A DNA stretch of 64,000 nucleotides from Micrococcaceae bacterium Sec5.1 (GTDB lineage Bacteria; Actinomycetota; Actinomycetes; Actinomycetales; Micrococcaceae): assembly GCA_039636795.1 (NCBI GenBank), contig CP143430.1, positions 434,001-498,000 of the forward strand, read 5' to 3'. How positions within the stretch are numbered: the first letter of the stretch is position 1; the number at the start of each line of letters is the position of its first letter. Under the pieces are notes generated by a model that was not told the origin of the DNA, made no database searches, and saw nothing but the letters and a program-made list of their open reading frames with translations. This document shows positions 1-64,000 of the stretch, piece by piece. The translations under genes and the position numbers were made by a program.

Positions 1-126
1 GGGGAAAACGCCAAGGAACTTGCTGGTGACGTTGCGGAGAAGTCCAAGGAATTCGCCGGAGATGTTACCGAAAACGTGAAGGGTCTCGGCTCCAAGATCG
101 CAGGCCTGTTCAAGGGCGGGAAGTAG
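1..126 (+). CDS. C-terminal end of a repeat-containing hypothetical protein (partial)
   Basis: Frame 1 is open from the window edge to a TAG at 124-126 and gives 41 residues. They contain two consecutive 11-residue units, KELAGDVAEKS and KEFAGDVTENV, followed by KGLGSKIAGLFKGGK. The Lys/Glu/Ala-rich amphipathic 11-residue pattern resembles late-embryogenesis-abundant or YtxH-like stress proteins. The start and any N-terminal membrane anchor lie outside the window, so the family cannot be fixed. The reading frame is convincing because the repeat is conserved at the protein level. Confidence 0.6.
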   Translation, partial: GENAKELAGDVAEKSKEFAGDVTENVKGLGSKIAGLFKGGK

Positions 127-289
127 ACTTTACGCCACATGGCGCGAGGATGGCAGATCAAGGAACGTGCGGACTTGCACTCCATGAGCTGCCATCCCGC
201 TGTGGTTAAGCGGCGGATCCAGCGCGCGCGGGACCATCGCCTCCACGACGAGTAGGCTGAGCTTCACACGCGATGGACGGGAGGCTCCA

Positions 290-1030
290 GTGGCCGCGAT
301 AACTGCGACAGGTACAACTGCGACTGGTACAACTGCGACTGGTAGTGCCGCGACTGGGACGACGCTGGCTGAGGTGATGGCCGAGTTGGCTGCGCTGGAA
401 GACCCGAGATGGCGCGAGGTGAACGAGAAGCACGGTGACGATCACAGTGTGAACCTCAGTAAGTTGCGCGCCATCGCGAAGCGTTTGAAGACACAGCAAG
501 AGCTTTCACGTGAGCTCTGGGAGACGGACGACACCGCGGCGAAGCTGCTGGCGCTGCTGATCTGCCGGCCCAAGTCGTTCCGATCCGACGAGCTGGACAC
601 CATGCTGCGCGAGGCCCGCACACCCAAAGTCCACGACTGGCTGGTGAACTACGTGGTCAAGAAGAGACCGCATGCCGAAGAGCTGCGGGTCGCCTGGTTT
701 GCGGACAAGGATCCTGTGGTGGCGAGTGCCGGTTGGGCGCTGACATCGGAGCGCGTCGTGAAGGATCCGGCAGGCCTTGACCTCATCGGGCTGCTGGACG
801 CAATTGAGGCCGGGATGAAGGAAGCTCCTGACCGCCTGCAGTGGGCGATGAACACCTGTCTTGCCCAGATCGGCATCGAACACCCCGAGCATCGCGCCCG
901 CGCCTTGAGTATTGGAGAGCGACTGGAGGTGCTGAAGGATTACCCAACTCCGCCCAATTGCACCTCTCCGTTCGCGCCTGTTTGGATCAACGAGATGGTT
1001 CGCCGGCAGCAACTGTCAGCAATCAGCTAG
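290..1030 (+). CDS. DNA alkylation repair (AlkD-like HEAT-repeat) protein
   Basis: The protein has 246 residues from a GTG start preceded by a GAGG-type ribosome site. The body after about residue 30 has the helical-repeat pattern of AlkD-like DNA alkylation repair proteins (for example KLRAIAKRLKTQQELSRELW, ALLICRPKSF, VHDWLVNYVVKK, ASAGWALTSERVVK). Members of that family excise alkylated bases by wrapping helical repeats around DNA. The first 26 residues are a low-complexity Ala/Thr/Gly run made by a 15-bp tandem DNA repeat, so the functional start could be a later ATG near 378. The stop overlaps by 4 bp the stop of the convergent XRE gene. The family call rests on fold pattern only. Confidence 0.65.
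   Translation: MAAITATGTTATGTTATGSAATGTTLAEVMAELAALEDPRWREVNEKHGDDHSVNLSKLRAIAKRLKTQQELSRELWETDDTAAKLLALLICRPKSFRSDELDTMLREARTPKVHDWLVNYVVKKRPHAEELRVAWFADKDPVVASAGWALTSERVVKDPAGLDLIGLLDAIEAGMKEAPDRLQWAMNTCLAQIGIEHPEHRARALSIGERLEVLKDYPTPPNCTSPFAPVWINEMVRRQQLSAIS
302..361 (+). repeat. 15-bp in-frame tandem repeat, 3-4 copies
   Basis: Three near-identical 15-bp units at 302-316, 317-331 and 332-346 (consensus ACTGCGACTGGTACA) are followed by a degenerate fourth unit at 347-361. Because the unit is a multiple of three, the array stays in frame and encodes a (Thr-Ala-Thr-Gly-Thr)-like run at the N-terminus of the AlkD-like protein. Copy number could vary between strains without breaking the gene. 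Confidence 0.8.
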
Positions 1031-1440
1031 CCCCTGTTGCGGTGCATCATCCTGTAGGTCAGTTCGGCGAGCAGCTCCTCGTCTGAAAGATGCGAGGCGC
1101 GGGCGATAGGGGCTGCCGGTACCATGACGCGGGGCCCCGAAGACTGCCGTGAATCCTCGCCGCTGCGCATGTCGTCCGGCGTGATCTGGTCCGGAGCGAA
1201 ACTGGATTTTCCTTTGAGTACTTCAGCCACCGAGCCAGCGCGCCAGCCGAGGGCGTGCTCAAGCTTGCGCTGATTGATTTCCTGGGTGCGCCGCGTACCG
1301 GATTCCAGCGTCCGGACAGTCTTGATCGCGGTTCCAGCCTGCTTGGCCAACTGCACCTGGCTCAGCCCCTGGGCCAAGCGCTCTTCTTTGATCAGGCGGC
1401 CAATGGTCTGGAGTGCTTCAAGTTCATCCACACTTCCCAC
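1027..1440 (-). CDS. XRE-family helix-turn-helix regulator
   Basis: The start taken is a GTG giving about 137 residues (VGSVDELEALQTIGRLIKEE...). An open frame extends further upstream, but that part runs through the promoter region of the neighbouring ABC operon and has no protein-like composition. Residues 9-65 form a lambda-repressor-type helix-turn-helix (GRLIKEERLAQGLSQVQLAK, then TAIKTVRTLESGTRRT). The rest is a short Ser/Ala-rich tail ending in EELLAELTYRMMHRNRG. The ribosome site is weak, so the start could also be the GTG nine bases downstream. The target is unknown. The gene is divergent from the alpha-glucoside transporter operon and could share its promoter region. Confidence 0.7.
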   Translation of the reverse strand: MGSVDELEALQTIGRLIKEERLAQGLSQVQLAKQAGTAIKTVRTLESGTRRTQEINQRKLEHALGWRAGSVAEVLKGKSSFAPDQITPDDMRSGEDSRQSSGPRVMVPAAPIARASHLSDEELLAELTYRMMHRNRG

Positions 1441-1608
1441 TGTTGCATAGGCAACACTGGGCAACCAAATCTGATGACGTGCCTGCTCGGCCAATGTCTT
1501 CCTCGCGGCGCGGCAGGGGCTTCCTTTCGACGGCGAGTGGTTCCGGCCCCAGCCTGGTCGCTCCGTTACGATGCAAAGGTTACTTTGTATCGTTGTGGTT
1601 ACGTTAGG

Positions 1609-1622
1609 TGTAAGCGCTTGCA
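1609..1622. promoter_or_regulatory. LacI-family operator
   Basis: TGTAAGCGCTTGCA is a near-perfect palindrome around the central CG that defines LacI/GalR-family operators. It lies 85 bp upstream of the substrate-binding protein start. The LacI-family gene at the end of the same operon (5197-6249) is the obvious candidate ligand. Confidence 0.75.
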
Positions 1623-1706
1623 TTCCCACCTTGATCATGACTAGTGTGAGGCCCACCACATCAAATCGCGCCACGATTTTCTTGTACTCAGCGAGGAGTC
1701 TTCAGC

Positions 1707-3047
1707 ATGAAAAAATCCAAGTACCTGCTCCCGGTCGCAGCGGCCGGCGTTCTGGCACTTACCATGTCCGCATGTAGCGGAAACAGCGGCGGCGGCGGAA
1801 GCACGGCGTCGAATGACTGTTCCGCCTACGACACCTACGGCAAGCACGACGGCAAGACCGTCTCGGTGTACTCCACTATTGTCGACGTCGAAGCGACAAA
1901 CCTCGAGGAATCCTGGGCACAGTTCGAAAAGTGCACCGGCATTACGGTCAAGTACGAGGGCAGCAAGGAGTTCGAGACCCAGATCGGCGTCCGGGCCCAG
2001 TCCGGTACGGCCCCTGACGTCGCGATCTTCCCGCAGCCCGGTCTTCTGGCCACCCAGGCAAAGGCCGGCTACCTGAAGCCCGCTCCCAAGGCTGTGTCCG
2101 ATCTTGTGGACAAGAACTGGTCCCCAGACTGGAAGAAGTACGGCACGGTGGATGGCACGTTCTACGCCGCCCCGATGCTTGCAAACGTCAAGGGATACGT
2201 CTGGTACTCGCCCAAGACCTTCAAGGACAAGGGTTGGACAGTCCCCAAGACGTGGGATGAAATGATGGACCTGACCAAGAAGATCGCGGACGACAAGACC
2301 ATGAAGCCATGGTGTGCCGGATTTGAATCGGGCGAAGCCACTGGTTGGCCTGGTACCGACTGGATCGAGGACGTTGTCCTGCGTGCCGAAGGCCCGGAAG
2401 TCTATGACAAGTGGATCACGCACCAGATTCCGTTCAATGACCCCAAGATCGTCAACTCCTTCAACAAGGTTGGCGATATCCTCCTCAACCCGAATTACGT
2501 CAACGGTGGCTTCGGTGACCCCCGCTCGATCCTGAGCACCGCGTTTGCCCAGGCCGGTCAGCCCGTTCTGGACGGACAGTGCGCCATGCACCACCAGGCA
2601 TCCTTCCAGGCAGCCAACTGGCCTGCCGGTACCAACGTGGCCGAGGACGGCGACGTCTGGGCATTCATGACTCCTCCGGTGGATGCATCCAAGGGCACAG
2701 CCATCACCGGTGGTGGCGAGTCGGTTGCTGCTTACAAGGACACCCCTGAGGTCCAGGCTTACCTGGCATTCATGGCTAGCGCGGACTTCGCCAACAACCG
2801 CGTGAAGCTCGGCGGTGCCATCAGTGCAAACAAGGGCCTTGACCCGAACAATGCACAGTCCGCCTTGGATAAGCAGTCCATCAAGCTCCTCCAGGATCCC
2901 AAGACCGTCTTCCGTTTTGACGGTTCGGACCTGATGCCGAGCGCCGTGGGTTCCAACTCGTTCTGGAAGGGCATCGTTGCTTGGATCAACGGCAGCTCTG
3001 CCCAGCAGGTAACTGACAGCATCGAGTCCAGCTGGCCCAAGGGCTAA
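1707..3047 (+). CDS. ABC transporter substrate-binding lipoprotein, alpha-glucoside type (AglE-like)
   Basis: The 446-residue protein begins with a lipoprotein signal (MKKSKYLLPVAAAGVLAL, lipobox ending MSAC at about residue 23) and a Gly-rich linker, so it should be tethered outside the membrane. The mature part is a type 1 periplasmic-binding fold for sugars. The stretches PWCAGFESGEATGWPGTDWI and GTAPDVAIFPQPG match the AglE alpha-glucoside-binding branch as I remember it. An AGGAG-like site precedes the ATG. It is the first gene of an operon with two permeases. A strong hairpin follows it, which would keep this protein more abundant than the permeases. Likely substrates are maltose, trehalose or related alpha-glucosides. 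No hydrolase gene is in the operon. Confidence 0.88.
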   Translation: MKKSKYLLPVAAAGVLALTMSACSGNSGGGGSTASNDCSAYDTYGKHDGKTVSVYSTIVDVEATNLEESWAQFEKCTGITVKYEGSKEFETQIGVRAQSGTAPDVAIFPQPGLLATQAKAGYLKPAPKAVSDLVDKNWSPDWKKYGTVDGTFYAAPMLANVKGYVWYSPKTFKDKGWTVPKTWDEMMDLTKKIADDKTMKPWCAGFESGEATGWPGTDWIEDVVLRAEGPEVYDKWITHQIPFNDPKIVNSFNKVGDILLNPNYVNGGFGDPRSILSTAFAQAGQPVLDGQCAMHHQASFQAANWPAGTNVAEDGDVWAFMTPPVDASKGTAITGGGESVAAYKDTPEVQAYLAFMASADFANNRVKLGGAISANKGLDPNNAQSALDKQSIKLLQDPKTVFRFDGSDLMPSAVGSNSFWKGIVAWINGSSAQQVTDSIESSWPKG

Positions 3048-3056
3048 CTCCGAAGG

Positions 3057-3098
3057 CACTGCCTCCCTTGGCTGGTTTGCCCAGCCGGGGAGGCAGTG
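3057..3098 (+). terminator. Intra-operon hairpin (attenuator) after the binding protein
   Basis: CACTGCCTCCC (3057-3067) pairs with GGGAGGCAGTG (3088-3098), and an inner GGCTGG/CCAGCC stem extends the helix. TGTTTCCC follows. The position between binding-protein and permease genes is typical of partial terminators or 3'-end stabilisers that set a high ratio of binding protein to permease. Confidence 0.75.
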
Positions 3099-3143
3099 TG
3101 TTTCCCGGAACTTAGTGATTCACTCACGCCCCGGAGGTTGGGT

Positions 3144-4109
3144 ATGGAATTTATCGGAGGAAAACTCCTTCAAGTAGTGATCGCCCTGGCGATTTTTGCC
3201 GCAATTATCGGCATCCTCATGCTCGTGGTGGATAGGGCACCAAAGTCGGTCAAGGACAAAGTTACGGTGGCCGGATTCCTGGCTCCTGCTGGAATCCTGA
3301 TGCTGGTGGGCCTTGTGTATCCCGCTGTACGGACGTCAATGTTGGCCTTCACGGATGCCAGTGGCCAAGGCAACGGGTTCGATAACTTTGTTTGGATGTT
3401 CACGCAGCCTGAGGCTTTGACCACGCTGCGGAACACCATCATCTGGACCATCCTGGTTCCCCTGTTGTCGACCAGCTTTGGGCTGGCCTACGCCGTCTTC
3501 ATCGATAAGGCCCGTGGAGAGCGGGTTCTGAAGTCCTTGGTCTTCATGCCGATGGCCATCTCCTTTGTAGGAGCCGGCATCATCTGGAAGCTCGTTTATG
3601 ACTACCGCGGCCCCGGTATTGAACAGACGGGTGTCATCAACTTCATCCGCGACGCCATGGGAATGAACCCGAAGCAGTTCCTCCTGGACGCCCCGGAAAA
3701 CACCATCTTCCTGATCATCGTGATGGTGTGGATCCAAACAGGCTTTGCCATGGTGATTCTTTCCGCGGCCATCAAGGGTGTGCCGGTGGAACTCATCGAG
3801 GCAGCCCGTTTGGATGGGGCCAACGCCTGGCAGCAGTTCCGCAACGTTACGGTCCCGGGTATCCGTGGGGCGCTGGTGGTGGTCCTGACTACTATCACGA
3901 TCGCCACGCTGAAGGTCTTCGACATCGTCCGAACCATGACGGCCGGTAACTACGACACGTCGGTTGTGGCCAACGAAATGTACACGCAAGCCTTTCGCGC
4001 CGGCGAGCCAGGACGAGGTGCCGCTTTGGCCCTGATCCTGTTCCTCATGGTGCTGCCCATCGTCGTGTACAACGCTCGAGTCCTTCGCAAGCAAAGGGAG
4101 ATCCATTGA
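3144..4109 (+). CDS. ABC sugar transporter permease 1 (AglF-like)
   Basis: Integral membrane permease of about 321 residues. The ATG at 3144 is chosen because GGAGG lies 7 bp before it, while the upstream frame extension overlaps the hairpin. Six or more hydrophobic segments are visible, beginning LLQVVIALAIFAAIIGILML. The EAA loop that contacts the ATPase is present as EAARLDGANAWQQF. The C-terminal half resembles AglF. The stop overlaps the start of permease 2 (ATTGA), indicating translational coupling. No ATPase gene is in this operon, so a shared MsiK-type multi-sugar ATPase elsewhere would be needed, as is common in actinobacteria. Confidence 0.9.
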   Translation: MEFIGGKLLQVVIALAIFAAIIGILMLVVDRAPKSVKDKVTVAGFLAPAGILMLVGLVYPAVRTSMLAFTDASGQGNGFDNFVWMFTQPEALTTLRNTIIWTILVPLLSTSFGLAYAVFIDKARGERVLKSLVFMPMAISFVGAGIIWKLVYDYRGPGIEQTGVINFIRDAMGMNPKQFLLDAPENTIFLIIVMVWIQTGFAMVILSAAIKGVPVELIEAARLDGANAWQQFRNVTVPGIRGALVVVLTTITIATLKVFDIVRTMTAGNYDTSVVANEMYTQAFRAGEPGRGAALALILFLMVLPIVVYNARVLRKQREIH

Positions 4110-5071
4110 CAGCCACGCCAGCCCCGAAAGAGGCGTCCAAGGCCGCCACCCGGCAGCGTCCTGGATCGGACCCCGCGGAGGACGCCCAGCCGATGATGCG
4201 CAGGGTCAAGACCAAGCTCACTTCCAAGTGGGCAACAGCGGCAGCGATCATCATCGCCGTCGTGTGGTCTGTCCCGACGTTTGGACTCTTTGTTACCTCG
4301 TTCCGTCCTGCCCCGAAGCAGGTGGGCCCCCGCTCAAACGGTTGGTGGAATGCCTTCCTGGACTGGGACTTCACAGTCAAGAACTATACGGACGTCCTTA
4401 CCCCGGCAGGCTCGCAATCTGCCAACCTGTCCCAGTACTTCGCCAACTCGGTAGCGATCGTCATCCCGGTCACCATCTTTGTTCTGGTGTTGGCATCCAT
4501 GGCCGCCTACGTGTTCGCGTGGGGCAAGTTCAAGGGGCGCGACGCACTCTTCATTTTCGTGTTCGCCCTGCAGATCATTCCGCTCCAGATGGCGCTGATT
4601 CCGCTCCTGCAACTCTTTACGCAAACCCTGCATTTGCCGGCGGGTTCGTACGCGCAGCTGTGGATCGCGCACACGATGTTCGGGCTTCCCCTGGGTATTT
4701 TCCTCCTCCACAACTTCATCTCCGAGATCCCTGGTGAAGTTATCGAGGCGGCAAGGGTGGATGGTGCGGGACACAGCACTATTTTCTGGCGCATCATCCT
4801 GCCGCTTTCCGTTCCGGCGCTGGCTTCGCTGGCGATCTTCCAGTTCCTGTGGGTCTGGAACGACCTCCTGGTTGCGCTGGTGTTCTCCGGTGGAACGGCC
4901 GACGTAGCACCTATCACCCAGCGTCTGGCCGAGATTTCCGGTACGCGCGGTGCCAGGGACTACTTGAACCCGGCTGCGGCCTTCGTCTCGATCATCATTC
5001 CGCTTCTGGTGTTCTTCGGCCTGCAGCGGTACTTCGTCCGAGGCCTGCTGTCCGGCGGTCTCAAGGGCTAG
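4106..5071 (+). CDS. ABC sugar transporter permease 2 (AglG-like)
   Basis: A 321-residue permease from a TTG start that overlaps the preceding stop codon. It has a Pro/Ala-rich cytoplasmic N-terminus of about 40 residues, then six predicted transmembrane helices and the EAA loop EVIEAARVDGAGHSTIFWRI typical of MalG/AglG-type carbohydrate permeases. It forms the membrane channel with permease 1 and receives sugar from the upstream lipoprotein. A strong terminator follows directly, before the LacI-type gene. Confidence 0.9.
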   Translation: MTATPAPKEASKAATRQRPGSDPAEDAQPMMRRVKTKLTSKWATAAAIIIAVVWSVPTFGLFVTSFRPAPKQVGPRSNGWWNAFLDWDFTVKNYTDVLTPAGSQSANLSQYFANSVAIVIPVTIFVLVLASMAAYVFAWGKFKGRDALFIFVFALQIIPLQMALIPLLQLFTQTLHLPAGSYAQLWIAHTMFGLPLGIFLLHNFISEIPGEVIEAARVDGAGHSTIFWRIILPLSVPALASLAIFQFLWVWNDLLVALVFSGGTADVAPITQRLAEISGTRGARDYLNPAAAFVSIIIPLLVFFGLQRYFVRGLLSGGLKG

Positions 5072-5083
5072 ACAATTGCAGCG

Positions 5084-5119
5084 TTGGTTACGCAGCGGAT
5101 GACTCCGCTGCGTAACCAA
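5084..5119 (+). terminator. Hairpin terminator of the ABC operon
   Basis: A perfect 16-bp stem, TTGGTTACGCAGCGGA (5084-5099) and its complement (5104-5119), encloses a 4-base loop. A second, shorter inverted repeat (CTTCGCCG at 5143-5150 and CGGCGAAG at 5164-5171) lies between it and the regulator gene. That one could be an additional hairpin or an operator. Confidence 0.8.
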
Positions 5120-5196
5120 GCCCTGCACAAAATAGACTGATTCTTCGCCGAAAGATAAGAAAACGGCGAAGTAAAGGCAGCCGGAGAGGGGGGCCT

Positions 5197-6249
5197 GTGA
5201 CACGAACAACGGGTAGGTCCCAGCGCGGTGGTCATACAGGCGTCAGCATCGAGGACGTCGCAGCAGCAGCGGGAGTGTCTACGGCCACCGTGTCCAGGGC
5301 TGTCAGGGGGCTGCCCCGGGTTTCGCCTGCAACGCGTGAAAAGATCCTGGAAGTCGCGGCGTCGCTGGGCTATGTGGCGTCGTCGTCGGCGTCGGGACTG
5401 GCCACTGGGCGCACGCGCACTATCGGAGTCCTGGCGCCCTTCGTCAGCCGTTGGTTCTTCTCCAAAGCAATAGAAGGCGCGGACAGGGAACTGCACTCGC
5501 GCAAGTACAACCTCTCCCTGTTCAACCTCGGCGGCCATGGCAGCAATCGCGAGCGGCTCTTCAGCTCCACCATGGTCTACAAACAGATCGACGCGCTGCT
5601 GGTGCTGTGTATGGCGCTCAGCGAGGACGAACTGGAACACCTCCACAAGATCGACATCCCGCTGGTAGTGGTTGGCGGGCACGTTGAGGATTGCGCCTAC
5701 ATCGGTATTAACGATTACGACGCCGCGTCCACAGCCGTGCGGCATCTGCTGGACTTGGGACACAAGGACATCGCGCTGCTCCACGGCGACGACGAGACAG
5801 ACCTGAACTTCGACGTTCCCCGTGTCCGAATCCGCGCCTTCCAGGAAGTCATGTCCGACGCCGGCTTGGAAGTCCGTCCTGAATGGGACGAATGGGGTGA
5901 CTTCACAGTTGCCAGCGGGCAGCAGGCATTCCTTCGGCTCTGGAATCAACCCGGACGCAAGCCAACAGCTATTTTCTGTTCCTCTGATGAGATGGCCATG
6001 GGAGTCATCTTCGAAGCCACGCGTCACGGCGTTCGCGTGCCGGAGGACCTCTCAGTCATCGGCATCGACGATCACGACTTTTCCGAAGCATTGGGTCTCA
6101 CAACCGTGGGTCAACGACCGGACGACCAAGCCGAACTGGGAACCAAGATGCTATTGGATGAACTCGATGGCATTGCCGGTGCCGTGCATTCAGAGGTAGC
6201 GCCGCACCAACTGATTGTCCGGGAGACAACGGCACCGCCATGCCGGTAA
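5197..6249 (+). CDS. LacI-family regulator of the alpha-glucoside operon
   Basis: The 350-residue protein starts at a GTG behind a GAGAGGGGGG ribosome site. The N-terminal helix-turn-helix is canonical for LacI/GalR (VSIEDVAAAAGVSTATVSRA), with the hinge helix near SSSASGLATG. It is followed by a sugar-binding periplasmic-like core (IGVLAPFV..., ICIDD-like GIDDHDFSEALGLTTV). Its position after the two permeases and the LacI operator before the binding protein suggest sugar-relieved repression of the transporter. A terminator separates it from the permeases, so it may have its own promoter. Confidence 0.9.
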   Translation: MTRTTGRSQRGGHTGVSIEDVAAAAGVSTATVSRAVRGLPRVSPATREKILEVAASLGYVASSSASGLATGRTRTIGVLAPFVSRWFFSKAIEGADRELHSRKYNLSLFNLGGHGSNRERLFSSTMVYKQIDALLVLCMALSEDELEHLHKIDIPLVVVGGHVEDCAYIGINDYDAASTAVRHLLDLGHKDIALLHGDDETDLNFDVPRVRIRAFQEVMSDAGLEVRPEWDEWGDFTVASGQQAFLRLWNQPGRKPTAIFCSSDEMAMGVIFEATRHGVRVPEDLSVIGIDDHDFSEALGLTTVGQRPDDQAELGTKMLLDELDGIAGAVHSEVAPHQLIVRETTAPPCR

Positions 6250-6256
6250 AGAAAGG

Positions 6257-7180
6257 CTACGAGGCCCGCGCCAACTGACGGATGGGGATCCAGCGTGAGG
6301 CCAGCCGGCGATAAGCTGCAGCCGCGCCCGTCATATCTCCCTCAGCCAGGCATTCGATCCCGAGGCGTACATCCATGGGGGATTCGTCCGGGTACACCTT
6401 GTCCGCCACAGCTCCGTAATCCAGTTCCACCATGGACTGGACGTGGAACAACTCCAGCCATTCGGTGAGCTGCGTGAGATCGTCCAGCATGTCCAGGTCC
6501 GGAGCTGCCAAGGCCAGGTGGGCTACAGCAAAGCGTGCCCGGTCCAGGGCCTCGGTCAACGGTGTCCACACCCGGACCGTGAGGATATGCCCGTCAGACT
6601 CCACCACATCCTTGCGGTCAGACTCAGCGAAAAGCGAGAACCAGCTAAACGGGATACCCCAGGTGGAAGCCCGAGTATGGACACGCTTGGCTTCTTCCCC
6701 GGCGTTGATGCGATCGATCCTGGCTTGATGCTTGTCCCGCTGCGAAACCGGAATCAGCAGATCAGCCAGCGGGCTGTGCACACCATCCATGAGGGCATTC
6801 GCTGCCAGCCCGGCCCGAATCACCAGTTGGCTGGGGCAGTAAAGCAGCCGTCCGGCGTCGTGGGCGTCCTTATCCTGCGGTGACGCGCCAGCGGTCGCGT
6901 CTGTGGCACTGTCCACTGCAGTGTGCCGCCCGCCGGGAACCCGCGTCATGCGCACCAAATCAGTCCGCCCCGTGGGGAAAGGGTCTCCGCCGGTCCGCGT
7001 GATGCGGCCCAGCGAGGCTTGGAGCTCCGCATTTTCGACGGCGGCGCGCGACCGTATCTTGCTGCTGTCCGCCACGAGTTGGCGCTGCTGCTCGGGAGGA
7101 AAAGCCTCAAGGGGCTCGTAAATGCGCAGGGACGAAGAGAACGGCAATCCTGCCTGGCCCCTATACAGGTTTCCAGTCAT
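6257..7180 (-). CDS. Conserved actinobacterial hypothetical protein
   Basis: About 307 residues from the ATG at 7180, preceded by AAAGGGG. An ATG 24 bp upstream is possible but has no ribosome site. I do not recognise the family. The sequence is soluble and helical, without a signal peptide or membrane segment. It shows a central Thr/Ala/Asp-rich linker at about residues 85-105 and a charged, Trp-containing second half (STWGIPFSWFSLFAESDRKD, then VRVWTPLTEALDRARFAVAH). It follows xthA by only about 30 bp on the same strand and is probably co-transcribed with it. A repair-related role would be a guess from context. Confidence 0.7.
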   Translation of the reverse strand: MTGNLYRGQAGLPFSSSLRIYEPLEAFPPEQQRQLVADSSKIRSRAAVENAELQASLGRITRTGGDPFPTGRTDLVRMTRVPGGRHTAVDSATDATAGASPQDKDAHDAGRLLYCPSQLVIRAGLAANALMDGVHSPLADLLIPVSQRDKHQARIDRINAGEEAKRVHTRASTWGIPFSWFSLFAESDRKDVVESDGHILTVRVWTPLTEALDRARFAVAHLALAAPDLDMLDDLTQLTEWLELFHVQSMVELDYGAVADKVYPDESPMDVRLGIECLAEGDMTGAAAAYRRLASRWIPIRQLARAS

Positions 7181-7213
7181 CTCCAGCCGGCCCCTTTCGT
7201 CCATCAGCGGTGA

Positions 7214-8026
7214 TTAGTCTGCAAGCTCCACGATCACGGGAGCGTGGTCCGAGGCGCCCTTGCCCTTGCGTTCCTCGCGGTCGATGGAAGCACCGGTAAC
7301 CCGGGCCGCCAAGGCCGGGGAAGCCAGGCAGAAGTCGATGCGCATGCCTTCCTTCTTCGGGAAGCGCAGCTGCGTGTAGTCCCAGTACGTGTAGACGCCG
7401 GGGCCGGGTGTGTACGGGCGGACGACGTCGGTGTAGCCGGCGGTTTCGAAGGCATGAAAAGCGGCGCGCTCCGGCTCGCTGACGTGCGTGTAGTTGTTGT
7501 TGCGGAACAGTTCGATGTCCCAGACGTCGTCATCGAACGGTGCAATGTTCCAGTCGCCCATGAGTGCGACCTGTGCTGCAGGTGCGGACTTGAGCCACTC
7601 TGCGGCGTTGCCCTGAAGGACGTCAAGCCACTTGAGCTTGTACGGCATGTGTTCGTCGTCCAGCGAGCGGCCATTCGGAACATACAGGCTCCAGATGCGG
7701 ATGCCGCCGCAGGTTGCGGCGATGGCTCGGGCTTCCTGCGCGGGATCCTTGCCGGCCTTGCCGAACATCGGCTGATCCAGGAAGGTGCGCTCTACATCCT
7801 CCAGTCCAACACGCGAGGCGATGGCGACGCCGTTCCACTGGTTCACGCCGCAGTGCGCAACCTCGTAGCCCATGCGCTCAAAGAGCTCCCACGGGAAGTT
7901 ATCGTCCTTGCACTTGGTCTCCTGGATGGCCAGGACATCACAGTCACTGCGCTCAAGCCACGCTTCGACGCGGTCGGCACGGGCACGGAGGGAGTTCACA
8001 TTCCAGGTAGCTATCTTCACAGCCAC
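7214..8026 (-). CDS. xthA: Exodeoxyribonuclease III
   Basis: A 270-residue member of the endonuclease/exonuclease/phosphatase fold that cuts 5' of abasic sites and trims 3' ends. The diagnostic blocks are all visible: KIATWNVNSLRAR at the N-terminus, AIQETK (metal-binding Glu), SLYVPNGR, MGDWNIAP (catalytic Asp and Asn), and RIDFCLAS plus SDHAPV with the catalytic Asp-His pair at the C-terminus. The start is a GTG, with a second in-frame GTG two codons later. The length is normal for bacterial XthA. Confidence 0.95.
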   Translation of the reverse strand: MAVKIATWNVNSLRARADRVEAWLERSDCDVLAIQETKCKDDNFPWELFERMGYEVAHCGVNQWNGVAIASRVGLEDVERTFLDQPMFGKAGKDPAQEARAIAATCGGIRIWSLYVPNGRSLDDEHMPYKLKWLDVLQGNAAEWLKSAPAAQVALMGDWNIAPFDDDVWDIELFRNNNYTHVSEPERAAFHAFETAGYTDVVRPYTPGPGVYTYWDYTQLRFPKKEGMRIDFCLASPALAARVTGASIDREERKGKGASDHAPVIVELAD

Positions 8027-8117
8027 TAACTTACCGAACTTGGCGCCCAGCGCATCCCCTCATGAAGGATTGCTGGGCTGCGGCACGTTTGCGGCACGCC
8101 TGCCGCGACACGGACGA

Positions 8118-8684
8118 TCAGTGGGCGTACATGAACGAAGACGAGGCGCCCCTGCGCATCTTGACGCCGCAAACGATCAACAACAGCCCCGCAACTACGG
8201 AGAAGGCTGCCAGCAAACCCACCACGCCCAGGAACCCGAAGCCGGGGTTGATCAGGACAAACAGTCCAAAAAGCGCCGTCACAAGACCTGTCAGCAGCCA
8301 GACTCTCCAACCATTGACGGAGCTCCTTGCTGCAAACGCGAAGATGATTTCGGAAAGCCCCAGGACCAAGGCCCAGAGTCCAATCAGGATGCCAAAGGCT
8401 GCAGCTGTGATTCCCGGCCACGCGACCGCCACCAAACCGGCGGCGAGGGAGATGAAGCCTCCCACCATCGTCCAGCCGGAATGGCGTGAAGGGTCGTAAA
8501 AGTAGTGGGCCACGTTGGTGAGGCCGTCCACGATTGCGAAGACACCGAAAACGAAAACCAGTCCGAAGACCGTGGCTACTGGCAAAGATGCAACCAAGAG
8601 TCCAAAGAGCACGGCCAGGATTCCCCGGAACAGCAGGGCGGTTCCGGAATGTTTGAACATCTTGCGCTCGGAAGCGGCGGACAT
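8118..8684 (-). CDS. HdeD-family membrane protein
   Basis: A 188-residue, six-helix membrane protein with the paired-helix repeats of the HdeD/DUF308 family. Conserved features include LFRGILAVLFGLLVASLP, a Gly-rich turn (VFGVFAIVDGL) and the later echo GLWALVLGLSEIIFAF. HdeD is linked to acid resistance in Escherichia coli, but the actinobacterial members have no settled role. The gene stands alone on the minus strand downstream of the response regulator, with a three-copy tandem repeat between them. Confidence 0.85.
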   Translation of the reverse strand: MSAASERKMFKHSGTALLFRGILAVLFGLLVASLPVATVFGLVFVFGVFAIVDGLTNVAHYFYDPSRHSGWTMVGGFISLAAGLVAVAWPGITAAAFGILIGLWALVLGLSEIIFAFAARSSVNGWRVWLLTGLVTALFGLFVLINPGFGFLGVVGLLAAFSVVAGLLLIVCGVKMRRGASSSFMYAH

Positions 8685-8746
8685 AGTGCCAGCTTAATGG
8701 AATGTTGCCGGTGGATATATAGGAACGAGCCCTGAATTGCGGGCGC

Positions 8747-8800
8747 GGCTGGCCTACGTCATGTGGCCGGTCTACCGCACGCGGCCGGCCTACCGCATGC
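8747..8800 (-). repeat. 18-bp tandem repeat covering the response-regulator stop codon
   Basis: Three 18-bp units at 8747-8764, 8765-8782 and 8783-8800 share the consensus GGCCGGCCTACCGCATGC. On the minus strand each unit carries a TAG in the same phase as the regulator stop (CTA at 8790-8792, inside the last unit). The array therefore looks like duplication of the 3' end of the gene, stop codon included. Confidence 0.85.
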
Positions 8801-9416
8801 CTTCGCGACGAATGGCGGTTGCGATAGCGGCCGCCCGCGTCTCCACGCCGAGCTTGGCATAGATGTGGGCCAGATGGGTTTTGACGGTTGCTTCGGAAAT
8901 GAAGAGGCGTTTGCCCAGATCGCGGTTGCTGAGGCCCTCGGTCAGGAGGCTCAGGAGCTCTGCCTCCCTGGGCGTGAGGATTTCGTCCGGGTTCCGCAGC
9001 TGTTGGAAAAGCCGGGAAGCCACGGGCGCGCTCATCACGCTTTTGCCCTGCACAGCGCCTCTTACGGCTGCAAAGATCTCTTCCGGTGCGGCGTCCTTGA
9101 GCAGGTAACCCATGGCGCCGGCATCGACGGCACGGACGATGTCGGCGTCGGAATCGTAAGTGGTGAACACGATCACGGCCTGCTGTGGATTGCGCTGCCG
9201 CAACTGCTTGATGGCCTCGATGCCGTCGATTCCCGCACCCATTGCGAGGTCCATAAGAACCACTGCCGGTGAATGCTGCTGTGCCGCTTCCAGCGCTTCC
9301 TCACCTGATGATGCTTCACCGACGACGACGATATCGGCCTGGGTGCCCAACAGCGCCTTCAGCCCGCTCCGGACTACCGTGTGGTCGTCCACAAGCAGCA
9401 CGGAAATGGTGGTCAC
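8790..9416 (-). CDS. NarL/LuxR-type response regulator (SenR-like)
   Basis: The 208-residue protein has a receiver domain at residues 1-120. The acidic pair is DD at 10-11, the phospho-acceptor Asp56 lies in VVLMDLAMG, the Thr is in IVFTTYDSD, and the switch Lys is in LLKDAAP. The C-terminal LuxR helix-turn-helix (LTPREAELLSLLTEG, then SEATVKTHLAHIYAKLGV) begins near residue 140. The start overlaps the kinase stop by 4 bp, so the pair is translationally coupled. The divergent secreted HbpS-like protein suggests a SenS-SenR-type output responding to haem or redox stress. Confidence 0.92.
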   Translation of the reverse strand: MTTISVLLVDDHTVVRSGLKALLGTQADIVVVGEASSGEEALEAAQQHSPAVVLMDLAMGAGIDGIEAIKQLRQRNPQQAVIVFTTYDSDADIVRAVDAGAMGYLLKDAAPEEIFAAVRGAVQGKSVMSAPVASRLFQQLRNPDEILTPREAELLSLLTEGLSNRDLGKRLFISEATVKTHLAHIYAKLGVETRAAAIATAIRREGMR

Positions 9417-10771
9417 AAGGACTCCTTCGATATGTCTGCGGGCGATGTAGCTTCAGGCGACCTGTCTTCAGGCGTACCTTCAGGTAGAGCCGGCAGCGGG
9501 ATCTGGGCTGCGATGATGGTGCCCTCGCCCGGAGAGCTCTCCACGGACAATTCTCCGCCCAGCTGCTCAATGCGTTGTCGCATGGCGCGTAGACCGTATC
9601 CTCCCGCTTCCGACGGCGGAGGTACCGCTCCGGGATCAAAGCCGCGGCCGTCGTCGAACACGTCAAGGGTGATCGCGTCCGGAAGGTACCCAAGAGTCAC
9701 GCTGGCGTTGTCCGCATGGGCATGAAGTTTGATGTTGGCCGCGGCGCTCTGGGTGACGCGGAGCAGGGCATGCCGAACCTCGGGCGGGATGGGACGGGTC
9801 TCGCCGGTGACCTGCACAAGGACGTGGTCCAGGTACTGCTGGGCCGCCCGCTCCAAGGCTTCGAGAAGGGGCGCAGTTTCGAGGCCAGGCACCGAGAGCT
9901 CGTGCACGAGGCTCCGGGTGTCGGCAAGGTTCCCGCGGAGGAGACTGGTTGCTTTGCTGACTTCGTGGTGTGCCTCAGGATTGGGCCAGGAACGTTGGGC
10001 TGCTTCAAGCAGGAGCAGGCCGCTCGCGAGGCCCTGGGTGATGGTGTCGTGGATTTCACGTGAAACACGCTCGCGTTCGGCCGCGATTCCTGCTGTTCGT
10101 TCACTCGCCGCCAGCTGTTCCTGCGCTTGGGCTACATCTTCGAAGAGCTTTCGCTGGAGTGCGCCGTCGCGCTCGATCTTGTCGTAAATCAACGTGAGCA
10201 AGGCACCTGCAGCGAGCGGTCCGAGCAGCATCGCGACGTCGGTCCAGCCGCTCATACGGAAAAGCCCGACGGCGGTGGCCGCCGCCGTCGCGCCGCCCGC
10301 CAGATACGCGGCCCACCCACGGAACGCGGTGCGGCTGAGGAAGAAAATCGCAAAGGAACACCATGCGAAGCTGGGCGCCGCGATCACCAGGGCAGCCCAC
10401 GCGGCCACCAAGGCAAACATCCACAGCTTGCGGTTTTGGGTTTGTTGGCTCTGCATGGGTTTGCCGTGTTGGGTGAGCTGGCGGTGTTGGGCCAGCAACG
10501 CTGTCACGACGTACAGGGCACATACGCTGACAGCCAAGGCCACAGTCCAGAGGTTGTCCGCGGGGGAGTGGCGCATGACGTACCGGACAGCAGAGGAGAC
10601 CATCAGCACGGCGAACCCCAAATGCACCACGGCGTCAATGCGGGTATCGATCCGGCCGCTTGGATCCGCACGGCTGCTGGGATCCGGCCGTTGAGGGGCT
10701 GCTGGCATCGGGGAGTTTCCTGTTTCCGTCTCTGTCGGTGGTAGGCGCTCTTTCCATGCTAGATCCCGCAT
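9413..10771 (-). CDS. Sensor histidine kinase, NarL-partner type (SenS-like)
   Basis: About 452 residues from the ATG at 10771, which has GGTGGAGAG upstream. An ATG at 10708 is an alternative, and the longer frame to 10900 runs into the divergent gene's leader. Four to five hydrophobic helices occupy the first half (HLGFAVLMVSSAVRYVM, WTVALAVSVCALYVV and others). A HisKA_3 segment follows with the phospho-acceptor His in ERERVSREIHDTITQG, then a HATPase domain with the G1 box FDDGRGFDPG and the G2-like GEGTII. It should phosphorylate the coupled response regulator. The multi-helix membrane sensor lacks a large extracellular loop. Confidence 0.9.
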   Translation of the reverse strand: MRDLAWKERLPPTETETGNSPMPAAPQRPDPSSRADPSGRIDTRIDAVVHLGFAVLMVSSAVRYVMRHSPADNLWTVALAVSVCALYVVTALLAQHRQLTQHGKPMQSQQTQNRKLWMFALVAAWAALVIAAPSFAWCSFAIFFLSRTAFRGWAAYLAGGATAAATAVGLFRMSGWTDVAMLLGPLAAGALLTLIYDKIERDGALQRKLFEDVAQAQEQLAASERTAGIAAERERVSREIHDTITQGLASGLLLLEAAQRSWPNPEAHHEVSKATSLLRGNLADTRSLVHELSVPGLETAPLLEALERAAQQYLDHVLVQVTGETRPIPPEVRHALLRVTQSAAANIKLHAHADNASVTLGYLPDAITLDVFDDGRGFDPGAVPPPSEAGGYGLRAMRQRIEQLGGELSVESSPGEGTIIAAQIPLPALPEGTPEDRSPEATSPADISKESL

Positions 10772-10912
10772 GATTGCTGGTCTCTCCACCTTTTGGCTGA
10801 TGCGGCTGGCGGAAAGGCTGAGCTTGGAACCGGCACACGGCCGATGTGCCCCTGGGGTTGCTCCCGGAACCATGGAGATGTACCCGAAATTGCCTGCCAC
10901 GAGGAGAACTCC

Positions 10913-11491
10913 GTGAAGAAGTCCAACAAGATGATTGCCGCCGCTGCTGCCGGAGCACTGTTGCTCACTGGTGGGGTTACCGCCGTAGCCAATGCCGTAG
11001 CCCCCGGCGCCGCGCCTGTTAACGTACCCGCTGCGCCAGTCAGTGCCGAGGTCCAGCCGGCACCTGAGAATGTGGTTTCCCAGAATCGAATCACCGTGGG
11101 TGCTTCCAGCAAGGCCGTGAATGCCGCGCTTGCCAAGTGCCAGGCAGACAAGCTTCCGTTCGTGACTGTGGCCCTCGTGGATCGCTTCGGCACTGTCCAG
11201 GCCCTACTCCGCGGTGACAACGCCGCCGAGCACACCATCGAGGCCGCCAAGCAGAAGGCCTACACCGCGGCTGCCTTCGGTGCCCCCACCAGCGAACTGG
11301 CCAAGCGCATCAACGGCACCGGCCCGTCCATCGCGGACCTTCCCGGCACGCTTTTCCTGGCTGGTGGTGTTCCGCTGAAGGTCAACGGCGTATCCGTGGC
11401 TGGCATCGGCGTCGGCGGTGCTCCCGACGGCGCCTTGGACGAGGCGTGCGCGACTGCTGGTGCCGAAGCCCTGACCACGGCTGCAAAGTAG
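10913..11491 (+). CDS. Secreted GlcG/HbpS-family (DUF336) protein
   Basis: A 192-residue protein from a GTG with GAGGAGA 5 bp upstream. A Sec-type signal peptide (VKKSNKMIAAAAAGALLLTG) is followed by an Ala/Pro-rich spacer and one GlcG/HbpS domain: KAVNAALAKCQADKLPFVTV, VDRFGTVQALLRGDNA, then a Gly-rich turn LFLAGGVPLKVNGVSVAGIG. HbpS of Streptomyces reticuli is a secreted haem-binding octamer that modulates the SenS kinase. Here the gene is divergent from a kinase/response-regulator pair, the same partnership in another orientation. No twin-arginine motif is present. Haem binding is an inference. Confidence 0.85.
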   Translation: MKKSNKMIAAAAAGALLLTGGVTAVANAVAPGAAPVNVPAAPVSAEVQPAPENVVSQNRITVGASSKAVNAALAKCQADKLPFVTVALVDRFGTVQALLRGDNAAEHTIEAAKQKAYTAAAFGAPTSELAKRINGTGPSIADLPGTLFLAGGVPLKVNGVSVAGIGVGGAPDGALDEACATAGAEALTTAAK

Positions 11492-11557
11492 CCCAAGTAA
11501 GTCGCAGCTGAGCGCGTTTTCAGCCCTCAAAACGCGCAGTGCTGCGACTTACTTGGG
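11492..11557. terminator. Long composite hairpin between convergent genes
   Basis: CCCAAGTAAGTCGCAGC (11492-11508) pairs perfectly with GCTGCGACTTACTTGGG (11541-11557). Inside it GCGCGTTTT (11512-11520) pairs with AAAACGCGC (11529-11537). It lies directly after the HbpS-like stop and ends one base before the convergent thiolase stop, so it would serve both strands. Confidence 0.8.
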
Positions 11558-12772
11558 TTAGATCGCCTCCAGCACGCTGACGTAATTCGCGATGCCCACG
11601 CCTCCCATGTTCTGGACGGCGCCTCGCCGGGCATTGGGAAGCTGCATGTCGCCGGCGGTCCCCGTGAGCTGCATCGCCGCAATGACATGCTGCGACACTC
11701 CGGTGGCCCCCACGGGATGCCCCTTGGCCTTCAGGCCGCCGGACACGTTGACGGGAAGTTTGCCGTCCTTATACACCCAGCCTTCTTGGACAGCGCGCGA
11801 ACCTTCGCCGCGTGGAGTCAGGCCCATGGCCTCGTACATGACGAGCTCGGCGATGGTGAAGCAGTCGTGGACTTCGGCGAAGTCCAGTCCGTCGATGCCC
11901 ACGCCTGCCATGCCCAGCGCCCGCTCCCAAGAGACACGGGTAGCGGCGAACTCGGTGGGATCGCGCTTTTCCGCGGGGAAGAAATCGTTCGCGTGACCGA
12001 AGCCCGCCAAGCGCACAGGTGCGGTTGCGCCGCCGGTAGCCGACGTTGAAATCACGACGGCGGCCGCACCGTCCGAGACCGGCGAACAGTCCGTACGGCG
12101 CAAGGGGTCCGCGACCATGGGGTTTTTGTCCGAGATGGTGCGGCAGAATTCCTCGCCAAAATCCCGGTGCATCTGGGCGTAGGGATTATCCATGCCGTTG
12201 TGGTGGTTCTTGGCTGCAATGGAACCGAGGACATCGCCCAGGCCTCCGGGGTAGGTGGCCGCGTCTATGCCCGTGCCGTAGCGCTTCCCGTAGTGCTTCG
12301 CCACCTCCGCGAACAACCCTGTGAACCCTGTGGTGGACGCCTTACCCGCCATTTCGTACGACGCACCAAGCAAGGCTGCCCCCACTACGTCCGCTCCGGC
12401 GTCGGTCATCTTCTCCGCGCCGATCACCAAAACATTGCGGGCAGTTCCGGCGAGCACAGCCTTCACGCCTTGCTGGAACGCGGCGGAACCGGAAGCGCAA
12501 GCGTTCTCCGTGCGCGTCGCCGGGACGTTGGCGAGGTCTGCCGAGAGTTGCAGTGCCAGCGACGACGTGAATCCCAGCGGCTGCATGCCTGAGTTGAACT
12601 GGCCGAGATAGACCTCGTCGATGTCCTTGGGCTCAAGCCCGGAATTGCGGATTGCTTCACCGGCTACTTGGACAATCAATGACTCGAGGGTGTGGTCCGT
12701 GAGTTTGCCGAACTTGCTGTGTCCCCACCCGGTGAGCAGGATGTCCTTGCCGAACTGGTCTTTCAAGCTCAT
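11558..12772 (-). CDS. Thiolase (acetyl-CoA acetyltransferase family, SCP2-thiolase-like)
   Basis: The 404-residue thiolase-fold enzyme has the nucleophilic Cys in [11 protein letters not shown] (about residue 91), the [10 protein letters not shown] block, and the C-terminal [14 protein letters not shown] motif. The second active-site Cys-x-Gly loop of classical thiolases is replaced by NMGGVG, as in the SCP2/SCP-x branch. Its start overlaps the CoA-transferase beta subunit stop (ATGA), so the three genes form one unit. Together they could activate a 3-oxoacid with a CoA-transferase and then cleave the 3-oxoacyl-CoA. Acetoacetate giving two acetyl-CoA is the simplest reading. A beta-ketoadipate role is less likely given the thiolase type. 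Confidence 0.85.
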
Positions 12773-13464
12773 GCGCTTGCTCCTTCAAGTGTGTGTTCTT
12801 CAGACGTGAGCGCTACCGTGAACTCCGCCTCTGTCTTGCTGTGGATCTCTTCCACCGTGACACCTGGGGCGAGGCGGGTGAGCAGGAGGCTCGTGCCGCC
12901 GTCGTGCTTTTCCGCGTCGGCCTCGATGTCGAAGACCGCGAGGTCCGTGATGATCCGGTCAACGCACCTCAGCCCGGTGAGCGGCAGCGTGCATTCCGTG
13001 ACGATTTTGGCCGAGCCGTCCTTGGCATTGTGCTCGGTGAGGACCACTACCCGCGGTGTCCCGGCCACCAAATCCATGGCGCCGCCCATGCCCTTGACCA
13101 TCTTTCCCGGGATGGTCCAATTGGCGAGGTCGCCGCTGCCGGAGACCTGCATGGCGCCCAGAATCGCCACCTTCACATGGCCGCCCCGGATCATGCCGAA
13201 GGACGTGGCGGAATCGAAAATGCTTCCACCCGATGTGATAGTGACGGTCTGCTTACCCGCATTGATCAGGTCCGCGTCCTCCTCGCCCTCATAAGGGAAC
13301 GGGCCCATGCCGAGCAGGCCATTCTCGCTTTGGAGAACCACCCGCACGCCGTCGGGCAGGTTGTTGGCCACCAAGGTGGGGATGCCGATGCCGAGGTTGA
13401 CGTAGTCGCCGTCGTTCAATTCTTCAGCCGCAATGGCGGCCATCTGGTCTCGTGTCCAAGCCAT
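12769..13464 (-). CDS. scoB: 3-oxoacid CoA-transferase subunit B
   Basis: The 231-residue small subunit of the succinyl-CoA:3-oxoacid CoA-transferase family. The catalytic Glu is in [10 protein letters not shown], near residue 48. Other family blocks are [27 protein letters not shown] and [17 protein letters not shown]. Length and motifs are standard for the separate-subunit bacterial enzyme. It pairs with the alpha subunit encoded immediately upstream and is coupled to the thiolase downstream by a 4-bp overlap. The distinction between acetoacetate and 3-oxoadipate as substrate cannot be made from these motifs alone. Confidence 0.92.
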
Positions 13465-13480
13465 GATGTGTGCTCCCTAT

Positions 13481-13539
13481 TCTCTTAGACCGTTAGCGCT
13501 TCTCTTAGACCGTTAGCGCTTCTCTAGACCGTGAGCGCT
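13481..13539 (-). repeat. 20-bp tandem repeat covering the scoA stop codon
   Basis: TCTCTTAGACCGTTAGCGCT occurs twice in perfect tandem (13481-13500, 13501-13520), followed by a 19-bp diverged copy (13521-13539). Read on the minus strand each copy encodes the last residues of the alpha subunit (EALTV) and a stop codon, TAG in the genuine end and TAA in the two extra copies. The scoA stop lies in the diverged copy, so the two perfect copies are untranslated. Confidence 0.88.
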
Positions 13540-14240
13540 TCGCGCCGCGGGCGGACTGTGCGCTGTTCGATGTCCTTAACCCGCGCGCTGGCCTGCACCA
13601 GCCTTTGGACGAAGACGCCGGGCGTGACAATGTGATTGGGGTCGAGCTCGCCCGGTTGCACAATGATCTCCGCCTCAGCGATGGTGACGGCGCCGGCTGT
13701 TGCCACCACAGGGTTGAAGTTCCTCGCTGTGTAGCGGTAGATCAGGTTTCCATCCGTGTCGGCGGTGTGGGCGTGTACAAGCGCGACGTCGGCGGTGATG
13801 GCGCGCTCGCGGACGTACGTCACGCCGTCGAACTCTTCCAACGCCTTTCCTTCGGCAACCAGGGTGCCCACGCCAGTCCGCGTGTAGAAGGCAGGGATGC
13901 CGGCACCGCCAGCGCGGAGCCGCTCGGCGAGGGTGCCTTGCGGAGTGAATTCGACGTCGAGCTTGCCGGCCAGATACTGCTCGGCAAACAGCTTGTTCTC
14001 GCCGACGTACGAGGCGATGACTTTCCTCACCTGGCCTGCCTCGATCAGCACGCCAAGCCCCTTGCCATCCACGCCCATGTTGTTGGAGACGATGGTGAGA
14101 TCCTTGGCGCCGGACTCCCGGACGGCGTCGATCAGGTCGGCCGGGATGCCACTGAGGCCAAAACCCCCGACGGCGATGGTCAGGCCGTCTGCCATCAGGT
14201 CATGGAGCGCTTCGGTTGCGCTGGCGTGCATCTTCGACAT
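13524..14240 (-). CDS. scoA: 3-oxoacid CoA-transferase subunit A
   Basis: 238 residues from the ATG at 14240, which has GAGGAG 6 bp upstream. A longer frame to 14279 exists but crosses the putative operator. Family motifs include the glycine-rich GGFGLSGIPADLIDA near residue 22, VSNNMGVDG, and ATAGAVTIAEAE in the second half. It forms the heteromeric CoA-transferase with subunit B, which starts 60 bp downstream after the tandem repeat. The operon order is scoA, scoB, thiolase. It is divergent from an IclR-type regulator, with palindromes in the shared promoter. Confidence 0.92.
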   Translation of the reverse strand: MSKMHASATEALHDLMADGLTIAVGGFGLSGIPADLIDAVRESGAKDLTIVSNNMGVDGKGLGVLIEAGQVRKVIASYVGENKLFAEQYLAGKLDVEFTPQGTLAERLRAGGAGIPAFYTRTGVGTLVAEGKALEEFDGVTYVRERAITADVALVHAHTADTDGNLIYRYTARNFNPVVATAGAVTIAEAEIIVQPGELDPNHIVTPGVFVQRLVQASARVKDIEQRTVRPRREALTV

Positions 14241-14265
14241 TGGAACTCCTCTTTGAGTCTTTGTT

Positions 14266-14396
14266 GTGGAAGTATCCACGTTGTGGACTGGTTATCTGTA
14301 AAGGAGCCTAGGAGTGATCCTTGCTGTGGTCAACGGCTTCAGGGCTTGGCTACTCACGCTGTGGACTGTAGGCTCAATCGTGTCCATATTGTGGAC
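14266..14396. promoter_or_regulatory. Divergent promoter with two candidate IclR operators
   Basis: GTGGAAGTATCCAC (14266-14279) and GTCCATATTGTGGAC (14382-14396) are inverted repeats sharing the half-site GTGGA. The first lies 26 bp before the scoA start and the second 20 bp before the IclR start. Further isolated TGTGGAC half-sites sit at 14283-14288 and 14360-14366. The arrangement suggests one regulator controlling both directions. Confidence 0.6.
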
Positions 14397-14415
14397 GAAA
14401 TCTTCAGGAGGCTTT

Positions 14416-15204
14416 GTGACCGAACAGAAATCCACGCAAAACCCGGTGCAGGGTGCCCAGGTTGTGGGCCGTGTTGCCCTGCTGCTGAGGCTGGTGGGAC
14501 GCAAACCCGAGGGGACGTCGTTGGCCGGATTGGTTCGTGAATCAGGGCTGACACGGCCAACCGTGCACCGGCTGCTGACGTCGCTGGCTGCGGAGGGATT
14601 GCTGGAACACGATTCAGCCGCGGGGAAGTGGGTTCTTGGTCCGGAAATCTTCCTCCTGGGATCCGTAGCGGCGGCACGCTTCCCCATGGAGGACATTGCC
14701 CGGCCCAGCCTGCGCCGCCTCGCCGCCGAAACTGGCGAGAGCGCGTTCTTCTCCATCCGACGCGGCAACGAAACTGTCTGCGTGTTGCGCGAGGAAGGCT
14801 CGTTCCCGGTGAGGTCCTTCGTGCTGCATGAAGGCGTACGTTTTCCTTTGGGAGTTGCCTCGGCAGGAACGGCCATCATGGCCTTCCTGCCCACCGACGA
14901 GCAGGAAACCCTGCTTGAGGATTGGTCTGCGCACGCTGGCGACTTTGCCGTGGGGCATCCATCTGACGTGGTCCGGGATAACCTTGAGCGCACGCGGCTG
15001 GCGGGCTACTCCGTGAACCCGGGGCTGATCCTTGAAGGAAGCTGGGGGATGGGCGCGGCCGTTTTTGACCAACAGGGGCGTCCGGCATGGGCCCTTTCCT
15101 TGACGGGGATCGAACCACGGTTCCGTCCTGATCGACAGGAATTCCTCGGCAAATTGCTGCTCGAGGAAGCCCATCGCATGACCGCAAAACTGCAGGGATC
15201 CTGA
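14416..15204 (+). CDS. IclR-family regulator of the CoA-transferase/thiolase operon
   Basis: 262 residues from the GTG at 14416, which has AGGAGG 5 bp upstream. The frame to 14314 lies in the promoter. An N-terminal winged helix (SLAGLVRESGLTRPTVHRLL, residues 34-55) is followed by the IclR effector domain (ETGESAFFSIRRGNETVCVL, GVASAGTAIMAFLP, SVNPGLILEGSWGMGAAVFD). In PcaR/PcaU-type members the effector is an aromatic-pathway intermediate. Here a ketoacid is plausible. It is divergent from scoA-scoB-thiolase and most likely binds the GTGGA palindromes between them. Confidence 0.9.
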   Translation: MTEQKSTQNPVQGAQVVGRVALLLRLVGRKPEGTSLAGLVRESGLTRPTVHRLLTSLAAEGLLEHDSAAGKWVLGPEIFLLGSVAAARFPMEDIARPSLRRLAAETGESAFFSIRRGNETVCVLREEGSFPVRSFVLHEGVRFPLGVASAGTAIMAFLPTDEQETLLEDWSAHAGDFAVGHPSDVVRDNLERTRLAGYSVNPGLILEGSWGMGAAVFDQQGRPAWALSLTGIEPRFRPDRQEFLGKLLLEEAHRMTAKLQGS

Positions 15205-15270
15205 CCCAAGTAGGGGACAGCACATGCTCCAATGAGAGCCCAGTGGACCGTTTGCTGTCCCCTAGTTGGG
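15205..15270. terminator. Long hairpin between convergent IclR and GNAT genes
   Basis: CCCAAGTAGGGGACAGCA (15205-15222) pairs with TGCTGTCCCCTAGTTGGG (15253-15270), 17 of 18 positions complementary. The right arm contains the GNAT stop codon. It begins with the same CCCAAGTA as the hairpin at 11492 and occupies the same kind of convergent junction. Confidence 0.8.
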
Positions 15271-15852
15271 TGAGCGCAGGTCCAGACGCATCAGCACCCT
15301 CGGGAATCCGTTGAGGACGGACGTCGTTTCGGCGACCTTGGTGAAGCCGGCCTGCTCGAACAGCCTGCGGGTACCCACGTACGCCATGGTCAGATCCACC
15401 CTGTTGCCCTTGTTGTCCACGGGGTAGCCCTCAATGGCTGGCGCGCCATGGCTCTTTGCGAAGTCAATTGCACCCTTTAGCAGCTTGTGCGAAATGCCCT
15501 TGCCGCGATGCCCGGGCCGCACCCTGATGCACCAGACAGACCACACATCGGCTTTGTCCGCGTGGGGGATCTTTCGGCTAGTCGCAAAGCTGGTGTCGGC
15601 CCGGGGGTGCACGGCAGCCCACCCGACTACTTCGCCGCCGTCGTAAGCGAGAACGCCTGGCGGCGGATCCTCCGCTACCAGCCTTTCCACGAACTTTCCC
15701 CGCTCCTCCCGCTGGAGCTCAAGGTTCTGCTTCGAGGGAATCCGGTAACTCAGGCACCAGCACACATTGGCATCCGGACGTTTGGGGCCGACGATGGTTT
15801 TCACGTCCTCGAACACCGTTGCCGGACGAACCTCGATTCCCATGCCGCCCAT
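15262..15852 (-). CDS. GNAT-family N-acetyltransferase
   Basis: About 196 residues from the ATG at 15852; the ATG three codons later also has a GG-rich leader. The open frame to 16050 has no coding character. The acetyl-CoA-binding core is visible as VWSVWCIRVRPGHRGKGISH (motif A, with R/Q-x-x-G-x-G/A realised as RGKGIS). It is preceded by VVGWAAVHPRADTSF and followed by a C-terminal beta/alpha segment with TRRLFEQAGFTKVAET. The substrate is unknown. The stop codon is part of the terminator hairpin shared with the convergent IclR gene. Confidence 0.82.
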   Translation of the reverse strand: MGGMGIEVRPATVFEDVKTIVGPKRPDANVCWCLSYRIPSKQNLELQREERGKFVERLVAEDPPPGVLAYDGGEVVGWAAVHPRADTSFATSRKIPHADKADVWSVWCIRVRPGHRGKGISHKLLKGAIDFAKSHGAPAIEGYPVDNKGNRVDLTMAYVGTRRLFEQAGFTKVAETTSVLNGFPRVLMRLDLRSPN

Positions 15853-16052
15853 CCTGTCACCGCCGCCCAACTCTTCGCTAGACTGGCGGACGTGATGACC
15901 GGATCGGGCACCTGCCCTGCACGGATTGGCTACCCGGCCGAGTTCTGACGGGTGCTGGCGCCGTGACATGTGCCAGCGCTGCGCGCGCTCCTCCCCGTGG
16001 ATTGATGACCCTGAAACCCATCGAACGAAATCCACACAACTAGGAGTCATGC

Positions 16053-16427
16053 ATGCCCGCCCTTTTTAACCACACCATCATCGCGTCCACCGATCGCGTC
16101 GCTTCCGCCGAGTTCTACCGGTCCATCCTCCAAGCGGACGAAGCACCCAGCTGGGGGCCCTTCACCAACCTGACGTTGGCTGCCGGCGTGATGCTCCAAT
16201 TCGCCGAGCCTCCGGTTGAGATCCAGATGCAGCACTACGCCTTCCTGGTTGACGATCAGCATTTTGACCGGGCCTATCAGCGGCTGGTGAGTGCCGGCGT
16301 CGAGCATTGGGCGGATCCGCAGATGACCCGTCCAGGCGAGACCAACACGGAGCACGGTGGCCGGGGCGTCTACTTCAAGGACCCCTCGGGCCACGCGCTG
16401 GAGCTGATCACGAAGCCGTATGTCTAA
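16053..16427 (+). CDS. VOC-family (glyoxalase/dioxygenase fold) protein
   Basis: 124 residues with the two beta-alpha-beta-beta-beta modules of the vicinal oxygen chelate fold: FNHTIIASTDRVASAEFYRSI at the N-terminus and GRGVYFKDPSGHALELITKP at the C-terminus. The His near residue 4 and the Glu in ALELI occupy positions that bind metal in glyoxalase-type members. The closest resemblance is to small uncharacterised glyoxalase/bleomycin-resistance-like proteins. The start ATG follows GGAG. It is monocistronic or weakly linked to the small membrane protein downstream. Confidence 0.85.
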   Translation: MPALFNHTIIASTDRVASAEFYRSILQADEAPSWGPFTNLTLAAGVMLQFAEPPVEIQMQHYAFLVDDQHFDRAYQRLVSAGVEHWADPQMTRPGETNTEHGGRGVYFKDPSGHALELITKPYV

Positions 16428-16525
16428 GCCTTCGCCATTGTGTCCGAGCCATTTGGAGTTCTTCAAACGGCGAAATAATGTTCGACCGATCGCTTGGTCC
16501 AGCTCGCCCCACTTTTTGGAGAACC

Positions 16526-16777
16526 ATGACCACCACCCGTCAGTATGTAGTTGGCCCTGAAGAAGACCTCATCCTGGGGACTAAATACCGCAAGAACTCG
16601 ATCATTTTTGGCATCATCGGCCTGTTCATTTTCGGCGTGGGCTTTGGAGCCATGGCATTCCTCACCGCCCGCAAGGCCGAAGGATACGGAGTAAAGGCTA
16701 CGGCCGGGAAGGTTTTGGGAATCCTGGCTTTCATCAGTGGTGCCATCTTCCTTGCCGTGTACTTCGCCAACAAATAG
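16526..16777 (+). CDS. Small two-helix membrane protein
   Basis: 83 residues from the ATG at 16526, which has TTGGAGAA 5 bp upstream. Two hydrophobic segments (SIIFGIIGLFIFGVGFGAMA and ILGILAFISGAIFLAVYFAN) are joined by a short basic loop (TARKAEGYGVKAT). The N-terminus TTTRQYVVGPEEDLILGTKY is polar. I do not recognise a named family. A hairpin terminator follows at 16799. Confidence 0.75.
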   Translation: MTTTRQYVVGPEEDLILGTKYRKNSIIFGIIGLFIFGVGFGAMAFLTARKAEGYGVKATAGKVLGILAFISGAIFLAVYFANK

Positions 16778-16798
16778 GCTCTCCACGCCACGAGCTTG

Positions 16799-16847
16799 CT
16801 CTTGTTCGTTTCCCCCGCCGTACAAGGGTGAGGAGAGCGAACAAGAG
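16799..16847. terminator. Hairpin between convergent genes
   Basis: CTCTTGTTCG (16799-16808) pairs with CGAACAAGAG (16838-16847) around a 29-base loop. It separates the small membrane protein from the convergent dipZ gene. Confidence 0.6.
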
Positions 16848-16881
16848 TGGGCCCGGCCAACCCAGCTTCCAGCAGCGCACC

Positions 16882-18582
16882 CTATCCGAATGTGAAGGAG
16901 TACGCTTGGATGCCCTGTGGGATCTTGACTTCCAGCTTGCCCTCGTGGACCCCGGAGTCGTCCACGATCTGATAGAGCGTCGGCGTCCCTGAGACCGCTA
17001 CGGACGTGGTCTTCCCATCCCGGACAACGTCGATCATGCCTTCACCGCTGACCACGATGTACACCTGCTTGGCGTGGTAATTCAGGGCAATGGAAGAACC
17101 GGCGCTGGCAGGGGTGATGGATTGCGTTCCGAGATCCCACGAACCCTTCAAGGAAAAGCTGTCACCGGGCTGGTCGGCCGGCGTTGAATACAGTCCCACC
17201 CCGGCTTTATAGGGTTCCGTGCCCGCATAGTTGACCTTCTTGGTGGTGCCCAAGTACGTCTCCGGAGTGGTGGCACCTGCTACCGGGGCGTCGTCGGACG
17301 CTTCAATGGGCGCGGGGAGCGCCGCTGAAGGGTTGGCCTCTTGCAGGAGTTCGCGGATCAGCTTCTCCATGGTCTGGTAGCCGCCCTCGCCGAACTTGAT
17401 GTGACGGACTGTTCCCTCGGAATCGATCAGGTAGTGGGCCGGCCAGTAGCGGTTGCGGTAGTTGGTCCAGGTGGAGAGGGTGTTGTCGATGGCAACGGGG
17501 TAGGTGATGCCCAGGTCCTGCGCGCCGGAAATGACGTTGCGGGTCTCTTTCTCGAACGCGTACTCGGGGGAGTGGATGCCGATGATTTCCAGGCCGGAGT
17601 CCTTGTACCTGCTGTACCAATCGGTCAGGTGCGGAACGGAGCGCTGGCAGTTGATGCAGGAATAGGCCCAGAAATCCACCAGGACCACCTTGCCTTTGAG
17701 GTCCTTCAAGTTCACGGCCTGACCGCCGGGGGTGTTGAACCACTCCTGGATGCCCTTGACATCCGGCGCCGTCCCGCACGATTCCAGATCCGTGGAGCCG
17801 TTGCTGCACTTGTCCAGCTCGCGGTTTTGGTCATTTACCAGGCCACCAAGATCCAGGGCTTTCTTCACGGCCTCGTTGTCCTGGACCTGCTCCTGGAGTG
17901 TGGAGGTGTAGTCGGGCACGAGCTTCTGCAGCAGCTGGGGAAGGTTGAACACCAACCCGATTGCCAAGGCGATCATCATGACGCCACCGGCGATGCGGAT
18001 CTTGCGCTGGTTCTTCCGGAAGGCCTTGACGCGCTCTGCGACGCGGCGCCCAGCCAGCGCGAACACCAGCAGCGGAACGGCTGCGCCGAGGGCAAACGTC
18101 AACGTGAGGACTATGGTTTCGGGGCCCACCTGGCCGGTGGCGCCGGCCACGGCAATGGCGGCAAGCACCGGTCCTGCACAGGGGACATAGACGACGCCGA
18201 GCGCCAGTCCCAGCACCAGCCCGCCGTTTTCGGTGCCCACTTTGCGTTGCGGGATCCAGGAGAACGGCTTCTCCAGGATGTGCTGGAAACGATCGAAAAT
18301 GAGGCCACAACCAATGAGCACCAGTACCACCAGCCCGATCCATCGAAGCAGGTCCTGCGGCAGGTTCACCAACGTCAGCAGGAACGAGCCAACCAGCGTG
18401 AAGGTGCTGAAGCTGATCACCAGGCCAAGGATCACCAGGTACGGGCGCCAGCTAGTTACAGTGCCTTTGCGCGCACCCTGCACACCTCCGGAAAGAAAGA
18501 TGACCGGCAAGACGGGCAGGATGCAGGGCGAAATACCTGTAATCAGCCCACCCAGCAGGCCGATAAGTGCTAATTGCAGCAT
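16882..18582 (-). CDS. dipZ: DipZ-type CcdA/thioredoxin-like fusion protein
   Basis: 566 residues from an ATG preceded by GGGAG. The first 230 or so residues are a CcdA-like membrane domain carrying reductant across the membrane, with the Cys-Pro motif SPCILPVLPV near the start and a second Cys in VYVPCAGPVLAAI. A soluble extracytoplasmic thioredoxin-like domain follows, with the redox pair CINC in FWAYSCINCQRSVPHL and GTVRHIKFGEGGY. A C-terminal beta-sandwich domain ends LEVKIPQGIQAYSFTFG. This three-part order is that of mycobacterial DipZ. Likely function is thiol-disulphide maintenance of exported proteins or cytochrome c maturation. Confidence 0.92.
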   Translation of the reverse strand: MLQLALIGLLGGLITGISPCILPVLPVIFLSGGVQGARKGTVTSWRPYLVILGLVISFSTFTLVGSFLLTLVNLPQDLLRWIGLVVLVLIGCGLIFDRFQHILEKPFSWIPQRKVGTENGGLVLGLALGVVYVPCAGPVLAAIAVAGATGQVGPETIVLTLTFALGAAVPLLVFALAGRRVAERVKAFRKNQRKIRIAGGVMMIALAIGLVFNLPQLLQKLVPDYTSTLQEQVQDNEAVKKALDLGGLVNDQNRELDKCSNGSTDLESCGTAPDVKGIQEWFNTPGGQAVNLKDLKGKVVLVDFWAYSCINCQRSVPHLTDWYSRYKDSGLEIIGIHSPEYAFEKETRNVISGAQDLGITYPVAIDNTLSTWTNYRNRYWPAHYLIDSEGTVRHIKFGEGGYQTMEKLIRELLQEANPSAALPAPIEASDDAPVAGATTPETYLGTTKKVNYAGTEPYKAGVGLYSTPADQPGDSFSLKGSWDLGTQSITPASAGSSIALNYHAKQVYIVVSGEGMIDVVRDGKTTSVAVSGTPTLYQIVDDSGVHEGKLEVKIPQGIQAYSFTFG

Positions 18583-18826
18583 TGCGTCTCCCAACGTCGC
18601 CGGACCGGCCGTGAAGGGTGCCGGCTCCGGATATCTGTAAGCAGTTCGGAGCCGAAGCCGCGATGGCTTGGTTTGAAAACTTTTTCAATCCGCACCCATC
18701 CACGCCGGTGCGACCTCCGAATAGCTGGTGAGGCACAAACCGCCGGCGACGCAGAAGCAGCGCCGGGCAGCCAGTGCCCACACCCAATGGACCCAATGCC
18801 CTGGTTCCACGAACAAGGAGAATGAC

Positions 18827-19513
18827 ATGTTGTCCACAAAGCGCCCCGCCCTCGCCTTCGTTGGCCTCACTGCAGCCGCCCTTCTCGGACTCACGGCTTG
18901 TGGTGGTTCAAGCAGCTCCAGCACGCCTCCGTCGTCGGCGTCGTCGTCCCCTGCGCCGGAGATGACGTCCGCGGCACCGTCGCCGTCGGCTTCTGCCATG
19001 ACCAGCGCCGCCATGGATCCCGCCCGTGATCTTGTTGGCCCCGGCTGTGCCGGTTACGCCGCCCAGGTTCCGGATGGTGCCGGCTCGGTAGTGGGAATGG
19101 CGCAGGACCCGGTTGCCGTTGCCGCTTCGAACAACCCGCTCCTGAAGACTTTGACTGCCGCTGTTTCGGGCAAGCTCAACCCGAAAGTGGACCTGGTCTC
19201 CACCCTCAACGGCAGCGAATTCACTGTCTTTGCACCTGTTGACGATGCTTTCGCAAAGATCGACCCCGCAACCATTGAGACTCTCAAGACGGACGATGCC
19301 CTGCTGAGCAAGATCCTCACTTACCACGTAGTCCCTGGCCAGCTGAGCCCGGACCAGATCGTCGGTACGCACAAAACAGTCCAGGGCGGCGAAGTGACCG
19401 TTGGCGGCAGCAAAGATGCACTCACAGTTGATGGCGCCAACGTGATTTGCGGCGGCGTCCACACGGCCAACGCAACGGTTTACCTGATCGACTCCGTGCT
19501 GATGCCCAAGTAA
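18827..19513 (+). CDS. Fasciclin (FAS1) domain lipoprotein
   Basis: 228 residues from the ATG at 18827, which has AAGGAG upstream. A lipoprotein signal ends at LLGLTAC, followed by a Ser/Pro/Ala-rich spacer of about 45 residues. One FAS1 domain then spans residues 75-228, with the two hallmark boxes [13 protein letters not shown] and [18 protein letters not shown] and the final [14 protein letters not shown]. The layout is that of the mycobacterial MPT70/MPT83 family of secreted or anchored adhesion-type proteins. It is divergent from dipZ and ends at a strong terminator. In some actinobacteria FAS1 lipoproteins and DipZ are neighbours, so a shared redox-folding context is plausible. Confidence 0.9.
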
Positions 19514-19531
19514 CCTGCCAGTCCGCAAACA

Positions 19532-19567
19532 AAAAAGCAGGCGCCGGGATCCCGGCGCCTGCTTTTT
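19532..19567. terminator. Bidirectional intrinsic terminator
   Basis: A 36-bp palindrome. A 17-bp arm (AAAAAGCAGGCGCCGGG) and its complement flank a two-base centre, so a GC-rich stem is bordered by A5 and T5 tracts. It can end both the fasciclin gene and the convergent minus-strand unit. Confidence 0.92.
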
Positions 19568-19584
19568 GTGTTGGAAATTAGTAG

Positions 19585-19770
19585 TCAGCGCTTGCCCAAG
19601 TCGCTATTTACGTAGGAGCCCTGGACGGTGGCGGTGCTTCCACAAGTGCAACCACCGTCAACCTGGAGCTTGACCGTTACCGGTTTCGTTGCATCCAAGG
19701 TGAAGCTCACGGTGTCTCCGGAATCAGTGGAGACACGGAGAGTGCTTTCTTGTTCATGGGTCTGAGTCAT
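19585..19770 (-). CDS. 61-residue hypothetical protein with a Cys-Thr-Cys motif
   Basis: Starts 12 bp after the BCCT carrier stop, with AAGG upstream of its ATG, so it is probably the last gene of that unit. The sequence is acidic at the N-terminus and beta-rich, with GGCTCGSTATVQGSYV in the second half; the two cysteines could bind metal or form a redox pair. I do not recognise a family. Codon use matches the neighbours, and the intrinsic terminator sits directly after it. Confidence 0.65.
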   Translation of the reverse strand: MTQTHEQESTLRVSTDSGDTVSFTLDATKPVTVKLQVDGGCTCGSTATVQGSYVNSDLGKR

Positions 19771-19782
19771 GGCTGGGATACC

Positions 19783-21804
19783 TTACTTGTCGGTTGGGTC
19801 GGTCCGGGGAGACTGAACCCTGGGGATGCTTCCGGTCGGAGTTCCGCCGGGACAGTCGGAGTCAGGGCAGTCCTCCGCACACTCGTGCCTGGTCACCAGG
19901 TCAAATTGAACGCCCCGATGTTGTTCCACGCCCGTACGAATCGCGCGTTCAACAACGGATGTCGCCAAGCGCTTATGGAGTGACCGGGGATCACGGCGCA
20001 GGTCCTTCGTGAGGGCGAAACAGAGCAGCAGCATGACGATGACGAACGGTAGCGCGGCAACAATCGTGACTCTTTGAAGTCCGGCCAAAGCCTCGGATGG
20101 TTCGTCGCCGCCAGCCAGGAGCATGACCGCTGCTACTGCACCGGTAAGGCTTCCCCAGAAGATCACTACTCCACGCCGGGGGTGTTCTGCTCCGTTGGAG
20201 CTGAGCGATCCCATGACAATGGAGGCTGCGTCTGCACCAGTGATGAAGAAGATTGCCACCAGCACCATGGCCAGCACGATCACCGCTGCTGTGGCCCAGC
20301 CGGGCATGCCAAGGTTCTTGACGAGATCGAAGAGTGCGCCGTCGAAATTGACGGAGGGCACACCGTTGGTCATGGTCACCAAACCGGGTGTGCCGGCCTT
20401 GTCAGCTTCCTGCTGGACGTGGAAGGCAGCTCCACCGAAGATGCCGAACCAGATAACGCTGACGATGCTTGGCACCAGCAGAACGCCGGTGACGAACTGA
20501 CGGATGGTTCGGCCGCGGCTGATGCGTGCAATGAACATGCCGACGAAGGGCGTCCAGGAGATCCACCAGGCCCAGTAGAAAATGGTCCAGCTGGTCATCC
20601 AGCTACGCAGTGCTTCGTCGCCGACCGCCTCTGTCCGGGACGACATTTCTGCCAGGTCCCGGGCGTAGTCGCCGATGGCTGAAGGGATCAGGTTGAGGAT
20701 GAACAAGGTGGGGCCGGCAATAAACACGATGAGTGCCAGGACGACTGCCAGCACCATGTTGATGTTGGAAAGCCACTGGATGCCGCGGCTGATGCCGGAG
20801 ACTGCTGACGCGACGAAGCAGAAGGTGAGGATGGCTACGATCACCACGAGTACCGGGGTGCCGATCTCACCCACCCAGCCGTTGGAGGTCATGCCGCTGC
20901 CGATCTGAAGGGCACCGAGGCCCAGGGAGGCGGCGGTGCCGAACAGGGTGGCAAAGATGGCCAGGATGTTGATGAATTTCCCGAGCGGGCCTTCCACCAT
21001 CCTGATGCCGAACAGCGCCGTGAACGCTGCGGAGACCAGCTGCCTGCGACCCAAACGGTAGGTGCCGTAGGCCATGGCGATGCCCACTACTGCGTACATG
21101 GCCCATGGGTGCAGGGTCCAGTGGAAGATCGAGGTGGCCATGGCCGTCTGGATGGCAGCAGGGGTGCGGCCGTCCACAGTGCCCGGTGGTGGCGAGATGT
21201 AGTGGTAGAGCGGCTCAGCCACGCCATAGAACATGAGCCCGATGCCCATGCCGGCGGCGAACATCATCGCTACCCAGGAGACGGTACGGAATTCCGGCTT
21301 CTCGCCGTCCTTGCCAAGCGGGATGTTGCCGAACTTGCCCAGGGCGAGCCAGAGGACGAAGACGACGAACAAGGAGGCAAGAACCATGAAGAGCCAGCCG
21401 GTGTATTCCATGACCCAGTTCAGGGCGCCTTTGGAAGTTTCGGAAAGGCTGTCCCGGCCGACGAAGCCCCAGACCACGAAGGCGACGGCGATGGCGCCCG
21501 TGATTCCGAAGGTGACTTTATCCAGCGTAAGTTTCTGGTTCCGGCGGGCAGTAACTGCCTGCTCGGTCCTGGCATGGCGCAGTTCTTCAAGGATCTGTGC
21601 GTATTCCTCAGTATCCGGCAGTGTTTCTGCGCCTCCGTCCTCATCGTCGAGGACTGCGGGGTTGGTTTCCTCCGGGGAGACGCTGATGACGTCCCCGGAG
21701 TTTTCCAGGCGGTTGGTTCTATGTGATGAAGGAGTGTCGGCCAGGTTATCCGTGGCGGGCACTTCCTCGGGAGTTAGAGGCTTTAGATCACTATTTATAG
21801 CCAT
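19783..21804 (-). CDS. BCCT-family betaine/choline/carnitine transporter
   Basis: About 673 residues from the ATG at 21804 (AAAGGA 7 bp upstream); an ATG at 21849 is possible. About 80 hydrophilic residues precede twelve predicted transmembrane helices. The family signature is clear: GMGIGLMFYGVAEPLYHY and HWTLHPWAMYAVVG, with WWISWTPFVGMFIARISRGR later. The GMGIG form is associated with sodium-coupled betaine carriers such as BetP. A soluble tail of about 80 residues ends with a Cys cluster (HECAEDCPDSDCPGG), unusual for the family. Next to the dimethylglycine and choline genes, it is a good candidate for betaine or dimethylglycine uptake. Confidence 0.9.
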   Translation of the reverse strand: MAINSDLKPLTPEEVPATDNLADTPSSHRTNRLENSGDVISVSPEETNPAVLDDEDGGAETLPDTEEYAQILEELRHARTEQAVTARRNQKLTLDKVTFGITGAIAVAFVVWGFVGRDSLSETSKGALNWVMEYTGWLFMVLASLFVVFVLWLALGKFGNIPLGKDGEKPEFRTVSWVAMMFAAGMGIGLMFYGVAEPLYHYISPPPGTVDGRTPAAIQTAMATSIFHWTLHPWAMYAVVGIAMAYGTYRLGRRQLVSAAFTALFGIRMVEGPLGKFINILAIFATLFGTAASLGLGALQIGSGMTSNGWVGEIGTPVLVVIVAILTFCFVASAVSGISRGIQWLSNINMVLAVVLALIVFIAGPTLFILNLIPSAIGDYARDLAEMSSRTEAVGDEALRSWMTSWTIFYWAWWISWTPFVGMFIARISRGRTIRQFVTGVLLVPSIVSVIWFGIFGGAAFHVQQEADKAGTPGLVTMTNGVPSVNFDGALFDLVKNLGMPGWATAAVIVLAMVLVAIFFITGADAASIVMGSLSSNGAEHPRRGVVIFWGSLTGAVAAVMLLAGGDEPSEALAGLQRVTIVAALPFVIVMLLLCFALTKDLRRDPRSLHKRLATSVVERAIRTGVEQHRGVQFDLVTRHECAEDCPDSDCPGGTPTGSIPRVQSPRTDPTDK

Positions 21805-22286
21805 GAGCGGGTCCTTTGCTCGGCGAGTCATGGGCTTGGGTTTATACATGGCCCTGGAGGGTGGGAGCGGGTAGAGGGTTGGGGGCTTCGTCCGACTCCA
21901 TGACCATCATTTGTGGAGCAGTATCAAGTCGGAGCGCCTGCCCCGAATCGAGCTCACTGATGGGGCAGGCCTTGTGCATGGTGCACCTCTTTTGGTCGGC
22001 GAACGGGATTTGTGGCGCTTAGGCTTAGTCGCCTTCTTGCGTCTCGCAAGGATCAACAGTTCTCGCGTTATGCAACAGAGTGCGCCCCGTCACAGGTCAA
22101 TGTCAAGGTGTTTCTTTTCCACTTCAGGCATCTTGACACTCGCCCCGAGGCGCCTCAGGCAGTTGCGCATAGTGGTTACTGTTGCGTAAAAAGCGACATT
22201 CAAGGCGAAAAATGGGCACGCTAAGCGACGCCAGCTAGCTGTACTTAAAGGCGTGGATTACGCGGGCGGGCCCGGCGGGCATACAC
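21805..22286. promoter_or_regulatory. Upstream region of the BCCT gene with inverted IclR-like sites
   Basis: No credible gene is seen in this roughly 480-bp stretch. TTATGCAACAG (22068-22078) and CTGTTGCGTAA (22179-22189) are inverted copies with one mismatch, and TTGCGCAT (22163-22170) is a related half-site. An IclR regulator lies immediately beyond (22287-23093). These sites could mediate control of the BCCT gene, though the spacing of about 100 bp between copies is wide for one binding event. Confidence 0.5.
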
Positions 22287-23093
22287 CTAGCGGCGTCGGT
22301 AGCCCATCTTGGCGCTGATGGCCAGGCCAGCCTCGCGGAGGGCCTCTATGAGCCCTGGCTGCTCCTCGGGAGCAAAACGGAAGGCAGGGCCGGAGATACT
22401 TACTGCGGCGATGACACTGCCCATGTGGTTGAAGATAGGCACGGCCACGGCCGTCAGACCGATTTCGAACTCTTCATGGACCACCGCGTAGCCGTTCCGC
22501 GCGACGTCGAGCAGCTGCTTCTCCAGCTCCCCGCGGTTGGTGATGGTTCGGGGTGTGCGGGCTGGGAGTCCGACGGTCTTAAGGACTTGGTTCCGTTCGT
22601 CAGCTGTCAGCGCGGCCAGGAGCACTTTGCCGCTGGACGTGGCATGCAGTGGCGTCAGGCTGCCCACCCAGTCGTAGGTGGCAAGCGTTGAGGGGCCCAT
22701 GGCTTGATCCACGTTGACGGCATAGTTGGATCGAAGCACAGCAAGGTTGACAGTTTCCTTGAACTCAGCCGCGAGCGCTTCCAGTACTTCCCTTGCCTCG
22801 CGCACCACGCTCAGCCTGCCGGGGATGGATGTTGCCAGCCGGAGAATGCCGAAACCCAGCTGGTACTTGCCCCTCTCATTGTTCTGCCGGACAAGGTCGC
22901 GGTTAACCAGCGAGCCCACAAGCCTGGACACCGTGGATTTATGGACGCCCATCTCGTCAGCAATTTCACTGACACCGGCGTCGCCTTCGCGGGCGAGGAT
23001 TTCCAGGATTTGGAGTGCGCGGTCCACCGACTGGACGCCTCCGCCCTGGGCGTCTGCGTCCTTCTCGATGTCCGGATTGTTAGCTGGGGCCAT
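22287..23093 (-). CDS. IclR-family regulator (candidate betaine/C1 regulator)
   Basis: 268 residues. The N-terminal winged helix is VQSVDRALQILEILAREGDA followed by VSEIADEMGVHKSTVSRLVG (residues 40-60). The effector domain includes ETVNLAVLRSNYAVNVDQ, SLTPLHATSSGKVLLAAL and GLTAVAVPIFNHMGSVIAAV. It lies between the BCCT carrier and fdhD on the same strand as both and shares no overlap with either. Its position points to regulation of betaine uptake or of the methyl-oxidation genes. The inverted TTGCGTAA-like sites upstream of the BCCT gene are candidate targets. Confidence 0.88.
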   Translation of the reverse strand: MAPANNPDIEKDADAQGGGVQSVDRALQILEILAREGDAGVSEIADEMGVHKSTVSRLVGSLVNRDLVRQNNERGKYQLGFGILRLATSIPGRLSVVREAREVLEALAAEFKETVNLAVLRSNYAVNVDQAMGPSTLATYDWVGSLTPLHATSSGKVLLAALTADERNQVLKTVGLPARTPRTITNRGELEKQLLDVARNGYAVVHEEFEIGLTAVAVPIFNHMGSVIAAVSISGPAFRFAPEEQPGLIEALREAGLAISAKMGYRRR

Positions 23094-23221
23094 GATGCCT
23101 CGTGTCGTTGTCCCAAGCAGGTGGTCCGGGCCGTAAAGCCCTGCCTGGCCTGCTCCTCGTCTTTCCTCATCCTAGTCCGACACGGACACGGGCCCTGCAC
23201 ATAAACCCGCAGAAGGGGCGG

Positions 23222-24103
23222 TCAGATCCCGACCAAAGCCTCCTCCCTGGCCACCTTGCGGGGGCGGACCAGTCTGTCACGTCCGGCGTAGACGTTGAGG
23301 CTGTGTCCGCGGCTGAAGCCAACCAGTGTCACGCCGGTCTTAGTGGCGAGGTCGGCGGCAAGGCTGGACGGCGCGCTCACTGCGGAAAGGACAGGTATGC
23401 CGGCGAGGGCCGCCTTCTGGACAAGCTCGAACGATGCCCGCCCTGAAACCTGCAGGACCAATCCCGTCAGTGGCAGCAGATCCTGGCGCAAAGCCCAGCC
23501 CACCACTTTGTCCACGGCGTTGTGGCGGCCCACGTCCTCCCGCAGACAGAGGAGTTCCGGCGTTGCGCCGTCCACCCTGAAGAGCCCGGCCGCGTGGACG
23601 CCACCGGTCCTGTCGAACACTGCCTGGGCTTCCCGGAGGCGTTCGGGCAGTTCGGCCAAGATGTCAACGGGAACCCGCAGCCCGTCCTGGGCGGGGTCGA
23701 AGTGGAGGGTCTTGCGGACGGCCTCGATGGAGTCCGTCCCACAGATGCCGCATGAGCTGGAGGTGTACACGTGGCGCATGGTGTCCGGCATTTGTACGTC
23801 TGAGCGAAGCTGGGCCTCCACCACATTGAACGTCTGCGTCCCGTCCTTCTCGCCGGCGCAAAAACGCAGGGAGATCAGCTCGGACTGGCTGCGGATGATG
23901 CCTTCGGACACCAGGAACCCGGCCACCAGGTCAAAGTCGTCTCCCGGAGTCCTCATGGTCACGGCGAAGGAGCGGCCGCCGATCCTGATTTCCAGGGGCT
24001 CTTCGGCGGCCAGGACGTCTTCCTTGAACCGCACCGGATATTCGGTACCTGTCCCGTCGAGATGGAAGCGGTGGATCTTCCGGCGCTGTGTCATCCGTGC
24101 CAT
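23222..24103 (-). CDS. fdhD: Formate dehydrogenase accessory sulphurtransferase FdhD
   Basis: About 293 residues from the ATG at 24103 (AAGG 8 bp upstream); the ATG at 24094 would overlap the moeA stop as ATGA. FdhD hands sulphur to the molybdenum cofactor of formate dehydrogenases. The required Cys-x-x-Cys loop is present as SSSCGICGTDS. Other family blocks are TPGDDFDLVAGFLVSEGII, GGVHAAGLF, CLREDVGRHNAVDKVVG and SGRASFELVQKA. It is the last gene of the unit with moeA and the formaldehyde dehydrogenase, and it serves the molybdenum oxidoreductase at 27398-29716. Confidence 0.93.
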   Translation of the reverse strand: MARMTQRRKIHRFHLDGTGTEYPVRFKEDVLAAEEPLEIRIGGRSFAVTMRTPGDDFDLVAGFLVSEGIIRSQSELISLRFCAGEKDGTQTFNVVEAQLRSDVQMPDTMRHVYTSSSCGICGTDSIEAVRKTLHFDPAQDGLRVPVDILAELPERLREAQAVFDRTGGVHAAGLFRVDGATPELLCLREDVGRHNAVDKVVGWALRQDLLPLTGLVLQVSGRASFELVQKAALAGIPVLSAVSAPSSLAADLATKTGVTLVGFSRGHSLNVYAGRDRLVRPRKVAREEALVGI

Positions 24104-25413
24104 GGTGCGTACCTTCCTGGCTGGTGTGGGAATTCGTTGGTTGCTTGCGACTGCGACCAAGCGCTTGACCAGGCGCTGGTCCAGGGCAGCGGCATGACCG
24201 GGACGGGTTCGCCTGCCTCCACTCCGTCAGGGGGAACGGCCATGAAGCCGTCGGCCCAAGCCAGCCCGCGCATCATGCCGGGGCCTGTATGTGAAGCAGG
24301 AAACGCGAGGCCGTGGACAAAGGTGCACGGAATGAGTTGTGTCCGGCCTGGGCCCGGATCAATGTCCGCCCCGGACGTAAGGTGGCCGGCTGTTTGGAAA
24401 GGACGGTTTTGGAGGGCAGCCAGCAGTGGCTCACCAATGGTCATGAGGGCCATCATGGCGGCCAGGGGGTTGCCTGGTAGGCCGATGATGAAGTGGCCGT
24501 CCGGAAGTTCAGCCAGTACCGCAGGATGCCCCGGGCGCATAGCGACGCCGTCCAGCAGTAAGCGCCCACCGAGCGCGGCCACTGCAGTGCGGAAGTGGTC
24601 GGTTCCGGATTTCCCAGTGCCGCCGGTGGTGATCGTGACATCGGGGCGCTCACCTCCGGGCGGGCCCGCAAGTGCCGATAGCCACTCATCGTACGAGTCG
24701 CCAATCCGTTGCTGGCTGCCTGGGATTCCGCCCAGCTGGGAAATCACGGCACCCAGTTGCGGGCCGAAGGTGTCGCGCACCTGCCCCGCTGCCGGCACAC
24801 CCGAGGTCACCACCTCGGAACCGGTAAGTACGACGGCGACCCGCGGCTTGCGTTGTACCTGCAGTTCGTCGTGGCCTGCTACGGCAGCAAGGGCAATGTG
24901 GGCAGGGTTGAGGAGTGTGCCGGCGGGTACGAGGACGTCGCCGGCTCGGGCTTCTTCACCGGCTGGCCGTATGTGGCGGCCGGGGAGCGTCTCGCCGGAT
25001 TTCACATCTGGTTTCAGTGAGAGCTGCAGCCCGTATCCGGCGTCGAGGACCTGTCCGCTCTCTTTCCGAAGTACCGCTACGGCACCCTCAGGGACCAGGC
25101 CTCCGGTGGCAATGACGCTGGCTTCTCCCGGCGATAGCGGCAGCCCCGCCGTCGTGATCTTCCACGGTCCTCTGCCATGAATGGCCCAGCCATCCATGGC
25201 AGAGGACGCGTAGTGCGGAAGGTCCTGCTGCGCCGTCACTTCAGTGGTCAGCATGTATCCGATCGCGTCCGCCAAGGGTACAGACGCAGACGCAAGCGGA
25301 ACAGCGCAATCGAAGGCCATCTGCCGGGCTTCAGACCACGTCGGGGCAGGCATCCGCTCGCACGGCACATGGGACGTTGGCGACGTGCCGTCGATGATTT
25401 CCTGTGCGAGCAT
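24091..25413 (-). CDS. moeA: Molybdopterin molybdenumtransferase
   Basis: 440 residues of the MoeA family, which inserts molybdate into adenylylated molybdopterin. Visible motifs are DLPHYASSAMDGWAIHG at about residue 63 and the catalytic domain VAVVLTGSEVVTSG, DVTITTGGTGKSGTDHF, and IIGLPGNPLAAMMAL. The C-terminal domain IV is recognisable but short. It lies between the formaldehyde dehydrogenase and fdhD, overlapping fdhD by a few bases. A dedicated MoeA beside a molybdenum enzyme suggests induction of cofactor supply together with the enzyme. Confidence 0.9.
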   Translation of the reverse strand: MLAQEIIDGTSPTSHVPCERMPAPTWSEARQMAFDCAVPLASASVPLADAIGYMLTTEVTAQQDLPHYASSAMDGWAIHGRGPWKITTAGLPLSPGEASVIATGGLVPEGAVAVLRKESGQVLDAGYGLQLSLKPDVKSGETLPGRHIRPAGEEARAGDVLVPAGTLLNPAHIALAAVAGHDELQVQRKPRVAVVLTGSEVVTSGVPAAGQVRDTFGPQLGAVISQLGGIPGSQQRIGDSYDEWLSALAGPPGGERPDVTITTGGTGKSGTDHFRTAVAALGGRLLLDGVAMRPGHPAVLAELPDGHFIIGLPGNPLAAMMALMTIGEPLLAALQNRPFQTAGHLTSGADIDPGPGRTQLIPCTFVHGLAFPASHTGPGMMRGLAWADGFMAVPPDGVEAGEPVPVMPLPWTSAWSSAWSQSQATNEFPHQPGRYAPWHG

Positions 25414-25442
25414 GGATGCCCCCTTCCTGGTGTTTTTGTGTA

Positions 25443-26660
25443 TTAAGCCTTCACGTAGCCGTTCGGGTTCAGTACGAACTTTGTTGCCGCTCCGGCGTCG
25501 AATTCGGCGTAGCCGCGGGGAGCGTCCTCAAGCGGGATGGCTTGGGCATTGACTGCCTTGGCGATCTGGACCTTGTCGTGGAGGATGGCCATCATCAATT
25601 GGCGGTTGTACTTCATCACCGGGCATTGGCCCGTGGTGAAGGACAAGGACTTTGCCCAGCCGGTGCCCAGCGAGAGCGACAGGGAACCGTGCTTGGCTGC
25701 TTCATCGATTCCGCCCGGATCGCCGGTGACGTAGAGGCCCGGGATGCCCAGGGAACCACCGGCTGCGGTGATGTCCATGAGGGAGTTCAGCACGGTGGCC
25801 GGAGCCTCGTGCGAGGCGTCCCGTCCGTGGCCGCGGGCTTCGAAGCCAACGGCGTCCACGCCGCAATCCACTTCCGGCACCCCGAGGATCTGCAGGATCT
25901 GCTCCTTCGGGTCTCCGTTGGAGACATTGACGGTTTCGCAGCCGAACGAGCGCGCTTGTGCCAGTCGGTCCTCGTTCATGTCGCCCACAATCACGACGGC
26001 GGCGCCAAGCAACTGGGCGCCGACGGCGGCAGCGAGACCCACAGGGCCGGCACCGGCGACGTACACCGTGGACCCTACGCCAACCCCGGCAGTAACGGCG
26101 CCGTGGAATCCGGTGGGGAAGATGTCCGAGAGCATGGTCAGGTCCATGATCTTTTCCAGGGCCTGGTCGCGGTCCGGGAAGCGCAGCAGGTTCCAGTCGG
26201 CGTAGGGAACCAGCACGTACTCGGCCTGTCCACCCACCCAACCGCCCATGTCCACATAGCCGTAAGCGCTGCCGGGGCGGTCAGGGTTGACGTTGAGGCA
26301 GATGCCGGTCTTCTGCTCTTTGCAGTTCCGGCAGCGGCCACAGGAAATGTTGAACGGCACCGAGACGATGTCGCCCACTTTGATGAACTCGACGTCGGGA
26401 CCCACCTCCACCACCTCGCCGGTGATTTCGTGGCCGAGGACCAGGTCCTGCGGGGCTGTGGTGCGGCCACGGACCATGTGCTGATCGGAACCGCAGATGT
26501 TGGTTGTTACAGTGCGGAGGATCGCGCCATGCGGTACCTTCCGGCCGACGTTGGCCGGGTTGACGCCCGGTCCGTCCTTGAGTTCGAACGTCGGGTAGTC
26601 AGTGTTGATGATTTCGACTACGCCGGGTTCCTTGTAGGCGACTGCTCGGTTTCCAGACAT
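25443..26660 (-). CDS. fdhA: Glutathione-independent formaldehyde dehydrogenase (zinc-type)
   Basis: About 405 residues from an ATG with AGGAGG 7 bp upstream. It is a zinc alcohol dehydrogenase family member: catalytic zinc Cys in NICGSDQHMV, GHEITGEVVEVG, and structural zinc cysteines in CGRCRNCKEQKTGIC. The NAD-binding Gly motif is in VYVAGAGPVGLAAAVGAQLL. The long insertion VGFEARGHGRDASHEAPATV is characteristic of the Pseudomonas putida-type formaldehyde dismutase/dehydrogenase branch with tightly bound NAD. It converts formaldehyde to formate without a thiol cofactor. It is co-directional with the DUF336 gene upstream and moeA-fdhD downstream. Confidence 0.9.
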   Translation of the reverse strand: MSGNRAVAYKEPGVVEIINTDYPTFELKDGPGVNPANVGRKVPHGAILRTVTTNICGSDQHMVRGRTTAPQDLVLGHEITGEVVEVGPDVEFIKVGDIVSVPFNISCGRCRNCKEQKTGICLNVNPDRPGSAYGYVDMGGWVGGQAEYVLVPYADWNLLRFPDRDQALEKIMDLTMLSDIFPTGFHGAVTAGVGVGSTVYVAGAGPVGLAAAVGAQLLGAAVVIVGDMNEDRLAQARSFGCETVNVSNGDPKEQILQILGVPEVDCGVDAVGFEARGHGRDASHEAPATVLNSLMDITAAGGSLGIPGLYVTGDPGGIDEAAKHGSLSLSLGTGWAKSLSFTTGQCPVMKYNRQLMMAILHDKVQIAKAVNAQAIPLEDAPRGYAEFDAGAATKFVLNPNGYVKA

Positions 26661-26701
26661 GGACACTCCTCCTGGGGCGGGTTGTGGTACGGAAATTGGA
26701 T

Positions 26702-26791
26702 CTGTCCAATTGCCCGAGAGCGGTGCTTCGATGAGGAAATACCTCCCCAGGTTTCAGGCCACCGAAGCACCATTCACGGGCAATTGGACAG
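26702..26791 (-). promoter_or_regulatory. 90-bp nested inverted repeat between DUF336 and fdhA genes
   Basis: CTGTCCAATTGCCCG (26702-26716) pairs perfectly with CGGGCAATTGGACAG (26777-26791). A second perfect 9-bp pair (GGTGCTTCG 26722-26730, CGAAGCACC 26763-26771) lies inside, symmetrically placed. No T-tract follows on the minus strand. It could be a processing hairpin, an attenuator, or a symmetrical protein site before the formaldehyde dehydrogenase start. Confidence 0.7.
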
Positions 26792-26822
26792 TCTTGCCTA
26801 GTGTTTTTGACTAATGTTTTGG

Positions 26823-27245
26823 CTAAAGCCCAGCCGCGCCCTGGAGCTGGACTGCTGCTCCTGCGGATGCGATCGTGTGGTCGTTCTCCACAGTGCTGCC
26901 GCTGACGCCGATCGCACCGATCACAGTGCCGTCCTCGCTGCGCAGGGGGATGCCTCCCGGGAAGGTGATGAGTCCTCCGTTGGACACCTCGATGTTGTAG
27001 AGGGGTCCTCCAGGCTGCGAAAGCTCGCCGATTGCCCCCGTTGGCATGTCGAAGAAGCGGGCAGTGCGTGCCTTCTTGATGGAAATATCGATGCTGCCCA
27101 GCCATGCCCCGTCCATGCGGGTGAAGGCCTTGAGGTTGCCGCCGGCATCCACTACGGCGATGTTCATGGCGGTCGCGGTTTCGCTGGCAGCGTCGCGGGC
27201 TGCGGCAAGCACGGCATCTGCTTGGACTTGGGTGATGTCAGACAT
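26823..27245 (-). CDS. GlcG/HbpS-family (DUF336) cytosolic protein
   Basis: 140 residues from the ATG at 27245 (CGGAGAAAC upstream); an upstream in-frame start at 27287 lacks a ribosome site. One full GlcG/HbpS domain is seen: [40 protein letters not shown], then [20 protein letters not shown] and [14 protein letters not shown]. No signal peptide is present. Family members are often found with flavin or cofactor-dependent catabolic enzymes, and the biochemical role is unsettled. It is the first gene after the GntR-type palindrome at 27323-27357, followed by fdhA, moeA and fdhD. Confidence 0.85.
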
Positions 27246-27322
27246 TGTTTCTCCGTTGATTGATGTCTTCTTGACGAGATGGCCCACTGGAGGGTTCGGA
27301 AGTCTGGTTACGCGTTGGCCAT

Positions 27323-27357
27323 CTGATATCTCTGCGCAACTAGGAAAGATATATCAG
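27323..27357. promoter_or_regulatory. GntR-type palindrome before the DUF336-fdhA-moeA-fdhD unit
   Basis: CTGATATC (27323-27330) and GATATATCAG (27348-27357) face each other around TCTGCGCAACTAGGAAA. The second arm matches the TGATATAT core found at 35656 and 36484 beside the GntR regulator. The centre TGCGCAACTAG also resembles the IclR-like half-sites near the BCCT gene, so two regulators may meet here. Confidence 0.6.
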
Positions 27358-27397
27358 TCACATACTATGGCACGCATCACACTGTGTCCAGAGCCTT

Positions 27398-29716
27398 TTA
27401 AGCCCGTTCGAGCCTGATGATGACGGATTTGGACGTCGGTGTGCCGCTGGTATCGGCTACAGAGTCCAGTGGTACAAGGACGTTTGTTTCCGGGTAGTAG
27501 GCAGCGGCGCACCCCTTTGGAGTGGAGTACGCGACGATGCGGAAGTCTTCTGCCCGGCGCTCGGTTCCCTGGAATTCAGAAACCAGGTGGACCATGTCAC
27601 CGTCGGCAAAGCCCAGCTCGGCGATGTCGGACGCGTTGATGAGGACTACCCGCCGGCCGCCGTGGATGCCGCGATAGCGGTCGTCCTTGCCGTAGATGGT
27701 GGTGTTGTACTGGTCGTGTGAGCGCAGTGTTTGGAGCACCAGCCGGTCGGGCGGGACCTTGATGTATTCAAGCTCGTTGCCTGTGAAGTGTGCTTTGCCT
27801 GACGCGGTGTCGAACTTCCTGGCATCGCGGGGCGGGTGCGGCAGCACGAAGCCGCCCGGGTGCTGGATCCGCTCTTCGAAGTTCTCGAAGCCATCGAAGA
27901 CGGCCTCGATGTGTTTGCGGATCAGTGAGTAGTCATCACGCATGGACAGCCACGCGGCCTTGGGGGCGTTGGGCAGGCGCACGTCGCCGTCGGTGAAGAG
28001 CCGGTGGGCAAGATTGCAGACAATGGCAACTTCCGAGTGGAGGTGCTCGCTCGCGGGCTTGAGGCGCCCGCGGGAGGCATGGACCGCGCTCATGGAGTCC
28101 TCCACCGTGACCCTCTGGTCACCGGTCCGCTGGGTGTCTTTCTCGGTGCGTCCGAGGGTGGGAAGAATCAACGCCCGACGACCCGTGGACAGGTGCGAGT
28201 GGTTCAGCTTGGTGGAGATCTGGACGCTCAATCCTGTGTTGGCCAGCGCTTGTTCCGTGACCTCCGAATCAGGGGCGGCCCGAACAAAGTTTCCGCCCAT
28301 CCCCATGAAGAAGCGGACCTTTCCGTCCCTCATGGCACGGATGGCGGCAACAGTGTCGTAGCCGTGCTCCCGTGGTGAGAGGAACGCGAACTCGTTGTCC
28401 AGGCGGTCGTGGAATTTCTCCGGCATCTTCTCGAAGATGCCCATGGTGCGGTCGCCCTGGACATTTGAGTGGCCCCGCACCGGGCAAACTCCTGCGCCGG
28501 GCTTGCCGATGTTCCCCTGAAGCAGCAGGACGTTAACGACGTCGCGGAGGGTGGGTACCGAATGTTTGTGCTGGGTCAATCCCATGGCCCAGCACACGAT
28601 GGTGGCGTTGGAGGCCAGGAGCCGTTCGCCTGTGGAGCGGATTTGCTCCAGGGTGAGGCCTGTTGCTTCCACGATGTCGTCCCACTGCACTTTTTCCAGG
28701 AAATGCAGGTATTCGTCGATGCCCACGGTGTGGTCCTCGATGAACCGGTGGTCCAGCACGGTTTCCAGGCCCGGGGTTTTGCGACCCGCGGCTTCGGCCT
28801 CCACAAGGTACTTACCCAGGCCCTGGAAGAGGGCTTGATCGCCGCCGGCACGGATCTGCAGGAAGTCATCCGTCAGCTGGGTCCCTTGAATCATGCCAGC
28901 CACGTGCTGGGGGTTTTCAAAGTGCAGGAGCCCGGCTTCGGGAAGGGGATTGACGGACACGATGACCGCGCCGTTCTTCTTGGCCTTCTCCAGGGCGCTG
29001 AGCATGCGCGGATGGTTGGTACCTGGATTCTGCCCGGCTACGAAGATCAGTGACGCCGTCTCCAAGTCGGTCAGGCTTACCGAACCCTTGCCGATGCCGA
29101 TGGTTTCCACCAGCGCCGAGCCCGAGGACTCGTGGCACATGTTGGAGCAGTCCGGAAGGTTGTTGGTGCCAAGGCCGCGCACCAGGAGCTGGTACACGAA
29201 GGCTGCCTCGTTGGAGGTTCGGCCGGATGTATAGAAAACGGCCTGATCGGGATGGTCCATGCCCCGGAGTTCCTCGGCCATGAGGTCATAGGCCTTGTCC
29301 CATTCGATGGGCGTGTAGTGGGTGGCGCCTTCATCGAGGAACATCGGGTGGGTCAGCCGGCCTTGCTGGCCCAGCCAGTAGTCATCGCGCGTCTTCAATT
29401 CAGCTACGGAGTGCTGGGCAAAGAACTCAGGCGTGACGCGGCGCTTGGTAGCTTCCTCGGCGACGGCCTTGGCCCCGTTCTCGCAGAACTCTGCTGCATT
29501 GCGCTTCTCGTGCTCCGGCCAAGCGCAGCCCATGCAGTCGAATCCATCGATCTGGTTCACTGCCAGCAGCGTTTGCACGCTGCGCACCGGACCCATTTGT
29601 TCCAGGGAGATCTTCAGTGCGTTGGCAACGGCTGGAATGCCGACGGCCTTTGTCTTGGGTTTGGTGACGGTCAGCTTTGACTCGTCGATGTTTTCACGGG
29701 GGGCTTTGGAAGCCAT
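27398..29716 (-). CDS. FdhF/YdeP-type molybdopterin oxidoreductase (putative formate dehydrogenase)
   Basis: 772 residues of the bis-MGD molybdoenzyme family. The N-terminal Cys pair is in GFDCMGCAWPEHEK. The likely molybdenum-coordinating residue region is DCSNMCHESSGSALVE, with Cys, not selenocysteine. Cofactor-binding blocks include AGQNPGTNHPRMLSALEKAK, AMGLTQHKHSVPTLRDVVN and GAGVCPVRGHSNVQGDRTMG. The C-terminal domain has HGGRRVVLINASDIAELGF. The start ATG follows GGGAAG and overlaps the MetF-like gene by 46 bp. Formate oxidation fits the context (PurU upstream, FdhD and MoeA nearby), but family members are not all proven formate dehydrogenases. Confidence 0.85.
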   Translation of the reverse strand: MASKAPRENIDESKLTVTKPKTKAVGIPAVANALKISLEQMGPVRSVQTLLAVNQIDGFDCMGCAWPEHEKRNAAEFCENGAKAVAEEATKRRVTPEFFAQHSVAELKTRDDYWLGQQGRLTHPMFLDEGATHYTPIEWDKAYDLMAEELRGMDHPDQAVFYTSGRTSNEAAFVYQLLVRGLGTNNLPDCSNMCHESSGSALVETIGIGKGSVSLTDLETASLIFVAGQNPGTNHPRMLSALEKAKKNGAVIVSVNPLPEAGLLHFENPQHVAGMIQGTQLTDDFLQIRAGGDQALFQGLGKYLVEAEAAGRKTPGLETVLDHRFIEDHTVGIDEYLHFLEKVQWDDIVEATGLTLEQIRSTGERLLASNATIVCWAMGLTQHKHSVPTLRDVVNVLLLQGNIGKPGAGVCPVRGHSNVQGDRTMGIFEKMPEKFHDRLDNEFAFLSPREHGYDTVAAIRAMRDGKVRFFMGMGGNFVRAAPDSEVTEQALANTGLSVQISTKLNHSHLSTGRRALILPTLGRTEKDTQRTGDQRVTVEDSMSAVHASRGRLKPASEHLHSEVAIVCNLAHRLFTDGDVRLPNAPKAAWLSMRDDYSLIRKHIEAVFDGFENFEERIQHPGGFVLPHPPRDARKFDTASGKAHFTGNELEYIKVPPDRLVLQTLRSHDQYNTTIYGKDDRYRGIHGGRRVVLINASDIAELGFADGDMVHLVSEFQGTERRAEDFRIVAYSTPKGCAAAYYPETNVLVPLDSVADTSGTPTSKSVIIRLERA

Positions 29717-30510
29717 GCGATCTTCCCTTCAAATCTGGGTAGGCGGCTGAGGTCGTTGAAGCTGTAGACGTGGATGCCGGCAAACAGCGGATGGCCGTCG
29801 AGGGCCTGATGAACGTCCCGGATCAGGCCGGAGCTGTCGTAGCGCAGCACGTCACCACCGCGCAGGAGTGCCTTGGCCATTCCTGTGCCGCGGGCCAGCT
29901 TGAGTGAGCGTCCCACGCCCAATCGTGCACCCATGGCCAGCAGCTTCTGCACGGAGACCGGCCCGGGAACGCCCACCCACACGGGAATCCGGGAACCGAC
30001 CCGGTGCAGCTCCTGCAGGTAGGAGCTGATGGATTCAGCCGAAAAGCACATTTGCGTGACCATGGAGGACGCCATGGGTGACTTGCCGGCCAGGCTGCTC
30101 TGTAACTGTTCTGCGCTCAGTTGTGGGTGGCCTTCCGGGTAACCGGCGATGCCAAGGGAGAAATCTTCCGAGAAAGCCTTGATGTCCTCCATCAGATGGC
30201 CACTCCAGGAATACGGACCTGCAGGCGCACTGCGGTCCCCGGCAATGAGGAAAAGCTCCCGGACACCCTCATCGCGCAATTGATGCAGGAACAGGTGCAG
30301 CTCTGCCTGGCTGGCGATGCTCCGCGCTGCCAGGTGCGGGACCACGTGGTAGCCCAGCCGGGCAAGCTCAATCGACGCAGCAACCGTCCTGGCCGGACCG
30401 TGGTGCGGCAGGCAGGTCACGCTGACCTTCCCCGGCGCCTCATAAGCGGGAGGCAGTTGCCGGGCAAGGTCAGCGGAGGGACTGACCTCCAGGCGGATCG
30501 GCGTTTCCAT
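29671..30510 (-). CDS. Methylenetetrahydrofolate reductase-like (MetF family) protein
   Basis: 279 residues of the MetF TIM-barrel fold. Recognisable blocks are RLEVSPS near residue 7 (position of the catalytic Glu in FEFFPP of MetF), HLAARSIASQAEL, FLIAGDRSAPAGPYSW (flavin-contacting Gly-Asp) and GIAGYPEGHPQ (matching AYPEVHP). It is divergent from housekeeping MetF and slightly shorter. It is two bases from the folD stop and overlaps the molybdoenzyme start. It could reduce 5,10-methylene-THF formed by dimethylglycine oxidase, or run the reverse reaction. Activity is inferred. Confidence 0.8.
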   Translation of the reverse strand: METPIRLEVSPSADLARQLPPAYEAPGKVSVTCLPHHGPARTVAASIELARLGYHVVPHLAARSIASQAELHLFLHQLRDEGVRELFLIAGDRSAPAGPYSWSGHLMEDIKAFSEDFSLGIAGYPEGHPQLSAEQLQSSLAGKSPMASSMVTQMCFSAESISSYLQELHRVGSRIPVWVGVPGPVSVQKLLAMGARLGVGRSLKLARGTGMAKALLRGGDVLRYDSSGLIRDVHQALDGHPLFAGIHVYSFNDLSRLPRFEGKIAWLPKPPVKTSTSQS

Positions 30511-30512
30511 GG

Positions 30513-31403
30513 TTAACCAGCGGTTCGCGAAACCAAGGCCGGCTTCTCCAAAAGCTGTGTTTGTGCCCGGGCTGCTTCTGCGGTGTGAAGCAGCAGCAAT
30601 GCGGTGGTGACTGAGCCCACGCCGCCGGGCACCGGCGTCAGGGCAGCGGCCACTCCGGTGACGCTGGCCTCGTCCACATCTCCCACGAGGGTACCGTCGG
30701 GCCGGACGTTCGTACCGACGTCGATCACTACCGACGCCGGCGAAACGTGGCTGCCCGTCAGCAGTCCGGTCCGCCCCGCGGCAACAACCACGACGTCGGC
30801 GGGCCGGGTATAGCGCTCAAGGGCCCCTGATTTGGAGTGGCAGATGGTGACAGTGGCGTCCTTTGCGAGCAGCAGCAGGGACAGCGGCTTTCCCACCACA
30901 GCGGAACGCCCGACGACGGCGACGTTGCGTCCGGCGAGCGGAACCTGGAAATGCTCGAGGAGTTCCACCACGGCCTGTGCGGTCGCAGGGGCGAAGGCGG
31001 GCTGACCCACAGCGAGGCGGCCAAGGCTGAGCGGGTTGGCGCCGTCAATGTCCTTTTCCGGAGCGATAAGGCCCACGAGCCCGTCCGTTCGAACGCCCGC
31101 GGGAAGCGGAGTTTGAAGAATAATCCCGTTGACGGACGGTTCCGCACTGAGATCTTTCAACACACTCGCCAGCACCTGTTCCGTGGCGTCATGCCCAAGG
31201 TCCAGGATGCGGCAGCCTATTCCGGCGCGCTCCGCGGCGCGCTCAATGGACCGGACGTACCAGTGCGTGGACTCGTCGTCGGTTGCCACCACCACGGCCA
31301 AGGAGGGGCGCTGGCCCTCATATTCAAGGAGGCGGGACTCATCCTGCGCACGCTGCTGGATGAGGGCGGCCAACCCCTTTCCGGAAAGCACTTCAGTACT
31401 CAC
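30513..31403 (-). CDS. folD: FolD-like methylenetetrahydrofolate dehydrogenase lacking the cyclohydrolase lysine
   Basis: 296 residues of the FolD family, starting at a GTG that overlaps the fchA stop (GTGA). Motifs are GIILQTPLPAG (the conserved Gln), PEKDIDGANPLSLG (the conserved Asp), AVVGRSAVVGKPLSLLLL (NADP loop) and PGGVGSVTTALLL. In the first motif, usual form Y-V-x-x-K, the residues are Y49-V50-R51-S52-I53, so the catalytic Lys is an Ile. In the human enzyme that Lys is needed for cyclohydrolase but not dehydrogenase activity. The adjacent fchA can supply the missing step. This is presumably a pathway-specific paralogue, with a complete FolD elsewhere. Confidence 0.9.
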   Translation of the reverse strand: MSTEVLSGKGLAALIQQRAQDESRLLEYEGQRPSLAVVVATDDESTHWYVRSIERAAERAGIGCRILDLGHDATEQVLASVLKDLSAEPSVNGIILQTPLPAGVRTDGLVGLIAPEKDIDGANPLSLGRLAVGQPAFAPATAQAVVELLEHFQVPLAGRNVAVVGRSAVVGKPLSLLLLAKDATVTICHSKSGALERYTRPADVVVVAAGRTGLLTGSHVSPASVVIDVGTNVRPDGTLVGDVDEASVTGVAAALTPVPGGVGSVTTALLLLHTAEAARAQTQLLEKPALVSRTAG

Positions 31404-32026
31404 GCGAGGATCCTTTCGCGGACGCGCTTGACGAGGGAATCGGCCGCGAGGACCACCTTCTCCTCAAGGCCGTCGGTCTGTTCTGCCAAGCGCGAGCGGG
31501 CGTCGCCGTCTTTAATGGCCACCACATTGATGTCGATGTTGACACGGGCGGTTGTGGCGGCGGCACGGGCAGCATCTGCTGCTGCCGCGACGTCGCTGAT
31601 GACATTGGGGTTGGCCATGTCAAAGAGTTCCGTGGCGAGTTCCACCACCTCACCGGCAAGCTTTATCAGCTGAGCCGGTGTATGGGCCGCCTGGACCAGG
31701 GCATCCTGGATGCCGGCAGCGCGCATGGCCTTGAGTTCCTCGGTCCCGGACGGGAGTTTGTACGAATCAATAACTCGTTGGAAGGCGTGCTCATCGGCGT
31801 CCGCGAGGCGCAGCGCTTCGACAATCAAATGGTCGGCAGCGCTGGTGATGCGGGCAACGGGTTCTGCGTGCTGCGCATACTTTTCACCCGTGGTGTACCT
31901 GGCCACCATGGCCACCAAGGCGGCGCCCTGGGCAGCGTGAAGGGCGGCTGCTGCACCTCCGCCGGGGGTGGGCTGCCGTGAAGCGAGCCGGGCAAGGTAG
32001 TCGTTGATGGTTTCTGAACTGATCAT
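31400..32026 (-). CDS. fchA: Methenyltetrahydrofolate cyclohydrolase (FTCD_C family)
   Basis: 208 residues of the formiminotransferase-cyclodeaminase C-terminal family, which in bacteria hydrolyses 5,10-methenyl-THF to 10-formyl-THF. Family features are the N-terminal TINDYLARLASRQPTPGGGA, with the Gly-rich turn and invariant Pro, and AAQGAALVAMVARYT, then helices with AAGIQDALVQAAHTPAQLIK and VARAA-like NVISDVAAAADAARAA. The start follows AGGAAG. It overlaps folD by 4 bp, and the folD product has lost its own cyclohydrolase Lys, so the two together replace one bifunctional enzyme. Confidence 0.9.
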   Translation of the reverse strand: MISSETINDYLARLASRQPTPGGGAAAALHAAQGAALVAMVARYTTGEKYAQHAEPVARITSAADHLIVEALRLADADEHAFQRVIDSYKLPSGTEELKAMRAAGIQDALVQAAHTPAQLIKLAGEVVELATELFDMANPNVISDVAAAADAARAAATTARVNIDINVVAIKDGDARSRLAEQTDGLEEKVVLAADSLVKRVRERILA

Positions 32027-32037
32027 GTGTCTTCCTG

Positions 32038-32138
32038 GGCTGGTTGACGAAAAGAGGCTGGCTGACGAAGCGAGGCTGGGGTTGAACGGGTAAGACAGCG
32101 GCCCGGACCCCGTTGCGAGGGGATGAGTCCGGGCCGCT
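32038..32138 (-). repeat. 18-bp tandem repeats and hairpin between dmgO and fchA
   Basis: GGCTGGTTGACGAAAAGA (32038-32055) is repeated with four differences at 32056-32073, and a partial third copy runs to 32090. Next to it AGCGGCCCGGAC (32097-32108) pairs perfectly with GTCCGGGCCGCT (32127-32138), with an inner CCCC/GGGG stem. The hairpin comes first on the minus-strand transcript and could attenuate expression after the oxidase gene. Confidence 0.75.
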
Positions 32139-32163
32139 GGCCTACTGAAGCGTCCGTCAGGCC

Positions 32164-35620
<3,457 letters not shown>

Positions 35621-35632
35621 GTCTCCTCCTTT

Positions 35633-35666
35633 AGATATATTCTTGGGTCCCGTACTGATATATTAG
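35633..35666. promoter_or_regulatory. Divergent purU/GntR promoter with GntR-type operator
   Basis: TGATATATTAG (35656-35666) and the related AGATATATTCT (35633-35643) lie between purU (start 35620) and the GntR gene (start 35741). The exact reverse complement of the first site, CTAATATATCA, recurs at 36484-36494 on the other side of the regulator gene. This placement suggests autoregulation together with control of the purU-dmg-folate unit. Confidence 0.75.
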
Positions 35667-35740
35667 GATTGGGAATCAGCGTATACTGGTCTCAAGGACA
35701 GGTCAATAGGTTTTCGGGAACTGCGGAAAGGGCTGGCACT

Positions 35741-36421
35741 GTGGCATTTGGAACTCTGGCAATCTCGGACGATACCAGCAGGAAATCCTTGGCCGACGTC
35801 GCGTATGAGCGTTTGCGCGACCGGCTCCTGATGCTGGACATCAAACCCGGGGACCTCCTCAACGATGACCAGTTGGCGAAGGATCTGGGGATCGGGCGCA
35901 CTCCGGTGCGCGAAGCCTTGAAGCGGTTGGAACTGGACCGCCTGGTGGTCACCTATCCGCGCCGTGGAACATTTGCCACCCGCGTTGACGTGACGGACCT
36001 GGCCTTTATTTCAGAGATCCGCACGCAACTCGAGCCACTGGCTGCAGCACGCGCGGCACGGGTGGCTTCTCCGGCCACGAGGGAGCATCTGCGGAACGTC
36101 ATGAAGGAGGTGGAGGCCTTTGATGTGGCCGCCGCCTCGGTTGTGGAGACCCTGCGACTGGATGCCAGCGTCCATCAGGGCATCTATGCGGCCGCGGCAA
36201 ATCCTCATCTCGAGGACGTCCTGATCCGCTATGACAACCTGGCAACCCGAATTTGGTGCATGGTCCTGGATAGGCTGCCGGACCTTGAGCATCACGTGCG
36301 CGAACACCTGGACCTCCTGCGCGCGGTCATTGACGGTGATGAGGAAAAAGCGGCGGAGTTGGCAAAGGCCCACGTCACAGGCTTTGAGCACGCCGTCCGC
36401 ACGGCCCTCTTCGCCGCGTAG
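35741..36421 (+). CDS. GntR-family (FCD) regulator of the C1 island
   Basis: 226 residues from the GTG at 35741, which has GGAAAGGG upstream; the frame to 35669 overlaps the operator. The N-terminal winged helix is LADVAYERLRDRLLMLDIKP and LAKDLGIGRTPVREALKRLE. The C-terminal all-helical FCD domain has the metal/ligand residues expected of the group: ISEIRTQLEPLAA, DASVHQGIYAAAANPHLEDV and HLDLLRAVIDGDEEKAAEL. FCD regulators bind small carboxylates, so dimethylglycine, sarcosine or a glyoxylate-like acid would be possible effectors. Matching palindromes flank the gene on both sides. Confidence 0.9.
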   Translation: MAFGTLAISDDTSRKSLADVAYERLRDRLLMLDIKPGDLLNDDQLAKDLGIGRTPVREALKRLELDRLVVTYPRRGTFATRVDVTDLAFISEIRTQLEPLAAARAARVASPATREHLRNVMKEVEAFDVAAASVVETLRLDASVHQGIYAAAANPHLEDVLIRYDNLATRIWCMVLDRLPDLEHHVREHLDLLRAVIDGDEEKAAELAKAHVTGFEHAVRTALFAA

Positions 36422-36483
36422 TAATTGCCTCGCGGGAATTCTGGGATTGACTCCCCGCTTCGGCGATTGCATACTGAAACCAA

Positions 36484-36506
36484 CTAATATATCACCCGGA
36501 TATCAG
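36484..36506. promoter_or_regulatory. GntR-type operator before pdxS
   Basis: CTAATATATCA (36484-36494) is the exact reverse complement of the site at 35656-35666 and is followed by CGGATATCAG (36497-36506), a second degenerate copy. It lies about 80 bp before the pdxS start and 60 bp after the GntR stop. Confidence 0.7.
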
Positions 36507-36583
36507 TCTCCTGGCTCTTCGCCCGGCGTGCAGTACCGGGCGCTTGTGATGAAATCGCAGGCTTCAGTCCCTTGGAGTATCAC

Positions 36584-37498
36584 GTGACCTTTACACCACG
36601 CCCTTTCGAACACATCACGCTTACTGGCTCCGGCCGTGTAAAGCGGGGCATGGCGGAGATGCTCAAGGGCGGCGTCATCATGGACGTCGTTAACGTCGAG
36701 CAGGCCCGAATCGCCGAGGACGCCGGTGCCGTCGCCGTCATGGCACTCGAGCGCGTACCCGCCGATATCCGCGCCCAGGGTGGCGTGTCCCGCATGTCAG
36801 ATCCGGACATGATCGATGCGATCATCGCCGCCGTGTCCATCCCGGTCATGGCCAAGGCCCGCATCGGCCACTTCGTCGAAGCCCAGGTCCTGCAGTCCCT
36901 CGGCGTGGACTACATCGACGAGTCCGAGGTCCTGACCCCGGCCGACTACGTGAACCACATCGACAAGTGGAACTTCACCGTTCCCTTCGTCTGCGGCGCC
37001 ACCAACCTCGGTGAGGCCCTGCGCCGCATCAACGAAGGCGCGGCGATGATCCGTTCCAAGGGCGAAGCCGGCACCGGCGATGTTTCCAACGCCACAGGCC
37101 ACATGCGCAAGATCCGTTCCGAAATCGCCAAACTCGCAGCCCTTCCCGAAGACGAGCTGTATGTCGCGGCCAAGGAGCTGCAGGCCCCGTACGAGCTGGT
37201 CAAGGAAGTTGCCGCCACGGGCAAGCTCCCGGTGGTGCTGTTCACCGCTGGTGGCATCGCAACCCCGGCAGATGCTGCGATGATGATGCAGCTTGGCGCT
37301 GATGGCGTGTTCGTTGGTTCGGGTATCTTCAAGTCCGGCAACCCCGCAGAGCGCGCTGCCGCCGTCGTGAAGGCAACCGCCTATTACGATGATCCCGATG
37401 TCATAGCGAAGGTCTCCCGCGGACTGGGCGAAGCGATGGTCGGCATCAACGTCGATGAAATCCCGCAGCCCCACCGCCTCGCCGAGCGCGGCTGGTAA
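36584..37498 (+). CDS. pdxS: Pyridoxal 5'-phosphate synthase lyase subunit PdxS
   Basis: 304 residues from a GTG preceded by TTGGAG; a TTG 12 bp upstream is less likely. PdxS builds PLP from ribose 5-phosphate, glyceraldehyde 3-phosphate and ammonia. The two active-site lysines are in [17 protein letters not shown] and the later [15 protein letters not shown], and the phosphate loop is [20 protein letters not shown]. The glutaminase PdxT, normally adjacent, is absent from this window. Its position between the GntR regulator and mscR, with a GntR-type operator upstream, suggests PLP supply tied to C1 or glycine metabolism. Confidence 0.93.
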
Positions 37499-37549
37499 GT
37501 TTCGTAGGACGCCCACCGTTCCGTTTTGCGACTGAGAAAGGAACCGATC

Positions 37550-38653
37550 GTGGTTCACAAAGTAAAAGCTGTCATCGCCAAGGAAAAGAACGCTCCGGTC
37601 ACTTTGGAAACCATCCTCGTGCCGGATCCAGGGCCGGGTGAGGCGTTGGTGGATATCCTCACCTGCGGGGTGTGCCACACCGATCTGCACTACCAGCAGG
37701 GTGGTATTTCCGACGATTTCCCGTTCCTTCTCGGCCACGAAGCCACAGGCGTGGTCAGCGCGGTGGGCCCGGATGTCACGGAAGTCGCCCCCGGCGACAG
37801 GGTCATCCTGAACTGGCGTGCGGTGTGCGGTCAATGCCGTGCCTGCGCAAAGGGCCAGCCGCAGTACTGCTTCAACACCCACAACGCCACCCAGAAGATG
37901 ACGCTGGAAGATGGCACTGAGCTTTCGCCGGCACTGGGAATCGGTGCCTTCGCCGAGAAGACCCTCGTGGCTGCGGGTCAATGCACCAAGGTGGACGACT
38001 CGGTGGATCCCGCCGCAGTAGGTTTGCTGGGATGCGGCGTGATGGCGGGCATCGGTGCGGCGATCAATACCGGTGAGGTCAAGCGTGGCGAGTCCGTGGC
38101 CGTCATCGGGTGCGGCGGCGTCGGCATTGCCGCGATTGCCGGTGCCAAGCTGGCCGGTGCCACCACCATCATTGCCGTGGACATCGATGCAAACAAGGTG
38201 GACATGGCCAAGTCCCTGGGAGCCACCCACGGAGTGAACTCCAGCCTCGAGGATCCGATAGAAGCTATCCGGGCCCTGACGGGAGGCAACGGCGCCGACC
38301 TGGTGATTGACGCCGTCGGACGTCCCGAAACGTACAAGCAGGCTTTCTACGCCCGCGATCTCGCAGGCCGCGTTGTCCTGGTTGGCGTTCCTTCGCCCAC
38401 CGCCACACTGGAGCTGCCGCTGCTGGATGTCTTCGGCCGCGGCGGATCCTTGAAGTCCTCCTGGTACGGCGACTGCCTGCCTTCCCGCGACTTCCCGATG
38501 CTGGTGGAGCACTACAAGCAAGGCAACCTGAACCTGGACGCCCTCGTGACAGAACGCATCACCATCGACCAGGTGGAGGAAGCCTTCGCCCGGATGCAGG
38601 AAGGCAAAGTCCTTCGCTCCGTGGTGGAAATCGAGCCGGCGGTGGCGCTCTGA
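37550..38653 (+). CDS. mscR: S-(hydroxymethyl)mycothiol dehydrogenase (MscR)
   Basis: 367 residues from the GTG at 37550 (AGAAAGGAA upstream). It is a class III zinc alcohol dehydrogenase that oxidises the spontaneous adduct of formaldehyde with mycothiol. Zinc ligands are in [11 protein letters not shown] and GHEATGVV, with the structural zinc cysteines [15 protein letters not shown]. The NAD loop is [20 protein letters not shown]. The subgroup is recognisable from [15 protein letters not shown] and [14 protein letters not shown]. Its stop overlaps the following hydrolase start (TGATG), the same pairing I recall for the mycobacterial mscR locus. It is the thiol-dependent formaldehyde route. 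Confidence 0.93.
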
Positions 38654-39276
38654 TGGCCGTCACCGTACAGAACCGGGTCACCTCCGGAACGTTTTCGCTC
38701 GACGGCGGCACCTGGGACGTGGACAACAACGTCTGGATTGTTGGTGACGAGCAGGAATGCGTCATCATCGATGCCCCGCACGATGCCCAGGCCATCATCG
38801 AGCAGGTGCAGGGCCGCAAAGTCCTGGCCATCCTGCTGACCCACGCCCACAACGACCATATTGGTGCCGTGCGGGAGGTTGCTGACGCCGTTCAAGCACC
38901 CATCTACCTGCATCCCGAGGACTTGGTGTTGTGGGAGCAGGTCTATCCGGACACCACACCGGACAAGTACCTCAGCGACGGCGACGTTTTCACCGTTGCG
39001 GGAGCCGAATTGCGGGCCATCCACACGCCGGGCCACTCGCCCGGATCCACGTGCTTCCTGCTTGAGGAACAGGACACGGTCTTCACGGGAGACACCCTGT
39101 TCAACGGTGGTCCGGGAGCAACCGGGCGATCCTACAGCGATTACCCCACCATCCTGACATCCATCCGGGAACGGCTCCTGACACTGCCGGCCAACACGTT
39201 GGTGCGCACCGGGCATGGGGACAACACCACCATCGGAGCCGAGCGCGAGACGCTCGCCCTTCTAAAGCAGGACTAG
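38653..39276 (+). CDS. Metallo-beta-lactamase-fold hydrolase (likely S-formylmycothiol hydrolase)
   Basis: 207 residues of the glyoxalase II-like metallo-beta-lactamase family. The metal-binding motif is HAHNDHIGA, with further ligands in HTPGHSPGSTCF, FTGDTLFNGG and RTGHGDNTTIG. Its start overlaps the mscR stop by one base, so the two are translationally coupled. MscR would yield S-formylmycothiol, and a thioester hydrolase of this fold is the natural next step, giving formate and free mycothiol. That assignment is inferred from gene pairing, not from a substrate-specific motif. Confidence 0.88.
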   Translation: MAVTVQNRVTSGTFSLDGGTWDVDNNVWIVGDEQECVIIDAPHDAQAIIEQVQGRKVLAILLTHAHNDHIGAVREVADAVQAPIYLHPEDLVLWEQVYPDTTPDKYLSDGDVFTVAGAELRAIHTPGHSPGSTCFLLEEQDTVFTGDTLFNGGPGATGRSYSDYPTILTSIRERLLTLPANTLVRTGHGDNTTIGAERETLALLKQD

Positions 39277-39283
39277 AGTTCGG

Positions 39284-40576
39284 CTACCTGAGTCCCGCAC
39301 TGTGCGCCAAAGCGATGGCCTCAGTGCGGGACCGGACGTCGAGCTTCCGGAAGAGGTTCCGGATATGAAATTTCACAGTATTTTCGCTGACGTTGAGTTC
39401 AGCTGCGATGGCCCGGTTACGTTGTCCGGCCGCCAATAATTGAAGGACTTCCAGCTCCCTTGCCGCGAGGCCCCACGCCGCGACATCCCCTGCTGGCGCT
39501 GATGGCGGATCCAGCGGCAGCACCACCGAGATGTCGGCTCCCCAGCCCTGCATGACGTCCAGGCTCATCCTGCCGTTAACGGCCTGCACGCGTTGGCGCA
39601 AGCGTTCAATGTTCGGGGCTTCGGGGGATAGCTCGCCCCGGCCATCGTCACGAACATTGATGAGCAGGTTCTCGCCGTCGCAGTCCCACTGTGCCCGGAC
39701 ACGATGCACGTCGGGTTGCTCGGCGATGGCCAGGACGAGGCCTCGAACCACAGCGCGGGCGGCGTGGGCTACTTCGCCCGGCAATGCCCTGCCGTTCGCA
39801 GGCGGTTCAATGAACTGGATATCGATGTTGCTGAAGTGCATCAGCGGCCGAAGGTCCTCGCGAAGCCTTTCGAACGCCGTGCTGACCGGTTCCTCCACAA
39901 GATCGCTGGTGCGGTCGTTCAAAGTGCGCAGGCTGATCAGGGCCTTGACGGTCATGTCGGTCACGGCTGTACGGGCCGCGTGGTCGTCCAGGGAGTTGGA
40001 TCTCAAGGCCGCGAGCACAGTTTCCAAGGTGGTGGAGTGCTGATCCACCAACTCGGCAGTTACGCGGATCCGCTCCGCTGATGCGGCGCGGGACTCCAGA
40101 AGGTACGACGGCGGCGCGTCAGAGACCTTCTCCTGGATACGCGCCGCTGTGAGCCGCCAAAGGTAGGAGAGGACACGCTCCGCATCTTCTGCCAAGCCTG
40201 CTGCAGGATCCGTGAGGACCAGGAGGGCGTTACTCGGTGCGTAGCCCAAGGCCAGTACATCCCGCTCCGTCCCCCCGACAACAGCCTTGCCCCGCCACGG
40301 TCCCTCGTCTGGAATCGCGGCACGTACACGGTCCAGTTCCGGAATGGAAACCCTGCTGACAATGCTTTCCTCGCCCGCCTTCTTTTGCGGCCGGCCCGTG
40401 CAGTCCTCGGTGAAAATCACCAAGGCGCTGGACTTGATGAACGGGGCCAGCGCACCACGCAGGCTCTCTGCAATACGCATCAGGGGTGCCTGCGCTATTT
40501 CCGCGACGGCGTCCAGAAGCTGCCACTGAAGGGCCCCGGTATCCGGGCGGCGTTTGCTATCGATCAGCTGGCTCAT
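39284..40576 (-). CDS. One-piece regulator: degenerate histidine-kinase core fused to LuxR DNA-binding domain
   Basis: 430 residues. An N-terminal GAF-like region (about 20-150) with no clear motif is followed by a HisKA_3-like helix. Where kinases have E-L-H-D, this protein reads AELVDQHSTTL, so the phospho-acceptor His is Val177. The ATPase part keeps a G1-like box (NVRDDGRGEL) and GWGADISVVLP, but the N-box Asn is not recognisable. A LuxR helix-turn-helix ends the protein (LAARELEVLQLLAAGQRNRA, ENTVKFHIRNLFRKLDV). It is convergent with the hydrolase and divergent from hxlB-hxlA. It probably senses directly without phosphotransfer. Formaldehyde or a derived adduct is a hypothesis. Confidence 0.85.
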   Translation of the reverse strand: MSQLIDSKRRPDTGALQWQLLDAVAEIAQAPLMRIAESLRGALAPFIKSSALVIFTEDCTGRPQKKAGEESIVSRVSIPELDRVRAAIPDEGPWRGKAVVGGTERDVLALGYAPSNALLVLTDPAAGLAEDAERVLSYLWRLTAARIQEKVSDAPPSYLLESRAASAERIRVTAELVDQHSTTLETVLAALRSNSLDDHAARTAVTDMTVKALISLRTLNDRTSDLVEEPVSTAFERLREDLRPLMHFSNIDIQFIEPPANGRALPGEVAHAARAVVRGLVLAIAEQPDVHRVRAQWDCDGENLLINVRDDGRGELSPEAPNIERLRQRVQAVNGRMSLDVMQGWGADISVVLPLDPPSAPAGDVAAWGLAARELEVLQLLAAGQRNRAIAAELNVSENTVKFHIRNLFRKLDVRSRTEAIALAHSAGLR

Positions 40577-40610
40577 GGATGCAGCCTAAACGAAGATGAG
40601 TCACGTTAAC

Positions 40611-40627
40611 TACCCAAAAGGGTGGTA
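40611..40627. promoter_or_regulatory. Candidate operator in the divergent hxlB promoter
   Basis: TACCCAAAAGGGTGGTA contains the perfect palindrome ACCCAAAAGGGT-type core (ACCC/GGGT at 40612-40615 and 40620-40623) and outer TACC/GGTA arms. It lies 35 bp from the regulator start and 98 bp from the hxlB start, a position suited to the divergent LuxR-type regulator. Confidence 0.5.
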
Positions 40628-40724
40628 TGAACTGCTCGTTTTCGGCGTTCCCCCTACCCGAACTAGCCGGAAGACTTATCTATAGGCCCGAAAGGCTTGA
40701 GCACCTATCCACGAAGGAGTGAAT

Positions 40725-41315
40725 GTGAACGTCACCGCAGAAACAGCAACTGCCACGAGTGCGGATGTAGCCGGCAATGTATCCCTGATCCTCGGCGAAG
40801 TCGCTGACACTACCTCGGGCATTGACTACGCTCAGTTGGCCCATCTTGCGGACAGGATCAAGGGGGCAGGCCGCGTATTCCTTGCAGGAGCCGGGCGCAG
40901 CGGCCTGGTCCTCAGGATGGCGGCCATGAGGCTGATGCACCTGGGACTGACGGTCCACGTCGCCGGTGACACCACCACCCCAGCCATCAGTTCCGGAGAC
41001 CTCCTGGTGGTCGCGTCCGGTTCAGGCACGACGTCCGGTGTGGTCAAAGCTGCCCAAACCGCACTTGAAGCAGGCGCACAGGTTGCTGCCATCACCACCA
41101 ATGCCTCCTCGCCCTTGGCGGGGCTGGCCGACGCTTTGGTGGTTATCCCGGCTGCCCAAAAGACGGATCACGGTTCCAACATTTCGCGCCAGTATTCCGG
41201 CAGCCTCTTCGAGCAGGCGCTGTTCCTCGCTACAGAGTCGGTTTTCCAGACACTCTGGGATGCCGCCGACGAACCCGCTGAACAGCTCTGGCTGCGTCAC
41301 GCCAACCTCGAATAG
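40725..41315 (+). CDS. hxlB: 6-phospho-3-hexuloisomerase
   Basis: 196 residues from the GTG at 40725, which has AAGGAG 5 bp upstream. A single SIS domain covers the protein: RVFLAGAGRSGLVLRMAAMR, LMHLGLTVHVAGDTTTPAI, LLVVASGSGTTSGVVKAAQ, with AAITTNASSPLAGLADALVV and the C-terminal SLFEQALFLATESVFQTLWD. It isomerises hexulose 6-phosphate to fructose 6-phosphate, the second step of the ribulose-monophosphate pathway. It is followed 87 bp downstream by hxlA on the same strand, and its promoter is shared with the divergent fused regulator. Confidence 0.94.
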   Translation: MNVTAETATATSADVAGNVSLILGEVADTTSGIDYAQLAHLADRIKGAGRVFLAGAGRSGLVLRMAAMRLMHLGLTVHVAGDTTTPAISSGDLLVVASGSGTTSGVVKAAQTALEAGAQVAAITTNASSPLAGLADALVVIPAAQKTDHGSNISRQYSGSLFEQALFLATESVFQTLWDAADEPAEQLWLRHANLE

Positions 41316-41402
41316 GCCCCCACTGACTTAGCTGCGCAGTTGAGCTAGCCGCTTGGGGCCGACTCCAACTCACTAACAACCCACAAAGAAAGTAAGAACA
41401 CT

Positions 41403-42026
41403 ATGAAACTTCAAGTCGCACTGGACCTCCTCACCACCGAGGCCGCCCTGGAACTGGCCGGCAAAGTAGCCGAGCACGTTGACATCATCGAGCTGGGCAC
41501 CCCGCTGATCAAGGCAGAGGGCCTCTCCGCAGTGACCGCGATCAAGGAAGCACACCCCACCAAGATCGTCTTCGCCGACATGAAGACGATGGACGCTGGA
41601 GAACTCGAAGCCGACATCGCCTTCAAGGCCGGCGCCGACCTCGTCTCAGTGCTCGGAACGGCAGACGACTCCACCATTGCAGGTGCCGTCAAGGCAGCCC
41701 AGACCCACAACAAGGGCATCGTGGTGGACCTGATCGGCGTTGCTGACAAGGTTTCCCGTGCAAAGGAAGCCCGCGCTCTCGGGGCCAAGTTCATCGAGTT
41801 CCACGCTGGCCTGGACGAGCAAGCCCAGCCTGGCTTCGACCTCCGCGGTCTCCTTAACGCCGGTGAAGAAGCCCGTGTACCGTTCTCGGTTGCAGGTGGC
41901 GTCAACCTGTCCACCATCCAGGCCGTGCAGTTGGCCGGTGCCGACGTAGCCGTGGCCGGCAGCGCCATCTACAGTGCCCTTGATCCGGAACTGGCTGCCA
42001 AGGAACTCAAAGCCGCTATCCAGTAA
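41403..42026 (+). CDS. hxlA: 3-hexulose-6-phosphate synthase
   Basis: 207 residues of the orotidine-decarboxylase-like barrel family. It condenses formaldehyde with ribulose 5-phosphate. The catalytic D-x-K-x-x-D motif is D59-M-K61-T-M-D64 in IVFADMKTMDAG. The N-terminal LQVALDLL and the phosphate loop PFSVAGGVNLSTIQAV with AVAGSAIYSAL are also typical. With hxlB it forms a two-gene ribulose-monophosphate module for assimilating or detoxifying formaldehyde. A strong terminator follows at once. Confidence 0.95.
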   Translation: MKLQVALDLLTTEAALELAGKVAEHVDIIELGTPLIKAEGLSAVTAIKEAHPTKIVFADMKTMDAGELEADIAFKAGADLVSVLGTADDSTIAGAVKAAQTHNKGIVVDLIGVADKVSRAKEARALGAKFIEFHAGLDEQAQPGFDLRGLLNAGEEARVPFSVAGGVNLSTIQAVQLAGADVAVAGSAIYSALDPELAAKELKAAIQ

Positions 42027-42064
42027 GGCCTGTTACTACCTCACTCAACCCGCTGGATGCCGCG

Positions 42065-42113
42065 GCCCGGAGAGTACCCTTTCAAAGGTACTTTCCGGGC
42101 TGCTCGCTTTTTT
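42065..42113 (+). terminator. Intrinsic terminator of hxlB-hxlA
   Basis: GCCCGGAGAGTACC (42065-42078) pairs with GGTACTTTCCGGGC (42087-42100) with one mismatch, followed after TGCTCGC by a run of six T. It lies directly after hxlA and before the convergent debranching-enzyme gene. Confidence 0.9.
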
Positions 42114-42133
42114 GGGACTCCCTTATTTGAGGC

Positions 42134-44287
42134 CTACTTTTCCGGGCTTGGAAGGTGCGCCTGTTCCAATAGCTCCGTGAGCCAGGGTCGTTGCGCATGG
42201 TGGAACGTCAACCCCTCCGGCAGGCCTTGGACCGAGGGTTTGGAACCGCTGATGTCGATGGTGATTCGGCCGCTTCCCATAGGGGCGTTGCCGATGTGGA
42301 GGTCTCCGAAGGACGGCGGCAAAACGGGGTCCAGCCAGACGCCGCCCAACGAAATGTGCGTGTCGTAGCGCATGAGGCCCATGACCAGTTGAATGGGCGT
42401 TGTGGCGGCCCATGCTTGGGGTGAGCAGGCAGTTGGATAGGGAACCGGTTCGCTGAACTGTTTCCGGTCGAAGCCGCAGAAGAGTTCCGGGAGCCGGCCA
42501 CCTGAATACTCGGCGGCTTCCAGCAACGCTGTGGCAATCCGTTGTGCTTCTTCCACAAAGCCGTACCGCAGCAGCCCTTGGACAATCAACGCATTGTCGT
42601 GCGGCCAGACTGAGCCGTTGTGGTAGCTGGCCGGGTTGTAGGCGCCCATGTTGCTGGCCAACGTCCGGATTCCCCATCCACTGAACATTTCCGGGGACAT
42701 CAGGTGCTCCACCACAGAGGGGGCCTTGTCCTCATCCATCAATCCAAACCACATGGTGTGGCCCATGTTGGAGGCGCATGCGTCAACAGGCCTCTTGTCG
42801 CGGTCCAACGCGACGGCGTAATAGCCCTTGTCCGGAAGCCAAAACTCTTCGTTGAACTTTTGTTTGAGGCGATCCGCGCGTTCCTGAAGCTCCGCGGCCA
42901 AGGTGAGGTCGCCGGCGTCGTACGCTATCCAGGCCCGGGACGTATAGGCGCCGTGCACGTACGCCTGGACTTCGCACAGCGCCAAGGGCGGTTCGGCAAG
43001 GGTGCCATCGGCAAAGTTGATGCCGTCCCAGGAGTCCTTCCATCCTTGGTTGATGAGCCCGTGCTCATTGGGGCGACCGTACTCCACAAAGCCATCGCCG
43101 TCCCGGTCGCCGTAATCGCGGATCCACTCAAGGGCGCGGTCCGCATTGGGAAGCAGGGCCGCAATGGTTTCCTTGCCGAAACCCCAGCGGCTGACCGATC
43201 CCAGGACAACCACGAAGAGCGGGGTGGCATCAACGCTGCCGTAGTAAGTGGACTTTCCGCCGAGAGCGAGGCCGCTGGAGACATCGAGCCTCACCTCATG
43301 CAGGATCTTGCCTGGTTCTTCCTCGCTGACCGGATCCACCACTGTTCCCTGGCGGTCGGCCAACGTTCGGAGCGTCCCCAAAGCGAGGGAGGGGTCAACG
43401 GCCAACGCCATCTCGGATGCCCAGAGGGAGTCGCGGCCGAACAACGTCATGAACCATGGGGCGCCGGCGGCCACAACCACCCTGTCCGGATGGTCCGGAT
43501 CCTGGATCCTGAGGGCACCGAGGTCCTCGTAGCTGCGCCGCAGGGTCCGCTCAATGGATCGATTGCCAATATGCAGGACGGGGATCTTGTCCACCCAATC
43601 TTGCCGACGCCGATCGCTGGGCGACATTTCCCCGCGTGCTGGATGGACGAAGGGTGCCACGACGCCATCTGCGGTTGGCAAAACACTGACCCGAGTGCTC
43701 CATTCCCCGAAAGGTGGAATCGTGGTCCTGAAGCCCAATGCCTTTGCTCCCGCACCCGCACCTTCGGCCTGGATGACGACGCTTTTTCGGAAACCCTCCC
43801 ACCGGCCACGGATTTCCAGGGAATTCCCCTCAGGAAGCCGGGTTTCGGTCCAGTGACGGGTGATCCTGGCCTCCTTCACTTCAAAGAGGTCCGCGAAGTC
43901 AGACTCGACCGTCAGCAGGATCCGGCAATCAGCTGCCTTGGTGGAGTAGTTCCGGACTGTGATCTTCTCCAGGATTCCGGCTCCGACCTCGCGCAGGCGC
44001 TCCACCAGCAGCGGACTGTCCGCATATCCATCCGAACGGGGCACCCGGCAGGCAAAGAGCGCCCGGTAAGGTTCCTTCGTCTCCGCGGCCAGTGGCTCAA
44101 GTGGTTGTCCGTTGACCGTCAATTCCCATTTGGACAGGATCCGGGTGTCCAAATGGAAGACTCCCTGCGGTAGCTCCGGACGGATGTCTCCGTTGGCAGC
44201 GGAAATGCAGAATGATGAGCCTTCCACCAGCGTGACCGTGCCGGAGCCAAGGGGCCCGGCGGCAGTATCGGCGTTCCATCCAGCCAC
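42134..44287 (-). CDS. Amylo-alpha-1,6-glucosidase / glycogen-debranching-type protein
   Basis: 717 residues from a GTG with TTGGAGG 8 bp upstream. Residues 20-220 form the N-terminal GDE domain (FCISAANGDIRPELPQGVFH, DTRILSKWELTVNG). The rest is an (alpha/alpha)6 barrel of the amylo-1,6-glucosidase type: PWFMTLFGRDSLWASEMAL, NQGWKDSWDGINFADG, MGHTMWFGLMDEDKAP, NGSVWPHDNALIVQGLLRYG. The acid Asp and Glu candidates are in GRDSLW and the WPHDNA region. It resembles the actinobacterial branch acting on alpha-glucans or possibly other alpha-glycosides. It stands alone between convergent hxlA and a divergent small gene. Confidence 0.88.
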   Translation of the reverse strand: MAGWNADTAAGPLGSGTVTLVEGSSFCISAANGDIRPELPQGVFHLDTRILSKWELTVNGQPLEPLAAETKEPYRALFACRVPRSDGYADSPLLVERLREVGAGILEKITVRNYSTKAADCRILLTVESDFADLFEVKEARITRHWTETRLPEGNSLEIRGRWEGFRKSVVIQAEGAGAGAKALGFRTTIPPFGEWSTRVSVLPTADGVVAPFVHPARGEMSPSDRRRQDWVDKIPVLHIGNRSIERTLRRSYEDLGALRIQDPDHPDRVVVAAGAPWFMTLFGRDSLWASEMALAVDPSLALGTLRTLADRQGTVVDPVSEEEPGKILHEVRLDVSSGLALGGKSTYYGSVDATPLFVVVLGSVSRWGFGKETIAALLPNADRALEWIRDYGDRDGDGFVEYGRPNEHGLINQGWKDSWDGINFADGTLAEPPLALCEVQAYVHGAYTSRAWIAYDAGDLTLAAELQERADRLKQKFNEEFWLPDKGYYAVALDRDKRPVDACASNMGHTMWFGLMDEDKAPSVVEHLMSPEMFSGWGIRTLASNMGAYNPASYHNGSVWPHDNALIVQGLLRYGFVEEAQRIATALLEAAEYSGGRLPELFCGFDRKQFSEPVPYPTACSPQAWAATTPIQLVMGLMRYDTHISLGGVWLDPVLPPSFGDLHIGNAPMGSGRITIDISGSKPSVQGLPEGLTFHHAQRPWLTELLEQAHLPSPEK

Positions 44288-44574
44288 GTCTGTGCCTCCA
44301 ATCAGGGCGGAACGATGGCCCGCACAAGCGGTTTTGCTCGGCTTGTCTGGGAGTCGGCTCGGCCGTATGTGTAGACGTATCCGAAGCTACGCCGATGCGG
44401 CAGTGGGCACCAGAGGCAGGAAGGTTCGTTTAGCAGGGACGCCACGCCGATGCAATCCAGAGTTCACCTACTTTCCAGTACAGGCGAAGCTCAAGAGGAC
44501 TATAGTGGGGGAACAGGACATTCGCTGATGCAGCCCGGCGGCCCGTTTTTACTTCCGCCACCGGAGGCCCCGCA

Positions 44575-44916
44575 ATGACCGACACCCAAATCAGTAGTTT
44601 TCTGAGTGACTGTGTGGTGTTTGATGATGACACCGAGGAGGGGCTGGATTTTGACACCCTCTACGGCCTTTACATCAGTTGGTGCGTCCTCGGACGCAAA
44701 GTGCCCATTCCTGATTCCGCTTTCAGGACCGCCCTTGAACTTGAAGGATTGCGCGCCAGGAAAGATCATGGCCAGCGCGTCTACCCCGGCCTGAACATGG
44801 TGGGCGCCGCAGCCAGGGACTACGTGATGAACAGTGTCCCTGTCTGGACTGAAACCGACAACAGGGTACCCGTAGTGACCCAGTTAAGTGAGGACTCGGT
44901 TCCTTCCTTGAGGTAA
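44575..44916 (+). CDS. Small conserved hypothetical protein
   Basis: 113 residues starting at an ATG after GGCCCCGCA-type leader with a weak ribosome site. It is acidic in the first 25 residues (VVFDDDTEEGLDFDTLYGLY), then has a compact helix-turn-helix-like part (ISWCVLGRKVPIPDSAFRTA, LELEGLRARKDHGQRVYPG). The DTLYGLYISWC and SAFRTALELEGL pattern is reminiscent of DNA-binding tails of phage or plasmid primases, but I cannot confirm a family. A hairpin terminator at 44946 follows. The 290 bp before it, up to the debranching gene, shows no further gene. Confidence 0.6.
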   Translation: MTDTQISSFLSDCVVFDDDTEEGLDFDTLYGLYISWCVLGRKVPIPDSAFRTALELEGLRARKDHGQRVYPGLNMVGAAARDYVMNSVPVWTETDNRVPVVTQLSEDSVPSLR

Positions 44917-44945
44917 CCCCCTTTGAGTTCCCGAATTTGAGCACA

Positions 44946-44982
44946 GCTGATGCCCTTAGGATGCATTCCTGGGGGCATCAGC
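44946..44982 (+). terminator. Hairpin after the 113-residue hypothetical gene
   Basis: GCTGATGCCC (44946-44955) pairs perfectly with GGGCATCAGC (44973-44982) around a 17-base loop. No T-run follows. It sits between the hypothetical gene and the photolyase start at 45010. Confidence 0.65.
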
Positions 44983-45009
44983 CATACACGAGCTCGGAAG
45001 AGGGTAATA

Positions 45010-46380
45010 GTGAAGCCGGCCATCGTCTGGTTCCGTGACGACCTGAGGGTCAGGGACAACCCTGCCCTGTGTGCCGCCGTCGATGATGGCGCGGCGGTTG
45101 CGCTCTACATCCTGGACGAAGAATCGCCCGGCATCCGCGCCCACGGCGGTGCCGCAAGCTGGTGGCTGCACCACTCGTTGAGAGCGCTGCGGGACGAGCT
45201 CGCAGCACTTGGAGTGCCGCTTCTGCTGCATCGGGGACCGGCCGCCCCGGTCGTTCAGGAAATCACGACGGCGATCGACGCGGGCGCGCTGTTCTGGAAC
45301 CGCCGGTACGGCCCGGCGGAGCGGACGGTCGACGCCGGGATCAAGGCGTGGGCTCGTGACGCCGGTATTCATGTGGAGAGTTTTCAGGCGTCCCTGCTTC
45401 ATGAGCCGTGGGAAGTCACCACCAAGACGGGCGGCCAGTACAAGGTTTTCACCCCTTTCTGGCGGACCGTTTCAGCGCGGGACTTCCGGGACCCGTTGGC
45501 TGTGCCGGAAGAAGGGCGAGGCTACGCTGGCCAACTCCCTGCGCTCGATTCGCTGGAGTCATGGCACCTGCTGCCCACCACCCCGGACTGGTCCGCAGGG
45601 TTGCGGGAGGCGTGGACGCCAGGATCGGTTGCCGGCCACCAACGGCTCAAGGAATTCGTGGCGGATGGACTCACCAATTACGACGAAGGCCGAAATCGCC
45701 CGGATATCGATGGCAGCAGTTGCCTCTCGCCGTATCTGCGGTGGGGTGAGCTCAGCCCGTTCGAGGTTTGGCAGGCGCTGGCTACCAACAGATCGGAAAG
45801 CACAAGTATTTTCGCTTCAGAACTCGGTTGGCGCGAATTCTGTTGGCACCAGTACTTCCACAACGCGGATCTCGCCACAGCGAACCTGTGCAAGGAGTTT
45901 GACCGCTTCCCCTGGGCGTGGCCGGATAGTGATGGTCACGAGTCTGCAGCCTGGGAGCTCCGCGCCTGGCAGCGGGGCTCCACCGGATTCCCCTTGGTGG
46001 ACGCCGGGCAGCGGCAACTCTGGCAGACGGGGTGGATGCACAACCGCGTGAGGATGATCGCGGCGAGCTTCCTGGTGAAGAACCTTGGCATCCACTGGCA
46101 ACTCGGCGAGCAGTGGTTCTGGGACACCCTGGTGGATGCTGACCCGGCCTCAAACCCTGCCAACTGGCAATGGGTGGCAGGCTCGGGGGCAGACGCTTCG
46201 CCGTTCTTCCGGATCTTCAATCCAGAAGCCCAACGCATCAAATTCGATCCCCACGGCAAGTACATAGCGCGCTGGATCCAAGAGTTCGGCACGCCGGATT
46301 ACCCGGAAGAAATCGTGGATCTCAAGACCACCCGGCAGGATGCGCTGGACGCCTACAAGGGACTCAAAGAGGTTTACTAG
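45010..46380 (+). CDS. phr: Deoxyribodipyrimidine photolyase
   Basis: 456 residues from the GTG at 45010 (GAAGAGGG upstream). The N-terminal Rossmann antenna domain starts IVWFRDDLRVRDNPAL. The FAD-binding C-terminal half has SCLSPYLRWGELSPFEVW, SELGWREFCWHQYFHN, GFPLVDAGQRQLWQTGWMHN and NPANWQWVAGSGADASPFFR, all standard for class I photolyases/cryptochromes. It repairs UV-induced pyrimidine dimers using light. Gene order gives no clear operon; the valine genes begin 170 bp downstream with their own promoter element. Confidence 0.94.
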   Translation: MKPAIVWFRDDLRVRDNPALCAAVDDGAAVALYILDEESPGIRAHGGAASWWLHHSLRALRDELAALGVPLLLHRGPAAPVVQEITTAIDAGALFWNRRYGPAERTVDAGIKAWARDAGIHVESFQASLLHEPWEVTTKTGGQYKVFTPFWRTVSARDFRDPLAVPEEGRGYAGQLPALDSLESWHLLPTTPDWSAGLREAWTPGSVAGHQRLKEFVADGLTNYDEGRNRPDIDGSSCLSPYLRWGELSPFEVWQALATNRSESTSIFASELGWREFCWHQYFHNADLATANLCKEFDRFPWAWPDSDGHESAAWELRAWQRGSTGFPLVDAGQRQLWQTGWMHNRVRMIAASFLVKNLGIHWQLGEQWFWDTLVDADPASNPANWQWVAGSGADASPFFRIFNPEAQRIKFDPHGKYIARWIQEFGTPDYPEEIVDLKTTRQDALDAYKGLKEVY

Positions 46381-46431
46381 CTAGTGCCCGCTGTCGAATA
46401 GGGCCGGAAAAACCTCCTCTGGAAATTAGTA

Positions 46432-46448
46432 GGAAGTCCGAGTATATT
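46432..46448 (+). promoter_or_regulatory. Promoter element shared with the acyl-CoA dehydrogenase/ligase promoter
   Basis: GGAAGTCCGAGTATATT lies 100 bp upstream of mmsA. The reverse complement of 55207-55223 is GGATGTCCTAGTATATT, identical at 15 of 17 positions. Both sites precede genes for valine or branched-chain acyl-CoA breakdown, so this is a candidate operator or a specialised promoter with the TATATT part as the -10. Confidence 0.55.
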
Positions 46449-46548
46449 CGGTTCAGAGATGACTTGGCTCACAGTCGCTGAGGCGTTCCTGCCGAATACT
46501 GGAACCAGCCGCACGGCAGTCATTCACGATGCAAAGGAGCATTCCACC

Positions 46549-48048
46549 ATGGTGCGCGAGCTTTCACACTACGTAGACGGCCAAAGGATCGATGGCACAT
46601 CCGGTCGGTTCAGCGATGTCTACGATCCATGCACGGGCGAAGTGCAGGCGCGGCTTCCGCTGGCCAGCGCGGACGAGGTCCGCAACGCGATTGCAAATGC
46701 AGAAAAGGGCCAGCTCGAATGGGCGGCCATGAACCCACAGCGCAGGGGACGCATCCTGCTGAAGTTTGTGGACCTGGTCAACGAGAACATGGACGAGCTC
46801 GCCAAGCTCCTGTCCTCCGAACACGGCAAAACGTTTGCCGACGCCAAGGGCGACATCCAGCGCGGCATCGAGGTAGTCGAATTCTCCGCAGGGGCGCCGC
46901 ACCTGCTCAAGGGTGAGTTCTCGGACAACGCGGGGCAGGGCATTGACGTGCATTCCCTGCGCCAACCGCTGGGCGTGGTTGCGGGCATTACGCCGTTCAA
47001 CTTCCCGGCCATGATCCCCCTCTGGAAGTCTGGACCAGCGCTCGCAGCCGGCAACGCCTTCATCCTCAAGCCCTCCGAACGGGATCCCTCTGTTCCGCTT
47101 CGGCTCGCAGAGTTGTACAGCGAAGCCGGCGTTCCCAACGGCGTCTTCAACGTGATCAACGGTGACAAAGAAGCAGTGGATGCGCTGCTCGAAGATCCGC
47201 GCGTCAAGGCCATTGGCTTTGTTGGCTCCACGCCGATCGCGCAATACATCTACGCCACGGCTGCGGCGCACGGGAAGCGTGCCCAGTGCTTCGGCGGGGC
47301 GAAGAACCACATGGTGATTATGCCCGACGCCGATCTGGACATGGCTGCCGACGCCCTGATTGGTGCCGGCTACGGTTCCGCAGGCGAACGTTGCATGGCG
47401 ATTTCCGTTGCAGTCCCGGTGGGCCAGGAAACAGCAGATGCCTTGGTGGCCAAGCTGACCGAGCGCGTCAAGGACCTCAAGGTTGGGCATAGCCTGGACA
47501 AGGACGCTGACTTTGGTCCCGTGGTTGCTGCCTCCGCGAAGGAACGGATCGAAGGCTACATCCAGTCCGGCGTTGACGAAGGCGCAACCCTTGTCACCGA
47601 CGGCCGCGGGCTCACTGTGGACGGCTATGAGGGCGGCTTCTGGGTTGGGCCCACGCTCTTCGACAACGTCACGAAGGACATGAAGATCTACAAGGAAGAG
47701 ATCTTCGGCCCGGTCCTCAGCGTGCTGCGCGCGGCTGACTATGACGAAGCGCTCAGGCTCTGCAGCGAGCACGAGTTTGGCAACGGCGTCGCAATTTTCA
47801 CCCGCGACGGCGACTCCGCCCGCGACTTCGCCAGCCGGGTCGAAGTGGGCATGGTGGGCATCAACGTCCCCATTCCCGTGCCGATCGCGTATTACACGTT
47901 TGGCGGCTGGAAGGCCTCCGGCTTCGGCGACCTCAACCAGCACGGCGCCGACGCCTTCCGCTTCTACACCAAGACCAAGACCGTGACGTCGCGGTGGCCC
48001 TCCGGCATTCGACAGGGCGCCAGCTTCATCATGCCGGCAGGCAGCTGA
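46549..48048 (+). CDS. mmsA: Methylmalonate-semialdehyde dehydrogenase (CoA-acylating)
   Basis: 499 residues from the ATG at 46549 (AAAGGAG upstream); the frame to 46459 covers promoter DNA. Aldehyde dehydrogenase fold with the MmsA features: GVVAGITPFNFPAMIPLW, RAQCFGGAKNHMVIMPDADL and the catalytic Cys in GSAGERCMAISVAV, ending with TKTKTVTSRWP. It converts methylmalonate semialdehyde to propionyl-CoA, the last step of valine degradation, and can use malonate semialdehyde. It is first in an operon with the 3-hydroxyisobutyryl-CoA hydrolase (stop and start overlapping, TGATG), mmsB and an enoyl-CoA hydratase. Confidence 0.95.
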   Translation: MVRELSHYVDGQRIDGTSGRFSDVYDPCTGEVQARLPLASADEVRNAIANAEKGQLEWAAMNPQRRGRILLKFVDLVNENMDELAKLLSSEHGKTFADAKGDIQRGIEVVEFSAGAPHLLKGEFSDNAGQGIDVHSLRQPLGVVAGITPFNFPAMIPLWKSGPALAAGNAFILKPSERDPSVPLRLAELYSEAGVPNGVFNVINGDKEAVDALLEDPRVKAIGFVGSTPIAQYIYATAAAHGKRAQCFGGAKNHMVIMPDADLDMAADALIGAGYGSAGERCMAISVAVPVGQETADALVAKLTERVKDLKVGHSLDKDADFGPVVAASAKERIEGYIQSGVDEGATLVTDGRGLTVDGYEGGFWVGPTLFDNVTKDMKIYKEEIFGPVLSVLRAADYDEALRLCSEHEFGNGVAIFTRDGDSARDFASRVEVGMVGINVPIPVPIAYYTFGGWKASGFGDLNQHGADAFRFYTKTKTVTSRWPSGIRQGASFIMPAGS

Positions 48049-49118
48049 TGGGGGCTTTGGACACAGAAGACGTTCTTTTCCAGCGCCGCGGCCATCTTGG
48101 CATCGTGACGCTCAACCGGCCCCAGGCAGTCAACGCCCTCAGCGCGGGAATGGTGAAAGCCATGCTCCAGCAGTTGACTGCCTGGGCTGACGACGACGCC
48201 GTGGCAACCGTCCTGGTGCGCGGCGCCGGCGACCGTGGGCTGTGCGCCGGCGGGGACATCGTGGCCATCTATAAGGACATGTTGCAGGGCGGAACGGAAA
48301 CGGCGGAGTTCTGGGCCGACGAGTACCGGCTGAACTCGCTCATTGCCCGTTACCCCAAGCCCTATGTCGCCTTCATGGACGGGTTGGTGCTGGGCGGCGG
48401 CGTTGGGGTTTCGGCGCACGGCTCGGTGCGCATCGTTACTGAGCGGACGCGCACCGGCATGCCTGAGACCACCATTGGGTTCGTGCCCGACGTCGGCGGC
48501 ACCCTTTTGCTGTCCCGCTCACCCGGGGAGACGGGAACCCATGCGGCCCTGACCGGCGCCCACCTCACGGGGGCAGATGCCCTGTTCCTCGGCCTGGCGG
48601 ATCACTTTGTGCCGTCCGAAAGCCTGCCCGCACTGGCGGAAGCGTTGGAAAGCTCGACGGCGGAGGTCGCCGTCGAGCGCTTTGCCCAAGCAGCGCCGGA
48701 CTCGGCCCTGGCCGCCCAGCAGGAGTGGATCAACGCGGCCTATGCGCATGACGACGCTGAGGAGATCGTGCACAGTTTGCGCTCGCTGGGGGATTCTTCG
48801 CCCGACGCCGCTTCCGCGGCCGACACCATTGAGGCGAAGTCGCCCACATCTGTGAAGGTCACTTTGGCATCCTTGCGACGCGTCCGTGGGATGTCGCTGG
48901 AGGAAGCGCTGGACCAGGAGTACCGGGTGGGATTGCGCTGCCTGGCCGGGCCCGATTTTCGGGAGGGGATCCGCGCACAGGTAGTGGATAAGGATCGGAA
49001 CCCGCAATGGAAGCCCCCCACGTTGGCCGAGGTACGCGAGTCCGACGTCGAGGGCTACTTTGCGCCGGTCGGTGAGCGGGAGTTGGGGCTCGCCGCTTTG
49101 GGTGCTGACGCTACGTGA
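48048..49118 (+). CDS. 3-hydroxyisobutyryl-CoA hydrolase
   Basis: 356 residues starting in the mmsA stop (TGATG). Crotonase fold: [40 protein letters not shown], and the hydrolase-type signature MDGLVLGGGVGVSAHGSVRI followed by TGMPETTIGFVPDVGGTLLL, where the Glu and Asp act in thioester hydrolysis. The C-terminal extension, with SPTSVKVTLASLRRVRGMSL and EYRVGLRCL, separates this subgroup from simple hydratases. It releases 3-hydroxyisobutyrate for MmsB. Confidence 0.92.
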   Translation: MGALDTEDVLFQRRGHLGIVTLNRPQAVNALSAGMVKAMLQQLTAWADDDAVATVLVRGAGDRGLCAGGDIVAIYKDMLQGGTETAEFWADEYRLNSLIARYPKPYVAFMDGLVLGGGVGVSAHGSVRIVTERTRTGMPETTIGFVPDVGGTLLLSRSPGETGTHAALTGAHLTGADALFLGLADHFVPSESLPALAEALESSTAEVAVERFAQAAPDSALAAQQEWINAAYAHDDAEEIVHSLRSLGDSSPDAASAADTIEAKSPTSVKVTLASLRRVRGMSLEEALDQEYRVGLRCLAGPDFREGIRAQVVDKDRNPQWKPPTLAEVRESDVEGYFAPVGERELGLAALGADAT

Positions 49119-49189
49119 CACTCCGCTTGCACAGCCAGATTGTCCAGGAAGTTGCCCAGCCAGTTTGTTAGCCAGTTGAAGGAGACGAC

Positions 49190-50131
49190 ATGACAGAGAA
49201 CGCAGCCGTGCCAGATATCCAAGCCCCGGCAACGGGACTCATCGCTTTCCTCGGACTCGGCCATATGGGCGGACCCATGGCGGCCAACCTGATCAAAGCC
49301 GGGCACGACGTGATCGGCTATGACCCCGTGCCGGCCGCCGTTGAGGCAGCCAAGGACCACGGGATTCCCATGGCGTCCACGGCGCAGGAAGCCGTGGACG
49401 GCGCGGCCGTGGTGTTGACCATGTTGCCCAGCGGCAAGCACGTGCTGGAGGCGTACCGCGGTGTTGACGGGCCCGGGCTGTTGTCGGTTGCCGCGCCGAA
49501 CACGTTGTTCCTGGATTGCTCCACGATCAATGTTGACGAGGCCCGGGAGGCCGCTATCATTGCTTTGGAAGCGGGCCACCGTTCCGTGGACGCCCCGGTT
49601 TCCGGTGGCGTTGTGGGTGCCGAGGCCGGCACCCTGACCTTTATGGTGGGCGCATTGCCGGAGGACTTTGAGACCGTCAAACCCATCCTGGAACTCATGG
49701 GCAAGAGGATCGTGCACTGCGGGGATCACGGTGCCGGGCAAGCAGCCAAGGTTTGCAACAACATGATCCTGGGTGTGTCCATGATTGCTGTCGCCGAAGC
49801 CTTCGTGCTCGGGGAGAAACTTGGACTGACGCACCAGGCACTGTTCGACGTCGCTTCCAACGCTTCCGGGCAGTGTTGGGCCCTGACCACCAACTGTCCT
49901 GTTCCCGGTCCCGTGCCTACAAGCCCGGCCAACCGCGACTACCAGCCGGGCTTTGCGGGAGCACTGATGGCCAAGGATCTTCGGCTGGCCGTCAATGCGT
50001 TGGAAAGCACAGGAGTTGCAGCGGAGCTGGGACCGTTGGCATCCCGGATCTACGATGCCTACGCCGCCGGCGAGGGCGCCGGACGTGACTTCTCGGGCAT
50101 CATCACGGACATTCGCGATAAGTCTGTGTGA
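49190..50131 (+). CDS. mmsB: 3-hydroxyisobutyrate dehydrogenase
   Basis: 313 residues of the beta-hydroxyacid dehydrogenase family, starting at an ATG behind GGAGACGAC. The NAD loop is [20 protein letters not shown], the substrate motif is [20 protein letters not shown], and the catalytic Lys is in [15 protein letters not shown]. The C-terminal segment [20 protein letters not shown] is characteristic of the 3-hydroxyisobutyrate branch. It oxidises 3-hydroxyisobutyrate to methylmalonate semialdehyde, the MmsA substrate. Order in the operon follows the pathway in reverse. Confidence 0.94.
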
Positions 50132-50166
50132 GAGTTCTGTACATGACGTTGGGTGAGAGGGAGAGC

Positions 50167-50946
50167 ATGACGGAGCAGTACGGGAACATCCTGGTGGAAC
50201 GCCGGGGCCGCGTGGGTTTGGTGACGTTGAACCGGCCGCAGGCGTTGAACGCGCTGAACACGGCACTCATGAACGAACTTGTGGACGCCGTGACAGCGAT
50301 GGACACCGATCCTGACATCGGCGCAGTGGTCATCACAGGATCCGCCAAGGCGTTCGCGGCAGGCGCCGACATCAAGGAGATGTCCTCCAAGAGCTACATG
50401 GAAATGTATGCGGCGGACTGGTTCCGTCGCTGGGAGGACCTGACCAGGCTCCGCATCCCCGTCATTGCCGCGGTCTCCGGCTTTGCCCTGGGCGGGGGCT
50501 GCGAATTGGCGATGATGGCGGACTTCATCATTGCCGGGGACAACGCCAAATTCGGCCAACCGGAAATCAACCTGGGTGTCATTCCGGGAATGGGCGGCTC
50601 CCAGCGGCTCACACGTGCCGTTGGCAAGGCCAAAGCGATGGACATGGTCCTTACGGGCCGTTTCATGGACGCCGAGGAAGCTGAACGCTCCGGACTTGTC
50701 TCCCGGATTGTCCCCGCAGCCGAAGTGATTGACGAGGCAGTGAAAGCCGCCGAGGTCATCGCTTCCAAATCCAAGCCCGCAGCCATGGTGGCCAAGGAAG
50801 CCGTCAACGCCGCGTTTGAAATGGGTCTGGCACAGGGCGTGCTTTTCGAACGGCGCGTGTTCCACTCGCTTTTCGCCACTGAGGACCAGAAGGAAGGCAT
50901 GGCCGCGTTCAGCGAGAAGCGGCAGCCCGAGTTCAAACACCGGTAG
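50167..50946 (+). CDS. Enoyl-CoA hydratase
   Basis: 259 residues from the ATG at 50167 (GAGGGAGAG upstream). Crotonase fold with both catalytic glutamates: [19 protein letters not shown] and [20 protein letters not shown]. The oxyanion motif is [11 protein letters not shown]. Length and motifs are those of short-chain enoyl-CoA hydratases. In this operon the substrate is likely methacrylyl-CoA from isobutyryl-CoA, giving 3-hydroxyisobutyryl-CoA for the hydrolase. General short-chain hydratase activity is equally compatible. Confidence 0.92.
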
Positions 50947-51011
50947 TTGATTGGCCACGTTTTGGGATGCGCGAGGATAGACTCGTTGGCACCGACAAAT
51001 GGGGAGAGAAC

Positions 51012-51308
51012 ATGTCAACGGAGATCGTTCAAACCGGCCAAACGGAAGCATCCGCCCAACCGATCAACCGCCAGGCCATCGTGGCGGCAGCGATGGCAGT
51101 GCTGGCCCTTGTTGGTCTGTTCTTCGCGGGGATGGCCGTCATCGCAATCTTCGTTGTGGGCGCAGGTCACGTGGCCCTCAACCAGATCCAGCAACGTGGA
51201 GAACGCGGACGTCCCTTCGCGATTGGTGCCCTGGTTGTTGGCTATGGCATCGGCCTGCTGTCCTTGGGCTCAGCCCTCATTTTCTCGTTTACCTCCGGTA
51301 TTCACTAA
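51012..51308 (+). CDS. Small DUF4190-like membrane protein
   Basis: 98 residues from the ATG at 51012 (GGGGAGAG upstream). The polar Gln/Thr-rich N-terminus is followed by two hydrophobic segments (IVAAAMAVLALVGLFFAGMA-VIAIFVVGAG and IGALVVGYGIGLLSLGSALI) separated by the loop HVALNQIQQRGERGRPF. The arrangement, with the H-x-A-L-x-Q-I-x-x-x-G-x-x-G-R loop, matches the DUF4190 family. No function is established. It is separated from the valine operon by 65 bp. Confidence 0.8.
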   Translation: MSTEIVQTGQTEASAQPINRQAIVAAAMAVLALVGLFFAGMAVIAIFVVGAGHVALNQIQQRGERGRPFAIGALVVGYGIGLLSLGSALIFSFTSGIH

Positions 51309-51382
51309 GGCTTTCTCCGTCACGACCCGCTAGTTGCCCCCTCTTAAAGAAGGGATAGCCAGGCAACGAGGTGGGGGACGCG

Positions 51383-51535
51383 ATGACGGCTCGGTTCTGC
51401 AATAACGATGACTGCTTGCAAGGCTGGCACTGGACACAGCTTGGGGAGTTTCCTGAGCCATGCCCGGAGAAGGTTGAGGACGAGCCGCTTGCTGTGGCTT
51501 CGGACAGCACGACGCCGGCCGGGCAGTCAGACTGA
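51383..51535 (+). CDS. 50-residue Cys-containing small protein
   Basis: ATG at 51383 behind AACGAGGTGGGGG, stop TGA at 51533-51535. The product MTARFCNNDDCLQGWHWTQL continues to an acidic tail. Cysteines at 6, 11 and 27 and a His at 16 could make a small metal site. It is too short for routine gene calling, but it ends inside a strong terminator stem, as real genes in this window often do. No family recognised. Confidence 0.5.
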   Translation: MTARFCNNDDCLQGWHWTQLGEFPEPCPEKVEDEPLAVASDSTTPAGQSD

Positions 51536-51551
51536 CTATCCGGCCGGCGTC
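51511..51551 (+). terminator. Intrinsic terminator overlapping the small Cys-protein stop
   Basis: GACGCCGGCCGG (51511-51522) pairs perfectly with CCGGCCGGCGTC (51540-51551). Inside it AGTCAGACTGACT is itself nearly self-complementary, and GTTATTTTCTT follows. The stop codon of the 50-residue frame lies in the loop. Confidence 0.85.
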
Positions 51552-51578
51552 GTTATTTTCTTGGGCTATGTGGCCCAT

Positions 51579-51713
51579 TCAGCAGATTGTCCGGCTCCTT
51601 TCCGCGTGCATCGGGTCCGGCCAGTTGCCGACGAAGTCGGGCCAAAAGCCGATATCCCGGCTGGCGGATACCCTTGCGTGGTTGCGGACGGGAATCTGGA
51701 TCTTGCGAAGCAT
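51579..51713 (-). CDS. 44-residue small protein with strong ribosome site
   Basis: An ATG at 51713 follows AGGAGG with a 5-base gap (AGGAGGCACTCATG), the best ribosome site in this area. The product starts MLRKIQIPVRNHARVSASRD and ends with Trp/Pro/Asp-rich GFWPDFVGNWPDPMHAERSR and a Cys near the end. It lies 78 bp after the proline-rich secreted protein gene on the same strand. In the intervening segment CCTGCG/CGCAGG can form a hairpin. No family recognised; it could be a real peptide gene or a leader. Confidence 0.5.
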   Translation of the reverse strand: MLRKIQIPVRNHARVSASRDIGFWPDFVGNWPDPMHAERSRTIC

Positions 51714-51790
51714 GAGTGCCTCCTGACTGATGAATATGCCTGCGGCGGTTGTCGCAGGTCGTGGTGCCTGCCAAAGCAGGAACCACCGCA

Positions 51791-52822
51791 TCAGTCAGGT
51801 CGGGACCCTGGATCGTACGAAGGTTGTGGTGCTGCGCTTCGTTGCGGGTCCATGACAGGTCCAGCTCGAGGCGGGGGCAACGGTGAGAGGACGTCCGGAA
51901 TGTCGGATGCTCCCGGGGCCGAGGCGCTTGAGCCCCGGGCTCCTGATGAGCCCGCAGCGCTTGGCGTCAAGGCTGGATGAAGGGGCGGGTCCGGAACGGG
52001 ATTCACGGGACTGGGCATTGCCGCGGGCGGAATGCCCACAGGATCATGGATTGAAAAGGGCAGGGGCAGGCTGATGCCTCCGAGCAGAGGTGCCCCGGCT
52101 TGCGTGGATTGGAGTACGACGGCGAGGGGCAGCGTGGGAGCGCCTGCGGGCGAGGTAGTGGCGTCCCGGAGGGTCGGCACCGCAGGCGGGGCGACGTCTA
52201 GCGGGGTTGGTAACTGGTTTGGCACCGAACCCGGCAGCGGGTTTGGAACCGGGCCGGGCAGTGGAGGAAGCGGAGGGCCGGGCAGCCCGGGCAACTCCGG
52301 CACGTCGGGTAGGCCAGGCAGCGCGGGCACTGGAAGCGCGGGCACTGGGAGTATGTCAGGTACTTCGGGCAGGAGGCCGGGGACATCCTCCACTGGAAGT
52401 AGCCCCTGTACCTCGGGAACTTGGCCGACGAGCGGGATTTCGGGGACGGCCACCGACGGGAGTACAGGAACGGCGGGAACACTTGGGATCGCTGGTGCGG
52501 CGGGTAGCGCGGGAACTGCCGGAGCAGCAGGTAGTGCGGGAACTTCGGGAACCGCCGCGAGCGGGTCCAGCGTGGAAGCCACTGAGCCCACAGTGTCAGC
52601 CACGGACTTAAGGGACGGCGCCAGCGACGTCTTCGAAGTCTGCGTGACCGCCGCGGTACCGCCCGGCAGCGGAGGAATGACAGGCCCAATGTCCGTCGCT
52701 GCCGAGGAAGGCCCGGCCAGCCACATCATCCATGCGGTGGACCCCAGCACAGCCAGGAGGAAAGCGCGAAGAAGTGCGCTGCGGCGCTGTCCTCTTCGGC
52801 GTTGTCCCGGGTCCTTGGCCAT
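51791..52822 (-). CDS. Secreted proline-rich repetitive protein
   Basis: 343 residues from the ATG at 52822 (GGGGGGAG upstream). A basic N-terminus and hydrophobic segment (SALLRAFLLAVLGSTAWMMW) ending near SSAATD give a signal peptide. The rest is low-complexity, dominated by (V/L/I)-P and A-P dipeptides: PEVPALPAAPAVPALPAAPA is typical, with later PLPPLPGPVPNPLPG. No globular domain is visible. Such proteins may act as extended cell-surface spacers. The repeats give long antisense open frames that are not genes. No sortase motif is seen at the C-terminus. Confidence 0.75.
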   Translation of the reverse strand: MAKDPGQRRRGQRRSALLRAFLLAVLGSTAWMMWLAGPSSAATDIGPVIPPLPGGTAAVTQTSKTSLAPSLKSVADTVGSVASTLDPLAAVPEVPALPAAPAVPALPAAPAIPSVPAVPVLPSVAVPEIPLVGQVPEVQGLLPVEDVPGLLPEVPDILPVPALPVPALPGLPDVPELPGLPGPPLPPLPGPVPNPLPGSVPNQLPTPLDVAPPAVPTLRDATTSPAGAPTLPLAVVLQSTQAGAPLLGGISLPLPFSIHDPVGIPPAAMPSPVNPVPDPPLHPALTPSAAGSSGARGSSASAPGASDIPDVLSPLPPPRAGPVMDPQRSAAPQPSYDPGSRPD

Positions 52823-52877
52823 GGCTCCCCCCAACTGCGGCAATGGAACTTTAGGATACGCTCGCGAGCGCCGTGAG

Positions 52878-53387
52878 TCACTCCTCCGTGAAGTCACCGG
52901 CATCCCGGCGGAAGGTGCCCAGGACGCGGATAAGGTGATCGACGTCGTCGTCTCCGAAGCCCGAGTTGCCGAAAACCTCAGAGTTGAGGGCCGCCGTCGC
53001 CTTCTTCGCGAGAGTGCGGCCTTCGGCGGTGAGTTCGATCAGCGTGGTCCGCCCGTCCGTTGGGTGCGGGGAACGGGCCACCAGGCCGGCTTTTTCCAAA
53101 CGGTCGACGGCGTTGGTCACCGAGGTGGGGTGTACCTGCAGGAGCGCACTCGCCTTGTTCATGGGGAGCGCGCCGCTGCGGGCGAAACTCAGCAGCGCGA
53201 GGAGTTCGTAGCGTGCGAAGGTCAGTCCGAACGGTTTGAGGACGGTTTCGATGCGCGCAAGCAGGATCTGCTGTGTGCGCATGATCGCGGTAATGGCAGC
53301 CATGGGCGCGGCAACATCGCCCCAACCATGCCGTTCCCAGTTGCGTTGGGCGTCGGCGATGGGGTCGCGGGGGAGTGGGGTGCCCAT
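52878..53387 (-). CDS. MarR-family regulator
   Basis: 169 residues with the MarR winged-helix fold: dimerisation helix RTQQILLARIETVLKPFGLT, recognition part MNKASALLQVHPTSVTNAVD and wing LVARSPHPTDGRTTLIELTA. The subgroup resembles regulators that respond to phenolic or acyl-CoA ligands. Its start lies 25 bp after the acyl-CoA ligase stop on the same strand, so it is probably in one transcript with it and may control the ligase/dehydrogenase pair upstream. Confidence 0.9.
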   Translation of the reverse strand: MGTPLPRDPIADAQRNWERHGWGDVAAPMAAITAIMRTQQILLARIETVLKPFGLTFARYELLALLSFARSGALPMNKASALLQVHPTSVTNAVDRLEKAGLVARSPHPTDGRTTLIELTAEGRTLAKKATAALNSEVFGNSGFGDDDVDHLIRVLGTFRRDAGDFTEE

Positions 53388-53411
53388 GGGCCTCCTTCGG
53401 TGCTCGGGTGG

Positions 53412-55130
53412 CTAGTCTTTCAGATTCGGGAACTCTTCCTCGGTGTACTCCAGGCCGAGACCCGCCGGCAGGGGTCCGCTACCATGCCGGGCCACTTCTG
53501 TGCCGCGTAGTTCCACACGCCTGATCTTGCCCGAAATGGTCTTCGGAAGTTCGCCGAATTCGAGTCGCCTGATCCGTTTGAAGGGCGCCAAATGCTCGCG
53601 GCAGTATCGCAGGATGTCCTCGGCAACAGCGGGTCCGGGTTCGTAGCCGGCGGCGAGCACTACAAACGCTTTCGGCACCGACAGTTTCACGGGATCCGGT
53701 GAAGGCACGACGGCGGCCTCCGCCACTGCGGGGTGTTCGATGAGTACGCTTTCGAGTTCGAAAGGCGACAACCGGTAGTCGGAGGATTTGAAGACGTCGT
53801 CGTCCCGGCCCACATAAGTGATGACCCCTTCGGCGTCCCGGCTGGCCATGTCTCCGGTGTGGTAGTAACCGTCGCGGAACGCTTCTGCTGTTTTCGCTTC
53901 GTCGCCGAAGTAGCTCTTCATGAGCCCCACTGGGCGGGGGTCCAAGCGCAGGCAGAGTTCGCCGTCGTCGGATTCCTTCCCGGTGAGGGGATCGACCAAG
54001 ACGACGTCGTAACCAGGCAGCGGCCTGCCCATGGAACCGATCTTCACCGGCTGCGCGGGGGTGTTTGCGATCTGGACGGTGGATTCGGTCTGGCCGAAAC
54101 CGTCGCGGATGGTCACGCCCCACGCTTCCTCCACCTGGCCGATGACCTCGGCGTTCAGCGGTTCGCCGGCGGACACCACTTTCTGCGGCGGCGAGGTCAA
54201 CTGTGTGAGGTCCGCCTGGATGAGCATGCGCCAGACAGTGGGGGGTGCACAGAAACTTGTGACTCCTTCGCGGCCCATTTGGTCCATGAGGGCGGCCGCA
54301 TTGAAGCGTTCGTAGTTGTAGATGAAGACGCAGGCCTCGGCGATCCAAGGGGTGAAAACGTTGGACCAGGCGTGCTTGGCCCAGCCGGGAGAGGCGACGT
54401 TGAGGTGGACATCGCCGGGTTCAAGGCCGATCCAGTACATCGTGGACAGGTGGCCCACGGGGTAGGACGTGTGGGTGTGCTCCACGAGCTTGGCGCGCGA
54501 GGTGGTGCCGGACGTGAAGTAGAGCAGCATCGTCTCGTCCGCTTTGGTGGGGGCGTCAGGCGTGAACTCCTGCGGTGCGGAGAAGGAATCTCCATACTGT
54601 TTGGCTTCCGCGTTGGTGCGTTCCCCGCCGATCTCGATCAGCGTGTAATCGCCCTCCACAGCGGTGAACTTCCCGATGTTGGCGCTACCCACGGCCACCC
54701 AGTTGGCACCGCCGCGTTCCACGCGGTCCTGCAGATCGCGGGCACCCATAAGGGTGGTGGTGGGGATCATGACGATGCCCAGCTTTATGCCGGCCAGCAT
54801 GAGCTCCCAGAGCTCTACTTGGTTGCCCAGCATGATGATCATGTGGTCCCCGCGCTTGACGCCCTCGTTGCGCAGCCAGTTGGCAAGTTGCGAGGACCGC
54901 TGCGAAAGGTCCGCAAACGTGCGCCGGGTGGAACTGCCGTCCTGCTCAACGATGACCAGTGCCGGCTTGTTTCCCCGTTCCGGATCGGCAGCGATCTGGT
55001 CGAACCAATCCAGGGCGAAGTTGAACTCGTCAAAATGTGGCCATTCGAATTCGCTGTGCGCCTGCTTGTAGTCCTCGCGCAGTTCCAGCAGCCGGTCCCG
55101 CGCCGCACGGAAGTCTTCTGTGACTGTCAT
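53412..55130 (-). CDS. AMP-forming acyl-CoA synthetase
   Basis: 572 residues of the adenylate-forming family. The core motifs are LLYFTSGTTSRAKLVEHTHT (P-loop-like A3; usual T-S-G-T-T-G-x-P-K changed to TSRAK), DGFGQTESTVQ (A5), YYHTGDMASRDAEGVITYVG (A7) and DDVFKSSDYRLSPFELE (A8). The catalytic Lys near the end is in LPKTISGKIRRVELRG. It is closest to medium-chain or acetyl-CoA synthetase-like enzymes. It is co-directional with the MarR gene and divergent from an acyl-CoA dehydrogenase, consistent with activation of a short or branched fatty acid. Confidence 0.92.
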   Translation of the reverse strand: MTVTEDFRAARDRLLELREDYKQAHSEFEWPHFDEFNFALDWFDQIAADPERGNKPALVIVEQDGSSTRRTFADLSQRSSQLANWLRNEGVKRGDHMIIMLGNQVELWELMLAGIKLGIVMIPTTTLMGARDLQDRVERGGANWVAVGSANIGKFTAVEGDYTLIEIGGERTNAEAKQYGDSFSAPQEFTPDAPTKADETMLLYFTSGTTSRAKLVEHTHTSYPVGHLSTMYWIGLEPGDVHLNVASPGWAKHAWSNVFTPWIAEACVFIYNYERFNAAALMDQMGREGVTSFCAPPTVWRMLIQADLTQLTSPPQKVVSAGEPLNAEVIGQVEEAWGVTIRDGFGQTESTVQIANTPAQPVKIGSMGRPLPGYDVVLVDPLTGKESDDGELCLRLDPRPVGLMKSYFGDEAKTAEAFRDGYYHTGDMASRDAEGVITYVGRDDDVFKSSDYRLSPFELESVLIEHPAVAEAAVVPSPDPVKLSVPKAFVVLAAGYEPGPAVAEDILRYCREHLAPFKRIRRLEFGELPKTISGKIRRVELRGTEVARHGSGPLPAGLGLEYTEEEFPNLKD

Positions 55131-55206
55131 AGTCCGCCTTTCGCTGGGGAATACTGCCTCGGCGCCGTCGCCGGAGCATCCCGCCTAGTGGTCCACATCA
55201 CCTTGC

Positions 55207-55223
55207 AATATACTAGGACATCC
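55207..55223 (-). promoter_or_regulatory. Promoter element shared with the mmsA promoter
   Basis: AATATACTAGGACATCC on the plus strand (reverse GGATGTCCTAGTATATT) sits in the divergent region between the acyl-CoA ligase (start 55130) and acyl-CoA dehydrogenase (start 55267). It matches the element before mmsA at 15 of 17 positions. The surrounding CTTGCAATATACTAGGACATCCAAG has CTTG/CAAG ends. Confidence 0.55.
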
Positions 55224-55266
55224 AAGGGTTTGGAAGAGCCTGCGTTGGACATGACGAAGGGGTCAA

Positions 55267-56487
55267 ATGCTCGACGAAAAAGCAGCTGCCGGCACCGTTA
55301 CCAGCGGCGAACCGATACAGAAAGTCCTCCCTCCTTATCCGGAGGCGGACCTGATGCACGTGGTGGACCTGCTTCCTGCGGGGGAGCGTGAGCGGTACGC
55401 GGACGTGCGGGAGTTCCTCCAAACGCGGATCCGTGCCGCCAGCATCGAATACTGGAACCGCGAAGAGTTCCCGTTCGGGCTCCTGGCCGAGATGGCCAAA
55501 TATGGACTCGGCGGGCTCCAGACCGACGGCTCCTCCAAGCTGTTCAAGGGCCTCATGTACACCGAGATTGCCCGGGCCGACGTGTCGCTTTCCGCACTGG
55601 TCGGCATCCACAACGAGCTCATTGTCGGCATGATCCACGAACTCGGCTCTCCCGAACAGAAGCGGAAATGGCTTCCAGGGCTGGAGGCCTTCACCCAGTT
55701 GGGCGCCTTCGCGCTCACGGAACCGGATCACGGTTCGGACATCGCCGGAGGACTCTCGACGACGGCGCGACGCGACGGCGACGAATGGGTCATCAACGGT
55801 GCCAAGCGCTGGATTGGGGCAGGCACGATTGCTGACTTCGCCTTGGTGTGGGCGCGCGACGTGTCCGATCATCAGATCAAGGGGTTCATTGTGGAGTCGG
55901 ACCGGGCAGGCTACTCGGCCACAAAGATCACCAACAAGATCGGCCTCCGCATCATGCAGAATGCGGACATCACGCTGGACGACGTTCGGATTCCTGCGGA
56001 TAACCTGCTGCCCGGCGCCACAGCGTTCTCGCGGGCCAATGACCTGTTGCGGGATTCGCGGGCCTGGGTGGGTTGGCAGGCTGCGGGCATCCAGCTCGCG
56101 GCCTTTGATATCGCCCGCTCCTACGCCCTGGAACGCAAGCAGTTTGGCAAGGAATTGGCCAGATTTCAGCTCATCCAGCAGCAACTGGCCGACATTCTGG
56201 GCAACGCCAACGCCTCACTGTCCTTGATGGTGGAACTGGCGCGCATCCAGCAGGCCGGGAAGCTGGAAATGGTGCAGGCCGCCATGTGCAAGGCGACCAC
56301 AACGCGCTTGGCGCGTTCGTCGGTGGCCATGGGCCGATCCCTGATGGGTGGAAACGGCATCACCACGGATTACGAGATGGGCAAGCTCTTCGGCGACGCC
56401 GAAATCCTGTACACCTACGAGGGCAGCTACGAGATCAACTCCATGATCGTGGCCAGGGCGGTAACGGGAAAGTCAGCGTTCGTCTAA
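55267..56487 (+). CDS. Acyl-CoA dehydrogenase
   Basis: 406 residues from an ATG behind GAAGGGG. FAD-dependent acyl-CoA dehydrogenase fold: FALTEPDHGSDIAGGLSTTA (FAD/substrate loop), WVINGAKRWIGAGTIADFAL, IGLRIMQNADITLDDVRIPA, GIQLAAFDIARSYALERKQFG and MGGNGITTDYEMGKLFGDAE. The catalytic Glu region is ILYTYEGSYEINSMIVARAV. The sequence resembles the glutaryl-CoA dehydrogenase-like group. With the valine genes nearby and the shared promoter element, isobutyryl-CoA or another short branched substrate is plausible but not proven. Confidence 0.92.
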   Translation: MLDEKAAAGTVTSGEPIQKVLPPYPEADLMHVVDLLPAGERERYADVREFLQTRIRAASIEYWNREEFPFGLLAEMAKYGLGGLQTDGSSKLFKGLMYTEIARADVSLSALVGIHNELIVGMIHELGSPEQKRKWLPGLEAFTQLGAFALTEPDHGSDIAGGLSTTARRDGDEWVINGAKRWIGAGTIADFALVWARDVSDHQIKGFIVESDRAGYSATKITNKIGLRIMQNADITLDDVRIPADNLLPGATAFSRANDLLRDSRAWVGWQAAGIQLAAFDIARSYALERKQFGKELARFQLIQQQLADILGNANASLSLMVELARIQQAGKLEMVQAAMCKATTTRLARSSVAMGRSLMGGNGITTDYEMGKLFGDAEILYTYEGSYEINSMIVARAVTGKSAFV

Positions 56488-56493
56488 GCCGAA

Positions 56494-56544
56494 AACGAGA
56501 GCATCTCTTCGCCCATGGAACGCTGGCGAAGAGATGCTCTCGTT
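56494..56544. terminator. Perfect 20-bp stem terminator between convergent genes
   Basis: AACGAGAGCATCTCTTCGCC (56494-56513) pairs without mismatch with its reverse complement at 56525-56544 around an 11-base loop. It lies 7 bp after the acyl-CoA dehydrogenase stop and just before the convergent permease stop. Confidence 0.88.
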
Positions 56545-56565
56545 GGTGTGACTCTGAAGTAACGG

Positions 56566-58203
56566 CTAGGAACTTTGGGTTAGGACGTGGACAGGCTCCG
56601 ATGCGGCTTGCTCAGGGGCTCCGGGTTCATGGGACGCTGACCCCGGCGAGGCTGGCTCCGGGGAGGGGGCCGCAGCGGCGTGCTCGGCCAGGACCCCTGT
56701 CCGGTGCCTGATACGGAGGCGGTAGAGGAGCGTTCCGCCGATGACTACGGCAGCAACGAACATGACGCCGCCCCACTGCAGGTACCACTCGAAGGGCGGT
56801 ACTGAGTTGTAAATCTCCGGCCGTGGCCAAATCAGGTTCAGCGTCATCGCGCCGCCCCAGAGCACTGCGAGGATGTTCACGGGCAGCCCCCATTTACCGA
56901 GACTGAATCCTGGTTCTGAACCGTCGTCCTTCAGCGGCCACTTCTTGAGGAACCGGCGCCGCAGCATCGGCACCGTGACCAGCAGGTAGGAGAGGTAGAT
57001 CAGGACGATGCTGATGCTGGAAAGGATGGTGAAGATAGCTGGCTGGGAGATGTTGACGATCAACGGAATCACAGCGACTACACCGATAACGATTGCAGCC
57101 ACTGTCGGGGTTTTGCGGGTGGGATGCACTTTGCTGAGCTGGCGGCTGAAGGGAAGGTTGTTGTCCCTGGCCATGGCGAACATCATCCGGATAGCTGCTG
57201 CATGGACGGCCAGTGTGCAGACCACGACGGCCACCACGATGCAAACCAGGAAGGCTTTGCCGAAGGGGCCGCCCAGCACGGAAAGCACAATGTACTGAAG
57301 CCCGCCATCGGCAGCTCCAAGCTTGGGATCGGAAAGATCGGGCGCGGCCAGGATGCCGCCCAGGAGGAGCAGTCCTCCCAAGAGGAAGGACGCCGTAACG
57401 GCACGCAGGATGGCCTTGGGGGCAGTGCGCTTGGGGTCCTTGGTTTCCTCGCCCAGGGAACTGGCGGTATCGAACCCGTACATGACGTAGCCGGAGGCCA
57501 TGGCAGCAATCATGAACACCCCGAAGAAGCCCAGAGGATGTCCTTCGCCGAAACCGGCCGTGTCCAGGAGGACTTCCGGTCCCCGCACGGAATGCCAAAT
57601 CAGCGCAGCGATCAGCAGGACGGCCGCAACCAGTTCCACAAATACGCCAACGCTGTTGATCATGGTCATGAGCTTCACGCCGAAAGCGTTGATGAGCGTG
57701 GAAATGCCGATCATGATGCTGGCAAGGATGACGCCGTTGACGGCGAAGTCGTAAGGCCCTGTTCCATCGCCCACCAGTTGGAAGCCACTCCAGATCTGCG
57801 GCAAGGTGATTTGAAGGGCCAAGGCAACGGAACCCAGAGCCATGATCGAGGAAATGAGGAGTAACCAGCCTGCCAGCCAGGCCCACGTTCCGGTGGAGAG
57901 TCGTTTAGCCCAGTTGTAGACCGATCCAGCCACTGGGTAGCGGCCAGCAAGTTCCGCAAAGCACAGAGCGACCATTAGCTGGCCGACGAAGACGATTGGC
58001 CATGACCACGCATAGGCCGGACCGGCCGTGGAAAAGCCGAAGTAAAAGAGTTGAAAAACGCCGGTGAGGATAGAGATGTAACTGACGCCGGCGGCGAAGC
58101 TGGCGAACTTGCCGATGCTGCGGTCAAGGGTTTGGGCGTAGCCAAACTCGTCCATGCCACTGGCATCGCTCTTGCGGGGTCCTAATTTGCTGGGTTCTGA
58201 CAT
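56566..58203 (-). CDS. APC-family permease of the choline locus
   Basis: 545 residues from the ATG at 58203 (AGGAG upstream). A leaderless in-frame ATG at 58404 follows a good promoter but would add 67 residues of non-coding appearance. Twelve hydrophobic helices with APC-superfamily motifs are seen: SILTGVFQLFYFGFSTAGPA, VALCFAELAGRYPVAGSVYN, VMYGFDTASSLGEETKDPKR. The polar N-terminus and the Pro/Ala/Ser-rich tail are cytoplasmic. It lies downstream of the choline oxidase gene with its own copy of the choline-locus operator, so uptake of choline or a related amine is likely. The substrate cannot be read from the sequence. Confidence 0.88.
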   Translation of the reverse strand: MSEPSKLGPRKSDASGMDEFGYAQTLDRSIGKFASFAAGVSYISILTGVFQLFYFGFSTAGPAYAWSWPIVFVGQLMVALCFAELAGRYPVAGSVYNWAKRLSTGTWAWLAGWLLLISSIMALGSVALALQITLPQIWSGFQLVGDGTGPYDFAVNGVILASIMIGISTLINAFGVKLMTMINSVGVFVELVAAVLLIAALIWHSVRGPEVLLDTAGFGEGHPLGFFGVFMIAAMASGYVMYGFDTASSLGEETKDPKRTAPKAILRAVTASFLLGGLLLLGGILAAPDLSDPKLGAADGGLQYIVLSVLGGPFGKAFLVCIVVAVVVCTLAVHAAAIRMMFAMARDNNLPFSRQLSKVHPTRKTPTVAAIVIGVVAVIPLIVNISQPAIFTILSSISIVLIYLSYLLVTVPMLRRRFLKKWPLKDDGSEPGFSLGKWGLPVNILAVLWGGAMTLNLIWPRPEIYNSVPPFEWYLQWGGVMFVAAVVIGGTLLYRLRIRHRTGVLAEHAAAAPSPEPASPGSASHEPGAPEQAASEPVHVLTQSS

Positions 58204-58401
58204 TCGAACTCCTAACTCAGACGTGCACCGAATGGTGATGACCTGCGGCCGCCATTGGTCGCAGTCGAAATCAAAAGGCCGGGCACCACTGTGTGCCTCC
58301 GGCTGTTCCCCATTGTTGTAACGGGGCTGGCTGGGCCTTCGATGTGGTCGAAGGCCCAGGCCACGCCCGCCAAGCCGCAACCGAATAGGTGTGGCGTGGG
58401 T

Positions 58402-58465
58402 CATAAGAAGAGGTTAGTTCAGATTGAACAGGCGTTCAAGACTTGCGCATGAACAAATGTTCAAG
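58402..58465 (-). promoter_or_regulatory. Permease promoter with two TetR/BetI-like operators
   Basis: Two palindromes share the half-site TGAACA: ATTGAACAGGCGTTCAAG (58423-58440) and CATGAACAAATGTTCAAG (58448-58465). On the minus strand TTGAAC (58434-58439), a 17-bp spacer and TAACCT (58411-58416) form a consensus-like promoter. It is followed 6 bp later by an ATG (58402-58404) opening ATGACCCACGCC. The layout matches the betB promoter almost base for base. Confidence 0.82.
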
Positions 58466-58506
58466 AATAATGCGGGCGTCCTTTTCGGGCTTTGCGCTCG
58501 CGGGCC

Positions 58507-58597
58507 GGAAACGTGGGCCGGGAAACGTGGGGATGGAAACGTGTGCGCTGAAACGCCGGTGGGGCGCTGGGTGCGCCATCCACCGGTGTTTCAGCGC
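58507..58597 (-). terminator. codA 3' hairpin with adjoining 14-bp repeats
   Basis: GCGCTGAAACGCCGGTGG (58545-58562) pairs with CCACCGGTGTTTCAGCGC (58580-58597) with one G-T wobble. The hairpin lies 12 bp beyond the choline oxidase stop on its strand. Three copies of GGAAACGTGG with 14-bp period (58507, 58521, 58535) adjoin it, and a fourth diverged copy forms part of the stem. Confidence 0.75.
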
Positions 58598-58608
58598 CAA
58601 TCACCTGC

Positions 58609-60249
58609 TCAGGCGGGGGTCAAGCTGAAGTCCGCCTCCGCCGTCGTGGTTTCATCCGTCCGGCTTGCCTTGATGAGGTCTGCGCACCGCTCACCAATCA
58701 TCATGACGGTGATGTTGGGGTTCACGGTGACGTGTTCCGGCATGACGGAGGCGTCGGCAACGCGCAGGCCGGTGACGCCCTTGACCCGCAGATCGGGATC
58801 CAGTGGTGACATGTCGTCCTCTACTGGTCCCATGCGGACGGTGCCGACCGGGTGGTAGACGGTGTTGTGCGTTTTGCGGATGTAATCCTGCAGTTCCTCG
58901 TCCGTCTGTGCCTCGATCCCAGGGGAGAGCTCCCGGCCGGCCCATTCAGCCATGGCCGGCTGAGCGGCGATTTCCCGGGCCTTGCGGATGCCGGCCACCA
59001 TGACGCGCATGTCGTGGCCCTCTGGATCCGTGAAGTAGCGGGGGTCAACCATCGGCTTGTCGCGGAAGTCCCGGCTGCGAAGCCGGACGGTCCCGCGGGA
59101 ACGGGCGTGGGTGACGTTCGGCGTGAGGCTGAAGCCATTCTCCGTGGTGGGGTAGCCGTACCGAAGGGTGTTCATGTCGAACGGGACAGAGCCGTAATGC
59201 ATCATCAGGTCCGGGCGATCCAAACCCTCTTCGGTGGGAGTAAAGATGCCAATCTCCCACCACTGGGTGGAGGTCTGCACCATCGGCTGCTTGGCCTCGA
59301 ACTGCACCACGCCTTCCGGGTGGTCCTGCAGGTGTTCGCCGACGCCGGGGGAGTCGACCACCACGTCGATGCCGTGTGCGGCGAGATGCGCGGCCGGGCC
59401 GATGCCGGAGAGCATGAGGAGCTTGGGGGAGTCGATGGCGCCGGTGGACAGGATGACTTCGCGCTGCGCTGTGAGACGGTGGGTCCGGCCGAAAGCTGAG
59501 TCAACGACGTCGACGCCGGTGCAGCGCTTGTCCGCATCGAACACCAGCTGGCGGGCACGCAGGCCAGTCAGCAGTGTGAAGTTTTCACGTTCGATGATGG
59601 GGTGGATGTAGGAGACCGAGCTGGAGGAACGCGTGCCGTCCGAACGGCGATTGATCTGGAAGAAGTTGGCCCCGTTAATCACTGTGTTGCCGTCATTGAA
59701 CTTTGCGCGGGGGATGCCGGCCTGCTCGCAGGCGTCAAGGAGCGCGACGCCGGTGGGATCCGTCGGTGGCACGTTCATCAGGTGCACAGGCCCCGAGTCG
59801 CCATGGTGGGGAGCATCCGAGCCGGCGTCCTCGTTGGTTTCGAGGCGTTGGTACAACGGCCAGGCGGCAGCAGCGTTCCAGCCGGTGGCGCCGTACTTTG
59901 ACTCCCACTCGTCCAGGTCTTCGCGAGGAGCCCAGAAAGCGATGCAGGAGTTGTGGCTGGAGCAGCCACCCATGACCTTGGCGCGGGCGTGGCGCATGAA
60001 GGAGTTGCCGTTCTCCTGCGGTTCCACCGGGTAGTCCCAGTCGTACCCCGACTCCAGCAGTTCCATCCAGCGGTCAAGCTGCAGGATCTCGGGGAGGCCG
60101 CGGTCATCCGGACCGGCTTCAACCAGCGCCACGGTAACGGAAGGATCCTCGCTCAGACGGGCCGCTACAGCGGCCCCGGCAGAGCCGCCGCCGATGACCA
60201 CGTAGTCGAACCCTCGGTCATTGAGGTTCTCGATGTTGTCGGTGTGCAT
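58609..60249 (-). CDS. codA: Choline oxidase
   Basis: 546 residues, the exact length of Arthrobacter globiformis choline oxidase. GMC-fold flavoenzyme: YVVIGGGSAGAAVAARLSED at the N-terminus, then VMGGCSSHNSCIAFWAPRED, in which His99 is the covalent FAD site of the homologue. The active-site His is in KTHNTVYHPVGTVRMG and the Asn in VTVNPNITVMMIGER. The enzyme oxidises choline to betaine aldehyde and on to glycine betaine with oxygen, releasing peroxide twice, unlike the membrane-linked dehydrogenase BetA. It directly follows betB (adjacent stop and start), under the same operator-controlled promoter. Confidence 0.97.
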   Translation of the reverse strand: MHTDNIENLNDRGFDYVVIGGGSAGAAVAARLSEDPSVTVALVEAGPDDRGLPEILQLDRWMELLESGYDWDYPVEPQENGNSFMRHARAKVMGGCSSHNSCIAFWAPREDLDEWESKYGATGWNAAAAWPLYQRLETNEDAGSDAPHHGDSGPVHLMNVPPTDPTGVALLDACEQAGIPRAKFNDGNTVINGANFFQINRRSDGTRSSSSVSYIHPIIERENFTLLTGLRARQLVFDADKRCTGVDVVDSAFGRTHRLTAQREVILSTGAIDSPKLLMLSGIGPAAHLAAHGIDVVVDSPGVGEHLQDHPEGVVQFEAKQPMVQTSTQWWEIGIFTPTEEGLDRPDLMMHYGSVPFDMNTLRYGYPTTENGFSLTPNVTHARSRGTVRLRSRDFRDKPMVDPRYFTDPEGHDMRVMVAGIRKAREIAAQPAMAEWAGRELSPGIEAQTDEELQDYIRKTHNTVYHPVGTVRMGPVEDDMSPLDPDLRVKGVTGLRVADASVMPEHVTVNPNITVMMIGERCADLIKASRTDETTTAEADFSLTPA

Positions 60250-61761
60250 CTATTTCTCCTTGCTGCGCTCAGCGAACCAGCCGGTTACCTGCGGGTTGGT
60301 GTTCTGGTAAATGTGCTTGGCTTCCTGGTATTCAGCGAGTCCGGTGGGACCGAGCTCGCGGCCGACGCCGGACTGGCCAAAGCCGCCCCATTCGGCCTGC
60401 GGAAGGTAGGGGTGGTAGTCGTTGATCCAAACGGTGCCGTGCCGCAACCGGCCTGCTACCCGCTGCGCCTTGCCTGCATCCTGGGTCCAGACGGCGCCCG
60501 CCAGTCCGTAGATGGTGTCGTTCGCAGTGGCGACGGCTTCGTCTTCCGTGCGGAAGGTTTCCACAGTTACTACAGGGCCGAAGGCTTCGTCGATGACAAC
60601 CGACATTCCCCGTTGGACGCGGTCCAGGATAGTCGGCTGGTAGTAGAAACCGGCGTCGTACTTCTCCCCTTCAGGCGCCGCGCCGCCACAACGCAGGCGT
60701 GCGCCCTCCGCCACGCCACGCTGGACGTAGGCATCGACCTTCTCGCGGTGGGCTGCGGAAATCAGCGGTCCGGTTTCGGCGGACTCATCGAACGGGCCGC
60801 CGAGGCGGATGTCCTGTGCCCTGCGGACCAGCTCGTCGACGAAGCGTTCGGCGATGGATTCCTCCACCACCAGCCGCGCCCCAGCGGAGCAGACCTGGCC
60901 TGAGTGCACAAAAGCGCCGTTCAGCGCATTGTCGACGGCGGCGTCGAAGTCAGCGTCCGCAAACACAACGTTGGGGTTCTTGCCGCCGAGCTCCAGGGCT
61001 ATCTTTTTTACAGTGCCAGCGGCGGCCGCGGCAATGCGCTTGCCGGTTTCCAGGCCACCCGTAAAGGAGACCAAATCAATGTCAGGGTGCTCCGAAAGGG
61101 GTGCGCCCGCTTTGGCGCCCGGGCCCGTCACGAGGTTGGCGACGCCGTCCGGCAGACCGAGGTCCTTGAGCAACTGCATGGCCAGGATTGCCGTGGACGG
61201 GGTCAACTCGGCGGGCTTGAGGACGAAGGTGCAGCCAGCGGCCAGGGCGGGAGCGATCTTCCACGCAGCCTGCAGCAGCGGGTAGTTCCACGGCGTAATC
61301 AAGCCGCAGACGCCAACGGGCTCGTAGACAACTTTGCTGACGACGGCGTTGTCCCCGGCGTCGACTACCCGGCCCGCCGACTGCCCGGCGAGCCTTCCGA
61401 AGTATTCGAAGCAGGCAGCGATGTCGTCGATGTCGATGCGGCTTTCGATGATCCGCTTGCCGGTGTCCAGCGATTCGGCGCGAGCGAATTTCTCCCGGCG
61501 TTCGCGCAGTTCAGCGGCGACCTTCAGCAGGAACGCGCCGCGATCGGGCGCCGGTACAGAGGACCAGACGCCGGAGTCGAAGGCTGCACGAGCGGCAGAA
61601 ATGGCGCGCTCGGCATCTTCGCGGCAAGCCTCGGACACCGTGGCGACCAGTTCGCCGTCGGCCGGGTTGTGGATTTGGCGGACCGCACCGGACGCAGCCG
61701 GCTCCCACGAGCCGTTGATGAAAAGCGTGGATGCGGAATCGGAGAATGTGGCTTGGGTCAT
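60250..61761 (-). CDS. betB: Betaine aldehyde dehydrogenase
   Basis: 503 residues from the ATG at 61761. No ribosome site precedes it, and a promoter -10 ends 7 bp upstream, so the mRNA is probably leaderless. NAD-dependent aldehyde dehydrogenase: GVCGLITPWNYPLLQAAWKI, SFTGGLETGKRIAAAA, KKIALELGGKNPNVVFADAD (catalytic Glu) and FVHSGQVCSAGARLVV (catalytic Cys). The C-terminus PTGLAEYQEAKHIYQNTNPQ fits the betaine aldehyde group. It oxidises betaine aldehyde to glycine betaine, overlapping in function with the second half-reaction of choline oxidase encoded next to it. Confidence 0.93.
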   Translation of the reverse strand: MTQATFSDSASTLFINGSWEPAASGAVRQIHNPADGELVATVSEACREDAERAISAARAAFDSGVWSSVPAPDRGAFLLKVAAELRERREKFARAESLDTGKRIIESRIDIDDIAACFEYFGRLAGQSAGRVVDAGDNAVVSKVVYEPVGVCGLITPWNYPLLQAAWKIAPALAAGCTFVLKPAELTPSTAILAMQLLKDLGLPDGVANLVTGPGAKAGAPLSEHPDIDLVSFTGGLETGKRIAAAAAGTVKKIALELGGKNPNVVFADADFDAAVDNALNGAFVHSGQVCSAGARLVVEESIAERFVDELVRRAQDIRLGGPFDESAETGPLISAAHREKVDAYVQRGVAEGARLRCGGAAPEGEKYDAGFYYQPTILDRVQRGMSVVIDEAFGPVVTVETFRTEDEAVATANDTIYGLAGAVWTQDAGKAQRVAGRLRHGTVWINDYHPYLPQAEWGGFGQSGVGRELGPTGLAEYQEAKHIYQNTNPQVTGWFAERSKEK

Positions 61762-61768
61762 ACTGTGT

Positions 61769-61822
61769 AGATTAGTGGATCTTGAACATCTGTTCAAGGG
61801 TAATTATGAACAAATGTTCAAA
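61769..61822 (-). promoter_or_regulatory. betB promoter with two TetR/BetI-like operators
   Basis: CTTGAACATCTGTTCAAG (61781-61798) is a perfect palindrome, and TATGAACAAATGTTCAAA (61805-61822) is a second copy 24 bp away. On the minus strand TTGAAC (61792-61797), a 17-bp spacer and TAATCT (61769-61774) form the promoter, so the first operator covers the -35. The ATG begins 7 bp after the -10. Confidence 0.88.
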
Positions 61823-61840
61823 GTGGTGCTGGCTGGCCTG

Positions 61841-61873
61841 GTGCGGAGCGTCCCTGTAAAGGACACCCCGCAC
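61841..61873 (-). terminator. Hairpin after the truncated NmrA-like gene
   Basis: GTGCGG (61841-61846) pairs with CCGCAC (61868-61873), and GTCC with GGAC lies inside. It lies 10 bp beyond the stop of the truncated gene on the minus strand and directly before the betB operators. Confidence 0.55.
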
Positions 61874-61882
61874 ACTGTCCGG

Positions 61883-62605
61883 CTACTGCTGGTTCAGCCA
61901 CTCCTCAAAGCGGGTGTTATAGATGGTCGCTTCGCTGCCGGGAAGCAGCTCGCCATTCTGGAGCATGGCGTTGAAGTAGCGCGCGCTAGGGTCAGTGACA
62001 ACCTCGCGGGGGTCGCCACGGAAGCTGAGGCCCTTGCGGATGAGCTCGTCGAGACCGAACTGCTCGGGACCGGCGACCTCAACGATGGCGTTTTGTGGAC
62101 TTCCGACGGCGGTGCGTGCAACTGCGGTGGCCACGTCCTCAGCGGCCATTGGCTGGATCCGGGCGGGCGACAGACGAACAATGTTTCCCTCGGTCGCGGC
62201 CTGGGCGATGCTCTTGACGAACTCGAAGAACTGCGTCGCATGAACAATCGAATAGGGGACGCCCGATTCCTTGATGAGCTTCTCCTGAGCGATTTTCGCC
62301 CGGAAGTAGCCGCTCTCCAACAGTCGCTCGGTGCCCACGACCGACAGAGCGACATGGTGCCCGACGCCGGCCTCCTTCTCCGCGGCGAGCTGGTTGCGGG
62401 TGGAGGTTGTAAAGAAATCGAGCACAGCCGCATCTTCAAACGAGGGCGAGTTCGACACATCGACTACGGTGTCCGCTCCCTGCAAGACATCCGCGAGGCC
62501 CTCGCCCGTGAGCGTGTTCACGCCTGAGTCAGGGGAAGCGGCAACTGCTTCGTGTCCATGTTCGCGGAACTTGCTAGGCCGTGCTAGGACGTCACGTTCA
62601 GCCAC
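61883..62605 (-). pseudogene. 5'-truncated NmrA-like NAD(P)-binding protein
   Basis: The open frame (240 residues from a GTG inside the end of the upstream paralogue) aligns with its neighbour at 62584-63327 from GHEAVAASPDSGV onwards: HHVALSVVGTERLLESGYF, YSIVHATQFFEFVKSI, RIQPMAAEDVATAVA. The first 24 or so residues of the neighbour, including the dinucleotide-binding Gly motif GGTGLIG, are missing, replaced by out-of-frame sequence from the upstream gene's end. It was probably a tandem duplicate that lost its 5' end by deletion. Without the Gly loop, NAD(P) binding is unlikely. Translation by coupling from the upstream gene remains possible. Confidence 0.75.
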
Positions 62606-63327
62606 TCTTTGAGGGTGATGTCCCCGATCCGGGATTCACCCACGGGAACGATGCTCGTCTCTTCGATCGGTATGCCGAAGTAGCCGGCCTGGGTGTCAAC
62701 AACCACTGGGCGGGGATCATTGTGGGCCTCGAGAACCCGGGCTACGAATTCGTTAATTCCTGCGCGCTCAGGGCCTGCCATTTCCAGGACGCCGTCGATC
62801 GCTGGCGAGACGGCCGTCTCCGCCAGGATGCGGGCAACGTCGGCAGCAGCCATCGGCTGCATCAGGTAATTTGTCGCATAAATCGACCCATCGCGCATTC
62901 CTGCATTGGCGATGATCGGGATGAACTCGAAGAATTGAGTTGCCCGCAGAATGGTGTACGGCACTCCACCATCTCTAACAGCCTTCTCCTGCGCGGCTTT
63001 TCCGGCGAAGTAGCCGACGTCGATACGGTCAGTTCCAACGACCGACAGAGCCACGTGATGCTGCACGCCCGCCCTATTCCCGGCAGCGAGAAGATTGCGG
63101 GATGAAGTGGAGAAGAAGGGAACGACTACCTTCTCGTCGAAATCGGACGTGTTCGTCAAGTCGACAACGACGTCCGCCCCCACCATCGCCTCATCCAATC
63201 CATGGCCGGTCACGGAATCCACCCCGGTGGAAGGGGACGCCGCTTTCGCCTCATGACCCTGACTGCTGAGGATCTCCACAACTTGCTTGCCGATCAGGCC
63301 AGTGCCGCCGATTACAACGATCTTCAT
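62584..63327 (-). CDS. NmrA-like / atypical SDR NAD(P)-binding protein
   Basis: 247 residues from the ATG at 63327 (GGAAAG upstream). The Rossmann start MKIVVIGGTGLIGKQVVEIL carries the GxxGxxG motif. GADVVVDLTNTSDF follows, then HHVALSVVGTDRIDVGYFAG (the Tyr/Lys positions of atypical SDRs), ILRATQFFEFIPIIANAGMR and MQPMAAADVARILAETAV. It is a sugar-epimerase-like oxidoreductase of unknown substrate. It lies directly downstream of an ECF41-type sigma gene with an ECF41-like promoter between them, matching the known association of ECF41 sigmas with epimerase-like or oxidoreductase targets. Confidence 0.87.
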   Translation of the reverse strand: MKIVVIGGTGLIGKQVVEILSSQGHEAKAASPSTGVDSVTGHGLDEAMVGADVVVDLTNTSDFDEKVVVPFFSTSSRNLLAAGNRAGVQHHVALSVVGTDRIDVGYFAGKAAQEKAVRDGGVPYTILRATQFFEFIPIIANAGMRDGSIYATNYLMQPMAAADVARILAETAVSPAIDGVLEMAGPERAGINEFVARVLEAHNDPRPVVVDTQAGYFGIPIEETSIVPVGESRIGDITLKEWLNVTS

Positions 63328-63388
63328 GATGATCTTTCCCTCCGATGTTGGCGTAGCGGAATGTAGGGCCATTCCGTCCACCAGCTAT

Positions 63389-63415
63389 GACCGGATACCG
63401 GATCAATCTGTGACA
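63389..63415 (-). promoter_or_regulatory. Candidate ECF41-type promoter of the NmrA-like gene
   Basis: On the minus strand TGTCACA (63409-63415) is followed after 16 bp by GGTC (63389-63392). From memory, ECF41 sigma factors recognise TGTCACA at -35 and CGTC at -10 with a similar spacer. The -35 is a perfect match and the -10 differs at one base. The site lies right after the sigma gene stop and 62 bp before the NmrA-like start. Confidence 0.7.
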
Positions 63416-63416
63416 G

Positions 63417-64000
63417 TCAGCCCCCAACCCTCGTCACGCCGGAGAGTTTGTCTGGATTCATCGTCCACAACAGCCGATCAATACCATCGGCAGACGCAGT
63501 GAGGGTCACCACCGCAAACACCACCCCGTCCCGGGCCAGGCGTGCGGAGGGCCGGCCGTTGGCCATGAAAGCCTGGGTATCGACACCAAGCCAGAACCGC
63601 GACGCGAACGCCTGATAGTACTTCGCGACCCGTTCCCGTCCGACAACAGGGAACTTCGAAGCCCGAACCTTCCCACCGCCGTCGGAGTAACTGACGACGT
63701 CGGCGGCGAACAGCGCCTCCAGCGCGGCCAGGTTGCCGGTTCGCGCAGCAGCCAGGAATGCCTCCAGCAGATTCCGCTGCTCGCTCACGCTTACCTCAGC
63801 ACGTTTCTCCTCAGCAAGGCGTTTGCGTGCGCGGCTGACCAGCTGGCGGGCATTGCCTTCTGTCTGCTGAATGACCTCGGCGATCTGCTCATATGGGTAG
63901 TCGAATGCCTGCCGCAGCACGTAGGCTGCACGTTCGGTTGGCGACAACTTTTCCAGTATCAGCAACACCGCAAACTCGAGCGCTTCACCACGCAAGGCGC
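63417..64000 (-). CDS. ECF41-type RNA polymerase sigma factor (SigJ-like), 5' end outside window
   Basis: About 194 C-terminal residues are present and the frame runs off the right edge. Sigma region 4 is seen as KLSPTERAAYVLRQAFDYPY followed by EQIAEVIQQTEGNARQLVSR. It is fused to a SnoaL/NTF2-like C-terminal domain of about 115 residues (LLEAFLAAARTGNLAALEAL, ADVVSYSDGGGKVRASKFPV, RVAKYYQAFASRFW, ending LLWTMNPDKLSGV with an N-P-x-K-L motif). That extension defines the ECF41 group, where it modulates sigma activity in place of an anti-sigma factor. Region 2 is outside the window. Confidence 0.9.
   Translation of the reverse strand, partial: ALRGEALEFAVLLILEKLSPTERAAYVLRQAFDYPYEQIAEVIQQTEGNARQLVSRARKRLAEEKRAEVSVSEQRNLLEAFLAAARTGNLAALEALFAADVVSYSDGGGKVRASKFPVVGRERVAKYYQAFASRFWLGVDTQAFMANGRPSARLARDGVVFAVVTLTASADGIDRLLWTMNPDKLSGVTRVGG

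Follow-up and report, generated by a model that had tools for sequence, protein, structure and literature searches.

The 64,000-nucleotide window analysed here, from a soil bacterium related to Arthrobacter (genome 5.43 Mb), carries between 19.8 and 42.0 kb genes for dimethylglycine (DMG) oxidation, folate- and formate-linked C1 metabolism, formaldehyde oxidation and RuMP fixation, raising the question of whether they are one unit under one regulator. The reading that we prefer, with a probability of about two in three on the sequence evidence, is that the stretch is the DMG part of a choline/glycine-betaine methyl-catabolism island, with a predicted GntR regulon over three units and with hxlBA separately wired.

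Gene content of the island

All of the genes named in an initial annotation of the stretch were found by profile, Pfam and PDB matches (Table 1), and the outlets that it proposed for methyl-derived C1 units are, as judged by sequence, real. Its gene list lacked the IclR-type, HbpS-like, PdxS (between GntR and mscR) and LuxR-type proteins, the choline oxidase and the BADH-type dehydrogenase. FdhA, MscR, HxlA, HxlB, PurU, FdhD and the FdhF/YdeP family passed curated NCBIfam cut-offs; the FolD, FchA, MoeA-like and MetF-like assignments are based on Pfam domains, all being below NCBIfam equivalog cut-offs (those of the MoeA models for the MoeA-like protein; 149 of 275 bits against NF045657 for the FchA-type protein). 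The BCCT carrier passed the general BCCT model, but with 525 bits did not reach the 650-bit cut-off of the betaine_BCCT model.

Table 1. Features of the island and of the choline-related genes in the same window
Feature	Position	Strand	Evidence or remark
BCCT-family carrier (betaine/choline/carnitine type)	19783..21849	-	PF02028 575 bits; TIGR00842 493 bits, above cut-off
IclR-type regulator	22287..23093	-	PF01614, PF09339
FdhD, sulfurtransferase for formate dehydrogenase	23222..24094	-	NF001943 330 bits, above cut-off
MoeA-like molybdenum insertase	24091..25275	-	three MoeA Pfam domains above cut-off
FdhA, glutathione-independent formaldehyde dehydrogenase	25443..26660	-	TIGR02819 750 bits, equivalog cut-off 637
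HbpS-like protein	26823..27287	-	PF03928 133 bits
FdhF/YdeP-type molybdenum formate dehydrogenase	27398..29716	-	TIGR01701 955 bits, above cut-off
Short MetF-like protein	29671..30510	-	PF02219 41.7 bits, cut-off 24
FolD-type methylene-THF dehydrogenase/cyclohydrolase	30513..31391	-	PF00763 and PF02882 above cut-off
FchA-type methenyl-THF cyclohydrolase	31400..32026	-	PF04961 176 bits
Dimethylglycine oxidase (DMGO)	32164..34656	-	PDB 1pj5 1711 bits across residues 1-830
PurU, formyl-THF deformylase	34706..35620	-	TIGR00655 322 bits, above cut-off
Candidate GntR box CTAATATATCA	35656..35666	-	purU-GntR divergent promoter; exact genomic site
GntR/FCD regulator	about 35741..36421	+	PF00392 and PF07729 above cut-off; start 35669 or 35741
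Candidate GntR box CTAATATATCA	36484..36494	+	pdxS-mscR promoter; second exact site
PdxS, PLP synthase lyase subunit	about 36584..37498	+	NF003215 525 bits, above cut-off; start uncertain
MscR, S-(hydroxymethyl)mycothiol dehydrogenase	37550..38653	+	TIGR03451 662 bits, equivalog cut-off 513
Metallo-beta-lactamase-fold hydrolase adjoining mscR	38653..39276	+	PF00753 109 bits; probable substrate from position
LuxR/NarL-type regulator	39284..40576	-	PF00196
Palindrome CTACCC-N4-GGGTRGT	40610..40626	+	between LuxR and HxlB genes
HxlB, 6-phospho-3-hexuloisomerase	40719..41315	+	TIGR03127 236 bits, cut-off 160
HxlA, 3-hexulose-6-phosphate synthase	41403..42026	+	TIGR03128 252 bits, cut-off 200; PDB 3ajx 341 bits
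Choline oxidase	58609..60249	-	PDB 2jbv 1176 bits across 543 residues
Betaine-aldehyde-type (BADH) dehydrogenase	60250..61761	-	TIGR01804 616 bits, below 669-bit equivalog cut-off

The DMGO matches 1pj5 over its full length and has DAO, FAO_M and GCV_T domains (PF01266, PF16350, PF01571, PF08669); His-225 and Tyr-259, the DMGO residues named in the title of a paper, are both identical in the alignment (counted by eye). FdhA scored 590 and 578 bits against PDB 4jlw and 1kol, respectively. The FdhF/YdeP-type protein falls short of TIGR01591 (248 of 666 bits) and no ferredoxin domain was called in it; its Cys-His and Arg align with the active-site Cys/Sec-His and Arg of Escherichia coli FDH-H. 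MscR is the sole copy in the genome at E<=1e-120, and the island pdxS is one of three near-identical copies. A recent alien origin of the island receives no signal from composition, the GC content of the scanned genes (60.8-65.7%) being close to that of the window (62.2%).

As the initial annotation had stated, neither a glycine betaine demethylase nor a sarcosine oxidase is present among the 38 scanned window proteins. Elsewhere in the genome there is a gbcA-like gene (C1:2868042), its relative L006 scoring 386 bits against the 670-bit GbcA cut-off, and a glyA-soxBDAG-sdaA-purU cluster, distant from the island at about C1:5043934-5052823. There are two GntR genes, 59% identical, one adjoining the dmg unit and the other the sox unit.

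A predicted GntR regulon over three units

The candidate box CTAATATATCA has exactly three exact sites in the 5.43-Mb genome, which precede purU-dmg, pdxS-mscR-hydrolase and the distant glyA-soxBDAG-sdaA-purU cluster. When one mismatch is allowed there are seven genomic sites (the three exact sites and four with one mismatch), compared with two for the reversed pattern; the shuffle expectation in the window is 0.03. In 106 stretches (2.13 Mb), picked around DMGO and in part overlapping, 149 sites with at most one mismatch occur, compared with a mean of 2.6 and a largest count of 14 for 40 permuted patterns; the 149 sites are not independent, since the promoters are related and some of the stretches overlap. 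All but three of them (146/149) have a predicted gene start no more than 300 bp away, the genes behind them being chiefly those for GntR/PurU, PdxS, GlyA, MetF/GntR2, BCCT or FDH.

A palindromic box is thus shared by the target units, as in a GntR/FCD regulon, with binding being predicted. With this box ahead of all three units, the folate and mycothiol routes are predicted to share one GntR regulon with the demethylation of DMG and of sarcosine. DMGO, as a member of a known enzyme family, would demethylate DMG; judging by family membership and gene order, methylene-THF would be taken via formate to CO2 by FolD/FchA, PurU and the FdhF-type enzyme. FdhA, together with MscR and its hydrolase, would oxidise free formaldehyde, which would arise from the sarcosine oxidase and glycine betaine monooxygenase encoded elsewhere in the genome. 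The GntR/FCD protein is probably a repressor, released when a catabolite is present, and its predicted binding site is CTRATATATCAG, which follows closely on TTGAC/CATAC-type promoters. As the box precedes all three units, the genes that demethylate DMG and sarcosine, that supply PLP to GlyA and that form the mycothiol outlet would be induced jointly; if so, three short DNA sites explain the joint rise of methyl stripping and formaldehyde clean-up in a soil actinobacterium.

We infer that GntR control may reach from purU to fdhF and fdhA, an extension that is conditional because the box stands only before purU. A long inverted repeat, seen by eye between the HbpS gene and fdhA, could end or split a transcript. 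A single operon or regulator for the whole 22 kb was dropped because hxlBA has no GntR-type box upstream and has a regulator of its own. Thus, the initial annotation's picture of a gathering around one GntR regulator holds for purU-dmg and pdxS-mscR-hydrolase, but not for hxlBA, and is corrected to one in which sequence links the folate route with the mycothiol route but not with the RuMP route.

hxlBA and its divergent LuxR-type gene

The LuxR/NarL-type protein encoded divergently from hxlBA probably regulates these genes. An HxlR-type (MarR/DUF24) identity was considered for it; its HTH is of the LuxR/NarL type rather than a winged helix, and it is therefore not an HxlR. Its predicted structure and fold matches place a histidine-kinase-like ATPase (HATPase_c) fold before the HTH, with low Foldseek whole-model TM-scores (about 0.3) and with no clear N-box when the family alignment is viewed by eye. 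Cys-59 and Cys-299 are invariant in that alignment. A GAF domain in the N-terminal part, proposed from predicted secondary structure read by eye alone, was set aside, the fold list being filled by the ATPase domain.

The columns of the palindrome between the LuxR and HxlB genes are conserved across 39 aligned intergenic stretches and the island site is the sole exact site in the genome, although the pattern is not enriched genome-wide (seven matches with at most one mismatch, compared with 31 for the reversed pattern). The LuxR gene is present in 34 of 40 hxlA-positive and in none of five hxlA-negative genomes, and in 29 of the 34 genomes with both, spanning 11 genus labels, it is within 1 kb of hxlA. 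hxlBA would then be a separately wired neighbour module on which the LuxR-type protein acts at its own palindrome, plausibly in response to formaldehyde.

A wider reading, which is tentative and has odds clearly below even, is that C1 control in Micrococcaceae has two layers. A catabolite-sensing GntR regulon would cover DMG/sarcosine demethylation, folate, PLP and mycothiol functions, and a formaldehyde-sensing, one-chain LuxR-type protein, with its kinase-like fold and Cys-59/Cys-299, would open the RuMP route only when formaldehyde escapes; mscR would be a movable element, GntR-wired here and adjoining the LuxR gene in another genus (L090, L091). If this is correct, the hxlBA regulator is a formaldehyde-responsive factor of a kind unlike HxlR or FrmR.

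Co-location, alternative readings and known systems

Among the sampled Micrococcaceae, 33 genomes have both hxlA and a DMGO-type gene, and 8 of these place the two no more than 25 kb apart (0.61 expected, cases with two genus labels only); mscR is as close to such a gene in 9 of 33 (0.70 expected; two of the nine cases involve DMGO-like proteins of just 38-45% identity), and hxlA is near mscR in 8 of 39 (0.65 expected under random placement), the chance figures treating genomes as independent. A gcvP control gave 1 of 39. Plain random juxtaposition, which the initial annotation had named as an outcome that would speak against it, is not supported by these counts, the gcvP control or the permuted boxes. 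DMGO is commoner in hxlA-positive genomes (33/40 compared with 64/157, uncorrected for kinship). In 25 of the 33 genomes with both, hxlA and DMGO are on separate contigs or separated by more than 25 kb, and the fetched flanks of 80 DMGO loci, many of which end at contig ends, contain hxlB in 11 cases and mscR in six. The gathering of modules is non-random but facultative, and part of the initial annotation's idea is older, the core cluster having already been described. The window's mscR appears not to be the usual Paenarthrobacter copy because a clade (100/97) of four stand-alone copies leaves it out; this claim rests on that one clade in a tree with 7 of 24 inner branches strongly supported.

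It may be that mscR and hxlBA have come to lie here by accident, the region being a catabolic hot spot, that purU-dmg-fchA-folD-fdh is the only functional unit, and that the AT-rich box is promoter-proximal rather than an operator. The separation of the modules in most genomes would fit such an arrangement, an AT-rich string between genes is expected in a 62% GC genome, and, of the 80 loci, only this one and L014 have mscR-hydrolase adjoining GntR-pdxS, LysR-gbcAB occupying that place in relatives. However, the permuted patterns, although of the same composition as the box, gave a mean of 2.6 sites compared with 149, all three of its exact sites precede DMG/sarcosine units, the hxlA, DMGO and mscR neighbourhoods recur in several gene orders with the gcvP control near chance, and an unrelated mscR placement (L100) has a box with one mismatch directly in mscR's own promoter; accidental proximity is thus considered unlikely.

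More doubtful still is a methylotrophy island with RuMP fixation as the main fate of methyl carbon. hxlBA is recurrent near DMGO, and Arthrobacter P1 (Levering and others) reportedly grew on choline with RuMP enzymes. Part of the text of PMC5023230 places Hps/Hpi in C1 islands of Arthrobacter methylamine users, but also states that Hps and Hpi by themselves are no indication of methylotrophy; the genome has one hxlA and no further RuMP-cycle gene was found among the scanned neighbours, so hxlBA was rejected as a methylotrophy sign. The short MetF-like protein raises another point, as it belongs to the wider Pfam family rather than to the classical MetF equivalog TIGR00676 (56 of 294 bits), and an ordinary methionine-pathway role was rejected since the genome has another, high-scoring MetF (C1:3419856). 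In chloromethane and lignin O-demethylation schemes methyl-THF is fed via MetF, and there is a small chance that the protein similarly feeds the outlet with methyl-THF from another demethylase, the folate branch then serving methyl-THF and DMGO. Its best PDB match and closest solved relative, 7xg9 (98 bits), is the MetF of a lignin-methyl degrader, and its family retains E8, D92 and a YPEGHP motif. By contrast, its only genomic paralogue (42% identical) is in a gcvPT-gcvH-glyA-sdaA-lipA-like cluster, the product of which is methylene-THF, not methyl-THF, and no O-demethylase was recognised among the five GCV_T proteins.

With the GntR regulon and separately wired hxlBA as the preferred reading, what is new, as predictions, are the regulon, its capture of mscR and the hxlBA regulator. 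How the dmg and sox genes are organised in Arthrobacter spp. was reportedly described by Meskys et al. in 2001. That dmg-folate clusters are known in Arthrobacter, as the initial annotation held, is confirmed by the C1 cluster of Arthrobacter sp. 31Y (genes 2855-2863, dmg/folD2/mch/purU/formaldehyde dehydrogenase/Mo-oxidoreductase), with which the dmg-folate-Mo-oxidoreductase core is already published (PMC5023230). In the available part of that paper the aminomethyltransferase is not named DMGO, Hps/Hpi have other gene numbers (2720-2732) and, unlike in the island, no link to mscR, hxlAB, pdxS or a shared operator appears. Arthrobacter sp. Rue61a resembles the present genome in its glyA-soxBDAG-sdaA-purU order, in having choline oxidase in the same locus-tag region and in a DMGO 87% like the A. 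globiformis enzyme, but neither a shared box nor an mscR/hxlAB link is described in the available part of PMC3534580. Bacillus subtilis hxlAB similarly has a dedicated regulator next door, with possible cysteine-based formaldehyde sensing; HxlR is, however, a MarR/DUF24 protein with Cys11 and Lys13 on one helix (PMC7835342, in part), whereas the island's regulator has a LuxR/NarL HTH behind a predicted kinase-like ATPase fold, for which sensing is a possibility. The open-access literature, mostly at title level, yielded no case in which mscR or hxlAB has an operator in common with DMG genes, and likewise no LuxR-type regulator with a hexulose-phosphate synthase. Mycothiol-dependent formaldehyde oxidation by MscR has reportedly been studied in Corynebacterium glutamicum. 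The island shares with such systems the MscR family and the adjacent hydrolase, but its mscR differs in being preceded by pdxS and by a box common to the DMG/sarcosine genes.

Genes for the pathway within and beyond the window

The dimethylglycine oxidase (DMGO) of the window aligns full-length with the A. globiformis enzyme (1711 bits). Its identity to Paenarthrobacter and Arthrobacter records is 97-98%, which marks the host as closely related to these genera. The host genome (G000) is a single contig of 5.43 Mb, in which the window is G000:C1:434001-498000. In the formate dehydrogenase encoded there, alignment with E. coli FDH-H shows the Cys-His and Arg positions to be conserved, and the MetF-like protein is a short relative of MTHFR. 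A MetF-like paralogue, 42% identical, lies at the end of a gcvP-gcvT-gcvH-glyA-sdaA-lipA-like cluster; that both short genes sit with enzymes producing methylene-THF argues for a predicted role at the methylene-THF pool.

Other steps are encoded elsewhere in the genome, including by a single-copy gbcA-like glycine betaine monooxygenase gene, accompanied by a gbcB-like gene, a LysR gene and transporter genes, and by a sox cluster in which GlyA, SoxB, SoxD, SoxA, SdaA and PurU score above curated cut-offs and SoxG slightly under (125/144 bits). The GntR gene beside this cluster encodes a protein with 59% identity to the window GntR.

Features in the window (plain numbers), elsewhere in the genome (C1) and in fetched loci of relatives or further stretches (L)
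Feature	Position	Strand	Remarks
purU, dmg, fchA, folD, metF-like, FdhF/YdeP-type formate dehydrogenase gene, HbpS-like gene, fdhA, moeA-like, fdhD, IclR gene, BCCT carrier		minus	in this order
GntR/FCD gene, pdxS, mscR, metallo-beta-lactamase-fold hydrolase		plus	
hxlB, hxlA		plus	beyond LuxR-type gene on minus strand
Gene starts resembling thiolase and CoA-transferase subunits	11558-14279		in left part of window; by eye
Long inverted repeat, CTGTCCAATTGCCC ... GGGCAATTGGACAG	26660-26823		between HbpS-like gene and fdhA; by eye; upstream transcript may be ended or attenuated here
pdxS, window copy	36584-37498		
pdxS, further copies	G000:C1:2384605-2385480 (L136); G000:C1:3387467-3388345 (L137)		
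Urea-carboxylase-type amino-acid permease	56566-58155		534 bits, below cut-off; next to choline oxidase; may carry choline or betaine
Choline oxidase, BADH-type gene	58.6-61.8 kb		choline oxidase vs PDB 2jbv, 1176 bits
gbcA-like gene	C1:2868042		
sox cluster	C1:5043934-5052823		
MetF-like paralogue	L142:7795-8580		
Third GntR-like gene of relatives	L018:6439-7179; L019:14020-14814; similar loci		~60% to sox-side GntR; divergent from metF, fdh or BCCT, same box in between; absent from window

Conservation and clustering in relatives

Among the best 80 of 360 DMGO loci, many of which end at contig ends, matches of at least 38% identity near DMGO were most frequent for PurU (79/80), GntR (69/80), FchA (61/80) and FolD (60/80), followed by formate dehydrogenase (47/80, some being paralogues of 53-58%), MoeA (43/80), FdhA and BCCT (35/80 each), GbcA (28/80) and SoxA (23/80); PdxS and MetF-like (14/80 each), HxlB (11/80) and MscR (6/80) were rarer. 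The window gene order is common only to Arthrobacter sp. NtRootA1 (L014) among the compared loci. In five of the 80 (L006, L011, L023, L064, L078), and in L094, LysR-gbcAB lies between pdxS and LuxR-hxlBA, in the exact place of the window's mscR and hydrolase. Many Arthrobacter/Pseudarthrobacter loci (L031, L032, L033, L037, L038, L039, L046, L047, L079) carry two DMGO genes at most 10 kb apart, with ~92% and ~67% identity to the window DMGO.

Of 197 Micrococcaceae genomes, 40 have hxlA and 97 have DMGO (E<=1e-150), the latter being present in 33/40 hxlA-positive vs 64/157 hxlA-negative genomes (Fisher P 2e-6, kinship ignored). Distances of at most 25 kb were found for hxlA-DMGO in 8/33 genomes (0.61 expected), for hxlA-mscR in 8/39 (0.65 expected) and for DMGO-mscR in 9/33 (0.70 expected), two of the last (G004, G153) being DMGO-like proteins of 38-45% identity; the control gene gcvP lies this close to hxlA in 1/39. 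These genes are thus associated as neighbours, though only a minority of the genomes show it. The hxlA-DMGO cases bear two genus labels only, yet show at least four gene orders, e.g. GntR-DMGO-PurU-FDH-HxlA-HxlB-LuxR-MscR-hydrolase-IclR (L090, L091) and HxlA-HxlB-LuxR-GntR-PurU-DMGO (L086).

A candidate GntR box and the placement of mscR

Alignment of 70 purU-GntR intergenic stretches revealed a conserved CTAATATATCAG, a string also found upstream of pdxS and of glyA-sox; CTRATATATCAG is a 12-bp palindrome, allowing up to one mismatch. The exact 11-mer occurs at three sites in the whole genome, i.e. the purU-GntR, pdxS and glyA-sox promoters, with four further sites at one mismatch, compared with two in all for the reversed control pattern; shuffling predicts 0.03 sites in 64 kb. 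Across 106 stretches there are 149 sites, 146 of them near a predicted gene start (40 permutations: mean 2.6, largest 14), but since these stretches were picked around DMGO, partly overlap and have common ancestry, cleaner evidence comes from counting over the whole genome. The box at each of the three promoters follows, by 8-13 bases, a TTGAC and a TATAC- or CATAC-type element, which puts the predicted operator in the place of a repressor site. This candidate box is, we infer, bound by the window GntR protein, alone or together with its sox-side paralogue.

The window MscR is the sole copy in its genome at E<=1e-120. In the MscR tree it falls outside a clade of four stand-alone same-genus copies (100/97 support) and adjoins copies beside a second DMGO type, many forks being weak; in a different setting (L100), an mscR copy has a box with one mismatch in its own promoter. 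Judged from sequence, mscR has been captured by the predicted box-linked GntR unit. The three pdxS copies encode proteins 98-99% identical, with 94-96% DNA identity, compared with 93% between the window copy and its L014 counterpart; because the copies are at least as alike as that pair, gene conversion or strong constraint is possible. One copy adjoins a succinate-semialdehyde-type dehydrogenase gene and a GntR-like gene, and another is close to what we take to be a yebC-like gene.

Relation to described clusters

The proposal of a layered formaldehyde-management unit is right in outline, with two predicted control layers rather than one. Searches of the open-access (PMC) literature brought up no account of the shared box, of mscR being captured by it or of the kinase-like LuxR partner of hxlBA. 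The island is real and partly known: PMC5023230 already describes the dmg/folate/Mo-oxidoreductase cluster of Arthrobacter sp. 31Y, and PMC3534580 the sox gene order of Arthrobacter sp. Rue61a.
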